Assembly: GCA_963377175.1 (NCBI GenBank)
Contig: CAUJNA010003001.1
Span: 165,001-229,000, forward strand
Source of the DNA: Effrenium voratum
Taxonomy: Eukaryota > Sar > Dinophyceae > Suessiales > Symbiodiniaceae
Direction: 5' to 3'
DNA length: 64,000 bases
Shown here: piece by piece, positions 1 through 64,000 of the stretch
How positions within the stretch are numbered: the stretch's first letter is position 1
How the letters are laid out: each line of letters begins with the position of its first letter
Notes under the pieces: model-generated
What the model was told of the DNA's origin: nothing
What the model saw: the letters and a program-made list of their open reading frames with translations, nothing else
The model's database searches: none
Translations under genes and position numbers: made by a program

Positions 1-321
1 AAACATCCAAGCCAAATCGGCGCCGCCTATGCACGGGTGTCTCTGTGGCTTTCCCTTCGGTCTATACCTTCCATTCCAAGCCCCCGAATGGGGGCCATCC
101 CTCTTTTCGTCGCCTGATCTAGGGGTCCCTTCCATGTCCATTCTTTCCAGGGATCCGATTCTTTCCAGCAAACCTGGAGGAAAAGGACTCAACCCCTGGA
201 GCCGGAGCTTGCTATAGGCAGCCCCAAAAAAACGTGGAACCATGGTTTTTGAGAAGAACGGCGGTTGAAAAGAATGGAAAAGGAAGCCAACCCTGGAATG
301 GAAGCCACTCGCTCGCTCGAC

Positions 322-397
322 CTCCGCGCCTTGAGCTCCGCAAACTCCTGGTGCAGCGCCAGGCACTCCTTGTCATACAGCAGCGCCAGCAGCCTGG
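322..397 (-). CDS. Host exon, 76 bp, secreted-protein gene (tentative)
   Basis: On the minus strand an acceptor CCACGCCAG precedes an open stretch encoding RLLALLYDKECLALHQEF and a few more residues, which ends at a GTCGAG donor. The peptide is amphipathic and helical with ordinary coding composition, unlike the surrounding DNA. It is probably a downstream exon of the signal-peptide gene that starts at 7078, because the exons between them lie on the same strand. I cannot name the protein. The leftward end of the gene lies outside the window. Confidence 0.4.
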
Positions 398-971
398 CTG
401 GCGTGGGGTTTGGGGAGCAAGAAATTAAAAACTGTAGCGGTTCAGTGGTTGGAGACCCAAAAAAAAAGCAGTTTAGTGGTTGGAGATGTTTTTTTTTGAA
501 TTTTAGCAGTTCAGTGGATTTGGATTTCAACCACTAAACCACAATAAGCAAACATGTAAAATGTGTCCCAACAACAGGCATGTTTGGGACGCGACGCAAA
601 CGGGGTGCTAAATGCTAGTGCCATAGGCGACTTGAGACATGGAACGCACCCAGGGAGTCCCGAATAAAGGAATGAAACCACCAGCTGGATGGTTTGCAAG
701 GGCTCATTCCCTCATTCCCTCTGCTGAGCACCAGCAAGGGTTTCTAGACAATGCTTACTTGCAACCCACACGTCCCGACCAAACAGGCGTACGCCTGCAG
801 CCAAAGCAGAAACATGCGAAGCAACTCACAGCGCGATACAACGCGACCCAGCCAGCCAACTTCACACTGGCCGGACCCGCGCCATTGTCAACCTATTTCT
901 CGGACCAGCCACTTCGGACGTCCGAAGGACGTCCGAAGGACGTTGCGACCATTTCGCTTTCGAAAGGATCT

Positions 972-1030
972 GGGCGCCCCCAGCCCCTGGCAAATGCGCT
1001 GCACGTGCTCGGGGTTGCCCGCATTGATGG
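972..1030 (-). CDS. Possible host exon
   Basis: After a GTCAGCTTTAG acceptor the minus strand encodes INAGNPEHVQRICQGLGAP, which looks like coding sequence. The donor end is unclear because no GT follows; the frame runs into CCCAGATCC, so a non-canonical donor or a longer exon is possible. It lies in line with the other minus-strand exons on this side. Confidence 0.3.
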
Positions 1031-2370
1031 CTAAAGCTGACAGCGCGCTGCCTGGACGGCGGTCTGAAAACCGACTCCCAGCCCCTGAAAAGCGCGCGGA
1101 ATCGCGGAATCGCCCCCCCCCCCCCCCGAAAAGATCTGTGCAATTGAATATGCCACACGCAGGCACCGTTCGCCAACGTCTTGCCATGGCCGCTGATGGG
1201 TGATGATGCTCGAATCATCCCACCACAATCTGCAAGTGTCATGGACAAGACTGACCAGCCCAGGCTTCATTCGATGGGCAAAGGTGAGATCACATTTGGA
1301 AGAATCGGCAAGTTAGTAGGAATGAAAAACTGACACTATGTCACATCACAATTGTGACATGCATCTTTGCCGGACAAACCGAGGTCGTTCAACAGACATG
1401 CACAAGCTTCGATATCATGCGAGAACCCCGTCAAAGGGACCTGAAAAGAGTGTGGCTTGATTGGTCGGGTTGCAAGGAAAATACTCCCCGGAAATATTGA
1501 CTTGCATCAAGGCGTGCTTTCTGCCGTGGTTTTGACTCCCAGATCCCTGGAAACGCCTGCCCAAAGCCCGCGCCTAGAGTCGCCTCGCCTGGTGGAGACG
1601 TGAGGCCGACAGCTGCAACCGCCACCTCCAGCCAGCGTCTTAAGGTCTTGCAGGGTGTCTCTTTGGCTTGAGGGTTCCCTTTGCTAGGTCGTTTTAAAGG
1701 GAAACCAAAACTGGGCAGCCCTCAGATCCCCTGCTAAAAGTTTCACTTTTAGTGGGTTTGGAAACCCCCACTAAACACCAAAGGCTAAAAAGCTAAGGAA
1801 CCGGATGGCTGGGAGCCACCAAGAAAAGGAAACCCACCAGGGTCGCCCAACAAACAACTTTTGTTTGAGGGTACCCTTTGTTGGGTCGTTTTAAAGGGAA
1901 ACCAAAAGGAACCCCACCATTTTCAGGGGGGGGGGGCCTACAAAAAACCAGACACGCCCACTGAGAGGTAGCCGCGAACGCCAGCCTGCGGCAGGGCAGC
2001 AGTGGCTCGGCGTACCGGCATGTCCGGTAGGCCGCTCACCAGGTTTTTCCTCAGGCGTCGCCAGGCAGTGCCCATTCTTTGGCAATCTCTTGCCAGGGGG
2101 GTCAATACTGGACCAGCAGGGAATACAAAATATACATATATATATATATATACATATATACATGTATACATTTATATAAACACATATTGCGTTTGGACTT
2201 CAGTTGAACACCCAGAAAAATGCCAGGTGTGCGTGGTTCCAGACATTTGAACTCCACTGGCAAAATCAGATCAACTCAGATCTACTGGGGCCGCCACTTC
2301 CGCCGCATCTGGTCCGCCGCCCAATCACGGTCCTGGCAATGCTTGCCCCTCCGCCCCTCCCAGTGTCTCT

Positions 2371-2519
2371 AGGTGAGTCACAATCAAAACCCGGTATCAA
2401 AATGGTCGACCCAGAACCATGTAAAGAACTCTGAAGGCGGCCACAACTATTTCTGGCTGGGATTGTCCCTTACTAACCTTCATCTACCCGGGTTTTGATT
2501 GGGGGTCAGGTGAGCATCT
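2371..2519. mobile_element. MITE family 2, copy 1
   Basis: About 150 bp with perfect 13 bp inverted ends AATCAAAACCCGG and CCGGGTTTTGATT. The interior GGCCACAACTATTTCTGGCT is shared with the copy at 9507-9662. It has no coding capacity and sits between host exons. Confidence 0.6.
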
Positions 2520-2739
2520 CAAAAGCAGCGTGAGGCTGTACCAGTGACCAACCTAAGTACAAAAAGCAAAACACCTCCTCCAAAAACCCACCAGTCCCAA
2601 CCATTCAGGTAACCCCCAATTGGTTGTCTGAGGGCAGATGCAAAAAATCACCCTCCTCAACCAAACCACCGATTCGGCTCCGGCTCCGGCTCCGGCTCCG
2701 AACCGCCAAAAGCAACGAGAAAACGAACCCAGCTGAAAC

Positions 2740-2788
2740 AGGGCGGGCGCGGGCCATCTCCGTGTCATGGCTGTAATTCATCCCGCGG
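2740..2788 (-). CDS. Possible small host exon
   Basis: Minus strand: a GGTGTAG acceptor, 49 bp encoding GMNYSHDTEMARARP, then a GTTTCA donor. The splice-site spacing and peptide are plausible. However, its phase does not follow directly from the exon at 3827-3990, so either an intermediate exon is missing or one of the two calls is wrong. Confidence 0.25.
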
Positions 2789-3653
2789 CTACACCTCCGG
2801 ACCCTCAGGGCCCGGCGGCTTGAGCCGCTGGCCGCGGCAGGCAACCGGCCGCATCCGCATCCGAGTCCGACCGAGAAATTGGCGGATCCTTGGCCAGAGG
2901 TTGGCACTAGGGAAAAACCACTTGGCTCGTGATACTAGGGAAGAATTCCACACTGAACAAATGAAATTGGTTGGCTCCGCTTGCTTGCCTCGCAACCATG
3001 CAGGATGTCTATCTTTCTGTATCTGACAAAATGCGTGTACAAATGCAAACATGCTGAGGTAGTGCAAGCGCTTGGCCCAGAAACTCCTCTCCAAAAAAAT
3101 GTGCTGTTGCTTGCCTTTCTAAGCGCGCTTTGAACACATCTAAACAGCCAGCTCACAGGACCACGTGCACGTCCGGAGCCCGGTAGTCCGGAGCCCGGTA
3201 GTCGTAAACAGCCACCACACAGCCAGCGAAGACGCCGTCGGAAAAATAGTGCTCCACCTTAGGCTAGGCAGCGGAACGGGCATGTTTCCAGGGCATGTGC
3301 AAAGATTGCTCCTCAAGTCAAATGTAGCGTGTCTGGCCATCCACTAGCAATTGATTGGGATAAAGGATCCCCGACGCTTCAGACTGACAATTACCCATCG
3401 CCATTCAAGAGCACTCTGCCCTGAGAAAACGCGGTCCCGTTGGCGCACTCCTCGCTGCCTGTGAACAGTTTGTTTTGGACGGGTGTCGAATTTCCAAACA
3501 TTCCAGCAAGGCTGCTCTCCCTCTCTCTCTCTCTCTCTCTCTGTACCCGTGGCGCGCACTTGAACTTTCAGGTGACTTTAGACTTTGGAGAACGGAAGAG
3601 GATTGACCTTCCATCCTTGTGCTCCTCTTGGTTTCAGGAGCCTATGATCCAGG

Positions 3654-3803
3654 TGGCCATGGGTCAAAACCCAAATGGTACCCCCCAGTGGTTACATCCG
3701 ATGAAAAATCCAACCACCAAAATAGGAAGCCCAAAAAATGGGTGGTGAATTCACCCAACCAAAATGGGATCGATCCCAAAACGGCTTTGACAACCACACA
3801 GCC
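3654..3803. mobile_element. MITE family 1 (GGTCAAAAC ends), copy 1
   Basis: Begins GGCCATGGGTCAAAACCCAA and ends with a degenerate inverted copy near TTTGACAACCACACAGCCA. The interior carries the family signature: CCAACCAC(T/C)AAAAT, then GGGTGGTGAATTCACC, then AAAATGGGATC. Confidence 0.6.
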
Positions 3804-3826
3804 AGGTGAAGGGAACAAAAAGCCAC

Positions 3827-3990
3827 CGCTCCGCGCCCCAGGCGCCGCCCGGTGGCGCCCGGGCCGCGCGGCCGCGGTGCCCGGGTGCCGCTCCCGGAAG
3901 CGTAGCTCGGCGCCGGCGGGCAGCGGGCAGCGGCTCTGAAAGTCCGCGGCGCCGCAGCGGGAGAAGGGGCCGTTGCCAAAGACGAAGCTC
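3827..3990 (-). CDS. Host exon, Arg/Ala/Pro-rich (tentative)
   Basis: Minus strand. A long pyrimidine tract (near 4020-4045) precedes an open stretch encoding SFVFGNGPFSRCGAADFQSR and a following Arg/Ala/Pro-rich segment, up to a GTGGCT donor at 3826. The very high GC with strong third-position GC bias resembles the other exons here. The acceptor is not certain; an internal CTTTCAG could give a shorter exon. It belongs to the same minus-strand gene as 5007-5096 and 5830-5946 by position and strand. Confidence 0.4.
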
Positions 3991-4250
3991 CTCGGCTCGC
4001 TCGTTTTTGGGGCACACGCCACGGAGAAAAAGAAAGAGAAAGAAAAGCCGCGCGGGAAAGGAGGGCGCTCCGCGCCCTTTTTTTCGTTCCTGGAGCTGCA
4101 AGGTGTGTGCGACTCGTGCACATGTGGATCTGGGCTCTGTTGTGCTCTGCTCAAAAGATGCTGTGACACCATTCGCCTGCCAGTCCCTGAGCATATGTTC
4201 CGCCGAGCATTGAAGAAAGACCTCCGGTCGCAGCCATCGCCGTCGCTCCG

Positions 4251-4375
4251 ATATGGCTGTGGTGGTCAAAACCAATGGGATCCCATTTTGGGGTAGGTGC
4301 ACCCCAGATTTTAGTCTATTTTAGTGGGGATTGGGATGTTCACTGAGGGCACGGGATTTTGACCCATGGCCATAT
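4251..4375. mobile_element. MITE family 1, copy 2 (inverted)
   Basis: Same family in the opposite orientation: it starts GGCTGTGGTGGTCAAAACC and ends GGATTTTGACCCATGGCCA, with the interior GGATTGGGATGTTCACTGAGG. The inverted ends form a hairpin. Confidence 0.6.
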
Positions 4376-4825
4376 GCAAAGAAGAACAAAAAAAAGAAAA
4401 CGCATTTGGCCCTGGAAAGGCCCCTTGCGCGAACAACTGCTGCACTCTGAACAAAGGGCTAAACGGAACCGGACACAGCAGCGCGAGCAGTCGGTGAGCC
4501 AGCAAAAAATCGGGACGTTGGGCCTCTGCGTCTGTCTTCTCTGTGTGCGTGGGTGTGTTTGTGTCTCTGTGTTTCTCTCTCTCTCTCTCTCTCTCGTATC
4601 TCTCTGCGGAGCATCTCCGCTCAGGCGCCTTGCTCCAACCGCCCGCCGCCCAACTTTAATGACTCAACCTCTGGCTTGACCCTCTGCCCTGTCTCTATTT
4701 GTCGTTATGTCTGGCTCTCACCGCTTCTGCTTGTGTCTATTTCTGTCTGTTGCCGCTGCCTGCCTGCGTGAACGCGCCGCCAGTGGAAACCACTGGGCCT
4801 CCACAGGCTCAGGTAAGTGTACTTG

Positions 4826-4952
4826 GCCAGGGGTCAGACTCCCGTGCCCTCAGTGAACATCCCCAATCCAACCACTAAAATCGGTTCTAAAATGGGTGGC
4901 GAATTCACCTACCCCAGAATGGGATCCCATTGGTTTTGACCCACAGCCATTT
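4826..4952. mobile_element. MITE family 1, copy 3
   Basis: Interior CCAATCCAACCACTAAAAT, GGGTGGCGAATTCACC and the right end GGTTTTGACCCACAGCCA match the family. The left end is degenerate (GGGGTCAGACTCCC). Confidence 0.55.
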
Positions 4953-5006
4953 GCATGTGTGCGGTCACTTTTGGGCATGGTGGCGGCACTGGCCCCTTGC
5001 ACCCAC

Positions 5007-5096
5007 CAGTCCGAGAAACCACTCGGTCCCATTCCGCTCGTAGCTCCAGAACTGCTCCGTGAGGTTCTGGATGGGCAGCAAAGTGCGAAAGTGCCT
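5007..5096 (-). CDS. Host exon, 30 codons, phase 0
   Basis: Minus strand. The exon sits between a CGCACGCAG acceptor and a GTGGGT donor, is exactly 90 bp, and encodes RHFRTLLPIQNLTEQFWSYE and ten more residues without interruption. Its phase matches the 117 bp exon upstream at 5830-5946, so the two can be joined. I do not recognise the domain. Its neighbours on the same strand suggest one secreted or luminal protein. Confidence 0.5.
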
Positions 5097-5829
5097 CTGC
5101 GTGCGACCAGGAAGTGCCTTGTGAAGTCTACTCCATCGGTATAGGCTCATAGAGTTCAGAAACAAGCCCAAACACAACAATAAGCAATGGCTTCAGCCGT
5201 CGCCAAGCCAACTGAGAACATGCGCTGGCAGACAGCGGCAAAGCACATGAGAATGAAGCCCTGCGAGTGGATACCAGGCACTCACCTGGTGTGACAAAAC
5301 TATGTTCAATTACACACTGGGTCAAGAACAATGGGCGACCTTCCAAGACCCGGCAGCACAGAACAAGAATGTTGCCCTGGTATGTTCAGGCGAGAATAGG
5401 CTCGATATGTTGCTGTCCACCGCAACTCCGCCCTAGAGAAGTTTGACTGAAGTCCAAAAGTAGCTTTATTGTATCATTATTGGAGTTCAACTCACCTTTG
5501 ATATCAGAAAGAAGGCCCTCAAGCCTGCGAAGCGGTCAAATCTCTACTTTGATCACACCCAAACCAACCTGTCATCTATGTGAATCAAAGTCCATGTCCG
5601 CTGCCCCAGCTGGGCTCCACTTACAATAATTCTCAATTGCCCAAATCAAACCGGGTGAGTCTGGTGAACCAGCTTTGGGGTCAACGGGGGAGTGTACGTT
5701 ATTCTAGGGGTTGATTCCTTTTCCAATCTTTTAAACCATCATTATTTTCAACAACCAGCTGTTTCCTTAAGGGCTTTTGGTGGTTTTCTGGAAAGAAGGA
5801 TCCCCGGAAGGAATGGGAATGGAAGCTAC

Positions 5830-5946
5830 CATCATGGTCCGCCTGGTGATGGTGTAGGCCTCCCCGAGCACAATCGGGTCCGGCTCGTGGCTGTAGCTCA
5901 GCAACTCCAAGCCCCTCACGTCTGCGAGCAGCCCGCAATCCTGGCG
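5830..5946 (-). CDS. Host exon, 39 codons, phase 0
   Basis: Minus strand. An acceptor GGACCCCTCAG is followed by 117 bp encoding a peptide that begins RQDCGLLADVRGLELLSYSH and ends TITRRTMM, directly before a GTAGCT donor. Length and phase (39 codons, phase 0 at both ends) fit the next exon at 5007-5096. The MITE at 5964-6096 lies immediately upstream, in the intron. The protein family was not recognised. Confidence 0.5.
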
Positions 5947-5963
5947 CTGAGGGGTCCGGAACA

Positions 5964-6096
5964 GATGGCTATGGGTCAAAACCCAAATCGGTTAGCCCCA
6001 GTGAACATCCCAATCCAACCACTAAAATATGTTCTAAAATGGGTGGTGAATTCACCTACCCCAAAATGGTACCATTGGTGTTGACCCACGGCCAAA
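5964..6096. mobile_element. MITE family 1, copy 4
   Basis: Complete copy: ATGGCTATGGGTCAAAACCC at the left and GTTGACCCACGGCCA at the right, with the CCAATCCAACCACTAAAAT and GGGTGGTGAATTCACC interior. It lies in the intron just upstream of the host exon at 5830-5946. Confidence 0.6.
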
Positions 6097-6940
6097 TGTC
6101 GGAGAGCGACGAACAAGTGGGGAAGTGCAGAACAGTTCTCCAGCATGTGTTCCTCTCAAATCTTCTTTCGGAAAGAGTTTGTTCAAAGACATTAAAGTGA
6201 GTCTGTGGCCTGACCCAAACCCAGCAAGCAAGCTCTCTGACCACCTTGATTCACCAGCAAGCTCTCTGACCCCCTTGTTTTGGGGCGCCCCGTTTACTAG
6301 TCACCCCCATAGGACCAAAGAATCGGCAGCTCCTTATGTTGCGCTTTCCCATCAGCCATGTGAGGGCTGTTCAAAAAGGGGATGCGCCTTTTTGGACCCT
6401 TTTTGTGGTCTTGATGGGTCAACCAATGTTGAAAAAGCGGAAAGCCGGCCAAAGCAAATCCAATTTGATGGCGCCTATTTAACCCCGTAGAGTGACGCAT
6501 GCCTCATGCACCCGGGCTACACAGGGATCCTTACATTATACACCTGAACATTGCCTTGTAAATGGTGGTTTCCCTTTATTTTGGTGGTGGAAAAAGCCAT
6601 GTTTCAAATGGGCAAAATGTATCATTTAAGGAGCCCTGTTACATTCGGGCTCCAAAACAAGACCATGTTGCAAACTGCAAACTAAATGCCTTGCCTCCCA
6701 TGGTCCCAATTGGATAATTCGTGTTGCGTGGAGTCTAAAACTCTCCACGCCCAATGCCCATAGCGGATGGACAAATGTCCCTTCGCGCCTCTCTGAAACC
6801 ATGGTTGACGCCACTTTTTGCTTTCTTTTGTTTTCTTCTTTCGGTCTGTACAGGAGAATCAGACACTGTTTCATGGGTATGTACAGGGGAATATCATCAG
6901 AAACCAGGGTTTCTGAACTCTGAACGGTGTGTGGCGCGCT

Positions 6941-7078
6941 TTATGGATTTCGCAACCATCCATCCCCAGGGCACGCCCCTCTGGAGGCTGCCCTTCGGGC
7001 CGCATCCTGCCAGCTCAGCGCCGCCGCATCTGCGCAGCCGAGCGCCGCCAGCGCCACCCAGACCGCGGAGCGGCTCAT
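6941..7078 (-). CDS. First exon of a host gene: N-terminal signal peptide
   Basis: The minus-strand ATG at 7078 opens a frame beginning MSRSAVWVALAALGCADAA, a classic signal peptide: a short basic start, a hydrophobic core and a small-residue cleavage region. A short polar stretch follows. The donor is uncertain: a GC-type donor after CGAAGG near 6990, or a GT in GATGGTTGCG near 6955, are both possible. This is taken as the start of the minus-strand gene whose later exons lie at 5830-5946, 5007-5096, 3827-3990 and beyond. The product should enter the secretory pathway; nothing more can be said. Confidence 0.5.
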   Translation of the reverse strand: MSRSAVWVALAALGCADAAALSWQDAARRAASRGACPGDGWLRNP

Positions 7079-7378
7079 GGCGAGCTGTGGGTGAGGGGAG
7101 CTCAGCGAGAAGTGGCTGGTGGTGGTCAACACGTCGGGCAACCCCAAGGTGGGTCAAACCCCTGGTCTCTGGAAAGGACGATTCAACCTGCGGTCCAATT
7201 TCTGGTCAGTTGACATGGCTGATCCGCTGACTCCATCGCGCTTCTCTGCCCCAAGAGGTACCTTGAGTAGGGTGCTGCAGGCTGCAAGTTCACAAGTTGA
7301 CAAAGTGATTGAAGGATGATTCCTCATGCTTGAGCACAGTGGCTAGGCTGTTTCGGTCATTGCATCGTCACGCCCCTG

Positions 7379-7500
7379 TTAATCATGACTCTTCGACCCA
7401 CATCTGAGATGTTGAGGGCATTCCGATCTACGTCGAAGAACAGCTTCAGCTGCTATGCGCCGAGAAATTTGCCACACCCAGCTCTTGCACGGAGAGCAGT
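7379..7500 (-). CDS. Possible terminal exon of upstream host gene
   Basis: Minus strand. After the CTCCAAG acceptor the frame reads CSPCKSWVWQISRRIAAEA and continues to a stop at 7379. The phase fits the exon at 8228-8294, which ends one base into a codon. If right, this gene ends about 300 bp before the start of the signal-peptide gene at 7078, a head-to-tail arrangement on one strand. The Cys, Arg and Ser content is unusual and the exon could be spurious. Confidence 0.3.
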
Positions 7501-8227
7501 CTTGGAGTGAGGTCCGGTTCAAGAACAACTCCCCAGACCGCAATTTTTTTACGGCGCAACCACACGGGTCTCCACCGACATCGCCTCGCCGCCCGCCTCC
7601 GCCTCGCGCGCCTTTTTGGTGACTCTTCTTGGCTCCAGGCCCAAGGGTGAAACCACCTGGCCTGGCGAAGGAGCCGCGTCCAGAAAAGAGATTCGGGGAT
7701 GTCGGGTTTTTAGAAGGACCCCCCAAAAAAGATGCAAGATGGTGATGTTCCTTTCTGTTTCCCTTTAAAACCACTGCGGGGGGGCGGGGGGGGCGGGGGT
7801 CGTTTTTCAGGGGACCCCCCCAGAATGGTGATGTTCCTTTCGGTTCCCGGAAAAAAAAAGGAGAAAAAAAAAAACAAGGTTTCCCTGAAAGAAAACAGAC
7901 CCATTCTCTGCTGCTTCAATTCGATGCCCTAGAACATACTGGACCTATGGACATCCTCCATTCGCTTGATTGGTCAGGCACTTTGTGGTGAGCGCACGCT
8001 TTCTGCCACCAAGTGTTGGTTCAAGCCTTTTTCATCATCCTTCATTGTTCAACATACGCGCTGAAACTTGCTGAACCGGTGGCTACGATGTGCTTGCTTT
8101 CTTTTAAGAATAGATGTGAGGGCATAATTTGGGGGGTGCATGCTGCGTGATCGCATTTCAGCCCAGCCGCATGATAGGGAAGCACTTGATTCAGATTTGG
8201 CTGTGAGTCAAACCCTGACCCCCCTAC

Positions 8228-8294
8228 CGCGCTTGGCTGCTCCCAACCGTGCCTCGAGCTCGCTAGCATGCACAGTCGTTATCTCGTCTGCGGC
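8228..8294 (-). CDS. Host exon, 67 bp
   Basis: Minus strand. A textbook acceptor TTTTGCTTTGCAG precedes 67 bp encoding AADEITTVHASELEARLG and a short basic end, followed by a GTAGGG donor. It is in phase with the 93 bp exon upstream at 8926-9018. The peptide is helical and charged. The family was not recognised. Confidence 0.5.
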
Positions 8295-8925
8295 CTGCAA
8301 AGCAAAACAAATGTCCCCTGAGACCAAAAAACTTGTTCTCCTCCCACAAAGGGGGAGCATCTTGCAAAGATTGCCACTCTTATGCCGTCCGACAGCTGGA
8401 AGATTGAACAGACGAGCCGACAAGCTGCCACAATATTCCTCAGGCTAGATCGCCGTGAAGTATCTGGTTCAGCTGGGACTGCAAAAGTGTGCTACCATGT
8501 CCCTGGTCCTGTTAGCTCCTTGGCTCCCTCTTTCAGCAAATTCGTACACCCCCAGCTCCTTGGCTCCCCTCCAATGGTCCAAGCACCAGCTAGTGTGACG
8601 TGGACCGCTGTCACTGCCCAAACGGCGAGGCTCTCAATCTGCGCCTTCATCCTCGAGGTTGATTGCCTCCGCAGCACAGAACATGTCTCTTTCTCTTTGG
8701 GGGGAGGGGCGGCCGGCAAAAGGAGGGGAATGAGACTATTCTTGGTGGCTTTCTGCTCCCCTGCTAAACGTTTAACTTTTAGTGGTTTACTGGAAAACCT
8801 ACTAGTTGGCAAAAAGTTAAAGCCCTAACATCCAAGCAAAATGCACCAAAGTATTGATGCATGAGATCAGATCAGCAAAGGTGTTGCGCTGAAGCACAGG
8901 TCGCAAGCTGCCATGGAACTGACAC

Positions 8926-9018
8926 CAGCAATGACTCCACATTCGAATCCTGGGGCCACTCCTCGGGGTAGCCGGACATGTCAAGTCGGGCTGGATTTCG
9001 GCCCAACTCCTTCTGCTT
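8926..9018 (-). CDS. Host exon, 31 codons, phase 0
   Basis: Minus strand. The exon lies between an acceptor GGCATCCTGCAG and a GTGTCA donor, is exactly 93 bp and fully open, and encodes KQKELGRNPARLDMSGYPEE and 11 more residues. Its phase joins cleanly to the exons at 9898-9972 and 8228-8294. The function is unknown. Confidence 0.5.
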
Positions 9019-9071
9019 CTGCAGGATGCCTGAGGCTGCGTGACAACAAGCGGCAGATTTGCCGTCCCATT

Positions 9072-9215
9072 TGGCCATGGTTCAAAACCAATGGTACCAT
9101 TTTGGGATAGGTGAATTCACCACCCATTTGAGGCTTCCTATTTTAGTGGTTGGATTGAATCGGATGTTCACTGGGGGCTAACCGATTTGGGTTTTGAAAA
9201 GCCCATGGCCATTTG
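9072..9215. mobile_element. MITE family 1, copy 5 (inverted)
   Basis: Inverted copy: TTGGCCATGGTTCAAAACCA at one end and AAGCCCATGGCCA at the other, with the interior AGGTGAATTCACCACCC. Confidence 0.6.
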
Positions 9216-9506
9216 GATCTCAACCCAAGCTACGAAGGTCGACTTCAAGGGCAAAGACACCTGGATTCCATGCCCTCTCCCCGGATTGAATCAGGAGAGT
9301 GGATGTTCATACCCCTTCGAAATCCATCAAGGAGTATGAGGTGGGGGTATGCGCCTCCGCCCTTAGACGGAAATCGTATCTCTTCATCCTGACGATGCAA
9401 TCCTCAGCCACGTGAGTACGTGGGTTTGGGCCTCGACTTCCGCGTCAGCTTCCGCTTCATCCGCTTAGGAGCCGCTTCATTGGCTCATCAAAACTGTCCC
9501 TCTTGT

Positions 9507-9662
9507 ACTATCACGTGAGTCACTTGCTCAAAACCCAGAATTAAAATGGTCTACCCAGAGCCATGAAAAGAATCGAGAAGGCGGCCGCAACTATTTCTGG
9601 CTGGGACTGCGCCTTACTAACCTTCATCTACCCGAATCGGTTTTGATGGTGGCTCATGTCCC
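9507..9662. mobile_element. MITE family 2, copy 2
   Basis: Second copy of the element at 2371-2519, in the same orientation. The interior shared block includes AACTATTTCTGGCTGGGA and TTACTAACCTTCATCTACCC. The inverted ends have diverged but remain visible (CTCAAAACC and GGTTTTGATGG). Confidence 0.6.
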
Positions 9663-9897
9663 TAACCACTCCGATCGGTAGCTCCCAATTGGATACGCAC
9701 CCCCCCCTTCCCCCCGGAAGGGCTCGCTCCCTTCCAGCCACTAGCTCTTGGTTCGAGCTTCGAAAAAGGAGTGGCCGTAGGTTGGGTCAACCATCATGGG
9801 CGCTGGGGGGGAGGGAGGAGGGGGAGGGAGCCCAAATATGTCCTAAATAAGGCCTTTTTAAGGGCTTAATGAGGGCCCTCCCCATGAAACCACCAAC

Positions 9898-9972
9898 CAG
9901 CCCCTCGCCAGCGCTCTCTTGCGAGCCTCGGAGAAGCCGCAGGAAGATCTGCTCCACGCCCACGGCGAGGTC
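9898..9972 (-). CDS. Host exon, 25 codons, phase 0
   Basis: Minus strand. Acceptor TTGGGTGTCAG, then 75 bp encoding DLAVGVEQIFLRLLRGSQES and five more residues, then a GTTGGT donor. It is helical in character and phase 0 at both ends. It belongs with 10756-10821 and 8926-9018 as part of one minus-strand gene. Confidence 0.5.
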
Positions 9973-10094
9973 CTGACACCCAAGGAGCGCGGCACGGGCC
10001 CGCGCGCGGGCGCGCGCCCGCCAACGCGCCCCAAGGAGCCGAGTCAATGCTCTGAGAATTTGGTGAGCTCCACCGGAAAGTGGAGGGAGATGAA

Positions 10095-10206
10095 GATGGG
10101 TCAAAATTGGTCACCAGGGATTGGACCGCAGATTTCGAAGCGTCCTTGTTTCCATTTGCCAGGGCAAACCATTTTTGGGTACCCATTTTGACCCACTGCC
10201 ATATGA
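10095..10206. mobile_element. MITE family 1, diverged copy 6
   Basis: Ends ATGGGTCAAAATTGG and CCCATTTTGACCCACTGCCA are inverted copies of each other and of the family ends. The interior is different, so this may be a subfamily. Confidence 0.45.
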
Positions 10207-10755
10207 AGATGTGAAGCTGATACTTGACCAGCGATCTCATGGCTGATTCTCATTCCGCCGCTTTGACCTTGCTTTGGCTGCCTGATTCCGCCAAGTGGAC
10301 GGAATGCCCCACCGGTGCAGTTTCATCCAATTCCGGCTTCTGCAAATAACATCCTTCCAGTGGCTCAGGTCATCTGCAACCGAAAGCGCGCATCAATGCA
10401 TGAAGTGCAGCGCTGCTCTGCTTAAACGTTTGTTCAACGGACCGAAGCGCTACCAGAAACAGAATTGTGCTCCTTTGCGGAATTGCACCATTGAAACGAT
10501 GCAGGGACTTGCCCCACTTTGCTGACACCACCACCCCCTGCATGAGTCACCTGAAGCCTCACTTGCCACCTCCGTGCGCTTGCTTCGACTGTAACGCTCT
10601 CGGTCAAACACCGGCGTATGAGAAAAAAAACAAAATGAGAGAGAGAAGAGTCTTGAAGTAGTTCTCTGTCCAAAGTCTCAGGACATCTAATTGATACACC
10701 TGTGGCTCCACTGGCTCTCTGTGGCTCCATTGGCTCCTTCTCCGCACCCTCATAC

Positions 10756-10821
10756 TTGTTCCAGTATGCTGAGGTCTCCTCGCAGGCAGGGCACGCCCAG
10801 CTCTTTGGAGAATTTGGGCGT
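10756..10821 (-). CDS. Host exon, 22 codons, phase 0
   Basis: Minus strand. A strong pyrimidine tract and acceptor (CCACCTCTGCACTCAG) are followed by 66 bp encoding TPKFSKELGVPCLRGDLSIL and two more residues, then a GTATGA donor. This is the most upstream exon I can place for the leftward-transcribed gene next to the element. Earlier exons may lie in 10850-11260, but none is convincing. Confidence 0.5.
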
Positions 10822-11262
10822 CTGAGTGCAGAGGTGGCAAAGAGAAGAGAAAAGGCCATGGGACGTGCGGAACTGGCTTGATGGCACTCTGACATTTAGA
10901 AACGGCCAAATGAGATTGATACTCACGTGCTCCCAGTGTTACATCGGGCTGGCAGCTTTCTCAATGTTGCTTCCACCACTGCTTGCACCATCCTGCATGC
11001 AACGTGAAATACTCTTCAACTTGCTGAGGCTTCCATGTCCTTTCGCTTCCAAAGTGGCCTTTGAGGGCAAGAACTCTGGTTGGCGATACCAAACCGGACG
11101 GTCCACATAGAGAAGGCCGTGGGCTCTGGCGTATCCTGCAGCAGTCGCATGAGTAAACGAACAGCTCCAGGTGAGAGTCATTCGCGGTTTCGCGCAGGCT
11201 CTCTTGGTAGTTCGCTCACTCGGGTTCAGTCCATCAGATCCCAGTCCAACACCTGACCCCCA

Positions 11263-11459
11263 ACACCCCAAATTCCTCCCTCCCCACCCCCAATCCTCCC
11301 TCTTTCCGGCTCCCCCCACCCCCCACCCCACCCCCCACCCCACCCCCCACCCCTCACCCCAGCCCCCACCCCACCCCCCACCCCCACCCCCCACCCCACC
11401 CCCCACCCCACCCCCACCCCCACCCCCCACCCCCCACCCCCCACCCCACCCCCCACCCC
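11263..11459. repeat. CCCCACC simple-sequence tract abutting the element
   Basis: About 200 bp of almost pure C with interspersed A (units such as CCCCACC and CCCCCA). The minus strand is therefore a dense run of G tracts able to form G-quadruplexes. The tract ends exactly where the terminal inverted repeat begins, so the element was inserted into or beside it, or it marks an assembly-sensitive junction. Confidence 0.85.
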
Positions 11460-11716
11460 AAAAAATGGAGAAAAGGGGGGCCCTGAGGGGAAGCCTGTTG
11501 ATGGTTGCCTGTTCTGGTTTTTATGTTAATCTCAAATCTGTGTTCCCCCTTATTCGTTTTTTAAAGAGGGTTTTTAGGGAGCTTATTTATCGTTTTCGTT
11601 AAGGTAATCATTTGGGTAATTGCCCCCCTTGTTCATTGTTGGGCTGGGGGCAAACATTTTTTTCATTTGAAAGAGTTAGCCCTTTTAGTAGTTATCAAGT
11701 TCTGGGGTGTTGGCGG
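11460..11716 (+). repeat. Left terminal inverted repeat
   Basis: Starts AAAAAATGGAGAAA and runs inward to CTGGGGTGTTGGCGG. The reverse complement of 40788-41046 matches it along its whole length with only scattered substitutions, including the blocks AAGCCTGTTGATGGTTGCCT and TTATTTATCGTTTTCGTTAA. Similarity stops abruptly inside the last G tract. Confidence 0.9.
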
Positions 11717-11984
11717 TGCTTGTGTTTTCACCTCACCTCGGCTTCGTGAACTTTGACATTGTCTTCGTTTCCTATCGTCGGGATGCCCAGATTGAAGCTT
11801 GATGTCAGTCATTGATGCTGAATTGCGAGAACACAGTCTTTAGCGTTGACGTTGTCTTTTGCCGCAGTTTTGCTTTAGGTTGTTCTTTCTCAAGTGGACG
11901 ACTCAAGCCATGTTCCAGAACTTGCTCGTCTTCTTTTCGCTCTTGAAGCACTTGGTCTTGGTGGTGGTTTCTTTCCCTTTCAGG
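11717..11984. other. Sub-terminal region, no gene seen
   Basis: There is no convincing coding frame. It has pyrimidine-rich stretches, and the last bases (TTTCTTTCCCTTTCAG) look like a splice acceptor directly before the ATG at 11985. An intron or a 5-prime leader receiving a spliced leader is possible. Confidence 0.35.
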
Positions 11985-12149
11985 ATGAGACGTTCAATGC
12001 TAGAGCGTCAGTCACAGCGAGATTACGAAGCCTTTCGGAGATATATGTCAGAGAACCGCCACCTCTGGACTAATCGCGATGCATATGAACATGAGCGTCA
12101 TGCCCTTCATGATGTCACAGACAAAGACTTTGATTGGTGCCGAGACTGA
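11985..12149 (+). CDS. Small charged protein of the left module (hypothetical)
   Basis: 54-codon frame from the ATG at 11985, beginning MRRSMLERQSQRDYEAFRRY. It is rich in Arg, Glu, His and aromatic residues and ends KDFDWCRD. The frame is open further upstream, but that part is hydrophobic, has no natural ATG near its start, and includes a CTTTCCCTTTCAG acceptor-like signal immediately before this ATG, so I chose the short form. It may be the last exon of a spliced gene. No family was recognised. The base composition is that of the GC-richer left module, not of the AT-rich viral core. Confidence 0.4.
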   Translation: MRRSMLERQSQRDYEAFRRYMSENRHLWTNRDAYEHERHALHDVTDKDFDWCRD

Positions 12150-12294
12150 TGTTGAAGGATACTTCAACATGTAAATACCGACACAGACCGCAGGAAAAAA
12201 AAAGCTAAGTGACAGTGTCATTCTTGAGAGTGACTTGACTTGAGCACTTCAACTTTCCATACTGAAACACTTGCATTGTGTCAGAGCATTTTGG

Positions 12295-12311
12295 TTTTGA
12301 CTAGTCCTTAC
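12295..12311 (+). promoter_or_regulatory. Upstream motif of left-module gene, copy 1
   Basis: TTTTGACTAGTCCTTAC lies 27 bp before the ATG at 12338. A near-identical TTGACTACTCCTTAC lies before the next gene. The two upstream regions share little else, so this is a candidate promoter or leader element for this module. Confidence 0.4.
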
Positions 12312-12337
12312 CTGTTTGTCCCTTTCACTGCTGTGTG

Positions 12338-13153
12338 ATGGCGTCAAAGTCCGGATACCCGATGGAGCAGGATGACACTGTCAACGACGAGATGATTGCG
12401 GAGCAGGTGCAGTTGGCAGAGGTTGAGTCTTCTAACCACGAGGGTGAGGAGAGCGAGCAAGAGGGTGAGACAACAGACCCAGAGGTGGAGGTCATTGACT
12501 TGCGTGAGTTGATGGAGTCCATGATTGCGGAGGGTGACGAGTCGTTCCAGTCATTGCTTGACAACGTCACCACAGAGGCAGACATGGAGATGCTGATGGA
12601 CAAGATTCGTAAGCATCAGGACCATGTGGAGAGTTTGCTGTACATGGTCAAGGAGAAGCACAAGGAGGAGAGAACCAATAACAAGGAGGAGCGTGACAGA
12701 TTGAAGAAGATTGCCAACAAGGTTCGGAAGACGGCGTTGGTGGAACAGGCACAGCAACAGGTGTTTGACATCATCGTCTCCTTCGAGGGTCAGCAGTTCC
12801 CCTTGCAGGTGCTAGGTGCATTCACGCTGAAGGACTTGAGGGCGAAGCTCATGGCGACGCACGGTGGCACGTTTCCGACCCTCTCCTTCGTGGATGGTTT
12901 GGTCTACACCTTGGGCATTGAGGGTAACCCCATCATGAACAACAATGCACGGCGTACCATGTTCTCCAGTGACAGCACAAAGAGTTGGCGGTTCTTCAAC
13001 GGCATTGTGGTCAATGTCCGCCGTAAGACGGAGGCAGAGGCAAAAGCGAAGGCAAAGGCATCCACTGCGGCGAAGGCAAAGGCATCCACTGCGGCGAAGG
13101 CAAAGGCAAAGGCATCGTCATCAGCGAGTGGGGCATCCTCATCCACACAGTGA
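12338..13153 (+). CDS. Unrecognised left-module protein with acidic N-terminus and Ala/Lys-repeat tail
   Basis: 271 codons from the ATG at 12338 (MASKSGYPMEQDD). Residues up to about 65 are very acidic. A helical, highly charged segment follows to about 125. A compact region of about 85 residues from FDIIVSFEGQQFPLQV to GIVVNVRRK then has the strand-helix-strand look of a beta-grasp or ubiquitin-like fold; that is my inference from pattern only. The C-terminus is a low-complexity tail of tandem KAKAS/TAAKAKAS units, basic and probably disordered. The downstream gene encodes two segments with a similar layout and shares an upstream motif. GC content is far higher than in the viral core, suggesting a different origin. 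No homologue is recognised; nucleic-acid binding by the tail is possible. Confidence 0.7.
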   Translation: MASKSGYPMEQDDTVNDEMIAEQVQLAEVESSNHEGEESEQEGETTDPEVEVIDLRELMESMIAEGDESFQSLLDNVTTEADMEMLMDKIRKHQDHVESLLYMVKEKHKEERTNNKEERDRLKKIANKVRKTALVEQAQQQVFDIIVSFEGQQFPLQVLGAFTLKDLRAKLMATHGGTFPTLSFVDGLVYTLGIEGNPIMNNNARRTMFSSDSTKSWRFFNGIVVNVRRKTEAEAKAKAKASTAAKAKASTAAKAKAKASSSASGASSSTQ

Positions 13154-13346
13154 GCATCAAGTCACTGAGCGGTGTCAAGTTTTGTCGGTTTGCACTTGAT
13201 GGAGAGAGCATACCAATGGAGTTTGCAATCCCTTTGCCACTTGGTTAGTTCTTCTGTCAGTTGTAGACCATCGCATACCCATGAGCAGAGTGCCACAGAG
13301 AAAAACAATTCTCAGACTTGCCTTTGACATGACTTGAGTCGTGAGA

Positions 13347-13361
13347 TTGACTACTCCTTAC
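13347..13361 (+). promoter_or_regulatory. Upstream motif of left-module gene, copy 2
   Basis: TTGACTACTCCTTAC, 71 bp before the ATG at 13433, matches the motif at 12295-12311 at all but one position over 15 bases. Confidence 0.4.
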
Positions 13362-13432
13362 AATTGTTGTTCTTGACCATTTGATGCTTGAATGCAACCA
13401 TCCATGAGCCACTTTGCTGACAAGTCCTTCTG

Positions 13433-14854
13433 ATGGCGTTGTCCCGCCCGTTGCTCGTTCGACCGAATGCTCCTCGGGGCGACGCTCATTGGACTAGAAA
13501 GATGAAGAAGGATAGTGAATTGCTTCTGTCCTTCATCAAGATGAATGACCTCTTGCCTGCCTTTGAGTTGTTCCGTCAATCCCAAGGGGAGAAGGACACT
13601 GTCAAGACTTCTTCCAGTGGTGCTCTTTCACCAAAAGAAGACGTGGTCGCCAAGGATGACAAGTCTTCCGATGGTGGAGACGGGGATGATGAACCTTCCG
13701 ATGGTGGCAGTTCCAGCGACGGCCAGGGCGAAGAGCCGGACATGTCCTTCGTGGTGATGGTAGACAACGAGGTCTACAAGATGAAGGACGACAACGAGGT
13801 GTTGGTCTGCCTGAAGTTCATGATGATGGCACGCCTCAACATTCCTTGGCATGACATCAGCTTGGACTATGTGGACACTGAGGACACCTTTACCGACATG
13901 GATGACACGTTTTACGTGGGTGACCTCCTGACAGAGTGCTTGGGCGTGGGACAGAAACCTTCCACCATCGTGGGTGTGGACGTGATGCTGAAATCTCAAG
14001 TGGTGGTCAACGAGCAGGACGTCCTTTTTCTTGTTATTGTCCGTGAGCAGTTTGGTCAGAGGTTGCATCACCATCTCCAGATGGCAATGTATCTATCTAC
14101 GGGTCTCATCAAGAAGTGTGTTCAATACTTCATGGCGGAGAAGAAGGACATCAACGTGGACTGCTTCATGGTGAACTTTCAGGATGACGACTACGAGACG
14201 GTCGACTACATTCCTGAAGGTCTGGAGTTGTTGACGGTGAATGTCAGCATCTACGGACGTGGCGGTGCTCTGAAAAAGGTGCTGAAACCACACCTGAAAG
14301 AGAGCGAGGCAAAGACGAACTTCATCCAGAAGAGTCACAAAACCCTGAAGTCCTACTTGGAAGACGCCGAGACCAAAACCAACCTTGCCCCCGCTGAGGT
14401 CCTTGCTCTGGTCCAACCGATGATGAACAGGATGGAGGAGTTCAAGAGAAAGGCGTCCGCTGGTGAGGACGTCCTCATTGATGGATTGAACAGCTTGTCA
14501 GACGAACAACTTGTCATGCTGAGCGAGGTGTTCAAATACAAGAAGGGGGAATACACTGAGCAGATGCTGGCGAAGGGTGCCTACGTGCTCATCCCTGAAC
14601 TGGGGCAGATGGACGATGCCATTGGACACGTCACGAAGCATAAGAACACGGTTTTGTCCGACTTCCTGACAACCTACGCGAACCTGTTTTGTAGTCAGAA
14701 GGCGAATGGAGAAGTGCACTACGACAATGAGCGGTTCCGTGAGGCGGTGCGAGAGGTTCTCCTGTATAGGCGAAGGCTCCGCAGGAATGCTCAGGGTACT
14801 GAAACTGGGCAGGATGAAGACCCATCCAATCCGGCCCGTTGCCTCGTGATGTGA
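13433..14854 (+). CDS. Unrecognised 473-residue left-module protein with two similar beta-rich segments
   Basis: A single intact frame starting MALSRPLLVRPNAPRG. About residues 1-50 are basic and helical. Residues 50-102 are an acidic Ser/Asp/Gly linker (repeated SDGG). There are then two successive segments of about 85 residues, one beginning MSFVVMVDNEVYKM and one beginning DVLFLVIVREQFGQ. Each contains an opening strand, a helix, a DxD-rich loop and a closing hydrophobic strand (STIVGVDVML; LELLTVNVSIYGRGG). I read these as tandem copies of the domain type in the preceding gene, by pattern only. A GRGGALKKVLK basic motif leads into a long helical C-terminal half that ends in a basic RRRLRR stretch. 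Codon use is GC-rich. It is uninterrupted while many core genes are broken, so it may still be maintained. The function is unknown. Confidence 0.75.
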   Translation: MALSRPLLVRPNAPRGDAHWTRKMKKDSELLLSFIKMNDLLPAFELFRQSQGEKDTVKTSSSGALSPKEDVVAKDDKSSDGGDGDDEPSDGGSSSDGQGEEPDMSFVVMVDNEVYKMKDDNEVLVCLKFMMMARLNIPWHDISLDYVDTEDTFTDMDDTFYVGDLLTECLGVGQKPSTIVGVDVMLKSQVVVNEQDVLFLVIVREQFGQRLHHHLQMAMYLSTGLIKKCVQYFMAEKKDINVDCFMVNFQDDDYETVDYIPEGLELLTVNVSIYGRGGALKKVLKPHLKESEAKTNFIQKSHKTLKSYLEDAETKTNLAPAEVLALVQPMMNRMEEFKRKASAGEDVLIDGLNSLSDEQLVMLSEVFKYKKGEYTEQMLAKGAYVLIPELGQMDDAIGHVTKHKNTVLSDFLTTYANLFCSQKANGEVHYDNERFREAVREVLLYRRRLRRNAQGTETGQDEDPSNPARCLVM

Positions 14855-14862
14855 GCATTTGC

Positions 14863-15022
14863 ACAGTGGATAATGACCTAATTATCCAGCGGATAAATCA
14901 ACTGACCTTTCATTATCCAGTGGATAATTCAACCACTCTCTTTTTATCCAATGGATATACCTGTCAATATCCAACGGATATACCCTTGAATATCGAATGG
15001 ATATGAGTGCCATTATCCACCA
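14863..15022. repeat. Array of palindromic 15-mers, consensus WTATCCARYGGATAW
   Basis: Directly after the stop of the 473-residue gene lie five near-perfect palindromes spaced about 25-30 bp: TTATCCAGCGGATAA, TTATCCAGTGGATAA, TTATCCAATGGATAT, ATATCCAACGGATAT and ATATCGAATGGATAT. A half-site CAGTGGATAATG precedes them and CATTATCCACC follows. The spacers differ, so the palindrome is the conserved unit. This fits an array of binding sites for a dimeric protein, for example at an origin, partition or regulatory region. Confidence 0.75.
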
Positions 15023-15699
15023 TCTCAAGGTCTAACCAAAAACCTCACTGCCAGAGAAACAAGGAGGAAAAAAGGGACGAGACTTGTCTGGGTTTTGTGG
15101 TGTTTTTTGTTGTTTCACGTCATTAGTTAGCGTTCCTCTTCGCATCCGAGGTTGAGAAGTCTTGCTGTCCGAGCTCTACATGACTGCTGTCTACTAGGTT
15201 CGCCTGACACAGGGTTGACTTTTAGGGGTGTCGTTCTTGTCTTTTTGTTTTTTTTGTTGGGGGGTTTCTGTTGAGGGGAGGGTTCAAACAAGACACTTTG
15301 AAGGTTGAAGAGCAGAAGGGTTCAACCACAACCCCACCAACCCCACCAACCCTACCAACCCTACCAACCCTACCGACCCCGCATCCATCCCGCTTGTCAG
15401 AAGGTCCGACCTCATTCACATCTTAGGCAGGTTTCTCGGGTATGGGATAATAACAATCCTAATAAAACCATATACAAACCAGTATAAATACAAAAAAAAA
15501 CTATAAAACAAGGCGAAACTCTCGCGATTTTTTTATTTATTTTGAGGTCTCTCACAAACTCATTTGTTTGTAAATGTTCGGTGATTTGGTCCTTTCCTTG
15601 TTTTTCAAAACCCTTGTTTTTCCCCATGAAATCCATCAAATTTAAAAAACATAACGAAACATAAAATCACAAAAACGGAGTTGAGAAAATCAAGAACTT
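15023..15699. other. Left-module to core transition, no supported gene
   Basis: T-rich sequence with homopolymer runs. A short tandem repeat of CCCCACCAA/CCCTACCAA units lies at 15329-15380. A 75-codon minus-strand frame (15412-15639) has no recognisable features. GC content falls to that of the viral core at about 15450. Confidence 0.5.
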
Positions 15700-15762
15700 T
15701 CAAATTTGCGACCAAACCTGAGAGCCCGAACCTGTCCCTGAAAATAATTCTAATAATTTCAT
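15700..15762 (-). pseudogene. Remnant of a C5 cytosine methyltransferase start
   Basis: On the minus strand an ATG at 15762 is followed by KLLELFSGTGSGS and a stop after 20 codons. ELFSGTGS is motif I, the SAM-binding start of C5 methyltransferases. The 25 bp before it (CTAAATAGTTCTAATAATAT) match the DNA in front of the intact methyltransferase at 38924. The left arm therefore once carried the same gene order outside the polymerase, and was cut here. The GIY-YIG gene that lies between polymerase and methyltransferase in the right arm is absent on this side. Confidence 0.6.
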
Positions 15763-15822
15763 ATTATTAGAACTATTTAGATAATTATTTTATGGAGTAA
15801 TGTCGCGAAGCTCATTAGGCTA

Positions 15823-18800
15823 TTACTTTGTAATAGCGTAATGTCCATATGGTAATGAATTGAAAGCATCAATATAAAACCTTTTATTTTCATAATTACT
15901 CAGACTTTGCTTGACTTGAGACATTGAATATATTTGATGCGACTTACTCCTGATGAAGTTATATGTGATTTCGTGCTTTTTGTTTTGAAATAATGCTTCG
16001 TGATAGTTCTGATACGACAGTTCTTTTTTCACTTTGTGTTTCACTACACCGTTTGATTTCTTATGTTCATCATCCTCACCGTGAATTGTGAAGGCATAAG
16101 ATTTAGGTTTTAATCCGATGAATTTAGTAATGATTTTTCCATTGACTTCATCTTTGTACATTCCTAAGACCTTTTTATTAGTTTTGTCATGACATGGATG
16201 CTCAACAGGATAGTCGCTAAAATCCATGTGTTGCTTTATATCATTGAAATCCTTATAGACATCATCAGTCATTGTTTGAATTACATAACTGTCAGTATCA
16301 GTATATATCAATTTGATGTTTTCATTATACTTCTTTTTCAATACATCATAGTAAAACTGATACATATGTAATTTGCTTAAATCTAAAATGCTCATTCCTA
16401 AGAAAATCGGTTTATCCAGTTTCAGTTTTGCTTTAGTTTTCTCAACTCCTACGAGATTTTCATTAATAATAAATCTGTTTTTGAATGTTGGGTTATTAAC
16501 GCATTTTTCATATCTTACCTCATTATCAACCAGTTCAAAGTCCATATGGTTTCTTTTGTCCTCCATAGTTTTTCCGTACACCGCGTTATTCATTAATTTG
16601 AATAAATCTTTCTCAAAATCGCTTTTGGCTTCTTTCCTTTTACCAGTGTTGAAGTCAATCCACGGTTTCAACCAAGCCCTCTGTTGAAACTTTATTATCC
16701 TATGGACTTTACCCATTTTCATTCCCATTTTCAAATAATACTGTAAAGTCTTGATATGAACCACATATTTTTCTTTATCCTTTAGATTTAATATTAACTT
16801 ACTTGTTTTCTCGTCCTTGGGACTTTTACCATCATAATATATTTTGAAGACTTGCTTTTGATAGTCGGAAAGCATATTCACATTTACATTCATTATTTCA
16901 GGCGCTAGTGGATAGTCGGAGTGGAAGTCGTGCAATGTTTCGGGATATTCCAAATCAACTTCCATAATATAACCGAACTCATCGTTTTCATTCCATTTTT
17001 CAACACTGGGCGTTTTCTTTGCCCACTTGATATTTTTTAGCGGTAACTTCTGGGACATTGCTAAACCATACAAGTTATTAGCATCCAAGTAACTAATATA
17101 ATTTGATGGCTTGTTCTCATCATATGCTTCCCCCATATACTTATTATTTGCCACCGCTAATTTATGACTTACCTGACACATACCACCTCTCATTCCCTTT
17201 TCAACCATCTCAAACATTTCTTGGTCATGCAATTGTTCTATTTCAACACCAGTTTTTAGAAGCATCGCGTCCCATGCGAAATTTGGCAACGTATAATAAT
17301 GAGCGGGGTCTAAACCGTAGTATTCCATACACAAGTCTCTAAAGTTTTCAAATACATCGGTCAGTAGTAAAACATCAGTTCTTAAATACAAGTCGTGATA
17401 CTGCCCGAGTGTTCTAATCCCGAAGTGCTTCCATACTTTTAGTGCCCTTTCATAATCTTTATCGCTTACATGTTCTTCACTCAATTTACTGTAAAACGCT
17501 TCTTTCGGTGGTAAAGCCCTTTCCTTAAATCTTTCAAAATCATCAAAGTAGTCATAGGGATAAATACCCTTATCAGTCAATAAATCCAAATCTTCATCGG
17601 TTTTAACATACGGGTTTCTAACGCTGTATCTGAAATTGTTCTTCCAATTCTCACGCTTTTTATCATCCTCATATTTACTCAACTTCACCAACTTATCCAA
17701 CGAAGACGATAAGAAACTGAAACTGTCCTTGAAACAAAGATTTTTAAAACCAAAGGTTATAAACTTTTCGCTGTTCTGAGCGATACATTCGATTTTAGAA
17801 TTTTTGTTCAGTTCGTGAGCTTTGTTGATGATTAAGTGGGCATCATAGTTTTTAAGGTTATGAAGAAACACAGGGATTTTATAATATCTCATACTAAAAC
17901 CAAGATTACAATCATCGTGGGCGCATCCTCTGTAAGCTCCAGTAAAGTGACAATGGTCTCGAACCTTCTTGTCCTCAGGTTTAAAATCATTTCCACAGAT
18001 AAAGCAAGTAGTAGCATTTTCAAAATCTTCCTTGTCCTTTTCAGTCATGATTATCTCTTTTACTTCCTTCATCCTACTAATAATATCTTCTCTGACTTCA
18101 TTGATTTTTTCAACAAACTTATCCATACAATCTTCACCTCTATATAAGTAAGGCTCACTACTTCCGGTTATAGCATTGACTACATTAATCATAAAACCAC
18201 ACGGACGATGATTTTGATATGATGTAGTTTTAGCTTTTGCCGATTTGCTTTTAACATCAATTGGCACAGTTAAACATTCAAAGTCGGCATAGATTACGAA
18301 TGGAGCTTTAAGTTTCTTGAAATGGTTTTTGAATTCTATTGTTTCACCTGCTTTTGGCATTTCTATTTTTTGACCCTCAACTGCTAGACATCCCTGTTCT
18401 TCGTGTTTCTTTAAAAGTTCTTCGGTCTTGAAACCATGTGAGCAGGTTCTACAGTGATACTTCTTCGCCTTCATCTTGTTAGTCTGACTACTCATTAACT
18501 TATCGTAATTTTTGATATAAGCGTAATGCGATTTAACATCATCAGTCAATTTAATCAAATCGATTTTGTGTTGTGCTTGTGGGTTGTTGCTTCTTTTGTA
18601 TAATAAAATAGTTTTACTATTCGTATCGGGGTTTATGTAATAAACATTGACCGATATGTGTTTGTTCTGTTCTTCAAATAGTTCAATCTCATCATTACCT
18701 ACTGGAAAGTCTATTCCGTCCCATTTGATAAATTTGTCATCTACATATTTCTTATAATGATACATGTCGCAGGGATGGTCTTTTTTGTATAACTCATAAA

Positions 18801-19572
18801 ATCCGCATTGAACGGAATATTTAAAACATAAGTCATCCTCGTTTTTAATGTTAATACAAGCCTTTTTGTTTGCCACCCAGTCGGGCAATGGAATAAAGGA
18901 TGAACCACAGGTAGGATTGTACCTATCATAACTGATGACTAACTTTTCAACTTGACCAAGAACCAATCCCGACTGAATGTATTCGGTTATTTCAATTTGT
19001 GTCTCAATGTCGTGCCCAATGTTGTTTAAGACGGTGTTCAACTCGTCGGGATTATGAATATTGTATCTTCTGCTTCTTAACCGCCTTTGAATAAGTTCGT
19101 TGTCGGGATTTTTGAATGATAAATCGGTTTCCACGATTATTTTCATGTTCGGGTTTCTGTTCAGGAATTCGGCCAGTCGTTGCTTCTGGTATTTTAAGTA
19201 GGATAAACCTTTCATTCCCTTTAATCTTATATCACTTACCGAGTAGGTGTTGGCGTATCCCTTGAACGCTTGTTGCTCGTCTGTGATTTTGGACTTGAAA
19301 CGCTTGACATAATCCTGTAAGGGTCTGCCTCTCGTTAGTTTTAGATAATTAGCACCTTTCATTAAAAGGCCATGCTTTCTATATCCGTCACTCCTCGCCA
19401 CTTCCTTGAGTTTCGTGTTCAATACGTTTGAAACTGGTTTGTTCTTATCATATCTGTAGGTCTTATCACCTATTTTGAGTTTTTGTGTTTGCCTCCCTTC
19501 TTTTTGTATTAGTTCGCCTTGTTGGCTGTTTAAAATGAAATCTATGATTTTATTTTCTGACATGGTAACCAT
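15823..19572 (-). CDS. polB: DNA polymerase B, Polinton-type, intact copy
   Basis: 1249 residues, intact. Replicates the viral genome; this family normally primes with a terminal protein. Visible order: an N-terminal region of about 360 residues; a C2H2-type finger (YHCRTCSHGF and KKHEEQGC) near residue 370; ExoI YADFEC near 427; an inserted treble-clef/endonuclease VII-like block (CFICGNDF, then DHCHFTGAYRGCAHDDCN) near 520-555; ExoII HNLKNYDAH near 569; ExoIII LRTDVLLLTDVF near 731; polymerase motif A SYLDANNLYGLAM near 827; motif B KLMNNAVYGKT near 991; motif C YTDTDS near 1090. All catalytic aspartates of A and C and of the exonuclease are present, so the enzyme could be active. The divergently read promoter motif at 19588-19621 precedes the start. 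The mirror copy (34577-38323) has two frameshifts. Confidence 0.93.
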   Translation of the reverse strand: MVTMSENKIIDFILNSQQGELIQKEGRQTQKLKIGDKTYRYDKNKPVSNVLNTKLKEVARSDGYRKHGLLMKGANYLKLTRGRPLQDYVKRFKSKITDEQQAFKGYANTYSVSDIRLKGMKGLSYLKYQKQRLAEFLNRNPNMKIIVETDLSFKNPDNELIQRRLRSRRYNIHNPDELNTVLNNIGHDIETQIEITEYIQSGLVLGQVEKLVISYDRYNPTCGSSFIPLPDWVANKKACINIKNEDDLCFKYSVQCGFYELYKKDHPCDMYHYKKYVDDKFIKWDGIDFPVGNDEIELFEEQNKHISVNVYYINPDTNSKTILLYKRSNNPQAQHKIDLIKLTDDVKSHYAYIKNYDKLMSSQTNKMKAKKYHCRTCSHGFKTEELLKKHEEQGCLAVEGQKIEMPKAGETIEFKNHFKKLKAPFVIYADFECLTVPIDVKSKSAKAKTTSYQNHRPCGFMINVVNAITGSSEPYLYRGEDCMDKFVEKINEVREDIISRMKEVKEIIMTEKDKEDFENATTCFICGNDFKPEDKKVRDHCHFTGAYRGCAHDDCNLGFSMRYYKIPVFLHNLKNYDAHLIINKAHELNKNSKIECIAQNSEKFITFGFKNLCFKDSFSFLSSSLDKLVKLSKYEDDKKRENWKNNFRYSVRNPYVKTDEDLDLLTDKGIYPYDYFDDFERFKERALPPKEAFYSKLSEEHVSDKDYERALKVWKHFGIRTLGQYHDLYLRTDVLLLTDVFENFRDLCMEYYGLDPAHYYTLPNFAWDAMLLKTGVEIEQLHDQEMFEMVEKGMRGGMCQVSHKLAVANNKYMGEAYDENKPSNYISYLDANNLYGLAMSQKLPLKNIKWAKKTPSVEKWNENDEFGYIMEVDLEYPETLHDFHSDYPLAPEIMNVNVNMLSDYQKQVFKIYYDGKSPKDEKTSKLILNLKDKEKYVVHIKTLQYYLKMGMKMGKVHRIIKFQQRAWLKPWIDFNTGKRKEAKSDFEKDLFKLMNNAVYGKTMEDKRNHMDFELVDNEVRYEKCVNNPTFKNRFIINENLVGVEKTKAKLKLDKPIFLGMSILDLSKLHMYQFYYDVLKKKYNENIKLIYTDTDSYVIQTMTDDVYKDFNDIKQHMDFSDYPVEHPCHDKTNKKVLGMYKDEVNGKIITKFIGLKPKSYAFTIHGEDDEHKKSNGVVKHKVKKELSYQNYHEALFQNKKHEITYNFIRSKSHQIYSMSQVKQSLSNYENKRFYIDAFNSLPYGHYAITK

Positions 19573-19587
19573 AATACTATACTCTAT

Positions 19588-19621
19588 ATAATATAAGATA
19601 TTTTCTCTTTAAGTAGTTTTT
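19588..19621 (-). promoter_or_regulatory. Conserved viral promoter motif before left polB
   Basis: Read on the minus strand, AAAACTACTTAAAGAGAAAA is followed by ATCTTATATTATAT a few bases before the start. The same composite occurs before the zinc-finger genes and before the gene at 39922. Confidence 0.6.
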
Positions 19622-19720
19622 CGGGCTGGGGTTGACTGTTGGAGAAAATGGGTTTCGGGTTGAGAATGAACGCATTAATCTCATTAAGTGTTTTTAATAA
19701 GATGAATGATTATTATTTTT

Positions 19721-20045
19721 TCATAATGTGCATTGTCGCGAAGCTTGCGAACAAATTTTAGATTTCTTGTGTTTAGATAAATTTGATTTGCTTGATATCG
19801 TCCTTCCGCAGTCCTCACAAGTGTAAGACTGTTTTAGGTTATTGTTGTAGTAATTCTGGTGGTAGTTCTTCTGGTCGTCCCTCCACCTCACGGGTTGCTC
19901 ACTGTCATCGCTCGAAGTCTGGTTTCTGTTCGCTTATCATCTGTAAGACTAAGTCGTTTTCTGCTTTCATCAGTTCAACCATCATATCAAATTCGTCATT
20001 CGTTATTCTATGCCGACTTTTACCGTTAATAAAAATTCCTGTCAT
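19721..20045 (-). pseudogene. C2H2/C2HC zinc-finger protein, frameshifted left copy
   Basis: Mirror copy of the intact gene at 34104-34427. Compared with it, this copy has an extra G near 19920 (GAAGTCTGG against GAAGTCTG), which breaks the frame in the middle of the protein. The promoter motif and the zinc-finger coding part are both still present. The inserted base lies in a very short run, so a sequencing error is possible but not specially likely. Confidence 0.75.
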
Positions 20046-20049
20046 TTTA

Positions 20050-20083
20050 CTATATTAGGGCGTTTTGTCTTTAAGTAGTTTTT
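20050..20083 (-). promoter_or_regulatory. Conserved viral promoter motif before left zinc-finger gene
   Basis: On the minus strand AAAAACTACTTAAAGACAAA precedes CGCCCTAATATAG and the ATG. It overlaps the end of the gene at 20082-20921. Confidence 0.6.
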
Positions 20084-20921
20084 ATTTTTTCTTCTTGCCT
20101 CGGCTACTTTTTGTATTTGTGCTTTCTGGGCTTCTGCTCCTGCTTCTTGTTTCCATTTGTTCCCTCGTCCATTCACTACCTCTAGCTATTTCTTGGGGTG
20201 AGTTGCTCCTGCTTCTTGTTTCTAATTGTCTTCTGTTCATTTGATTACCTCTTGCTCTTTCTTCTGGTGAGTGACTTCTGCTTCTTGCTTCTACCTGTCG
20301 TCTTGACCAGAATGATGCCCTCGGTTGTTCTTCTTCCTGTTCCCTTGATTGTTCTGATGGTGTGGATGTCTTCTTGTCACGTTTGAATAGTTCAAATACG
20401 CTCTTGTCTTCTCCACCTAAAAATATGTTTCTTAACGATTTTATTTCTCGGCTTTCCTCTTTCTTATCTTTTTCGGTTGATGCTGATGACGATGATGATG
20501 TTAAATGAAGACTTTGTAAATCTTCCTGCTTTTCATCTTTTGGTTCATCTTTTGGTTCATCTTTTGGTCCTGAAGTTGCATTACTATAAATTTCATCAGC
20601 AAAATCTTTTGCTATATATCGTGTTGTTTGTGCGTCTGCCTCGTTGTTTTCATATAACTGTGATGTTGGCGCTACTTCATCAAACATATCAGGGAACAAT
20701 TCGTGTTGAAGAACTTGTTTATCAGTTTGAACCCTAGCATTCAACCGTAGTCTCCTATCGTATTTTGAAAGGTCAAAATCGTCAAAATCTATATTGTTGA
20801 TTGACAAGTCAATTACCTGTCTTTCGGGGATGATTTCAATTTTTAATCTGTGCGTCATCGCTTCCTTTAGCATTTCTTCAAAAGTAGGGCGTCGGCGTAA
20901 TCCATAATATTTAACAGTCAT
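20082..20921 (-). CDS. SR-repeat protein of the viral core, intact copy
   Basis: 279 residues. The N-terminal 110 residues are well conserved between the two arms (start TVKYYGLRRRPTFEEMLKEA). A variable Asp/Glu/Lys linker follows, which in this copy has three tandem PKDE units. The C-terminal third is a tandem Ser/Arg repeat: RSRSHSPEE, RSRSNSPQE and RSRSRSPES, each preceded by a QxETR or QVEAR segment, then a poly-lysine end. Basic RS tails bind nucleic acid or are phosphorylated; a core or DNA-condensing protein is one possibility, but this is inference. The YYGLRRRPTFEEML start resembles the LRPSYDELL segment of the neighbouring gene at 20942, suggesting a shared short motif. The right copy is frameshifted. 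Confidence 0.7.
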   Translation of the reverse strand: MTVKYYGLRRRPTFEEMLKEAMTHRLKIEIIPERQVIDLSINNIDFDDFDLSKYDRRLRLNARVQTDKQVLQHELFPDMFDEVAPTSQLYENNEADAQTTRYIAKDFADEIYSNATSGPKDEPKDEPKDEKQEDLQSLHLTSSSSSASTEKDKKEESREIKSLRNIFLGGEDKSVFELFKRDKKTSTPSEQSREQEEEQPRASFWSRRQVEARSRSHSPEERARGNQMNRRQLETRSRSNSPQEIARGSEWTREQMETRSRSRSPESTNTKSSRGKKKK

Positions 20922-20941
20922 ATTAAATATTATATATTTTA

Positions 20942-21865
20942 TTAAACTTCCGCAGGTATTTCTTTAACTGAACCATCCATCACGGTTGGACTATCTTCTT
21001 TTTCCTTAGGTCGTGGGTGGAAAACTGAGTAATACACTTTATCATTGTAAAACCTTACTAATTTCAATCTGTGTTCCTTCTTGATAAAATCACCATCGCT
21101 ATTAATTAAAGCATTATATAACTCAGTGAATTCTTCATGAACACTGTCTTTAATCTTTCTAAATCCTTTCAGTTTGTCCATGACTGTTTTCATCTCTTCT
21201 GGTCTGCTTGCAAGATAAGCGGGTGTTAGTTCAGACGCTCTTTTCTTAAACTCGTTGTAACCATAAGCGTCTTCTGCTTTTGATTCTACTTCAACAACTG
21301 GGTCGTCTTCTCGTTCATCTTCTTCTTCGCCTTCCTCTAATGGTTCTAATTCTGGCATTTCATCAGCGGACACCATTGAATGAACTTCTACACCGGCAGG
21401 ATATGAACTCTTCGATACAGCGCTTGCCATTTCTTCGTGTTGTTCTCTCCAAAGTCTCATTTTTTCAGCAAGTTCTTCTTTCTGTTTCTGTGCTTCCGTT
21501 AGTCCTTCTTGAATGAAAGACTGGTGTTGTTTCAGTGTGTCAGCAAGTTTCAATTCGTCATTAAGTTTAGCTCTTACACTGTCAGCGTCCGACATTGCTC
21601 CTTTCATAACTTCTCCTCTCCGGTCTAGTTCTTGTTTCTTTTGAATGTCTAAGGCGTCCTTATTATCAAACTGACTACCGTATTGGTTTAATCTGTATCT
21701 TGTCGCTTTTCTGTCTATCACATTTTCAATTGATGGACGGTTCTCATCTCCTACCAACGTTTCTTTTAACAATTCATCATAAGAAGGTCTCAAATGTAAT
21801 TGTGATTTCAATGAACCTACTTTTACCGGTCCTACTGTATTCAATCTATTAATTGATTTAATCAT
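20942..21865 (-). CDS. Coiled-coil core protein, 307 residues (left copy)
   Basis: Intact in both arms with only a handful of differences, so probably needed. The start is MIKSINRLNTVGPVKVGSL, then LRPSYDELLKET, then a charged helical stretch (about residues 75-150) with coiled-coil character. An acidic segment (EEGEEEDEREDD) and a folded-looking C-terminal region of about 90 residues follow. There is no ATPase P-loop and no protease motif, so it is neither of the missing morphogenesis enzymes. The position between the SR protein and other small genes upstream of the penton suggests a virion or assembly role; this is an inference from order only. Confidence 0.7.
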   Translation of the reverse strand: MIKSINRLNTVGPVKVGSLKSQLHLRPSYDELLKETLVGDENRPSIENVIDRKATRYRLNQYGSQFDNKDALDIQKKQELDRRGEVMKGAMSDADSVRAKLNDELKLADTLKQHQSFIQEGLTEAQKQKEELAEKMRLWREQHEEMASAVSKSSYPAGVEVHSMVSADEMPELEPLEEGEEEDEREDDPVVEVESKAEDAYGYNEFKKRASELTPAYLASRPEEMKTVMDKLKGFRKIKDSVHEEFTELYNALINSDGDFIKKEHRLKLVRFYNDKVYYSVFHPRPKEKEDSPTVMDGSVKEIPAEV

Positions 21866-21892
21866 AGTATATTAATTATTTAGAAAAATAAA

Positions 21893-22225
21893 TTAATCAG
21901 AGATATTCTTAATCATTTCTTCTAAATGCTTCTTTCTTACAGTTAGTTGTTCCTTCGTTTGTATTCCATCTGGTGTCCGTGTGTTGTCTAATATGTTTCT
22001 TATTCTGTCTAATTCCTTTCTGTAACTTTCGGTTCTGTTGCTTTCAGCTAAATCATTTCTATATTTTATTAATGCTCCCTGTGATTGTCTCGCTTCCAGC
22101 GTGTCCTTCAACTGTTTAAAGTAATTCATTCTTGAAGCAACTCCCCATAAATCTGAAACATTATAATGACGTTCTACTTGTGGCGCCCTTTTAAATTCTA
22201 CATTTCTATGACTTCTCATAAGCAT
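21893..22225 (-). CDS. Small basic helical protein, 110 residues (left copy)
   Basis: Intact in both arms (three or four differences). Starts MLMRSHRNVEFKRAPQVERH; rich in Arg, Lys, Glu and Asn; mostly helical; no transmembrane segment. It is transcribed in the same direction as its neighbours with about 30 bp gaps, each containing a TATA-rich stretch. The function was not recognised; a DNA-binding or capsid-internal protein is conceivable. Confidence 0.65.
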   Translation of the reverse strand: MLMRSHRNVEFKRAPQVERHYNVSDLWGVASRMNYFKQLKDTLEARQSQGALIKYRNDLAESNRTESYRKELDRIRNILDNTRTPDGIQTKEQLTVRKKHLEEMIKNISD

Positions 22226-22255
22226 GATTAATATATATTATAATTAGATTATTAT

Positions 22256-22749
22256 TTAAAACATTGATGAAGATAATTTGTTTATTTTTTCTTGTTTATC
22301 TTGTTTTTTCTTTTGTTTAAGTTCTTCATAATGTTGGCTTAATAGTTCTGTTGCCGTGGGTTTCTTAATAGTTTCTTTAATCACTTCTTGTTTAATCTCA
22401 TTCTTAATTTCTTCTTTTACTTCTGGTTTATCTTTCTAATATTCTTTTGTGGATTGACTGGGAGCATCTCGGTTTTTGCCCCTTTACAATTTTTAGGATG
22501 TGAGTGTCTCAAACTTTTCAATGTCATCTTTTTAGAGCATTGTTCACATTCTACTAATTCAACTTCTTTTTTAGTTCTTGGTAATGCTTTTGCTTTCGCT
22601 TTTGGTTCAGGAATGACTTCTTCAGGTTTAACTTCTTCTGGCGTTGGTTCTTCATTAACTGTTTCATTTTGTTCAACGACTTCATTATTAACAGGTGCTT
22701 CTTCTGTTTTAGTTTCATTATTAACATCTACTACCTCAATACTTGACAT
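22256..22749 (-). pseudogene. CCHC-motif protein, frameshifted left copy
   Basis: Left counterpart of the intact 159-residue gene at 31374-31853. One base is missing near 22435, so translation stops soon after the zinc-binding region (CEQCSKKMTLKSLRHSHPKNC), leaving 110 residues. The acidic N-terminal region has an extra KPEEV-type repeat compared with the right copy. Confidence 0.75.
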
Positions 22750-22796
22750 ATAATATATTCTATATATTTTCTATATGGAAAAATTAAAGAATATAT

Positions 22797-23650
22797 TTAA
22801 ATAATATCGCTTTTCACAAACAATAATGACAGGGATACATTTACCCCATTTAAATTAATTTCATTTCCTAATGAATTACTAATCCAAAAATCTAATTGTT
22901 TAAAGCTTCTATTTGATACATCCAAGTAATCCAGAGGGTTTAATTCCGAATCAAAGACAATTCCCGCGTGTGGTGCTGTGACTGGTACTTTCTTAACAAC
23001 TGTGCTATCGCCGGTTCTTAAATTTACTTGATTATAATTAGACAATTGAGAAGAATGAATATAAATATTTCTAATGGGTTGAAGATTAACGAAACCAGAA
23101 ACATAAGGATTATTATATTGATAAACTGCAACTTGATAATTTCCTAAAACTTCATTAACAGATGTAAGTTATTAACATTAAAACTTCCATTCCATATATA
23201 ATCTGCATATGTTAGTTTCATTTGTTCATCAGTTAATACAGCGAACTTTCTATCGGCATAGTTTGAATAAATTGTTATTTTATTAGTTTTTACACTGTAA
23301 GAAATTTCATAAGTATTTGAGAAATTAGTATTATCTACAACACCATTTATTTTTGCCTTTAATTCTGTCGCTAGTTCTGTGCCAGTATATACTCCTTCGT
23401 CCAATTGTAACGCTAAATAATGGACATTTGTGTTATCTTCATCTGGAACTAGTGGAGAAGAATAAAAGTATAATATATTATTTAATCCTGACTGAATTGA
23501 ATACCACGAGTTAGGTAATGTTACTTCGTGAATGTAGCAATGAACTCCGTTGTTTGTTTGTAATGTTTCCGGCAATTCAACTTTGAACTTCGATGATGTA
23601 CCACTAATTCTATGAGCGCTGTCAATATAAGCTTTTTTATATGTAAGCAT
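22797..23650 (-). pseudogene. Penton-like minor capsid protein, frameshifted left copy
   Basis: Left counterpart of 30477-31331. One base is missing near 23160 (ACTTACATCTG against ACTTACAGTCTG), splitting the frame into a 168-residue N-terminal part and an 82-residue C-terminal part. Otherwise it is almost identical to the right copy. Confidence 0.8.
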
Positions 23651-23689
23651 TATTAATTAATTGAGAAATTAATTTATAACTTTAAATAT

Positions 23690-24349
23690 ATGATTAATAA
23701 TAAAAAGTTAATTTATGAAATGAAGCATGGGAAAATTAAACATTATCAACCTTATAAGAAAACAACTAAAATAACTAATGTTATGAAACAAACTGACAAA
23801 ATATTAAATAGTTATTATCCTAATTCAAATTTAACTGATGCACAAGGGTTGAGTAGAGCATATAGCAATGGTAACGGTTTTTATATTGATGGTGATAAAA
23901 TGTATGTAAGCGGAACATTTGGAAAAGGAACGTTTGGAGGTGCTGTTAATGACATTCTGGCAGATGTAGGACTTCCCTTTAAAATGACACGATACTCACA
24001 AAGATATAAAGACACATCAAAAGCACTGGATGAAAACAATGAAGTTAAACACCTTATAACACATAGTCTCGGTTCAAGTGTAGGGGCACAGATAACAAAA
24101 GATTACCCTGAAAGAGAATTAACTTTAACCACTTATGGAGCGCCGTTTATATCACGAAGGTATAAAATTACCGATGATTACATTAATTTTAGAAGTATCT
24201 TAGACCCTGTCAGTATTGCTGACCGTGGTGCTATAACTGTTTATACTGGTTCATTAAATCCATATACTAACCACGATTACATAACTGGATACGGTGATAT
24301 GGGGCGTGATGTTTCAAGAAGCAATGAACCGGTAAAGGAGATAATATAG
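23690..24349 (+). CDS. Lipase-like alpha/beta hydrolase, intact copy
   Basis: 219 residues. Shows a nucleophile-elbow signature THSLGSSVGA (Ser near residue 125), followed by a TYGAPFIS strand as in class 3 lipases, an Asp in SILDPVSIAD (near 173) and a His in YTNHDYITGY (near 195). The order Ser-Asp-His and the spacing fit a lipase or esterase triad. The N-terminal 60 residues are basic. In virophages and Polinton-like viruses, lipases are thought to help membrane passage or remodelling; a role in entry here is inference. It is transcribed opposite to the penton gene, sharing a 40 bp AT-rich intergenic region with it, and begins the rightward block that ends with the capsid and fibre genes. 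The mirror copy has two frameshifts. Confidence 0.75.
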   Translation: MINNKKLIYEMKHGKIKHYQPYKKTTKITNVMKQTDKILNSYYPNSNLTDAQGLSRAYSNGNGFYIDGDKMYVSGTFGKGTFGGAVNDILADVGLPFKMTRYSQRYKDTSKALDENNEVKHLITHSLGSSVGAQITKDYPERELTLTTYGAPFISRRYKITDDYINFRSILDPVSIADRGAITVYTGSLNPYTNHDYITGYGDMGRDVSRSNEPVKEII

Positions 24350-24389
24350 TTAAATAAGTACTTAAATATATAACTATATAATATTATAT

Positions 24390-24731
24390 ATGTATAATCA
24401 GTTACATGAAAACTTGACAGAAAGTGAAACAAAATATAAACCATCAACACTTGTAGAAAGATTAAGGGATTTAAATAGAGATAATAAACGAACACATGTA
24501 AAATGTCAGTGTGGGTGTTTCATTATTCGGAGTGTCAGAGTTAGACCTGACTATATTGATTATAACTGGATTACTTCAATTCTTAATATGTTTGTATCAA
24601 AATATATAAATGGTTATGTCCTCATCAATGACAACACTAACAATTGTAATCACACTCAATCAGACCTTGATGAAATAGTAAAAAGAAAAAACGCAAAACT
24701 ATTTTCATATTATTATTATGATACAACATAA
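24390..24731 (+). CDS. Cys-containing small protein, present only in the left copy
   Basis: 113 residues with a CQCGC cluster near residue 40. It overlaps the next gene by 14 bp. The right arm lacks it completely: there the lipase end and the next gene start are only 18 bp apart. The gene was thus gained in one lineage or lost in the other. The AGTACTTAAATATATAAC stretch before the start partly resembles the ACTACTTAAAGA promoter motif. No family was recognised. Confidence 0.55.
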   Translation: MYNQLHENLTESETKYKPSTLVERLRDLNRDNKRTHVKCQCGCFIIRSVRVRPDYIDYNWITSILNMFVSKYINGYVLINDNTNNCNHTQSDLDEIVKRKNAKLFSYYYYDTT

Positions 24732-24939
24732 GAAATATGACAATGAAACAACAGATGATATGATTAAGAATGAAAATAAAAAGTATAAGAAAAGTACATA
24801 TGAAGAAATTAGAGAATTAGTAATGGAGAAAGAAAAAGGGAATAATCCAGTTGAAGATAAGATTAAGAAAAAGAAAATGAAAATATTTAAAAATAATAAC
24901 TCTAATCAAAAGGATTACACTAAATTATTCAATTTGTAA
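24718..24939 (+). CDS. Small Lys/Glu-rich protein (left copy)
   Basis: 73 residues, start MIQHKKYDNETTDDMIKNEN, highly charged and helical. Conserved in both arms (29536-29757), with four differences, so probably real despite its low complexity. It lies just upstream of the capsid gene and may be co-expressed with it. The function is unknown. Confidence 0.55.
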   Translation: MIQHKKYDNETTDDMIKNENKKYKKSTYEEIRELVMEKEKGNNPVEDKIKKKKMKIFKNNNSNQKDYTKLFNL

Positions 24940-25092
24940 AACATATATAAAATATGTTTTAGAAATTAATGAAATTAAAATTTCATCAATTTGTAAATCA
25001 TAATTATTAATTCTGTTTTAGGAATTAATAAATGTATAAATTTATCAATTTAGTTTAGTTTAAATTATTTCTAAATTAAATTATATATAGCA

Positions 25093-26475
25093 ATGGAAAC
25101 TTTTAGTGCCGAAGATATTCTAATTGACAACCTCTCATTCAAACTACATAAAGGTGCAAGTTATATCAACGACCGTCGTTCAGTCTCGTTTTTCCCTTCT
25201 GGGAGTAATATCTACACCCCTTCATCTGGTCAACGTGTGTTGAAAATAGCTTTAAATGCTGAAGATAATACTTGGCTTGACCCGCAGAGTGTAATGGTTT
25301 ATTTCACCGTTGTAAACACTGACCCGTCAGACAATAAACGCTTACGTCCTCTGTCTCCTGCTTATTCCTTTTTTAGAAGAGCAAGACTAATTGCTGGTAA
25401 TCAACTTGTTGAAGACATTGAATATTACAACCGAAATCATCACATGATGAGTTGCATGATGTCAAAAGGAGCAAGAGACAATGAAGACGCCCAGAGTTTT
25501 GGTTATAGATATGATGATGATTTAAACACACGTCGTGCAGTTCCTGCATCGGGTCATATTGGTCCTGCATATGACGCTTACACAATTCCAGGCTTTAGAA
25601 GAAAAATGGTTGTCGGATTTAAACCGATGCTTGGTTTATTCAATCAGTTTAAGTATATCCCGTTAAAAGCGTGTCCACTTGTTTTAGAGCTTGAACTAGT
25701 TTCAAATTTTAGTGATTGTGTTGTTACAGTTGGTGGTACGAGGTTTCCAGCAAGTGGCAACACAGACACAAGCCTTCATACAAATGAGCAGTTCTCAATT
25801 AGTAACGCATTCCTTCAAACTGATTTGGTAAGCTTGGACAATGACCTTCATAATAAATATGTTGCACACCTACTTGATGGGAAAGAATTACCTATTACTT
25901 ATAATACTTATATTTGTCAATCTAATCAAGTTCCCGATGGTTCGTCGTCAATTAACACTACTGTTGTTCGTTCAGTGACTAAACTCGCTGCCGCGTTCAT
26001 CAGTTTTAACAAAAGCGGAGTAGGCGATACTCACGTTATGAAAGAATACAACAATTTCTATCATCCTATGTATAATTTGAATTATCAAGACAGTGGATAC
26101 TACAATTCCGACCTTGATTTAGAATTTCAACTTCAATTAGGTTCAAAACTATATCCTGAGTATCCTTGCCGTTCATTAACACAAGCATTCTATTATTTAC
26201 GAAAAGCATTAAATTTACCATTGTTCCATCAACACCATTTATCGATTGAATATTCTGCTTATCGTGTTGATAAGTTTAACTTTGCTATGGATTTCGAAAA
26301 GGTTCCCGATAGTTCATATACTGGAATTAACACAAAAGCAGGGCAACAGCTTTTAATTCGTGTGAAACCTGTTGGAAATATGGTATCAGCAAATATGCCA
26401 GACACGATATATATAACATTAGTATCAGAACAAATATTATCCATTAGAGACGCCGGAGTGCAGATTTTGGATTAA
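25093..26475 (+). CDS. MCP: Major capsid protein, double jelly-roll (left copy)
   Basis: 460 residues, intact in both arms. Forms the trimeric capsomers of an icosahedral virion. Pattern evidence: an early strand-rich segment (VSFFPSGSNIYTPSSGQRVL), then LSPAYSFFRRARLIAGNQLVEDIEYYNR near residues 85-113, the conserved segment found in Polinton, adintovirus and Polinton-like virus capsids in which a surface-strand residue pattern is followed by VEDI and Tyr. Length is in the usual range for the family (about 450-650), towards the lower end. The C-terminal half has alternating hydrophobic strands and ends ILSIRDAGVQILD. A TATATA box lies just before the ATG. The two copies differ at roughly 25 positions, all compatible with function. 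Confidence 0.85.
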   Translation: METFSAEDILIDNLSFKLHKGASYINDRRSVSFFPSGSNIYTPSSGQRVLKIALNAEDNTWLDPQSVMVYFTVVNTDPSDNKRLRPLSPAYSFFRRARLIAGNQLVEDIEYYNRNHHMMSCMMSKGARDNEDAQSFGYRYDDDLNTRRAVPASGHIGPAYDAYTIPGFRRKMVVGFKPMLGLFNQFKYIPLKACPLVLELELVSNFSDCVVTVGGTRFPASGNTDTSLHTNEQFSISNAFLQTDLVSLDNDLHNKYVAHLLDGKELPITYNTYICQSNQVPDGSSSINTTVVRSVTKLAAAFISFNKSGVGDTHVMKEYNNFYHPMYNLNYQDSGYYNSDLDLEFQLQLGSKLYPEYPCRSLTQAFYYLRKALNLPLFHQHHLSIEYSAYRVDKFNFAMDFEKVPDSSYTGINTKAGQQLLIRVKPVGNMVSANMPDTIYITLVSEQILSIRDAGVQILD

Positions 26476-26535
26476 AAATAAGTAAAAATGATAATATTAA
26501 AAATAAATATTATCATTTTCTACTATTAATATATA

Positions 26536-27253
26536 ATGCATTCAATAAATTTAACAAACTTTGAGAATGTTGTAGCGCACACAATTAGCGAAATCAATTC
26601 TACAAGCGGGATAACAAACATTAGAAACATATATGCTAATCAATCAGATATAATTGATTTACTCAACAACAAAGCAGACCAAGTAGATACTTACACAAAA
26701 GCACAGATTGACGCTAATTTTTACGATATAAATCAATCATACAATAAGACGGAAGTTGATGTATTATCAAATAATATTAGTTCAGATACATTTTTATTAG
26801 GTAATCTGACAATAACTTCAAATACAAATTTTAATAATATTTCATCAAATACAAATTAAGTAATTTAAATTCTACTATGACAACTAATTTTAATAATATT
26901 AGTTCTAATTCTATCTTAATTAATACAAATATTAATAATATTTCATCTAATACACATTTAATAAATAATTTGAATTCTACTATAACAACTAATTTTAATA
27001 ATATTAGTTCTAATTCTAATTTAATAACATGATTAAATAGTACAGTAAATTCACATATTTCAGCAATATCAGATTTACAGAATGGAGGTTCACTTAATGA
27101 AGCAGATTATTATAATAAAATAACAACTAATAATTTATTATCAAATAAGTTAAATACATCAATATTAAATAATACATTAATACATAATATAACAACTACT
27201 GCAACTTTCAAAATAGCAGAATTTGGAAATTATAATAATTTCTTTGAAATGTA
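26536..27253 (+). pseudogene. Fibre-like protein, broken left copy
   Basis: The first 107 codons match the fibre-like gene of the other arm. A 4 bp deletion near 26857 then gives a stop, and further on a GGA codon is TGA (near 27030). Similarity continues to the palindrome axis at 27253, where the gene is cut like its mirror copy. Confidence 0.8.
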
Positions 27254-27997
27254 AAATAAATCAAAATAATGATTATACATTTCAAAGAAATTATTATAAT
27301 TTCCAAATTCTGCTATTTTGAAAGTTGCAGTAGTTGTTATATTATGTATTAATGTATTATTTAATATTGATGTATTTAACTTATTTGATAATAAATTATT
27401 AGTTGTTATTTTATTATAATAATCTGCTTCATTAAGTGAACCTCCATTCTGTAAATCTGATATTGCTGAAATATGTGAATTTACTGTACTATTTAATCCT
27501 GTTATTAAATTAGAATTAGAACTAATATTATTAAAATTAGTTGTTATAGTAGAATTCAAATTATTTATTAAATTTGTATTAGATGAAATATTATTAATAT
27601 TTGTATTAATTAAGTTAGAATTAGAACTAATGTTATTAAAATTAGTTGACATAGTAGAATTTAAATTACTTATTAAATTTGTATTTGATGAAATATTATT
27701 AAAATTTGTATTTGAAGTTACTGTCAGATTACCTATTAAAAATGTGTTTGAACTAATATTATTTGATAATACATTAACTTCCGTCTTATTATATGATTGA
27801 TTTATATCGTAAAAATTAGCGTCAATCTGTGCTTTTGTGTAAGTATCTACTTGGTCTGCTTTGTTGTCAAGTAAATCAATTATATCTGATTGATTAGCGT
27901 ATATGTTTCTAATGTTTGTCACCCCGCTTGTAGAATTGATTTCGCTAATTGTGTGCGCTACAACATTCTCAAAGTTTGTTAAATTTATTGAAGGCAT
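27230..27997 (-). CDS. Trimeric-fibre-like protein, truncated at the axis
   Basis: 255 residues. The start (MPSINLTNFENVVAHTISEI) and a block NKADQVDTYTKAQIDANFYD with YNKTEV resemble the repeats of trimeric phage and virus fibres. Residues from about 75 to 170 are a repetitive Asn/Ser array in which NNISSN and LISNLNSTM-type units recur, consistent with a trimeric coiled coil or beta-helix shaft. The frame reads through the axis, so its last dozen residues are encoded by the other arm and are not native. A receptor-binding head, if the ancestor had one, is gone. The position next to the capsid gene supports a spike role, as inference. Confidence 0.7.
   Translation of the reverse strand: MPSINLTNFENVVAHTISEINSTSGVTNIRNIYANQSDIIDLLDNKADQVDTYTKAQIDANFYDINQSYNKTEVNVLSNNISSNTFLIGNLTVTSNTNFNNISSNTNLISNLNSTMSTNFNNISSNSNLINTNINNISSNTNLINNLNSTITTNFNNISSNSNLITGLNSTVNSHISAISDLQNGGSLNEADYYNKITTNNLLSNKLNTSILNNTLIHNITTTATFKIAEFGNYNNFFEMYNHYFDLFYISKKLL
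27254..27275. other. Axis of the palindrome, 22 bp
   Basis: TTTCTTTGAAATGTA ends at 27253 and its inverse TACATTTCAAAGAAA starts at 27276. The 22 bp between them is AT-only apart from a C and a G. The junction falls inside the fibre-like gene of both copies. A short spacer between perfect arms is what a fold-back or hairpin-mediated duplication leaves. Confidence 0.85.
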
Positions 27998-28061
27998 TAT
28001 ATATTAATAGCAGAAAATGATAATATTTATTTATTTTTAATATTATCATTTTTACTTATCT

Positions 28062-29444
28062 TTAATCTAAAATCTGCACTCCGGCGTCTCTAATGGATAA
28101 TATTTGTTCTGATACTAATGTTATATATATTGTATCTGGCATATTTGCTGTTACCATACTTCCAATAGGTTTCACACGAATAAAAAGTTGTTGCCCTGCT
28201 TTTGTGTTAATTCCAGTATATGAACTATCGGGAACCTTTTCGAAATCCATAGCAAAGATAAACTTATCAACACGATAAGCAGAATATTCAATCGATAAAT
28301 GGTGTTGATGGAACAATTGTAAATTTAATGCTTTTCGTAAATAATAGAATGCTTGTGTTAATGAACGGCATGGATACTCAGGATATAGTTTTGACCCTAA
28401 TTGAAGTTGAAATTCTAAATCAAGGTCGTGATTGTAGTATCCGCTTTCTTGGTAGTTCAAATAATACATAGGATGATAGAAGTAGTTGTATTCTTTCATA
28501 ACGTGAATATCACCTACTCCGCTTTTACTGAAAGAGATGAACGCGGTAGCGAGTTTAGACACTGAACGAACAACAGTAGTGTTAATTGACGACGAACCAT
28601 CGGGAACTTGATTAGATTGACAAATATAAGTATTATAAGTAATAGGTAATTCTTTCCCATCAAGTAGGTGTGCAACATATTTATTATGAAGGTCGTTGTC
28701 CAAGCTTACCAAATCAGTTTGAAGGAATGCGTTACTAATTGAGAACTGCTCAATTGTATGAAGGCTTGCGTCTGTGTTGCCACTCGCTGGAAACCTCGAC
28801 CCACCCGCTGTAACAACACAATCGGTAAAATTTGAAACTAATTCAAGTTCTAAAACAAGAGGACACGCTTTTAACGGGATACACTTAAATTGATTGAATA
28901 AACCAAGCATCGGTTTAAATCCTACAACCATTTTTCTGTTAAAGCCTGGAATTGTGTAAGCGTCATATGCAGGACCAATATGACCCGATGCAGGAACTGC
29001 ACGACGTGTGTTTAAATCATCATCATATCTATAACCAAAACTCTGGGCGTCTTCATTGTCTCTTGCTCCTTTAGACATCAAGCAACTCATCATGTGATGA
29101 TTTCGGTTGTAATAATCAATGTCTTCAACAAGTTGATTACCAGCAATTAGTCTTGCTCTTCTAAAAAAGGAATAAGCAGGAGACAGAGGACGTAAGCGTT
29201 TATTGTCTGACGGGTCAGTGTTTTCAACGGTGAAATAAACCATTACACTCTGCGGGTCAAGCCAAGTATTATCTTCAGCAGTTAAAGCTATTTTCAACAC
29301 ACGTTGACCAGATGAAGGGGTGTAGATATTACTTCCAGAAGGGAAAAACGAGACTGAACGACGGTCGTTGATATAACTAGCACCTTTATTTAACTTGAAT
29401 GAGAGGTTGTCAATTAGAATATCTTCAGCACTAAAAGTTTCCAT
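28062..29444 (-). CDS. MCP: Major capsid protein, double jelly-roll (right copy)
   Basis: 460 residues, intact, same length as the left copy with about 25 substitutions and no gaps (for example LVEDIDYYNR here against LVEDIEYYNR). Both copies open while neighbours are broken suggests recent divergence, or selection on capsid function. Confidence 0.85.
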   Translation of the reverse strand: METFSAEDILIDNLSFKLNKGASYINDRRSVSFFPSGSNIYTPSSGQRVLKIALTAEDNTWLDPQSVMVYFTVENTDPSDNKRLRPLSPAYSFFRRARLIAGNQLVEDIDYYNRNHHMMSCLMSKGARDNEDAQSFGYRYDDDLNTRRAVPASGHIGPAYDAYTIPGFNRKMVVGFKPMLGLFNQFKCIPLKACPLVLELELVSNFTDCVVTAGGSRFPASGNTDASLHTIEQFSISNAFLQTDLVSLDNDLHNKYVAHLLDGKELPITYNTYICQSNQVPDGSSSINTTVVRSVSKLATAFISFSKSGVGDIHVMKEYNYFYHPMYYLNYQESGYYNHDLDLEFQLQLGSKLYPEYPCRSLTQAFYYLRKALNLQLFHQHHLSIEYSAYRVDKFIFAMDFEKVPDSSYTGINTKAGQQLFIRVKPIGSMVTANMPDTIYITLVSEQILSIRDAGVQILD

Positions 29445-29535
29445 TGCTATATATAATTTAATTTAGAAATAATTTAAACTAAATTGATAAATTTATACAT
29501 TTATTAATTTCTAAAACATAATGAAGAATTATGCT

Positions 29536-29757
29536 TTACAAATTGAATAATTTCGTATAATCCTTTTGATTAGATTTAGTATTTTTAAATATTTTCATTT
29601 TCTTTTTCTTAATCTTATCTTCAACTGGATTATTCCCTTTTTCTTTCTCCATTACTAATTCTCTAATTTCTTCATATGAACTTTTCTTATACTTTTTATT
29701 TTCATTCTTAATCATATCATCCGTTGTTTCATTGTCATATTTCTTATGTTGTATCAT
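29536..29757 (-). CDS. Small Lys/Glu-rich protein (right copy)
   Basis: 73 residues, mirror of 24718-24939. It lies immediately next to the end of the broken lipase gene because the 113-residue gene is missing here. Confidence 0.55.
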   Translation of the reverse strand: MIQHKKYDNETTDDMIKNENKKYKKSSYEEIRELVMEKEKGNNPVEDKIKKKKMKIFKNTKSNQKDYTKLFNL

Positions 29758-29775
29758 TAATATAATTTAGATTAT

Positions 29776-30437
29776 TTATAATATCTCCTTTACCGGTTCA
29801 GTGCTTCTTGAAACATCTTTACCTTGGTCTCCGTATCCAGTTATGTAATCGTGGTTAGTATATGGGTTTAATGAACCAGTATAAACAGTTATAGCACCAC
29901 GGTCAGCAATACTGACAGGGTCTAAGATACTTCTAAAATTAATGTAATCATCGGTAATTTTAGACCTATGTGATATAAACGGCGCACCGTAAGTGGTTAA
30001 AGTTAATTCTCTTTCAGGATAATCTTTTGTTATTTGTGACCCTACACTTGAACCGAGACTATGTGTTATAAGATGTTTAACTTCATTGTTTTCATCCAAT
30101 GCTGTTGATGTGTCTTTATATCGTTGTGAATATTTAGTCATTTTAAAGGGAAGTCCTACATCTGCCAGAATGTCATTAATAGCACCTCCAAAAAGTTCCT
30201 TTTCCAAATGTTCCGCTTACATACATTTTATCACCATCAATATAAAAACCTTTACCATTTCCATAGGCTCTACTCAATCCTTGTGCATCAGTTAAATTAG
30301 AATTAGGATTATAACTATTTAATATTTTGTCAGTTTGTTTCATAACATTAGTTATTTTAGTTGTTTTTCTTATAAGGTTGATAATGTTTAATTTTCCCAT
30401 GCTTCATTTCATAAATTAACTTTTTATTATTAATCAT
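29776..30437 (-). pseudogene. Lipase-like protein, frameshifted right copy
   Basis: Two single-base insertions relative to the left copy: one in an A run near 30367 (AAGAAAAACAACT against AAGAAAACAACT) and one near 30193 (GGAACTTTTTGGAGG against GGAACGTTTGGAGG). The catalytic-region sequence itself, including THSLGSSVG, remains. Both indels touch homopolymers, so read error must be excluded before calling it dead. Confidence 0.75.
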
Positions 30438-30476
30438 ATATTTAAAGTTATAAATTAATTTCTCAATTAATTAATA

Positions 30477-31331
30477 ATGCTTACATATAAAAAAGTTTAT
30501 ATTGACAGCGCTCATAGAATTAGTGGTACATCATCGAATTTCAAAGTGGAATTGCCAGAAACATTACAAACAGACAACGGAGTTCATTGCTACATTCACG
30601 AAGTAACATTACCTAACTCGTGGTATTCAATTCAGTCAGGATTAAATAATATATTATACTTTTATTCTTCTCCACTAGTTCCAGATGAAGATAACACAAA
30701 TGTCCATTATTTAGCGTTACAATTAAACGAAGGAGTATATACTGGCACAGAACTAGCGACAGAATTAAAGTCCAAAATAAATGGTGTTGTAGATAATACT
30801 AATTTCTCAAATACTTATGAAGTTACTTACAGTGTGAAAACTAATAAAATAACAATTTATTCAAACTATGCCGATAGAAAGTTCGCTGTGTTAACTGATG
30901 AACAAATGAAACTAACATATGCGGATTATATATGGAATGGAAGTTTTAATGTTAATAACTTACAGTCTGTTAATGAAGTTTTAGGAAATTATCAAATGGT
31001 AGTTTATCAATATAATAATCCTTATGTTTCTGGTTTCGTTAATCTTCAACCCATTAGAAATATTTATATTCATTCTTCTCAATTGTCTAATTATAATCAA
31101 GTAAATTTAAGAACCGGCGATAGCACAGTTGTTAAGAAAGTACCAGTCACAGCACCACACGCGGGAATTGTCTTTGATTCGGAATTAAACCCTCTTGATT
31201 ACTTGGATGTATCAAATAGAAGCTTTAAACAATTAGATTTTTGGATTAGTAATTCATTAGGAAATGAAATTAATTTAAATGGGGTAAATGTATCCCTGTC
31301 ATTATTATTTGTAAAAAGCGATATTATTTAA
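30477..31331 (+). CDS. Penton-like minor capsid protein, intact copy
   Basis: 284 residues, start MLTYKKVYIDSAHRISGTSS. The all-beta pattern includes the early IDSAHR...FKVELPETL segment, a long central region with many Tyr/Asn strands, and a C-terminal LDFWISNSLGNEINLNGVNV followed by SLSLLF, which matches the closing strands typical of penton (single jelly-roll) proteins of Polintons and adintoviruses. It would occupy the fivefold vertices of the virion. It is divergent from the lipase gene, with which it shares a short AT-rich promoter region. The left copy is frameshifted. Confidence 0.78.
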   Translation: MLTYKKVYIDSAHRISGTSSNFKVELPETLQTDNGVHCYIHEVTLPNSWYSIQSGLNNILYFYSSPLVPDEDNTNVHYLALQLNEGVYTGTELATELKSKINGVVDNTNFSNTYEVTYSVKTNKITIYSNYADRKFAVLTDEQMKLTYADYIWNGSFNVNNLQSVNEVLGNYQMVVYQYNNPYVSGFVNLQPIRNIYIHSSQLSNYNQVNLRTGDSTVVKKVPVTAPHAGIVFDSELNPLDYLDVSNRSFKQLDFWISNSLGNEINLNGVNVSLSLLFVKSDII

Positions 31332-31373
31332 ATAATATATAGATTTTCCATATGGAAAATCTATATATATTAT

Positions 31374-31853
31374 ATGTCAAGTATTGAGGTAGTAGATGTT
31401 AATAATGAAACTAAAACAGAAGAAGCACCTGTTAATAATGAAGTCGTTGAACAAAATGAAACAGTTAATGAAGAACCAACGTCAGAAGAAGTTATTCCTG
31501 AACCAAAAGCGAAAGCAAAAGCATTACCAAGAACTAAAAAAGAAGTTGAATTAGTAGAATGTGAACAATGCTCTAAAAAGATGACATTGAAAAGTTTGAG
31601 ACACTCACATCCCAAAAATTGTAAGGGAGCACCAACTGAGTTATTACCAGTCAATCCACAAAAGAATATTAGAAAGATACAACCTGAAGTAAAAGAAGAA
31701 ATTAAGAATGAGATTAAACAAGAAGTGATTAAAGAAACTATTAAGAAACCCACGGCAACAGAACTATTAAACCAACATTATGAAGAACTTAAACAGAAGA
31801 AAAAACAAGATAAACAAGAAAAAATAAACAAATTATCTTCATCAATGTTTTAA
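31374..31853 (+). CDS. CCHC-motif protein with acidic start and basic tail, intact copy
   Basis: 159 residues. Acidic N-terminal third (many Glu, Asn, Val), an AKAKALPRTKKE basic hinge, then a probable zinc-binding motif CEQCSKKMTLKSLRHSHPKNC (CxxC, His, Cys) near residues 62-82, then a Lys/Glu helical C-terminus. The zinc motif is similar in style to the small fingers seen in Polinton-like virus proteins. DNA or RNA binding is plausible. The left copy is frameshifted just after the motif. Confidence 0.65.
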   Translation: MSSIEVVDVNNETKTEEAPVNNEVVEQNETVNEEPTSEEVIPEPKAKAKALPRTKKEVELVECEQCSKKMTLKSLRHSHPKNCKGAPTELLPVNPQKNIRKIQPEVKEEIKNEIKQEVIKETIKKPTATELLNQHYEELKQKKKQDKQEKINKLSSSMF

Positions 31854-31883
31854 ATAATAATCTAATTATAATATATATTAATC

Positions 31884-32216
31884 ATGCTTATGAGAAGTCA
31901 TAGAAATGTAGAATTTAAAAGGGCGCCACAAGTAGAACGTCATTATGACGTTTCAGATTTATGGGGAGTTGCCTCGCGTATGAATTACTTTAAACAGTTG
32001 AAGGACACACTGGAAGCGAAACAATCACAAGGAGCATTAATAAAGTATAGAAACGATTTAGTTGAAAGCAACAGAACCGAAAGTTATAGAAAAGAGTTAG
32101 ACAGAATAAGAAACATATTAGACAACACACGGACACCAGATGGAATACAAACGAAGGAACAACTAACTGTAAGAAAGAAGCATTTAGAAGAAATGATTAA
32201 GAATATCTCTGATTAA
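31884..32216 (+). CDS. Small basic helical protein, 110 residues (right copy)
   Basis: Intact mirror of 21893-22225, differing at three or four residues. The TATA-rich gap before the ATG (AATATATATTAATC) is the same in both arms. Confidence 0.65.
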   Translation: MLMRSHRNVEFKRAPQVERHYDVSDLWGVASRMNYFKQLKDTLEAKQSQGALIKYRNDLVESNRTESYRKELDRIRNILDNTRTPDGIQTKEQLTVRKKHLEEMIKNISD

Positions 32217-32243
32217 TTTATTTTTCTAAATAATTAATATACT

Positions 32244-33167
32244 ATGATTAAATCAATTAGTAGATTGAATACAGTAGGACCGGTAAAAGTAGGGTCTTTG
32301 AAATCACAATTACATTTGAGACCTTCTTATGATGAATTATTGAAAGAAACATTAGTAGGAGATGAGAACCGTCCAGCAATTGAAAATGTGATAGACAGAA
32401 AAGCGACAAGATACAGATTAAACCAATACGGTAGTCAGTTTGATAATAAGGACGTCTTAGACATTCAAAAGAAACAAGAACTAGACCGGAGAGGAGAAGT
32501 TATGAAAGGAGCAATGTCGGACGATGGTAGTGTAAGAGCTAAACTTAATGATGAATTGAAACTTGCTGACACACTGAAACAACACCAGTCTTTCATTCAA
32601 GAAGGACTAACGGAAGCACAGAAACAGAAAGAAGAACTTGCAGAAAAAATGAGACTTTGGAGAGAACAACACGAAGAAATGGCAAGCGCTGTTTCGAAGA
32701 GTTCATATCCTGCCGGTGTAGAAGTTCATTCAATGGTGTCCGCTGATGAAATGCCAGAATTAGAACCATTAGAGGAAGGCGAAGAAGAAGATGAACGAGA
32801 AGACGACCCAGTTGTTGAAGTAGAATCAAAAGCAGAAGACGCTTATGATTACAACGTGTTTAAGAAAAGAGCGTCTGAACTAACACCCGCTTATCTTGCA
32901 AGCAGACCAGAAGAGATGAAAACAGTCATGGACAAACTGAAAGGATTTAGAAAGATTAAAGACAGTGTTCATGAAGAATTCACTGAGTTATATAATGCTT
33001 TAATTAATAGCGATGGTGATTTTATCAAGAAGGAACACAGATTGAAATTAGTAAGGTTTTACAATGATAAAGTGTATTACTCAGTTTTCCACCCACGACC
33101 TAAGGAAAAAGAAGATAGTCCAACCGTGATGGATGGTTCGGTTAAAGAAATACCAGCGGAAGTTTAA
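32244..33167 (+). CDS. Coiled-coil core protein, 307 residues (right copy)
   Basis: Intact mirror of 20942-21865, differing at about six residues (for example SDDGSV against SDADSV, YDYNVF against YGYNEF). Length is identical, including the acidic EEGEEEDEREDD stretch. Confidence 0.7.
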   Translation: MIKSISRLNTVGPVKVGSLKSQLHLRPSYDELLKETLVGDENRPAIENVIDRKATRYRLNQYGSQFDNKDVLDIQKKQELDRRGEVMKGAMSDDGSVRAKLNDELKLADTLKQHQSFIQEGLTEAQKQKEELAEKMRLWREQHEEMASAVSKSSYPAGVEVHSMVSADEMPELEPLEEGEEEDEREDDPVVEVESKAEDAYDYNVFKKRASELTPAYLASRPEEMKTVMDKLKGFRKIKDSVHEEFTELYNALINSDGDFIKKEHRLKLVRFYNDKVYYSVFHPRPKEKEDSPTVMDGSVKEIPAEV

Positions 33168-33187
33168 TAAAATATATAATATTTAAT

Positions 33188-34067
33188 ATGACTAATAAAT
33201 ATTATGGATTACGCCGACGCCCTACTTTTGAAGAAATGCTAAAGGAAGCGATGACGCACAGATTAAAAATTGAAATCATCCCCGAAAGACAGGTAATTGA
33301 CTTGTCAATCAACAATATAGATTTTGACGATTTTGACCTTTCAAAATACGATAGGAGACTACGGTTGAATGCTAGGGTTCAAACTGATGAACAAGTTCTT
33401 CAACACGAATTGTTCCCTGATATGTTTGATGAAGTAGCGCCAACATCACAGTTATATGAAAACAACGAGGCAGACGCACAAACAACACGATATATAGCAA
33501 AAGATTTTACTGATGAAATTTATAGTAATGCAATTTCAGGTAGGACTGAAGAAAAGAAAAAGTCAGATGAACCAACCGATGTAAAAGATACTGATTTAAA
33601 ACAGTCTGATGAAAAGCAGGAAGATTTACAAAGTCTTCATTTAACGTCATCATCGTCAGCATCAACCGTGAAAGAGGAAGAGAAGAAAGAGGAAAGCCGA
33701 GAAATAAAATCGTTAAGAAACATATTTTTAGGTGGAGAAGACAAGAGCGTATTTGAACTATTCAAACGATGACAAGAAGACATCCACACCATCAGAACAA
33801 TCAAGGGAACAGGAAGAAGAACAACCAAGGGCATCATTCTGGTCAAGACGACAGGTAGAAGCAAGAAGCAGAAGCCACTCACCAGAAGAAAGAGCAAGAG
33901 GTAATCAAATGAACAGAAGACAATTAGAAACAAGAAGCAGGAGCAACTCACCCCAAGAAATAGCTAGAGGTAGTGAATGGACGAGGGAACAAATGGAAAC
34001 AAGAAGCAGGAGTAGAAGCCCAGAAAGCACAAATACAAAAAGTAGCCGAGGCAAGAAGAAAAAATAA
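33188..34067 (+). pseudogene. SR-repeat protein, frameshifted right copy
   Basis: The conserved N-terminus and a linker unlike the left copy (KKKSDEPTDVKDTDLKQSDE in place of PKDE repeats) are read in one frame to a stop at 33772. The SR repeats continue in another frame to 34067. The break lies near 33765-33770 (TTCAAACGATGACAAG here), where the left copy has an extra base. The linker difference is a real sequence divergence, not a read error. Confidence 0.75.
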
Positions 34068-34098
34068 AAACTACTTAAAGACAAAACGCCCTAATATA
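34066..34098 (+). promoter_or_regulatory. Conserved viral promoter motif before right zinc-finger gene
   Basis: AAAAACTACTTAAAGACAAA followed by CGCCCTAATATAG, 6 bp before the ATG. Confidence 0.6.
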
Positions 34099-34103
34099 GT
34101 AAA

Positions 34104-34427
34104 ATGACAGGAATTTTTATTAACGGTAATAGTAAACAGAGAATAACGAATGACGAATTTGATATGATGGTTGAACTGATGAAAGCAGAAAACGACTTAG
34201 TCTTACAGATGATAAGCGAACAGAAACAGACTTCGAGCGATGACAGTGAGCAACCCGTGAGGTGGAGGGACGACCAGAAGAACTACCACCAGAATTACTA
34301 CAACAATAACCTAAAACAGTCTTACACTTGTGAGGACTGCGGAAGGACGATATCAAGCAAATCAAATTTATCTAAACACAAGAAATCTAAAATTTGTTTG
34401 CAAGCTTCGCGACAATGCGCATTATGA
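34104..34427 (+). CDS. C2HC zinc-finger protein, intact copy
   Basis: 107 residues. An acidic, Gln-rich N-terminal 65 residues (ITNDEFDMMVELMKAEND) is followed by one classical finger, CEDCGRTISSKSNLSKHKKS and KIC (residues about 76-98), with Cys in place of the last His. This looks like a small sequence-specific DNA-binding protein, for example a viral transcription factor. Single-finger proteins of this type occur beside the polymerase in Polinton-like viruses. It lies next to polB, and both have the ACTACTTAAAGA promoter motif. The left copy is frameshifted. Confidence 0.7.
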   Translation: MTGIFINGNSKQRITNDEFDMMVELMKAENDLVLQMISEQKQTSSDDSEQPVRWRDDQKNYHQNYYNNNLKQSYTCEDCGRTISSKSNLSKHKKSKICLQASRQCAL

Positions 34428-34527
34428 AAAAAATAATAATCATTCATCTTATTAAAAACACTTAATGAGATTAATGCGTTCATTCTCAACCCGAAACCCA
34501 TTTTCTCCAACACTGACCCCCTACCCG

Positions 34528-34560
34528 AAAAACTACTTAAAGAGAAAATACCTTATATTA
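34528..34560 (+). promoter_or_regulatory. Conserved viral promoter motif before right polB
   Basis: GAAAAACTACTTAAAGAGAA followed by AATACCTTATATTA, 17 bp before the ATG. The upstream CCCCCTACC is also shared with the motif before the gene at 39922. Confidence 0.65.
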
Positions 34561-34576
34561 TATAGAGTATAGTATT

Positions 34577-37500
34577 ATGGTTTCCATGACAGAAGGAAAA
34601 ATTATAGATTTCATTTTAAACAGCCAACAAGGCGAACTAATACAAAAAGAAGGGAGGCAAACACAAAAACTCAAAATAGGTGATAAGACCTACAGATATG
34701 ATAAGAACAAACCAGTTTCAAACGTATTGAACACGAAACTAAAGGAAGTGGCAAGGAGTGAAGGATATAGAAAGCATGGCCTTTTAATGAAAGGTGCTAA
34801 TTATCTAAAACTAACGAGAGGTAGACCCTTACAGGATTATGTCAAGCGATTCAAGTCCAAAATCACAGACGAGCAACAAGCGTTCAAGGGATACGCCAAC
34901 ACCTACTCGGTAAGTGATATAAGTTAAAAGGAATGAAAGGTTTATCCTACTTAAAATACCAGAAGCAACGACTGGCCGAATTCCTGAACAGAAACCCGAA
35001 CATGAAAATAATCGTGGAAACCGATTTATCATTCAAAAATCCCGCCAACGAACTTATTCAAAGGCGGTTAAGAAGCAGAAGATACAATATTCATAATCCC
35101 GACGAGTTGAACACCGTCTTAAACAACATTGGGCACGACATTGAGACACAAATTGAAATAACCGAATACATTCAGTCGGGATTGGTTCTTGGTCAAGTTG
35201 AAAAGTTAGTCATCAGTTATGATAGGTACAATCCTACCCGTGGTTCATCCTTTATTCCATTGCCCGACTGGGTGGCAAACAAAAAGGCTTGTATTAACAT
35301 TAAAAATGAGGACGACTTATGTTTTAAATATTCCGTTCAATGTGGATTTTATGAGTTATTCAAAAAAGACCATCCCTGCGAGATGTATCATTATAAGAAA
35401 TATGTAGATGACAAATTTATCAAATGGGATAATATTGACTTTCCAGTAGGTAATGATGAGATTGAACTATTTGAAGAACAGAACAAACACATATCGGTCA
35501 ATGTTTATTACATAAACCCCGATACAAATAGTAAAACTATTTTATTATACAAAAGAAGCAACAACCCACAAGCACAACACAAAATCGATTTGATTAAATT
35601 GACTGATGATGTTAAATCCCATTACGCTTATATCAAAAATTATGATAAGTTAATGAGTAGTCAGACTAACAAGATGAAGGCGAAGAAGTATCACTGTAGA
35701 ACCTGCTCACATGGTTTCAAGACCGAAGAACTTTTAAAGAAACACGAAGAACAAGGATGTCTAGCAGTTGAGGGTCAAAAAATAGAAATGCCAGAAGCAG
35801 GTGAAACAATAGTATTCAAAAACCATTTCAAGAAACTTAAAGCTCCATTCGTAATCTATGCCGACTTTGAATGTTTAACTGTGCCAATTGATGTTAAAAG
35901 CAAATCGGCAAAAGCTAAAACTACATCATATCAAAATCATCGTCCGTGTGGTTTTATGATTAATGTAGTCAATGCTATAACCGGAAGTAGTGAGCCTTAC
36001 TTATATAGAGGTCAGGATTGTATGGATAAATTTGTTGAGAAAATCAATAAAGTCAGAGAGGAAGTTTTGGAGAAAATGAAGGAGGACAAAGACCGTATTG
36101 AAACCGAGAAGGACTGGGAGGACTTCAATAATGCCACTAACTGCTTCATTTGTGGAAACAAATTTGAGGAAGGAGAAAAGAAGTGTTGGGACCATTGCCA
36201 CTTTACGGGGCAGTATAGAGGATGCGCCCACGAGGACTGCAATCTACGATTTAGTATGAGATATTATAAAATCCCTGTGTTTCTTCATAATCTTAAAAAC
36301 TACGATGCCCACTTAATCATCAACAAGGCTCACGAACTGAACAAGAATTCTAAAATAGAATGTATCGCTCAGAACAGCGAAAAGTTTATAACCTTTGGTT
36401 TTAAAAATCTTTGTTTCAAGGACAGTTTCAGTTTCTTATCGTCTTCGTTGGATAAGTTGGTGAAGTTGAGTAAATATGAGGATGATAAAAAGCGTGAGAA
36501 TTGGAAGAACAATTTCAGATACAGCGTTAGAAACCCGTATGTTAAAACCGATGAAGATTTGGATTTATTGACTGATAAGGGTATTTATCCCTATGACTAC
36601 TTTGATGATTTTGAAAGATTTAAGGAAAGGGCTTTACCACCGAAAGAAGCGTTTTACAGTAAATTGAGTGAAGAACATGTAAGTGATAAAGATTATGAAA
36701 GGGCACTGAAAGTATGGAAGCACTTCGGGATTAGAACACTCGGGCAGTATCACGACTTGTATTTAAGAACTGATGTTTTACTACTGACCGATGTATTTGA
36801 AAACTTTAGAGACTTGTGTATGGAATACTACGGTTTAGACCCCGCTCATTATTACACATTGCCAAATTTCGCATGGGACGCGATGCTTCTAAAAACTGGT
36901 GTTGAAATAGAACAATTGCATGACCAAGAAATGTTTGAGATGGTTGAAAAGGGAATGAGAGGTGGTATGTGTCAGGTAAGTCATAAATTAGCGGTGGCAA
37001 ATAATAAGTATATGGGGGAAGCATATGATGAGAACAAGCCATCAAATTATATTAGCTACTTGGATGCTAATAACTTGTATGGTTTAGCAATGTCCCAGAA
37101 ATTACCGCTAAAAAATATCAAGTGGGCAAAGAAAACTCCCATTGTTGAAAAATGGAATGAAAACGATGAGTTCGGTTATATTATGGAAGTTGATTTGGAA
37201 TATCCCGAAACATTGCACGACTTCCACTCTGACTATCCACTAGCGCCTGAAATAATGAATGTAAATGTTAGTATGCTTTCTGATTATCAAAAGCAAGTCT
37301 TACAAAATATATTATGATGGTAAAAGTCCCAAGGACGAGAAAACAAGTAAGTTAATATTAAATCTAAAGGATAAAGAAAAATATGTGGTTCATATTAAGA
37401 CTTTACAGTATTATTTGAAAATGGGAATGAAAATGGGTAAAGTCCATAGGATAATCAAATTTCAACAGAGGGCATGGTTGAAACCGTGGATTGATTTCAA

Positions 37501-38323
37501 CACTGGTAAAAGGAAAGAAGCCAAAAGCGATTTTGAGAAAGAACTCTATAAGCTGATGAACAATAGTGTATACGGAAAAACTATGGAAGACAAGCGAAAC
37601 CATATGGACTTTGAACTGGTTGATAATGAGGTAAGATATGAAAAATGCGTTAATAATCCAACTTTCAAAAATAGATTTATTATTAATGAAAATCTCGTCG
37701 GAGTTGAGAAAACTAAAGCAAAACTGAAACTGGATAAACCGATTTTCTTAGGAATGAGCATTTTAGACTTAAGCAAATTACATATGTATCAGTTTTACTA
37801 TGATGTATTGAAAAAGAAGTATAATGAAAACATCAAATTGATATATACTGATACTGACAGTTATGTAATTCAAACAATGACTGATGATGTCTACAAGGAC
37901 TTCAAAGAATTAAACCAATATATGGACTTTAGTGATTATCCAGTAGAACATCCATGCCACGATAAAACAAATAAGAAAAAACTCGGTTATTTCAAGGATG
38001 AATGCAACGGAAAAGTAATTACCAAATTCATAGCTCTCAAACCAAAGTCATATGCTTTTACAATACACGGTGAGGATGATGAACATAAAAAATCAAAAGG
38101 TGTAGTGAAACATAAGGTTAAGAAAGAACTGTCGTATCAAAACTATCACGAAGCATTATTCCAAAACAAAAAGCATGAAATAACATATAATTTTATTCGT
38201 AGTCGCAACCATCAGTTATTCTCAATGTCTCAAGTTAAGCAATCTCTCAGTAATTATGAAAATAAAAGGTTTTACATTGATGCTTTCAATTCACTGCCTT
38301 ATGGACATTATAAACTGCGTTAA
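34577..38323 (+). pseudogene. polB: DNA polymerase B, Polinton-type, frameshifted right copy
   Basis: Mirror of 15823-19572 with two breaks. A base lost near 34921 (ATAAGTTAAAAG against ATAAGATTAAAG) gives an immediate stop after 116 codons. A base gained near 37302 (GTCTTACAAAAT against GTCTTCAAAAT) stops the 794-residue middle part, and the last 350 residues follow in another frame. All motifs survive in the pieces (YADFEC, DHCHFTG, SYLDANNLYG, KLMNNSVYGK, YTDTDS). Three stretches differ greatly from the left copy (about 36040-36250, 37535-37610 and 37890-38070) while DNA between them is nearly identical. The last residues (GHYKLR against GHYAITK) mark the end of the arm. Confidence 0.88.
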
Positions 38324-38346
38324 AGAAAAGATAACTAAGGTTATTA

Positions 38347-38907
38347 ATGGATAGCAGTAAATATAAAAACGCAAAGATTTACAAAATAACAGATGTTGGG
38401 TATAATAAGTGCTACATCGGAAGCACCTGTGAAAGCTTGAGCCAAAGAATGGCAAGACATAGACAAAATTATAACAAGGCAGAACAATGGAATAATAAAA
38501 CAAACTGTCGTTTGTTGTTTGATGAATATGGAATGGACAACTGTAAGATTGAATTATTAGAAGACTACCCATGTGAAAACAGAGAACAGTTAATGAAAAG
38601 AGAAGGTTATTACATTCAAAATAATGATTGTGTGAATAGATGTGTGGCAGGTAGAACAATTAATGAGTGGAAGGAAGACAATAAGGAACACTATCAAAAT
38701 ATGAGGAAGGAATACGCAGAAAACAACAAAGAACATATATGTAATAAAAGTAGGGAGCACTACCACCAAAACAAAGAAACAATATTGGAAAAACGAAAAG
38801 AACCTATTGAATGTGAATGTGGTGGTGTTTTCAGGAAATGTGATATAAGAAGACACGAGAGAACTGAAAAACATCAACGATATGTATGTGAAAATATTAA
38901 TATCTAA
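38347..38907 (+). CDS. GIY-YIG endonuclease with C-terminal zinc motif
   Basis: 186 residues. Core: KIYKITDVGYNKCYIGSTC (the GIY and YIG strands, residues about 10-29), the catalytic Arg in LSQRMARHR (about 32-40) and the catalytic Glu in LMKREGYYIQ (about 81-90). A charged helical repeat region (KEHYQNMRKEYAENNKEHI) and a C-terminal CECGGVFRK with RRHERTEKH finger-like motif follow. It would nick or cut DNA; such free-standing nucleases in large DNA viruses behave as homing endonucleases or repair enzymes. It begins 23 bp after polB and is found only on the right side of the element, so it could have spread independently. Confidence 0.8.
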   Translation: MDSSKYKNAKIYKITDVGYNKCYIGSTCESLSQRMARHRQNYNKAEQWNNKTNCRLLFDEYGMDNCKIELLEDYPCENREQLMKREGYYIQNNDCVNRCVAGRTINEWKEDNKEHYQNMRKEYAENNKEHICNKSREHYHQNKETILEKRKEPIECECGGVFRKCDIRRHERTEKHQRYVCENINI

Positions 38908-38923
38908 ATAGTTCTAATAATAT

Positions 38924-39535
38924 ATGCACTTATTAGAACTATTTAGTGGTACTTCTTCAGTTGGTAAAGTAGCAAAGTCGCTCGGTTTTAATGTTATATC
39001 ATTGGATTTGAAAAATGCTGATATTAATTGCGATATACTTGAATGGGACTACAAACAGTTTGACAGAAACCATTTCAATTTTATTTGGGCATCTCCTCCA
39101 TGCACCGAATACAGCAGGGCTAAAACCACTGGTGTTCGTAAGATTGATTATGCTAATAGTATCGTTTTAAAAACGTTGGAAGTAATAAAGTATTTCAATT
39201 GTCAATACTGGATAATAGAGAACCCTCAAACTGGACTTTTGAAGGAACAACCCTTTATGAGTGGTTTAAACTACTATGATGTGGATAAATGTAAATATGG
39301 CATGAACTACAGGAAGCGAACGAGGTTGTGGTCAAACATTGAAACATGGAAACCCAGACCATTATGTAAAAGGGATTGTGGTAAGATAAGAAATGGGAAA
39401 CATTTAGAAACTGCTCAACGCTTGCCACCAAAAACTAAGGCGGAATGGGGTGATAATCCTATATTTCATAAACAGGAAGAATTATATAAAATACCGTTTG
39501 AATTAGTGTTAGACATCCTCTGTAGTTTGGAATGA
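38924..39535 (+). CDS. Short C5 cytosine DNA methyltransferase
   Basis: 203 residues. Motif I HLLELFSGTSSVGKVAK (SAM binding, residues 2-18), an acidic residue after strand 2 (ISLDLK), motif IV with the catalytic Cys in SPPCTEYSRAK (about 57-67), motif VI IENPQTG (about 97-103), and motif VIII-like YRKRTRLW (about 128-135). It is shorter than bacterial enzymes and has almost no target-recognition domain, like the small methyltransferases in phages and algal viruses. It could methylate viral or host DNA. It follows the GIY-YIG gene by 16 bp. A 20-codon remnant of a related gene lies at the corresponding place in the left arm (15700-15762). Confidence 0.8.
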   Translation: MHLLELFSGTSSVGKVAKSLGFNVISLDLKNADINCDILEWDYKQFDRNHFNFIWASPPCTEYSRAKTTGVRKIDYANSIVLKTLEVIKYFNCQYWIIENPQTGLLKEQPFMSGLNYYDVDKCKYGMNYRKRTRLWSNIETWKPRPLCKRDCGKIRNGKHLETAQRLPPKTKAEWGDNPIFHKQEELYKIPFELVLDILCSLE

Positions 39536-39564
39536 AAACCGAGTTAATCATCTCGTGGGGTCTC

Positions 39565-39690
39565 CAAGGTGTCCCCAAAATGGGGGACGGGGTGTCCCCA
39601 AAATGGGGGACTGGGTGTCCCCAAAACGGGGGATTAGAGGACTGGGTGTCCCCAAAATGGGGGACTGGGTGTCCCCAAAATAGGGGACCG
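39565..39690. repeat. Tandem hairpin array, unit GTCCCCAAAATGGGGGAC
   Basis: Five copies of a unit that is its own inverted repeat (stem GTCCCC/GGGGAC with a short AAAAT loop), separated by TGG, GG or a longer spacer (ATTAGAGGACTGG). Single mismatches (AAAACGGG, AAAATAGGG) are present. Both strands have G runs, so cruciforms or G-quadruplexes are possible. It lies between the methyltransferase gene and the gene at 39922. The open frame across it is a by-product of its 21 bp period. Confidence 0.8.
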
Positions 39691-39877
39691 TGTCTCGTTG
39701 AAATGAGAGTAATTGAATAATGATACGGTGGAATAGGACTATGGAGAGGATAAGTGAATTAGTTTATTCATAATATTTAATTATAATATGGTTAAACATT
39801 GTTTTATAATCTAACAAGAAGGTTAAGACATTTAAATTAAACCTGAAACCCAGACCAGCCGACCAGCAACCCCCTAG
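39691..39877. other. AT-rich spacer, no gene seen
   Basis: No coding frame. AT-rich, with ATTTAATTATAATATGG-type stretches, leading into the promoter motif of the gene at 39922. Confidence 0.4.
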
Positions 39878-39912
39878 CCAAAACTACTTAAAGAAATATT
39901 ACCTTATATATT
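39878..39912 (+). promoter_or_regulatory. Conserved viral promoter motif before the gene at 39922
   Basis: CCAAAACTACTTAAAGAAAT then ATTACCTTATATATTA, 9 bp before the ATG. CCCCCTAGCC stands upstream, as at polB. Confidence 0.65.
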
Positions 39913-39921
39913 AAAAGGAAA

Positions 39922-40449
39922 ATGAACGGTGATGGAATCAATAATTATATCAATAAAAAATGCTATGATTGTTGCCACTTCAAAAAAGAAAATATGGAAT
40001 TGTATAAATTGAGTTTACCTAATGAAATAGTGAATAATATTATTAATTATTCAATGGATGGTGAAGAAGACATATGTAAAAATTGTAAAACTTGGAGAGA
40101 TAATCAATTTTTAATCAAATGTCTGTTGGGAATAAAAAGAATACATAATAGAAATGTAGAAGATGATATTTTAATATTTCTAACTGTAAATAAAATACCA
40201 CCTTACGATTGTGTTAAACAGTTTCTTAAAATCAGTAAGAAAAAATATGACACGATTTACGATATATTATGGATGTTGGGTTATAGTCAAGAGAAAGGAG
40301 AAGATGTTAAAGAAAATATCAAATTATTTATTGAAAGTAAAAAGTTTAATGTTCAGAATACAGTGAGAGATGTTAATATTATTTTTAAAATGATGTATGA
40401 AAGAAGTAAGACAAACCAATTAGATTATTATCCTGAACTGAAATTATAA
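39922..40449 (+). CDS. Cys-rich, F-box-like hypothetical protein
   Basis: 175 residues. Early CYDCCHFKK and CKNCKTWRD pairs (residues about 14-22 and 53-61) could bind one zinc. Between them LYKLSLPNEIVNNIINYSMD resembles the start of an F-box (L-LP-EI-I), although the rest of the motif is not clear. The remainder is helical and Lys/Ile/Asn-rich. It has its own ACTACTTAAAGA promoter. If F-box-like, it might recruit host ubiquitin ligase; this is only a suggestion. It is present only at the right end. Confidence 0.55.
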   Translation: MNGDGINNYINKKCYDCCHFKKENMELYKLSLPNEIVNNIINYSMDGEEDICKNCKTWRDNQFLIKCLLGIKRIHNRNVEDDILIFLTVNKIPPYDCVKQFLKISKKKYDTIYDILWMLGYSQEKGEDVKENIKLFIESKKFNVQNTVRDVNIIFKMMYERSKTNQLDYYPELKL

Positions 40450-40574
40450 TCATAATATAATAATAACATGTAAAATCTTATATGTTATAATTATACTGAA
40501 CTTTTAACCTATAAAACATAGCTAGACAATCACATAAAAATCACATAAAAAGAAGTTGTTAAGATATATTAAGA

Positions 40575-40820
40575 ATGGTTGTGAAGCAAACTATAATGAA
40601 TAATTATGGAATGACAGAAGAAAAAGCAAAAGAAGACTTTGGTGAATTCTTCAAATGTAGCAGATGCCTTTATGATAAAACAATTGATGAATTTGGAAAT
40701 GTAAAAAGTGGAAGAAGATATAAATATTGTCAAGAGTGTAGAACAAAAATAAATAATTGTAGAGATAAACGTCAAAGAAACAAACGACCCACCAACACCC
40801 CAGAACTTGATAACTACTAA
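40575..40820 (+). CDS. Small zinc-ribbon protein ending inside the right terminal repeat
   Basis: 81 residues. FKCSRCLYDKTIDEFGNVKS then YKYCQECR: two CxxC pairs (about residues 27-30 and 51-54) separated by a DEFG segment, a pattern known from many small proteins of large DNA viruses and from HNH-associated zinc ribbons. The C-terminal dozen codons lie in the terminal inverted repeat. Probably a DNA-binding accessory protein; the function is unknown. Confidence 0.55.
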   Translation: MVVKQTIMNNYGMTEEKAKEDFGEFFKCSRCLYDKTIDEFGNVKSGRRYKYCQECRTKINNCRDKRQRNKRPTNTPELDNY

Positions 40821-41046
40821 AAGGGCTACCTCTTTCAAATGAAAAAAATGTTTGCCCCCAGCCCAACAATGAACAAGGGAGGCAATTACCAAAATGATTA
40901 CCTTAACGAAAACGATAAATAAGCTCCCCAAAAACCCTCTTTTAAAAACGAATAAGGTGGTTAATAGGTTTGAGATGAACATAAAAACCAGAACAGGCAA
41001 CCATCAACAGGCTTCCCCCCAGGCCCCCTACTTTCTCCATTTTTTT
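40788..41046 (-). repeat. Right terminal inverted repeat
   Basis: Inverse match of 11460-11716, ending TTTCTCCATTTTTTT next to the CCCTCC tract. See the left repeat for the shared blocks. Confidence 0.9.
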
Positions 41047-41125
41047 CCCCTCCCTCCCCTCCCCTCCCCTCCCCTCCCCACACCCTCCCCTCCCCTCCCC
41101 CCTCCCCCCCCTCCCCTCCCCTCCC
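41047..41125. repeat. CCCTCC tract next to the element
   Basis: Pure C/T simple sequence directly outside the right terminal repeat, paired with the C/A tract on the left side. Similar tracts follow at 41692-41917 and 42466-42775. Confidence 0.85.
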
Positions 41126-41269
41126 TTTGCAACACCCCTTGTTTCCTTAGTCGGCGCCGCTGGCGCATCCTTTACAACCTCCCTCAGGCAGGCCGCCGCC
41201 TCGCAGTGTCGCTGAACTCTCCAAGCCGCATGCCAGCCTGTGGAATTTTAGGAAAGCGAGCATCCGACC

Positions 41270-41689
41270 ATGACTCAAATCCCGCCCCAACACCTGGCTT
41301 CGCACAAACCTGCTACATGCCCGGTCTTTCGCACAGTGAGTTTGGGGCCGCAGGCAGTTTCACAGGCGACACAACGAGGCAAATGTGTCAGGGACTGGGA
41401 GGACCTTCTCTCCCAGATCGGCTTGTGCTCCACCACTTACGCTACTGCACTTGCATCACATTCTCCCCATGCAGCATATGAAGCATCCCTGCGAGCCTTT
41501 ACGCGCTCGACCCTGGCGCAGTATTTCAGATGCATCCGGGCCTTCCTAGCTTTCGTGCATTCTACAGCCTTGTCGGTAGGAGAGCTCCAACTGGTGCACC
41601 TAGTAGACCTCCTGCATGCATGCAAAGGCTCGCAGGACGAAGATCGCCAAAGCGTCCGCATCGCACCTCGCTCGATGCTCAAAGCTCTC
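41270..41689 (+). pseudogene. Possible tyrosine-recombinase N-terminal fragment, copy 1
   Basis: An open frame beginning MTQIPPQHLASHK that includes SLRAFTRSTLAQYFRCIRAF, then LAFVHSTALSVGEL. The STLAQYFRCIRAFLAF stretch resembles the SAM-like core-binding domain at the start of tyrosine recombinases of Crypton or DIRS type. There is no catalytic domain, because the frame runs into the CCCTCC tract. This is a weak similarity judged by eye; an ordinary host exon is the alternative. Confidence 0.3.
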
Positions 41690-42061
41690 TCCTTCCCCTC
41701 CCTCCCTCCCTCCCTCCCTCCCTCCCTCCCTCCCTCCCTCCCTCCCCTCCCCTCCCTTCCCCTCCCTCCCTCCCTCCCCTCCCTCCCTCCCTCCCTCCCC
41801 TCCCCTCCCCTCCCCTCCCCTCCCCTCCCCCCCCTCCCCTCCACCTCCCTCCCTCCCCTTCCCCAGCCCCTCCCCTCCTCCCCTCCCCTCCCCTCCCCTC
41901 CCCTCCCCTCCCCTCCCTTTGCAACACCCCTTGTTTCCTTGGTCGGCGCCGCTGGCGCATCCTTTACAACCTCCCTCAGGCAGGCCGCCGCCTCGCAGTG
42001 TCGCTGAACTCTCCAAGCCGCATGCCAGCCTGTGGAATTTTAGGAAAGCGAGCATCCGACC

Positions 42062-42460
42062 ATGACTCAAATCCCGCCCCAACACCTGGCTTCGCACAAA
42101 CCTGCTACATGCCCGGTCTTTCGCACAGTGAGTTTGGGGCCGCAGGCAGTTTCACAGGCGACGCAACGAGGCAAATGTGTCAGGGACTGGGAGGACCTTC
42201 TCTCCCAGATCGGCTTGTGCTCCACCACTTACGCTACTGCACTTGCATCACATTCTCCCCATGCAGCATATGAAGCATCCCTGCGAGCCTTTACGCGCTC
42301 GACCCTGGCGCAGTATTTCAGATGCATCCGGGCCTTCCTAGCTTTCGTGCATTCTACAGCCTTGTCGGTAGGAGAAACTGGTGCACCTAGTAGACCTCCT
42401 GCATGCATGCAAAGGCTCGCAGGACGAAGATCGCCAAAGCGTCCGCACGATGCTCAAAGC
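42062..42460 (+). pseudogene. Possible tyrosine-recombinase N-terminal fragment, copy 2
   Basis: Second copy of the fragment at 41270-41689, with a 5 bp loss near 42374 that changes the end of the frame. It also ends in a CCCTCC tract. Confidence 0.3.
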
Positions 42461-42796
42461 TCTCTCCTTCCCTCCCTCCCTCCCTCCCTCCCTCCCTCCC
42501 TCCCTCCCTCCCTCCCTCCCTCCCCCCTCCCTCCCTCCCTCCCTCCCCTCTCCCTCCCTCCCACCCTCCCCTCCCCTCCCCTCCTCTCCCCTCCCCTCCC
42601 CTCCCCCCTCCCCTCCCCTCCCCTCCCCTCCTCCCTCCCTCCCTCCCCTCCCCTCCCCTCCCTCCCCTCCCCCCCCCTCCCACCTCCCCTCCCTCCCTCC
42701 CCTCCCCTCCTCCTCCCCTCCCCTCCCCTCCCCTCCCCTCCCCTCCCCTCCCTCCCTCCCCCCCTCCCCCCCGCCCCCGGAGCTCGATCTCAGGTC

Positions 42797-42880
42797 TCCG
42801 GCAACGTGCGCCTGGACGTGTTGGGCGGCAGCTACTCGCGCCTCGTGGTGGCCATCGACGACTCCCCGGACGCCAACGCG
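42797..42880 (+). CDS. Host exon on the plus strand
   Basis: After the CCCTCC tract and a CTCGATCTCAG acceptor the frame reads VSGNVRLDVLGGSYSRLVVA and continues DDSPDANAG. The donor is unclear (GGGGCTGC, perhaps a GC donor). The beta-strand-rich peptide may belong to the same extracellular-type gene as the exons further right. The kilobase of pyrimidine tract just upstream would serve as an extreme polypyrimidine tract. Confidence 0.4.
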
Positions 42881-43417
42881 GGGCTGCACGCCCCTCGGCC
42901 TGGAGTCAGGAGTCGGAGTGGGCGCAGTGGGGCGGAGCGGGTGGATTCGACGGGCCATGAACAGATGGGTTTCCTTTGGGCCTTGTTCTTTAAACCAACC
43001 TTGAAAACATGTCCCTGAAAAAATAGTTGTTTCAAAAAGGAGATTGGGTGTAGTAGATGATTCCTCTACTTCGGTTTAGGGATCTACCGGGAACCGTGCC
43101 ATCTACAATCGCCGTGGTGTAGGCAGCAACCCCCCAAAAATGGATGCCCCAATTTGGATGATGAAACTGGGCAAAGAATGGTGGTGATCATCCACTTCAA
43201 GGGAGGGCTTGAAGCTGGGGTGGAGCTTGGGGTGGGTGTTTGTGCCTGTCCCCGGTGGTAAGCATCACCTTTTTCGGCCCAAAGGTGAGTGCCCATGGGT
43301 CGAGGTTCAAAGGGGAAACATCCGGGACCCTGTGTATATCTTCCAATTGCTCGGACTTTGTGAACATGTAGTGGTCACTGAACCACACCCAGGACGCCCA
43401 AAGGAACGTTCTCGTAG

Positions 43418-43494
43418 ATTCCGTGAAGGGCGATGCTGCTCCAAACCTGCTCCAAAGCGCCAGCTTCAGCCAAAACGCGAGTTCCGTTTTGGAG
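43418..43494 (+). CDS. Host exon, 77 bp, plus strand
   Basis: Acceptor AACGTTCTCGTAG, then a frame SVKGDAAPNLLQSASFSQNA and five more residues, ending at a strong donor GAGGTATGT. It contains no recognisable domain. Same strand as 42797-42880. Confidence 0.4.
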
Positions 43495-46400
43495 GTATGT
43501 CATTATATACCACTGGGATACCAGGCCATCCAGGGCAACCCGGACCCCACCTACGTCACCTCCTCGGTGGCAGGCGCGCGTGAGGGGTCCTTTGAACCTA
43601 GCGTGGAAAATGGGGGCCATGAGTACGAATTGTCATCCCAAATCAAAAGTTGGCGAACCAAGTGCTCAAAGAAAGGTGGTAGAGCTGTGTGCGTAAGATG
43701 ACCGATCTGCTGTTGCCAGTTCAATGCCAGGTTCTCATTGTCCAAGTCGAGACTGGCTTAAGGTCATCATTTTCTTGTGTGGCTTCGCTCTGGTGCTGTG
43801 CGACAAACCTTGTGTTTTTCCAATTGCGTTGCCGGCGCAGCTCCAGTCAACAAGTTGCCTATATTGAATATATACAACAGTTCGTACAAATGGGAATAGC
43901 GCAACTCTGCCAACAATATCGTTTCATGTCAGGCCCACTCCTCAAATGCTGTGCCTGCATCGATATCAAGCTGAGAAGGGATCCAATGGATGCTGATGCC
44001 CAGTTTCGGTGAACCTGAAGCCGTGAAAAGCTAGTGCAAAAGATAGTGAATTTCCGGCGTGCCCGTAAGGCAGATCGGATCACCCTCAAAATCTGCGCAG
44101 GCCGTTTTTTGTGCGCTGTAAACACACACCTGAGAAGGAGCGGTCAGCCAATGCCACGCCATGTTGACAACTGAGAATGATGGAATATGGAGCAATTCTC
44201 GGCGATGCAACTGCCGTCAGTGAACAAGTGTTGGGCACCAAAAGGGTTCAGACTGAACAGAGCCATTGGGAATGTCGATCAAAGCGCGTTTCAAGTCTCA
44301 ACAGGTGCGGTAAAAAACGGTTTGGGGCAGCGTGCCCAAAGAAGGGTGTCAGGTGACCTAAAGGGGGCCAGAAAGACAATGCAATGGCGTGCGCCTATAT
44401 GCTTTGTAGGCTGCTTTCAAGCAGAAGCCTTGTAGTCAGCAATGGGGCATGGCAAGGTGGCAATTGCGGAAGGGAGCAAGGCGACTGCAAGAGCGTGCTC
44501 CAATCTGCGTTTGTCCTCGAAGTACTTCGAGCCCGAGCCTCCGATTCGGACGATTGCCCAAGCCCGCGGGCTCCATGCAGCCGATGACGATTGCCCCGGT
44601 GCAGCCGCGATTGACCGGCGGGTTCTTGGCTGGAATCCGTGTGACGCCCACGTCCCATCCCGAAACCAAGCCGCAAGCGTCCTGAACAAACCGGCGCTGA
44701 GGCGGAAGACGCCATCACCCAGGTCCCACCCTGTAGGGTCCTCCAAAGTAGGGTCCGATCAAAGATCCTGCTACCTATGGCGGGTCAACGGGTGTCCCAA
44801 GCTTCGGCTGTCTCATCTCCAAACCAGCTTGGCATCCACATCCATCCCTCCAGACGGACTAGGCGCACAAGCCTCTTCACCTTCTTGGGAAAGCCTCTAC
44901 CCAAGCCAGGTAGCCAAAAGAATGGTCCGGTTACTTTGTCATCTTGCCCGAATGGGCAAAAAAGATGGAAGGCCTTCCTTTAGACTGGTAAAATTGAGTT
45001 TGTTCATCTTGGTTTGTCTTAAAATTGTGGGCACCCCCGCCCTGATGGCAGGTTTCCATTTGGCTTCCCCTTATTTCTTTGACCCTCGGAAAGAAAGCGC
45101 ACCCGGACCTCGAAATGATGTCAGGGCGTTCCTTTTACGACCACTCCCGGGTCCAGGCTGGTGCTACTGGTCCTTATCTTAGGAAAGGAATCCGAGAAAG
45201 TGTGCAGTCCTCCCAAGCTGCCACTCTTGAGATTGATTCCCTCTGCTTTTGCGTTCCTTTGGGGCCTTGCTTTCTTTTTAAGGTACCCCGTTTGTTGCGG
45301 ATACTCGGCTGCGATTGTGATTTCACGACGCCGACACTTGCCATACCTTCTGGCATCCCACATGGAGTTCGCTTGAAAATTGGACGCAGCGGGGTAAAGG
45401 GCCGTGCTCTTTGGAACCCGCACTTGGCAAGTCTTGAAGCATGCCGCTGAACTCGTCTCGACTTGGCACAATGAACGTGATGTGGCTGTGGGTCAATAAT
45501 AGGTATCACAAATGGAACCCTGTTAAGTGGAAAGAAGCACTAAAACCTGTGGTCCCCTGGTTGTTTAATTTTGACCCATACCCGTGTTGTCTGTGTTCCG
45601 CACCCGAGGAAGGCTGCCTCAAGTTTGCCGAAACCATGGGACCTAGCGAGCTGTCAGCATCCATTTCTGAGCCGCCTTCAATACTGCGCGGATTTCCGGA
45701 GGGCGGAAAATGTTTGACGACCTTCGGTATTTGCAAAGGACTATGCGGACGAAGTTTGATCTGGTCCTGACACAGAGCAGGATAATAGTCGTGAACCCGC
45801 GTGGACTGAGCAGTTTTTCGTTGGGTTGTTTATTTGTGGCGAGAAAGTCCCCCTTTCTTGATGGACATTTAAGCATGGTGGTACGGTTGGGACGTCTACT
45901 TGGAAATTCTACTGGGAAAAGCTTCCTGTGTTGGGTGATATTGAGGTGGGACAGGATGACTCACCAAAACAAGTTCAGCTAATTCCCGGGCTGCCGTCCC
46001 AGACTGCCATGAGCAGAGGCAGGAGACTGGCGCGTAACGAATCTCTTGCGGTCAAATCTCTTCGCGATTGTCATGACTGAAGTTCAAGGCCAACGCTCAA
46101 GGGATCTGAGAGGATCGCTACCATTTGGCATCTGGGAATTGTGGAGATGCTCCTCGATCCCTTTGCTCCTAGTGGTCATGCGATCGAAGATTCGCGATCG
46201 CTTCCTCTGGTCTGCTCCGTGTGACTCGCCTCTGGCTGATGTAAAGCCGCGGGACCCTTCTGAATCGGTGCCATGGTGGACGTTTGGGAATCTATGGACC
46301 GTAGTTTTCTTTGAAAGGCCGCAATTTTGTCATTCTGTTCCACTGGTTTCGGTGGGACTTCATGTCGAACTCGTGGCATCGGAGGCGCGATGGCCTCTTG

Positions 46401-46575
46401 GACAGCTTGCATGGGATATTCGCTGATCGGTGGCTCCCGCTTGTGCTTTGTGTGGATACAGTTGCGGCAAACATCAGAGGCTGAAGATGCTTAAGCAGCA
46501 GCCCACTTGCCGCATTGTGGCTTCACTCATTCTTGAAGTTGACTCTGTTCAGTCAGACATTGACCAGAGTTTCAG
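43495..46575. other. Probable introns or intergenic DNA
   Basis: No long coding frame with support. GC-rich frames at 44400-44700 on both strands were examined and could not be linked to splice sites or domains. It contains one diverged MITE (45482-45588). Confidence 0.4.
45482..45588. mobile_element. Diverged MITE family 1 copy in the right flank
   Basis: GTGGCTGTGGGTCAATAATA at the left and AATTTTGACCCATACCC at the right are inverted relatives of the GGCCATGGGTCAAAAC ends seen in the left flank. Confidence 0.4.
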
Positions 46576-46668
46576 CAGGCGACGTCTACCTGGCTGCTGG
46601 CCAGACACTCTCGCTGTTCGTCTACTCGCACACTGACTGGAACTACAATGTGCAGGGCGAGTCCGGCC
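46576..46668 (+). CDS. Host exon: C-terminal strands of a C1q/TNF-like domain
   Basis: After acceptor CCAGAGTTTCAG the frame encodes GDVYLAAGQTLSLFVYSHTD followed by WNYNVQGESG. The pattern V-L-GQ-LSLFV ... ESG is that of the last strands of C1q-type beta-sandwiches (V-L-GD-V-V ... SGFSGF). The donor is probably GC-type (TCCGGCCGC). The earlier part of this domain was not located. Such domains occur in secreted, lectin-like or adhesion proteins. Confidence 0.45.
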
Positions 46669-49000
46669 GCATGGCAATATTTTTCCTCGACCCGGGAAAA
46701 AAGGAAAAAACCGCTTTCTGGGCCTTATTCCCGGGCCCGCGTGCCTTTTACGGAACATTGAGGAACGCAGACCCTGAGGTTGTGGCCGGATTCTGTGAAC
46801 GAATGGACTGGATCTGGACTCTACTTGGCTGATAAAAATAAGTGCCCCCCCCTACACCCCAACCCCAACCCCCAGTTTGCAGAAACAAATGCGGGGTTGT
46901 CAAGAACATGGTGCCTTGTTCAACCCATGGCATGGTGCCGCCTTTTCAAGGGATACCAGAAACGACCCTAATTTTGACAAGCAAATAGCCGCATTTGCTT
47001 TTTGAGCCACACCCACTTGAAGTCTCGGACTTCTTTTGGTAGTCGCGCTTGGTCCTTTGTGTTGCCGGTGTGCATGGCTCTTTGACAGTTGACCTTCATA
47101 GGTGTTTCAATTTTCCAATGAATCAATATTTCCCCTTTTGTGCAAACACACCTGCAAACTCCCAACTGTCAAAGCATAGTTTGGTCGTTTTGCGCGTGCA
47201 ATGTTTTTAGAGATGTATGCTATGCTGCAGGAATAGCCAAGGAAGAAGATAGGAACGGACATGTGATGATGCTTTCCTTGTCTCTCATCTCCCACTTCGT
47301 CATTCATGTCGATCGGACAAGTGAAGAGAAAGCGGAATATTAATTAAGAGAGGCAGCGTGCAGGCAAGAGAACGGTGAGCATGACCATTCATCCCATGCA
47401 TTCCCCAGCTCGTGAACTAGACCGTGAGGGAGGGATGGGCACGGGATGGATGAGGTAAGCCAGGATCGTGCTCTCCCTTCACTACAAGGTCTCATGAAGG
47501 GAACGACCGAAGGAAGCAACCAAAAGAAAAAGACAGCTTGTAAATAAATGATTATCAGAAGTGAACAAAATACAATGGTTGTCTTCAACATCAATATGTA
47601 TACTTGGTTATGAAAATGAACAGATGTACGACCCAAACATTTTCCAGAGATTCATTGTAGGAATAAGCGATGTCTTGTACTTGAAGGTGAACGCCAGTGG
47701 ATTTTTAATGGTTGAGATACTGTTCACCCTGTAGCTGAGATTAAAGGAAGGACTAGGAACAGATAGCAAAGTAAAATCACCAAGATAGGACTAATATCAA
47801 CCTAATGATGTACCACTTCTCAAAGGTGCAAACTAGTTCCAAACACTTCAAACCGGTCAGGCCGTAGTAAAAAGACGTTTGTAAGATATTTAGGCTGGGC
47901 AATGCTCATAGTATAGCTTTTCTGGTTTGCTGGATGTATAATCCTATGTCATGATGAACATAATTCTAGTGCTACAAGAGGACTGATATGAATATAAGAA
48001 GAGATTCAAAGATGAATCGCGATAATGCGTACCCAATGGATTCCTAGGCAAAATGATTGCAGTCTGAACTAATTTGTTTGAAGCAATCTAGTAGAATTAT
48101 CGCATGAAGATAACATAAGTCTAGATTTACCGTTGTGTCATTCTCTGACATGTTTTCCTGGAGTTTGTATAAAAACGGTCCATAAACCGAGGAGCCTTTG
48201 GAGGAGCCCCTTCCCGGTAAACCCAGTAGAACGCATGGAGGTTTGATATGTCTGGCAGGTAACTCTTTCCATTTGGTGAAAGCCATATTGTTATTGTGGT
48301 GTCCTGAATTGTCCCCCTGAGGACCTTTTCATCAACCCCTAATTTACAGCGCTGATAGTGTAGCTGGGTGCTTCATCATTTTTTTGAGGGTACCTCGTTT
48401 TTGGATGGATTGCACACTCATATGAGCCTCTCTGATAGTTAAGGCAACTTCACGATGCTGGTCATCGTTTGAACTTATTCAGATAAAGAGAATCGGGCCG
48501 TTTATCTTTGCTTAGGGTAGGCCCAAACAGCATTATTAGCCCCATACATATGTCTGTATATATATATATATATGTAGAAGTTAACCAACCCCTTGTGACT
48601 TTTGCCAATTTGGGTTTCATGCATTTTCCTTCTAACCAGGCACACAAGTGCATGTTGCAAGGGGCTCGAAGCCCGGCCCGAAGTTGAGTGATATATATTT
48701 TGTGAATAGAATGGGGGCCATCATCATGAAACATGCAACACACAACCATCATTGCCATTTGGCTCAAGATCTTGCTATTATGCGTAGTTGATACTACGTA
48801 AAAAAGATCGAGCTTGCGAGAAGAGAGCCGGTTCGAGGATATTCGAACCTTCGCCCTCTTTCCGAAGGGCAACACACCCAGTGTTGCCGGGACAATTGAG
48901 AGAACCCCTCGGTTTCTCAGATTATCAGCCGTAGGGCTTGTCCCACGTGCTGTGAGACAAGATTGATTCGAAGCGAGAGGTCGTGAACCCCGCTTCATGT
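46669..49000. other. No gene seen; AT-rich interval
   Basis: From about 47500 to 48300 the sequence is markedly more AT-rich than the rest of the flank, without an open frame longer than chance. TATATA repeat at 48556-48573. It may be a decayed insertion of foreign origin. The part from 48780 to 49060, before the retroelement Gag, may hold a leader or a 5-prime LTR, but no matching 3-prime copy was found. Confidence 0.4.
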
Positions 49001-49062
49001 TGAATCGATCGATCTATTTACTCACATGGCCAAGTGGCGCAACACTTGCGTGACAATGTCCG

Positions 49063-51400
49063 ATGGTAGATCTTCGATTACATTCGCGGCACCTTGCTGC
49101 CGGAATTTCATCTCAAGGAACGCCGGAAGCAGCCGGCCGTGGGAGTGGAGATACTATCGTTGTGAGTACTGCACCTGCGGCAGTATGCCAGCAGAGTGAT
49201 GCCGGCGTTGATCGGACACGAATCCGTAAATCTCGTAAGGGAGAAAAGTCATCCTCTCTAAGGGGTTCCCCAAGTGACCCCAGAAGTGCGGACCAACAAC
49301 TCGATGATGAATTGCGAAAAGCCCAAAGAAAGGCGGATGCGCAGATGAGTGAGGCTGCAGAACAGTGTGATGAGAACAATGCATTGAAGAAGGAATGTGC
49401 ATCGTTACAGTCAGCCGTAGACAGACTAGAATCCGATGAGGCGGGGAGCCCGCAGAGAATTCTAGGACTCGAAAGAATGAATCACACCCTGGAAGCCCAA
49501 GTTGCACATGTTCATGGAAGGATGAAGGATGAGTACAGCATGGCGATGGGCCAGCTATTCATCAAGGCCAACAGGCTAGATGAGCTTGAGCCAATGGCCT
49601 ATGATTTCAACAATGAGACTCAACAGATGCGAGCTGAAAACAGCGAGATATCAACTTCGTTGCGGGAGGCCATCGAAACCGCAAATGAGTATCAGTCCAT
49701 GATGAGCTCTGGTACCGAGTTGCGGGCCAAGCTGAATCATGAGAATAAAACTTCTTAGAGAGACGATGAAGCAAGAGGAATCGACTATGCAGGCCAAGTT
49801 GAGGGGTGCGGAGATGTACAAGAACAACATTGTTACCAATAAGGATGGACAGATCCAAACCTTGAGAGATCAGATTCAACACTTGTCCGGAAGCGAATCA
49901 AGGGAAGAATGGTTCCGATCTGCTGAAAAGTTAGCCGATCAAAGAGCTGAGGCTACCAAGATTCAGATCACCAGTGAGACACGGACACAACTTAGTGATG
50001 TGGAAAGCCGAGCCAAGCTGGAAGTTGATCGTTTGAGGGATCATTTGAACCGAGAGGAGATGACGGCTTCCAAGTTGATGAATGAATGAGTTGTCTGAAG
50101 CCAGAAAGGAGAGTCACGGCATGCCGGTCTCTGCCGAAATGGCGGAGGACCAAGCTGAACTGATGAAGAAACCATGAAAAGGGTCGAGAATATGGCCCAG
50201 ACTCAGTACAGCGCTCTTCAGAAACAATACGAGTCTTTGCGGCAGTTCAATGACAACCTTCATGAGAAGAGTGTGGGAAACCTGAAGTCTGAGTATCTGG
50301 CCGCTAGGGACGGCGAGAGAAAAGCGGAGGACGAAGCTAGAGAGGCATTGGTTAAGGCCAGGAAAGCTGAGTCAATTGCTCAAATTCGTGATCAACAATC
50401 AGAACAGCTGCAAAGCGCTTGCGATACACTCAGAAGCCACAGAAATGAGGTACAGGGGGAGCTTGCCGAATTGACTGATCGGTATGATGAGCTAGTCAAT
50501 GACCAATCCGTTGTGCCGCCAAAGTTCGGTGATGTGACCACGCCCATTTCGAGAAAGGAGGCAGAGACGACCAGTGTCCCTTCGTGGCCGAAGATCGATC
50601 AATTGGACACGTGGAAAGGTAAGCTGTTGTGGTGGCCCTGATAGCGAAGTTTGCCCGAAAGCCACGGTCGATGCACTTTCTGATAGCGGCGGTTCAAGAT
50701 TCGCTGGTTGACAGCGAATTGGTGATAAGCATGGACAAAACTTAAAAATGATCAAGTCCGCTGGAGATCAGGCGAGTGAAGTCGCTCTGGAGGTTCAGCA
50801 GCTCATTGCCAAGCTGATCAAAGTCGGAAACGGCATTAAGGGAAGACAAATGATATTCATGGTTCTTGAGAGCTTCCGTACATACGACAGACTCGATCTT
50901 GTTTTCGGAGTGGAACACTTGTACAAGTTGAGCTATCCTGGCGACAAGAAGATGGGAGATTTCAAGCAGCGATGGCTTGAGATTATCGCCGGAATCGAAT
51001 CAAACCTGAGTCTGTTCCGCAAGCGGAGGAGTTGAGAGACGCGCTGTGTCGAAAGCTGAAAGGAAATTCAAAGGAGTTGGAACTGGATTTGCAATTGTAC
51101 GAACACATGGAACGTAGTGATCCCGCTAAAACGCATAAGTACTTACTCAATATGATTGATCGGCGGGTGAAGGCAACCAGGGAGGAGAAGAATTGGGAAA
51201 ACAAGGAGAAGTCGCTCAAGGACCACAAGTTGGGTAATGCGCTTCCCTCTCCCAAAGAAAAGGCGAAGCCCAAACCGAAGTCGGAGGCGAAGGATGCCCG
51301 AAATTTGGCACCCGTGCTTCCTGACAAGAAGAAGCCGAAGGAGCAGGCTAAGCCGGGGGAGGTCCCGTTCGAAAACCCGAGATCCTTCTCCTGGTGGTAA
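49063..51400 (+). pseudogene. gag: Retroelement Gag, broken into several frames
   Basis: A long charged coiled-coil region (49063-50640), for example ELRKAQRKADAQMSEAAEQC, is followed by a capsid-like helical segment (50748-51200) that includes YDRLDLVFGVEHLYKLSYPG and FKQRWLEIIAGIES, similar in style to retrotransposon Gag domains. Frame changes occur near 49745, 50090, 50640-50740 and 51020. Each piece is open, so the frameshifts are recent relative to substitution. Confidence 0.6.
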
Positions 51401-51412
51401 CAAGAACGTACC

Positions 51413-52017
51413 ATGACGAAGGGTTCTGATTGCAAATGCAGCCATCAGAAGAATACTTACACTGCAGCATGGAAGAAGAAGTTCGAAGAGGGTCCCAAGC
51501 GTAGCAACTCCCCAGCCGGGGAGCGTCCCAAGAACGACGGAGTTTGTTCATTCTGGAAGAAAGGGACATGCAAGAAAGGGAGGACTGCAAGTTCAAGCAT
51601 CCGAAGAGCTCGGCACCGGCGGAGAAGGAGGAAATTGCGGATAGTGATGCTGAGACCGACTGCGCTCCTGCTACCTCGAGAGCCAAGCTGTATTACCCCA
51701 AGAAAGGGGGGAAGAAGACGAAGAGCGTCGTTTTCCGGGATTGGGTTGAGTACGATGATGGTGATGTCAGCAATCAAGAATTTCCTGAACCTGTGATCGG
51801 TGATTTCAAATCCATGTGGGAAACCCAACATGCAATCGCCATGGTGGTGAAGTCGGGTAAGCCCAAAAGGATGAAATGGCCCATGGACACTGGCTGCGGC
51901 CACGGCTTGATCCGGTCGAAGGTGGCGGATAAGCTAGGTCTCAGTCCGAGGAAGAGTTCAGAGGCGATGACCTTTACGACGGCGGGCGGTATCACCGAAA
52001 GCCGATCAAAAGGTTGA
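51413..52017 (+). pseudogene. pro: CCCH zinc finger and aspartic protease of the retroelement
   Basis: A CCCH finger (CSFWKKGTCKKG, then a frame change, then DCKFKHP) is followed by WPMDTGCGHGLIRSKVADKL, the DTG catalytic motif and flap-side sequence of retroviral-type proteases. A partial FTTAGGIT strand comes next and the frame then shifts. Dinoflagellate copia elements commonly carry a CCCH finger and DTGCG protease in this order; this is from general knowledge. Confidence 0.6.
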
Positions 52018-52439
52018 CCTCGTCATAGATGAAATGAAGGACACAATTTCGCCTTTCGTCCCATTGGAAAGAGATGTGCTGACAGTGGTTATGGTGTTCT
52101 TTGGATGCCCGGTGAAGAACCTATCATGTTCGATGATCGCAAATCTGTGATACGCCTTCGTGTCAAGAATCGCATTCCTTACCTGGTAACCAATGACGAA
52201 TCGGAGAACGGACCTTTGGGGAAACTCACAGAGTCAGCTCTCGGAGTCTTGGATTATCCCGAGGATCATGCGGTGGACCTGTCTGGAGGATTGACTTCAT
52301 CGCCGTACGAAACATCAATTGCGGTGCCGGCAGAAGAACCTGGCGAGGCAGAGGATGGTGATGCCGATGAAAGGGACGAAGGTGGAGGTAGCGATGAGGA
52401 TGAAGTCGAGGTCGATGTTGAAGCTGGAAGGGTGTAAAG

Positions 52440-53294
52440 AGGAAGAAGGGAACTCTCAGTTGGAACACATGGTTACCCATAGGTTTGCAAACCCTTATTG
52501 TGATGCGTGTGTCCGAGCAAAGATGCGGCGTTTCAAGACCAAGAAGGGTGCGTTCAAACAACAACTCAAAAAGTGGGGGGGACCTTGTGACGTTCGATTT
52601 CCTGACACCAGAAAGAGTAGGACCACTGGGGATCGAGAACAATGTTTTCGTTGTGCGTGACATATATTCTGGGGTGAGGATGGCGTATCCCACGTCGGAC
52701 GGTTCCACGGATGAGGTTGTCAGATGCTTGAAGGACTTCGTTGGAAGACGCAAGATTCGGGTTGCGTACGGAGATCGCGCGCCTCAGTTTGTCAGTGCAT
52801 GTCAGCAGCTGGGGATAACGTTTGATCGCTCGCTGCCCGGTCGGCCCATGAACAACTCCGGCGGAAAGAAACAATCTCTGCGTAATCGATCAGGTCAGCA
52901 CTTGTTTGTTGGCTGCTGGATTACCTCCGTGTCACTGGTCTTTCGCTCTGAAGTCATTTGCTGAACGTCGATATTGTCAACGGAGAAAACGCCTGGTATG
53001 GTGATTTCAAACCTTCTCCCACGAGAGATGGCACGCGCAAGTTCGCGCCCAGGGGGTGTGTTCGCGGGTTATGAACTCGAAAGTGGAATGAGGTGGAGTG
53101 GTAAGATGCTCGTGTTGGAAGTGGATAAATTCCTCGACGCCAATTTGACCATGGGATGTAAATCCGTTCCAATCAGTTTGCGTAGACCCCATGTGGTGGA
53201 CAAGGTTGTGATGGTTTACCCACTCGCCTTTCCACTCAAGAACACCTTTGAGAAGGTGAATGGGGACCTCGAGGCTCTTATCAAGGCTTCCTGA
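52440..53294 (+). pseudogene. int: Retroelement integrase
   Basis: Pre-integrase zinc region (MVTHRFANPYCDACVRAKMR), then after a frameshift near 52585 the core LVTFDFLTPERVG and AYPTSDGSTDEVVRCLKDFV, then YGDRAPQFVSACQQLGITFD. Two catalytic acidic residues (FDF and GDRAPQ) are in place. The region of the third is altered (MNNSGGKKQSLRN). Downstream GVFAGYELESGMRWSGKMLV matches the post-integrase segment of copia elements. Confidence 0.6.
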
Positions 53295-53806
53295 AAGAAG
53301 GGGGCCCGAGAGGCCTTAAAGGTTTGGTATTGATGATGCGGTTGGAGTGTTGATGCAGCCGTCGAAGGTGATGTGAAGGGTAAGGGTACCAAACCGACCG
53401 TCAGACTGGACAAGAAGACCCCCGATCGTAAAGGAGCGGCGCACAAACAGGCAAAGGTCTCGAACCGGGCTACCTTAGGTGGTGTCGGAGGGACGAAAAA
53501 GTAATTGTGTTCCAAACCACGAACGCCAAAGGGGGGCCCAAATGGAAAGATGTTGCAGGCCGTACAACTGTCAACAGCAAAACGGCTGAAGTGCTTGATT
53601 GCATCAGCATCGATCCGAAGAAAGGGGGAGACTTCTACAGGACGGTGATCAAGGATGGTACTGAGGTCTCCATTGACACGTACATTTGGTAAAGATTCGC
53701 TGCCGCGGACCTCCCAAGCCGCCAGAGGAATGCGAACACGTCAGTAAAGGGAAAGCTGGCGATGGGATTATATAGGTTGATGATAAGGGGAGGAGGGTGA
53801 AACTAG

Positions 53807-54203
53807 ATGTCAAAGGAACTCCCTATGAAGTCTCATGTCGATAGAATGATGTGGGAATATGCAGCCACTGAAGTTGAAAAGGACATTAAAGAGGGGCTGG
53901 AGAAGAGCCTCAAGAAGGCCGAAAAAAAAGGCCGAGAAGATGAAGGACAAAGCCAAGAAGTCGAAAGATGGCAAGGATGCGGAGGCGAAGGAGAGCGCCA
54001 AAGACGCTAAGAAGTTGCGTAAAACGGTACTGAAGAGCATTCAGGAAATCGACAGTGCCAATGACAGAAACATCCGCGAAGAGATTGGGCTCCACCTCAT
54101 TGAGGACAAATGGGGTGCGGGAGACTGGATACGCAAGCCCGTCGAGAAATGGGAATGCAAAGATTCCAAAGCATGGCGAAAGCTTTTTAGAAGGCCAAGG
54201 TGA
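53807..54203 (+). pseudogene. Lys/Ala-rich charged region downstream of the integrase
   Basis: Two overlapping frames encode a Lys-rich helical stretch (KDIKEGLEKSLKKAEKK, then SKDGKDAEAKESAKDAKK) and an end IHLIEDK-like segment with KWGAGDWIRKPVEKWE. It is probably the tail of the retroelement polyprotein or a separate host-derived piece. A frameshift lies near 53925 (A8 run). Confidence 0.4.
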
Positions 54204-54436
54204 ACGACACAAAAGTGATCCTGAGTCTTCCGGAGTTCGACAGAATCTTGACCATGAGAACGCTGGGTTCGGACACGAATGTGCTCGACAACCTAGAACA
54301 GATCAAATGCCAGGCGTGAACATTGCTTTCATCATGAAAATTAATGAGCCAAAGATGGATGGACTGTTCAACACGTTCGTGGCTGGAAGGATTCCAAAAG
54401 ATTGCTTTATTGGATTTGCTATCGGGGCCGCGCCGA

Positions 54437-55560
54437 GAACTTGATCAGAGCAACTTGCACAGAGCTTGCTTGGAGAACTTGCTCAGAAGAACAGGTTGCT
54501 CTGAACAAGTTGTTGGCGCGATTTCTTCTGAGGAAGTTTTCAAGCAAGTTCTCTCAGCAAGTTGCTCTGAGCAAGTTTCTCTGAGCAAGTTTCTCTGAGC
54601 AAGTTGTTGGCGCGAGTTCCTCCGAGCAAGTTGCGAGTTCTCTGTGCAAGCTGCTCTGAGCAAGTTGTTGGCGCGAGTTCCTCTGAGCAAGTTCTCCAAG
54701 CAAGATCTCTCAGCAAGTTGCTCTGAGCAAGTTGTTGGCGCAATCTCTTCTGAGCAAGTTCTCCAAGCAATTTCTCTCAGCAAGCTGCTCTGAGCAAGTT
54801 GTTGGCACGATTTCCTCTGAGCAAGTTCTCCAAGCAAGTTCTCTCAGTAAGTTGCTCTGAGCAAAATCTTGACGCGATGTCTTCTGAGCAAGTTCTCCAA
54901 GCCAGTTCTCTCAGCAAGTTGCTCTGAGCAACCCAATACTTCCAAAGACTAAGTTTTCTGTGGTCGCGGAAGTAAGGTCAGAACCTACCGGTATTATATG
55001 GTTGCCTATGTAAAGTCAAAACCTACCTTTGCTACATGCGCGACCCAAATTTCACTTTTAAGATCTCGTAAGCATTGGGCAGCGGAAACGTATTGCACAC
55101 ACCAGCAGCCCACAGGTTTCGCCCTGCGCCGTCCTTGCAATTGTTTTAGTGTTGAGTTCCTCTGAGCAAGTTCTCTGTGCCAGTTGCTCCGAGCAAGTTG
55201 TTGGCGCTAGCTCCTTTGCCAAGAACTTGCTCAGAGCAACTTGCTCAGAGATCTTGCTTGGAGAACTTTCTCAGAGGAACTCGCGCCAACAACTTGCTCA
55301 GAGCAACTTGCTCAGAGCAACTTGCACAGAGAGCTTGCTTGGAGAACTTTCTCAGAGGAACTCGCGCCAACAACTTGCTCAGAGCAACTTGCTGAGAGAA
55401 ATTGCTTGGAGAGCTTGCTCAGAAGAGATTGCGCCAACAACTTGCGCAGAGCAACCTGCACGGAGAACTTGCTTGGAGAACTTGCTCAGAGGAACTCGCG
55501 CCAACACTTGTCAGAGCAACTTGCTGAGAGAACTTGCTAGGAGAATTTGCCGCCGCCGTT
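54437..55560. repeat. Large inverted minisatellite (GAGCAAGTTGTTGGCGCGAG units)
   Basis: The left block (about 54540-54950) is an array of units with GAGCAAGTTGTTGGCGCGAG, TTCCTCTGAGCAAGTTCTCC and AAGCAAGTTCTCTCAGCAAG in variable order. The right block (about 55150-55555) is the inverse array (GCGCCAACAACTTGCTCAGA). A unique spacer of about 200 bp separates them. At the far left (54437-54490) a short inverse piece precedes the direct units. The whole can fold as a long hairpin or cruciform. Open frames across it are artefacts of the repeat. Confidence 0.8.
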
Positions 55561-56874
55561 AAGGCTTTCGGGCCACCCATCTTGTAGTTTGTCCCTCTTT
55601 GCTCCTGGTTTTCGTCGATGTTATCGGACAATGCTGGCAATGCTGGTGATGTTGCGCGAAATGCTAGGGATGTTGCGCTAAATGCTGGGGATGTTGGAGA
55701 GTGGCCCGGGGAAGCGAGCGCCTTACGTGCGGGGAGGGGTAAGGGAAGGGGTAACAGGTAAGGAGCATTGCTTGTGTCCAACACGCCTGTTGTCGGCAGG
55801 TAGACTAACCATGAATCAGAGTCAGTGGGATCCGAGGCTTTTCGGTGCACTCCCTGGGCAGTTCGGTGATCGGTTTCGCCGCTGACATGGACACGGCCAT
55901 GAGCCTTTCTGGGGGGTCCGACACAAGAGTGCAGGTGTGGATTGGGGGGGGGGGGAAAGGCGGTCAGGGTGGTCAACATCCCCGTTTTGCAATGGAGTTG
56001 GGTGAGGGGGATTTCGACTGGATCAAAGGGCCTTGGTCGGAAAGAAGAAAGGAATGGAAAGGGTACTGTAATTCCAACAAATCGCTTTCTAGCCTAACAA
56101 ATCTCCGGCATGTTCCATCTGTTGTATCATCTTTTCCTACAACGAAGTCTGGAAATGAATCGTGAAAGGACATGCCACCGACGCATGGAAGCAAGGAATG
56201 GGGAGAGTTGAGGGTTTGGATCCCTCTGCCTATGTTATGGCAAGCTCACCAGGTAAAATGAACTCACCATGATGAAGGTCCTTGACCAGGGTCCCTTCTT
56301 TCAGGTTCTGGAATGTCAAATTTTGCGTACCAACTGACAAGACCTGCTTTGGAAATGGAATGACTCCAGACCGAACCATCCAACTGGTTCCTTTTAAGGA
56401 GATCTCAAAAAGGTCGAACGATTCCCGCCGATAGGTCAAACTTTCTCAACCTTTCAGGTTTTGGAATTTGGGGGATCCAACAACATATCCATGAGCAATT
56501 GGGAAGGTTCATTCTCAGAACCCCAAGATTCCTGGAGAACTTACGGGTCACCTGGGAGTCGAGAGCCATCCAAAACAAAAGGCAACCAATCTTTGAGGAA
56601 GTTGAGCCGGGCTAGATTCGAATGTGGGTGTGGGAAATCCAATAAAACGTACAACTTATTTAAGCAACTTATTTGGCGACTTATTTGGCAACGCCTCAAC
56701 CCGGTTGGTTTCGTCGGAACGTCAATGTTCGGGAAATCTGAAGGCCACCAAAAACAGGTGCCTGCTCAGTTTTTTTCTTGCAGAGGGGGTTCCTGAAAAG
56801 GGACAAAAAATAACGTATACAGGACCTGCCAAGACGGGGCCTTTCCAGGGTCCCTGGATTTCAAGTGACGTCAG

Positions 56875-56956
56875 ACCTGGCGCACCACCGCCGCGGGGAA
56901 CTTCAACTCCGGACACTTCCACACGGGCACCGGCATCTTCACTGCGCCTCTTGCAG
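56875..56956 (+). CDS. Host exon: N-terminal strands of a C1q-like domain
   Basis: Acceptor AAGTGACGTCAG, then TWRTTAAGNFNSGHFHTGTG and IFTAPLA, matching the start of C1q-type domains (G-F-TG-FTAP-G). The donor is GC-type: GCAG followed by GCCCGG. It joins in phase with the exon at 58493-58574 to restore FTAPLAG-W. GC donors are common in dinoflagellate introns. Confidence 0.6.
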
Positions 56957-58492
56957 GCCCGGGAGCAGCCCGGGAGCAGCCCGCGTTGCGCGGAGAAGCT
57001 TTTGGCTTTTCAGAGGCCCAGGGTCAAGCGGTCAAGATATATTTTAGTCATTTCTACTGTGGGACATTTGGCGCGTGAGCCCCACAAGGGTTTGCTCAAA
57101 GTGCAATTAGAGAATTGAAGCTAAGGTTTGCTCCCCAAAGCACGATTCGAACATATGGCTTTCTATCCAATGTCCGAGACCTGGATATTGAGCGTATCGG
57201 AATCTCTGTCGACTTTCGGCTTCGAAGATCAAAAGAGCGGCTTTCGTGGAGCTCGGACACAAAGTTGCCGTGGCCCGCTTGGTCTTTCTCCAGGAATGAT
57301 CTTGGCAAGTTCTTGAACGCGTCACGTTCTGTTTGAAAGACGTCACGTTCATGGAGGTTACTTGTCGAGGGATCCCTTATCTTGGGCTGGTGAATCAGAA
57401 TTTGCCCAGAATTGTGGTAGTAATTTGCCCAGAGATTTAAATATATGTGGTTGAGCTTTGGGCTGAGTTTATGGTTGAAGTCCGCCTTTGCCAACAAACC
57501 ATGGAATGGCGGCTCCTTCTTCAGGGCGGCTCCCAACCTCAAAACGACGAGCAGGTGAGTTGTTTAGAGGTGAGGAGGTTCTGTGCCACTGAGAAAGGGG
57601 GGCTAGATTCCTTTTAGCGTAGTCCCTTCATCTGAGTAACCTTCACACCTCCAGAAAACGAACCTGAACATGCCCTTGAATATGTACCCTTCAAGACTCG
57701 GCCTTCGCCCGAAGGGTTTTGTGGTGAGATTTGAGAAGGGCCAGTGCCCTTGACGCACTCAACTAGATACCTGGGTGTGTCCCGAAATGGGGAAACCCTT
57801 TTGGGATGGCGAAAAAGGAAGCCAAAAGGAAAGCCTGAGGATTTGCAGTTGGACGGATTCAGCCGGATGGAGGGATTCGCGGACACGAAACCACGCAAGC
57901 ATTGACACAGTTGGGTGAAAGTAGATGGTTTCCCCTGGCTACCAACTTTTGTGCTAAGCGGAAGCACTGGGTGGCAGAACTCTCCCATTTTTGCTCATCA
58001 TCCCCCTTGAGGGGAAGGGGATTGTGCCATCTAGTTTCATGGTGGATTTCTCTAGTGCCCGGTCACAAGGCTGCAAGACAGCTTCCATTGGGAGTTCCGG
58101 GAGAATGACAGTGCAACTGGACCTTTGTTGTGGTCCAACCAAGGAAAGTGAGCAAAGTTCCCTACATCCAACTGAAGCCTTCACCGAAGTTGAGGCTGGG
58201 GATTGAGGCATTCCACCCAGGTTGGGGAATAACTTTCGCAACATCCACGTGTTGAGAGGCTTGTGGCTTGAGCAATACATGGCTTAAAGAAGTTAGCTGA
58301 CTTCTCACCCTTGCAAGCGGTTTCGGTTGTGACAAGAAAGGTCCTAACATCCATCTGCCCCGAGGACAAACAGTGGCTCACAGACGTCCTTTTCACACTC
58401 GAGGCCATATTATCCGGAATCCCTAGCCTACTAGCCAACAGGGGAACCACCTCCCTTGCCATTCCCAGCGTTTTCGCGTCGAATGCATCGAG

Positions 58493-58574
58493 GGTGGTAT
58501 CTCTTCTCCGCCAACGTGCGCTTCGACTCGGTCCCGGATACCAGTTACGTCCGGCTCATGCTCCGCGGCCATGG
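58493..58574 (+). CDS. Host exon: central strands of a C1q-like domain
   Basis: Acceptor GAATGCATCGAG, then WYLFSANVRFDSVPDTSYVR and LMLRGHG, directly continuing the domain begun at 56875-56956 (Y-F-A-V-F ... YVRLML). It ends at a GC donor (ATGG followed by GCTTCT). The next exon, expected to encode the last strands, was not found. Both exons are 82 bp. Confidence 0.6.
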
Positions 58575-59402
58575 GCTTCTTTGAAAGTTTGTTTGCCCCA
58601 ACCAGGCATGGGTTCTGGTATCCGCCCCTTTTATCAAAAAGAGTTGCTTAAGAGGTAGACCACTCGAAAACCGGAATTTTAACCCCAAACAAACATCCTA
58701 TAGCAACCAGGACGTGTCTTCAATTACTTTGCTTTGAAGGCCGGGGCAGTCGTGGTGATTTTGACAAGGATTATTAGTTGCTGGATAGTTGCAAATTGCC
58801 ATCATTAAACCCTTGAACAGTTACCATCATCATCATTCAACCTCAGAAACCCCCGAATAATGGTGGTGTTAATGAACCAGTGGGTTTCCTGAATGGTTTC
58901 CGGACGCGTAGCTTGCGTAGCCAGCCACCTCGCTTTCGCCGTATGGATACCTGGGCAACCAATCAAATTCCACAAAGTGGCTTGACTTATTAGAGACATA
59001 AAAAGCTGTCAGCGTTTTCTTTGTGTGTTTGTTCCTCCTGCCGTTAGTAGTTGGTTTGTCCCACTTCTGGGGTCTCATCTTTCTAATATGCGTCGATCGG
59101 CTGGTATTTTATCCGCTCAGAGGCTGAAGCTGATCGAAGGGGTGTTTGGGTTCTGGGAAGCGTTGCGGGCTGTGCTCGCATGGCGATGGTTACAAACTCC
59201 GCGCCCAAAACGGGTACGAGTTGGGAAAGCTTGATAGATATTTGGAGAAGCCACAAATCCAACTGGTTCTGATCGGTGGGTGGGTTTCGCCCCTCAAAAC
59301 CCAAGAGTCAGGTTACTCTGGCTCAACAAGACCATTTGGTCAAGAGGGGCCACATGATGCCCTAAGGTTAACAACGGCCAAATAAGGGCAAAAAGGCCTT
59401 TT

Positions 59403-59513
59403 AATGCCAAATAAGGTCCACCATAAGGCCAAGTAAGGCCAAGTAAGGCCAAGTAAGGCCAAGTAAGGCCAAGTAAGGCCAAGTAAGGCCAAGTAAGGCC
59501 AAGTAAGGCGTTG
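59403..59513. repeat. 10 bp tandem repeat AAGGCCAAGT
   Basis: Nine or ten nearly perfect tandem copies of AAGGCCAAGT, with AAGGTCCACC and AAGGCGTTGT variants at the two ends. Confidence 0.9.
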
Positions 59514-61298
59514 TAAGCCAAATTAAAGAGCAAGGGCAAACCGCAGGTTTTAGTCTTTGGCTCCATTTCCCAAGGTGTCAATTTGAGCCACACCCAAATG
59601 CCGAAGGTGACATAAGGCCAGGCCCAAAGATCCAGTGGTGCTTTCTGATTGCCGAGGATCGGTGTCGATGGGAAGCCGTCCGCGAATGACGGCGCCCATG
59701 CCATCAGCGGAGCCCCGCACCAGCCGTACTATACGTTGAGCTCCTCAAATGCACTGGATAGGCGACGGTCTCCACTGAAATGACTTGATATTGGGGCTCC
59801 AAAGGCCTTGATAAATTCGGGAAAAGCCGTTTTGTGTGATTCTTCGGGGGAATATGCCAGTTTGTTTATGGTTTTTGCCTTCCAGCGGATGCACTAATTT
59901 TAATGCTAACCCCAATCCAATCCCCAGGCCACCAATCCAAGCCACTCTCCGGAAGTCAGTTGGACCATAAAAGAAAGCATCATCGCAATACTAAGTAACT
60001 TACCTTTGGGTACGTTTGGAGCATGTTGAGGTCAAGGTGTTCCAGGCCATCAGTGAAACAGCAGCTGCTGTACACCATGTGTTTGTCTCAAACTGGATGG
60101 TGTCCCATTTGTTTCCTTTTGGAACACCCCCGCAAAAAGGGTGCCGAGCCTGAACAAGGACACACCTGCATTAACCCTTGGTCAAAAGGCCTTAAACGCT
60201 AAGCATCTTCCGTTTGACGCTCTTTGTTTGTCTTGGGAAGATGTCCGTGCATCTGGTGGACCTTCCTTTTAAGGTCCATTTGATTTGCAGGATATGCACT
60301 GAATATGACGAATCTGTTTGTTTCGTGTACTGCGGGTCCCACAGGAGTTTTGGGGTGCTGGTTCTCAGGGAATGGCGGGATTTTGGGAATGAACAAACAG
60401 TTAAATTCCCGGGTGTTTCTTCTAAGGATGGTTGTTGGCTTCCAGGTCAATCTGGGTGTAGGCGGGATTTTGGGAATGCTTAACTGTGATTTGCTGGAGT
60501 CTTGAATTGAACGTTGGCGGACCAAGGTTTAGCACCTGTAATTTGGAGCAGCCCTGTACCAAAGGTTGGGCAAATCTTTGGATCCCACCAGTAGCAGTAT
60601 CAGCGTTTAGGACCATTTTCCTTGACTAAAATGATGAGCACAAACACATATTCAACTGCTCAGTCTAGAGCTGACCGTTGACCAAGGTGAATCGATCAAC
60701 TTTCGATTCGGAAACCCCAACTCTCGTTGAGGGGCAGACTGCCAGCATGGGGATTCCCAATTGATCAGGGATCCACAAACCGCTAGCTCCGAAGTCCCCC
60801 ACTGTTCGGGCCTTATTTGGCGTTCTTCGTCTCAATGAGGTTTGTTGAGCCCACTACTTTTGGGTGGTAGGGTTCCTGCTATTCGAAACTGTATCTTTCT
60901 GATTCACCGGTTGATTCTCCGACACCGATTGGAGGCTACGATCTTTCGTTTCAGGCAAAGCCCTTTGAGAGACGCGTCTCAACGCCTACAAGAACCTTTG
61001 GGTTCCCTTGGGCGGGGTCTGGCTCTTTAAGCCGCCGAGGTCTTTGAGGCGTGCGTTGAATTTACCACCGCTTTAAGCTTTCCGAGATGGCTTTAGGCCT
61101 CGAGACGGCACGATACATCGACAAGGGGCAGCAGGTCGCGTTGCTTGGCAGTTTGAGTCAGATATAAATTTGAGAAATGGGTTCTAAGAGATGGGGTTCA
61201 ATGGCAAAGGGCAATCATGTGTGTTTAGAACCGATTTAGGGTCACCGGACTTTGGATTTTCATCGGGCACGACCGTACCAAGCCAACCCCCTCCCCTC

Positions 61299-61301
<3 letters not shown>

Positions 61302-61359
<58 letters not shown>
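61302..61359. repeat. CT dinucleotide microsatellite
   Basis: About 29 CT units in a row. Confidence 0.95.
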
Positions 61360-61364
<5 letters not shown>

Positions 61365-64000
61365 ATCATTCGCAAAGCCCTCACATTGACAAGACAGAAT
61401 ACCCAAGTCCTGTTGCTGCCAGAGTTTTTCCGATGCTCAATTGGACCAGGTCATTAAACGGTCCCAACTGGGTAAAGGGAGAAATGGTTCTAAGTCATCC
61501 CCCCCTCTTGCTGGTTTTTGCATTGCGGAATGATCCCGAAAGACGCGTCACTGGTTTCAGAGAGCATCCCCAGAAGCATTTCAGGAGACTGATTTAAAGG
61601 CAGAAGGGAAGCCATAGCCTGGTGACTAGAGACTATTGGGGACAAAGACCAGTAACCCTGTGCGTGAAATTGGTTCAACATGGTGGGGGTTTGAATGAGC
61701 CTTCCGTCTCTGGACCTATGTTTTCGACGGAAAGGTTCTGGAGGTTGCTGAGCGTGAATTCTACGAGGCATTTTCCCAAAAGCGCCTTGCGGGCATTTTC
61801 CCCAGCCTTGCGAAGGCCGAAGGGCCCAAGAAATCGATTGGGCGTATGAAAAGTCCCGAAATCGATCGGTTTGAAAAGTCCTGGCAGAAAAAGCCTGGAA
61901 GTGGGTAGAAAACAGAAGGGCGAAAGAAGACACGATTCTTCACAAGCAGGCTGCCCACTTGCGAAGCATGTAGCCAAAATCCTCAAAATGTTCATACTGA
62001 AAATATTCATATGTGTTTTGTGAGTAACCCAAATACAGGCTGCCCATTTGCTCAGCCCCACCGTTTAATGCATGTCTGCTTTTTGTGCAGCAAGGCTGGG
62101 TTTGGGCAAAATGTTGAAACGGCCGGCCCTCTGATCCCCGGTAAAGGGCAACCCAGAGGGGGCTGTTTAAACAACATGGTCGTGTGAACTATGGATTAAA
62201 CACGGGGTCGGCCCGAGCCTTATCTTGACTGTTGGGTGTTGTCAAAGTCGGACTACCACCTGAAGGGTGACTATTTATTTGGCCGCTTCAAGTCGAAGGC
62301 GGGGCCAATTCTGCCCAACCCAAAGTCTTTGGTTGGCTTTTGTGAGACTTTTGCACGCTGAGGCTCTACGTGATACTCTCAAACAGCGGGGACAGCTGCA
62401 CAATTCAGTCTGAGTCGGGCTTTTCCGGGTGCCGCGACATAAATCTGCCGATTTTATGTGAGATTCGAGCTCCTCATTTGGGTGAAACGAGCGACAACCC
62501 ATGATCCCTTGCTATGAGATCCTTGGGTAAGTAAAAGAGGACGATGCAACCCATTTTCAGGGGAGTTGTACAAATTCGGGGGTGGACTCGACAACAATTG
62601 TTTCAATGGACGATGCCGAGCCGACCAACCTTTTTTTTTTATAATCATAGCCATATTTCGAGCTCCAAAAACAAGAATGCGGCCCATGCAGTTTTGTCAT
62701 TGCTTTCTTTCACTCCTTGTGTAGGTGTACTATAATACATCATGTGAACTGCCGCGTGGCACGCTTGGGGCTGTTACCGCTGAATCAGCCTTGTTGATGC
62801 GCTATCGCAATACGCGTTTTACACATGTCGCATTTTTCAGGGACCCCACAGACCCCCAACCTCACCATTCCTATTCCTGTTGGCCCTATTTGGCCAAATT
62901 TGGCCTTGCTTGGCACGTTGCGTTGTTGGCGGTGCTTTGCTGAACGCAGACATTAGGACCCCCCCCGAAAGTCTTTAGAACCATTCTCAAACATCCCTTC
63001 TGAGAAGGTTGCAAGAGCCTTTCCTCGGATTTCCTCCCTCAAAATCCTGCATCAGTTGTGATGAATGAAACCCTATGATGACAGGTTGACAAACTACCCA
63101 TCCCAACTGGTGCGAAGTGGATGTTGCCCATCCCGGGCAAACTAGAACGAGCGATTCCACCTGAGGGTAAAACGAGCTACCCATGATGAAGGCTCCTTCG
63201 AGGATTCCTGATTTCCCCTTTGTGTTACAGTCATTTCCGAGATTGGCTTCCTATTTTAGGAGCAAACAAGGGGTTTTGTATGTGCCATGGTTAATGAAGC
63301 GGCTGTTCGTCAAATTGCGGCTATGATACAAAGATTGGTACCCTAGCAGTCGAAAGGCCTCAAATCCTCTGTATGTCCGCCCTTCATTTGTCCTGATTGA
63401 AATAATTATGATCCAACTGCCTCTCAGACGGAACTCTTCTCACCGATCCCGGAGTGTTTTTGAAGAATCCAAAGCTTTGTCAAGGGTTTTGGGCTCCATC
63501 GAGTGAGTGCATCTGTGAATCCGGATTGACCTGTACGATTCTTAGGATCTTTTTTCAGGCCTTGCCTGCGGAGCGGGGGGGGGGGGGGGGTGCTAGGATC
63601 CCATGTCGCTTTAGAAGGATGAGTATGGGATACCGACTGGACATTGAGTGTTCTTTCTCTATTTTCAGAAAGCAGGACAGGTGTGTGAATTGGGGAAGTG
63701 CCAAAACAGTGGGTGGGTCCTTTTTGATGTCCATATATTCACCTACAAACTGTGGATGGACGAAATCCTGCACCTGATTCCCGGTACCAACCAACAATGG
63801 TTTCCGATGCTAGGACATTCGGTGTTCGTTTTCTATGGAAGAGAACTCCCAAGTTCTTTAACCCAGAAGAGAACAACGGAACGATCCATGAGTTTCGGGA
63901 TGTTAGAAGCCTAGTTGATGTTTTTTTGGCCAATCCACTCAGAAAGTCGGGGCTGGCTAGAGACAAAAAGAGCAAAGAGCCTAAGCCGGAAACAGTCAAC

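Follow-up and report, generated by a model that had tools for sequence, protein, structure and literature searches.

A terminal-repeat-bounded inverted duplication of a Polinton-type polymerase/capsid half in the genome of Effrenium voratum

In a 64,000-nucleotide stretch of the Effrenium voratum genome (hereafter the window; contig CAUJNA010003001.1), we identified an element bounded by terminal inverted repeats (TIRs). We interpret it as the polymerase/capsid half of a Polinton-type virus duplicated in inverted orientation, likely because a copying strand folded back within the fibre gene and was extended to the same end a second time. We assign this reading a probability of about one half. 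The element is best modelled as a snapback-like defective genome, combining replicative fold-back, recombination and a predicted dependence on intact relatives.

Self-BLAST of the window aligned the TIRs (11460-11716 with 41045-40789) over 257 bp at 93.0% identity without gaps and revealed two inverted arms of about 11 kb, of which 15839-24348 aligned with 38310-29777 at 94.9% and 24986-29546 with its own reverse complement at 95.6%. The axis lies at 27264.5 within a non-palindromic spacer, which is flanked on each side by 223 exactly paired bases. The repeats of about 257 bp, the inverted copies of about 11 kb and the 22-bp axis described in the initial annotation were thus borne out. Identity between the arms is uneven, ranging from 82 to 99% in most 300-bp bins, and the arms are AT-rich relative to the flanks. 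The ends of the element are asymmetric: the left end carries a GC-rich segment (11729-15328), for which blastn found no counterpart at the right end, and the right end (38311-40777) is AT-rich. The outer flanks have 4 bp in common (CCCC). Rfam gave no matches at gathering thresholds. The dinoflagellate spliced-leader pattern likewise had none in the window, a result that says little for or against a dinoflagellate host.

Table 1. Coordinates of the element and its features in the window
Feature	Position	Strand	Remarks
Whole element	11460-41045		29,586 bp; 15.8 kb left of axis, 13.8 kb right
Left TIR	11460..11728	+	257 bp pairs with right TIR; homology to TIRs elsewhere reaches 11728
GC-rich end segment, likely exchangeable cassette	11729..15328	.	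No Pfam family above curated cut-off
ORFs in left GC-rich cassette	12338-13153; 13433-14854		271 aa; 473 aa
AT-rich stretch	15329..15838	.	Typical of arm-1 ("subtype B") polymerase-side end
Arm 1 ORF, likely protein-primed family B DNA polymerase with endonuclease-VII-like segment	15823..19572	-	1249 aa
Arm 1	15839..27253	+	Polymerase-side half of single-core element
Arm 1 major capsid protein	25093..26475	+	460 aa; fold matches PBCV-1 VP54-type capsids
Arm 1 fibre gene	26536..27253	+	Broken frame; ends cut at axis
Arm 2 fibre ORF	27230..27997	-	255 aa; passes through axis into inverted sequence
Axis spacer, within fibre gene	27254..27275	.	22 nt; two break points offset by ~10 nt
Arm 2	27276..38310	-	Same polymerase-side half, inverted
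Arm 2 major capsid protein	28062..29444	-	460 aa; 94% identity with arm 1 copy
Arm 2 ORF, likely minor capsid protein	30477..31331	+	284 aa; no Pfam match
Arm 2 polymerase gene	34577..38323	+	Split into three ORFs
GIY-YIG-type homing endonuclease	38347..38907	+	PHROG homing endonuclease, E 4.7e-8; no Pfam match
DNA cytosine methyltransferase-like protein	38924..39535	+	PHROG DNA methyltransferase, E 3.2e-16; Pfam DNA_methylase below cut-off
ORF without functional assignment	39922..40449	+	175 aa; homologous sequence adjoins TIRs at both C3214 ends
Right TIR	40778..41045	-	Self-BLAST and comparison with other elements

The 1249-aa ORF of arm 1 presumably encodes a family B polymerase, as judged from family-B motifs readable in the ORF. 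Profile searches found no DNA polymerase family in it, neither in Pfam (E<=0.1) nor in NCBIfam, and the predicted fold of a 625-aa part reached a pLDDT of 30. The endonuclease segment matched Endonuclease_7 at E 2.5e-4, below the Pfam cut-off, and PHROG endonuclease VII at 1.2e-6. The 284-aa ORF of arm 2 is likely a minor capsid protein, as judged from its position. Among the ORFs scanned, no capsid maturation protease family scored above the Pfam cut-off; one 219-aa ORF gave a single weak Peptidase_M57 match below it. The major capsid protein of arm 1 (model pLDDT 65) matched PBCV-1 VP54-type capsids in Foldseek with E about 1e-13 and a probability of 1.00, the probability also obtained for iridovirus capsids, which identifies it as a double-jelly-roll protein; 342 homologues were found at E<=0.001. 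Thousands of such capsid genes have been described in one dinoflagellate and one rhizarian genome (PMC10120064).

Relatives were sought in the same 1.16-Gb assembly. Matching TIR pairs, 20.5-23.1 kb apart, were present in nine of the 13 elements examined (C3214, C890, C3393, C3490, C3687, C1846, C108, C3476 and C3099, the last with one truncated TIR); for C1126, C3025, C3114 and C3338 no second TIR was found in the stretch examined. C3214, the one element read throughout, is a TIR-bounded single-core element of 22,116 bp, so that a single-core version with the same terminal repeat, which the initial annotation suggested seeking in other assemblies, does occur in this one. Past the position of the axis, C3214 goes on to the remaining fibre-gene sequence, an S74 chaperone (Peptidase_S74, 7.4e-11), an A32-type ATPase (251-aa ORF, Pox_A32, 2.6e-11) and an rve integrase (308-aa ORF, 4.8e-9), the latter two above cut-off, and it carries a homologue of the window capsid gene. 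Axis-to-TIR length is 13,781 bp in arm 2 versus 13,823 bp in C3214, each having segments that the other lacks. The GIY-YIG gene also adjoins the polymerase in C3214; the methyltransferase-like gene was not found there.

We compared both elements with the features of Polintons/Mavericks, namely TIRs around 15-25 kb, rve integrase, A32 ATPase, double-jelly-roll capsid, protein-primed polymerase B, protease and a 5-6-bp target-site duplication. C3214 has the TIRs and size, the integrase, the ATPase and the capsid, as in Polintons/Mavericks and the Polinton-like viruses of protists described in PMC10120064 and PMC12721341; OmPLV of Oxyrrhis differs in having a tyrosine recombinase and a polymerase fused to a helicase. 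The window element, in contrast, has one half twice. By blastn, the 3' end of the fibre gene, the S74 chaperone, the A32 ATPase and the rve integrase are all absent from the window. Because blastn matched nothing in the window to the C3214 stretch with integrase and ATPase (L011, 173-6183), we class the window element as a defective derivative of a Polinton/Maverick rather than an autonomous member. The initial annotation had described a 'double virus' with two cores. The viral core and the TIR-bounded palindrome are upheld, but each arm corresponds to half of a C3214-type core; since both arms are the same half and the other is absent, the element is not a double virus. No relatives were found in IMG/VR with the capsid protein, the capsid alignment or the polymerase as query.

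The end modules differ among elements of this family. The slot of the left GC-rich segment is filled by different GC-rich sequence in other elements; we therefore read the segment as a likely exchangeable end cassette and dropped the idea of a stray host insertion. Of 40 loci scored (1034 candidates), 18 others have the adjoining AT-rich stretch beside their polymerase end, at 81-98% identity. Among eight other TIRs compared, that of C1126 (L002) is nearest to the left TIR (99.2%).

The arms meet within the fibre gene, their break points occupying homologous positions that almost coincide to the base. Elsewhere, the gene runs on: 38 of 40 fibre homologues with the axis motif extend beyond it (104 protein matches in all), and at the DNA level all 28 loci read (L014-L041, drawn from the 39 loci scored besides the window) continue past the axis position, as does C3214. 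Among the 40 loci scored with an axis query, only the window gave a match that crosses the axis. These 40 loci stand against 1219 first-look candidates, in a partial census limited to this axis position; a multiplied palindrome family is unsupported by it. One candidate for a second inverted junction (L036/C819) was ruled out, C819 being a single element with an internal inversion of 2.6 kb. At the turn-back site, the arm-2 variant can form a short hairpin, ATCA-TTATTT-TGAT, whose base C arm 2 shares with a single one of the 28 other loci (L014) and which arm 1 lacks. The junction shows no clear microhomology.

Pooled over the genes, the arms differ by a dS of 0.177 and a dN of 0.025 (omega 0.14); therefore, most differences arose with the genes under selection. 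Distances in 200-bp windows were compared with those of other loci: across the seven windows that follow the first, 5-20 of 22-29 loci are nearer to arm 1 than arm 2 is, and 9-22 of 22-29 are nearer to arm 2 than arm 1 is. Over the final 400 bases of the polymerase gene, 76 sites differ between the arms, against only 12-22 between arm 1 and five subtype-B loci. In the next 400 bases, arm 2 differs from L062-L064 at 24-26 sites, from arm 1 at 27 and from C3214 at 51; its subtype assignment is thus local. By these sequence comparisons the arms match different variants of the virus family, in support of the earlier proposal of a recombinant of two related viruses. Such mosaic arms suggest that recombination or template switching is common in this family.

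In the model we prefer, a nascent strand would have turned back at the hairpin with a 6-nt insertion, giving a TIR at each end. Pure fold-back yields identical arms and these differ, so recombination during or after fold-back must be added, and a simple one-molecule snapback without later recombination is ruled out by the differing nearest relatives and end modules. The differences could stem from a subtype B genome resident in the same cell, with which the product underwent homologous recombination or switched templates; the integrase of an intact relative would then have inserted the product, which would have decayed since. For movement or packaging the element would be predicted to need intact relatives as helpers, and packaging is doubtful because its 29.6 kb exceed the single-core genome (22.1 kb in C3214). 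Precedents for such molecules exist. Adenovirus is a protein-primed linear DNA virus whose symmetric defective genomes are end-duplicated palindromes formed by fold-back; unlike the window element, they are not known to integrate, and their arms are identical. Snapback genomes of AAV, as described in PMC8235507, likewise have one end as an inverted repeat, keep the terminal repeat and have lost the other end, and are copied only if helper functions are supplied. AAV, however, is a parvovirus whose snapback molecules were read from virions (PMC8235507), whereas the window element is integrated, has arms from different variants and is helper-dependent by prediction. In sequence, the window element shares the inverted duplication of one end, the retained terminal repeats and the loss of the other end; its arms, with about 5% divergence, omega 0.14 and different nearest relatives, do not appear to have been identical at origin, and we therefore regard it as working like a snapback genome and not as a simple member of that class.

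Several observations speak against fold-back. The junction lacks clear microhomology and would fit a simple hairpin product only with the 6-nt insertion, the hairpin base C is missing from arm 1, the subtype assignment of arm 2 is local, the flank duplication is just 4 bp, and the polymerase, having neither profile nor fold support, is putative. A joint without microhomology would suit a different origin, in which two different viral genomes were cut at the same fibre-gene site, perhaps by a virus-encoded nuclease (the GIY-YIG enzyme, for example). End-to-end joining of the two polymerase-side halves would have given a heterodimer that then integrated. On this view no further steps are needed to explain why the arms come from different variants; the elements do encode homing-type nucleases, and at the protein level a fibre cluster of 13 members (P0122) stops near the same residue. 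There is, however, no known cut site or nuclease specificity, and random breaks, without a specific nuclease, would seldom coincide within ~10 nt; we consider this origin unlikely. That near-coincidence would also be improbable for two independent breaks in a chromosome, and it weighs against a rearrangement joining two separately integrated elements, with a palindrome that was never a viral molecule. The outer flanks would fit such an event, as they share CCCC alone and their repeat unit differs (A-containing on the left, T-containing on the right), as would the left and right TIRs, which are nearest to different loci, and the inversion in C819. On the other hand, the C-rich strand is the same at both flanks, resembling the single elements, where flanks match on one strand in seven of the eight with both outer ends readable (C3476 being the exception); G/C homopolymer targets blur the target-site duplication. 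In a search of this assembly for an empty site, the left flank matched itself only. We rate a chromosomal origin as quite improbable.

An assembly or library artefact, that is, a chimeric or fold-back read built into the contig, appears more doubtful still. The joint is known from the assembled contig and was seen once in 40 scored loci, and high-copy, near-identical elements are described as difficult to assemble (PMC10120064). A fold-back read would nevertheless give identical arms, in place of the observed difference of about 5% with omega 0.14. Moreover, the arms lead into different end modules and different flanks within a 2.04-Mb contig, an argument that bears on a fold-back read and not on a two-molecule chimera.

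In both arms, the capsid and fibre genes are oriented toward the axis, where the fibre 3' end is lost. By analogy, the palindrome might naturally silence the virus family to which it belongs, as a 'Polinton killer', in which a defective virus would have become a host defence, as Mu killer is for the Mutator transposon of maize; we regard this as a long shot. Maize Mu killer, reported to silence MuDR, likewise consists of part of a mobile element duplicated in inverted orientation, with two terminal-repeat copies, in a genome that also has intact copies (PMC3440606). The window element differs in being DNA virus-like, and a silencing role for it is putative. For 5' snapback dimers of AAV, double-stranded RNA is considered possible in theory (PMC8235507). 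If the silencer reading were true, read-through would yield long double-stranded RNA against many resident copies.

Full-text literature searches returned no palindromic or dimeric Polinton in their result listings, and the main text of PMC10120064 makes no mention of tandem, palindromic, concatemeric or dimeric forms. The element described here offers a specific example of a rearranged Polinton-type virus that may have become fixed beside its parents. Its route (fold-back, cut-and-join or chromosomal) and its consequence (defective parasite or silencer) become testable, and variant mixing and differing end cassettes are documented within one resident virus family.

Comparison of the window with itself bore out the TIRs, the inverted arms and the axis claimed by the initial annotation. 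The TIRs of the 29,586-bp element are 93.0% identical, and the axis spacer of 22 nt is followed on each side by 223 exactly paired bases. The arms have a GC content of approximately 33% compared with 52% in the flanks, and identity between them varies along their length, mostly from 82 to 99% per 300 bp. The end modules are not common to both ends. Outside the element, a 67-bp tandem repeat forms two arrays in opposite orientation.

Features of the palindromic element and its surroundings (window positions)
Feature	Coordinates	Remark
Whole element	11460-41045	
Left TIR	11460-11716	
Left end module	11729-15328	GC-rich cassette
Arm 1	15839-27253	
Axis spacer	27254-27275	
Arm 2	27276-38310	inverted
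Right end module	38311-40777	AT-rich
Part of methyltransferase gene	39015-39728	
Right TIR	40789-41045	
Tandem repeat arrays	54435-55550	outside the element

The assembly (1,155,904,702 bp, 3699 contigs) was searched for the TIR. Matches among the best 40 of 908 candidates scored include pairs approximately 22 kb apart. Both TIRs were present in nine of 13 elements checked, with a spacing of 20.5-23.1 kb (one TIR is truncated in C3099); in the other four, no second TIR was found within the fetched stretch. A single-core version with the same TIR, of the kind that the initial annotation suggested looking for in other assemblies, exists within the same assembly: C3214 (L009-L011), the only element read throughout. 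Its order is TIR, GIY-YIG, an intact 1248-aa polymerase ORF, capsid gene and fibre; past the axis position come the rest of the fibre, together with a Peptidase_S74 chaperone, and then a Pox_A32 ATPase, an rve integrase and the other TIR. Positions 173-6183 of L011 gave no blastn match in the window, which indicates that the window element carries one half of the single-core form twice, instead of the two viral cores initially proposed. C3214 is an imperfect copy of this half, having no methyltransferase gene and an extra GIY-YIG gene (L009 9045-9623, Pfam 9.7e-7) inserted between two core genes; this second GIY-YIG gene was not seen in either window arm. In C819, another single-core element, the 3' part of the fibre gene and the adjoining ORF are inverted over 2.6 kb.

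With a 331-base axis query, only the window matched across the axis among the best 40 of 1219 candidate loci scored. At the other 39 the match stops at the spacer (query 1-160 or 161-331, 99-100%). In all 28 loci fetched from these 39 the fibre continues past the axis position, and no inverted copy of the pre-axis sequence lies within 1.5 kb in any of them.

The 255-aa ORF that spans the axis encodes the beginning of a fibre-like protein; its frame runs four residues past a motif just before the axis and then enters inverted sequence. This motif is held by 40 of 104 fibre homologues, the remaining 64 being shorter, shifted or diverged, and conserved sequence continues beyond it in 38 of the 40, the exceptions being P0122 and P0157. 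P0122, a fibre cluster of 13 members, ends directly after the residues at the window axis (EMYN-SPDS), which may make this site a recurrent break point.

Sequence comparison indicates that the arms are two variants and not one (dS 0.177, dN 0.025, omega 0.14; by gene, omega is 0.27 for the MCP, 0.14 for ORF307, 0.08 for ORF110, and 0.18 and 0.07 for polymerase parts). Differences from C3214 are arranged as a mosaic, in long stretches peculiar to one arm. The loci compared in the following were selected for their resemblance to the window, a choice that may be biased towards near relatives. Across the 1.65 kb adjoining the axis, the arms differ at 66/1642 sites; L034 is nearest to arm 1 (27/1642), L028 (43/1648) and L032 (43/1647) are nearest to arm 2, and other loci lie at a far greater distance from the two arms, for example C3214 with 254 and 241 sites. 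The first 200 bp are uninformative because the arms and the nearest loci are identical there; in later 200-bp windows, many loci are nearer to each arm than the opposite arm is. At the end of the polymerase gene (last 400 bases), arm 1 groups with the GC-rich-cassette loci L062-L066, differing from them at 12-22 sites; these loci are 73-77 sites away from arm 2, whose nearest locus is C3214 (42 sites). Over the 400 bases that follow, C3214 (51 sites) is more distant from arm 2 than are L062-L064 (24-26) and arm 1 (27). This switch between adjoining stretches argues that arm 2 is itself mosaic.

The slot beside the polymerase end holds differing GC-rich sequences in the window, L054, L058 and L062-L066. 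L054 and L058 have a common cassette (98.6% over 3.15 kb adjoining the TIR), and L062-L064 another (99%). A 473-aa ORF of the window cassette had four homologues at E<=0.001 among the best 7994 candidates scored.

The single elements examined are inserted in G or C runs or in repeats rich in them; for L002-L008 and L042-L060 the sites are homopolymers of G or C, or else C-rich microsatellites. Both outer ends were readable in eight single elements, and in seven the same base is enriched on the same strand, C3476 being the exception. The flanks of the window element are both C-rich on one strand; they have only CCCC in common, and their repeat units differ.

The predicted fold identifies the 460-aa product of the gene near the axis as a major capsid protein (MCP): the AlphaFold2 model (pLDDT 65, pTM 0.71) matched PBCV-1 and iridovirus capsids with a Foldseek probability of 1.00, as well as viral capsid models. 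At E<=0.001 the protein has 342 homologues, of which a cluster of 297 sequences is the closest (96%). In another lineage, the capsid protein P0119 is fused with a fibre-like stretch and a Peptidase_S74 domain, as would be expected had a deletion joined capsid and fibre genes. The 1249-aa ORF, which contains an endonuclease-VII-like segment, is presumably a protein-primed DNA polymerase, judged from motifs; a profile search matched no polymerase profile and structure prediction of a 625-aa part gave no usable fold, hence the putative assignment. In the right module lie genes for a GIY-YIG-type homing endonuclease and for a DNA methyltransferase-like protein. Part of the latter gene had no match in any end region fetched from other elements, suggesting that this gene may be special to the window copy.

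At the joint, arm 2 reads GAAATGTATAATCATTATTTTGAT before the turn and arm 1 reads GAAATGTAAAATAA before the inverse of arm 2, with an offset of approximately 10 nt between the two break points. A short hairpin is present in the arm-2 variant; of 28 other loci, one (L014) has the AATCATT variant. The joint is compatible with fold-back and a small templated insertion, or with direct end joining. Of the systems described, those most like it are the snapback genomes of AAV (PMC8235507) and Mu killer of maize (PMC3440606). Packaging is doubtful since the window element is longer than C3214. Because an end repeat is kept at each terminus, copying of the palindrome could start at both ends, with the polymerase either of an intact relative or of its own arm-1 copy, and the integrase of a relative could integrate it.
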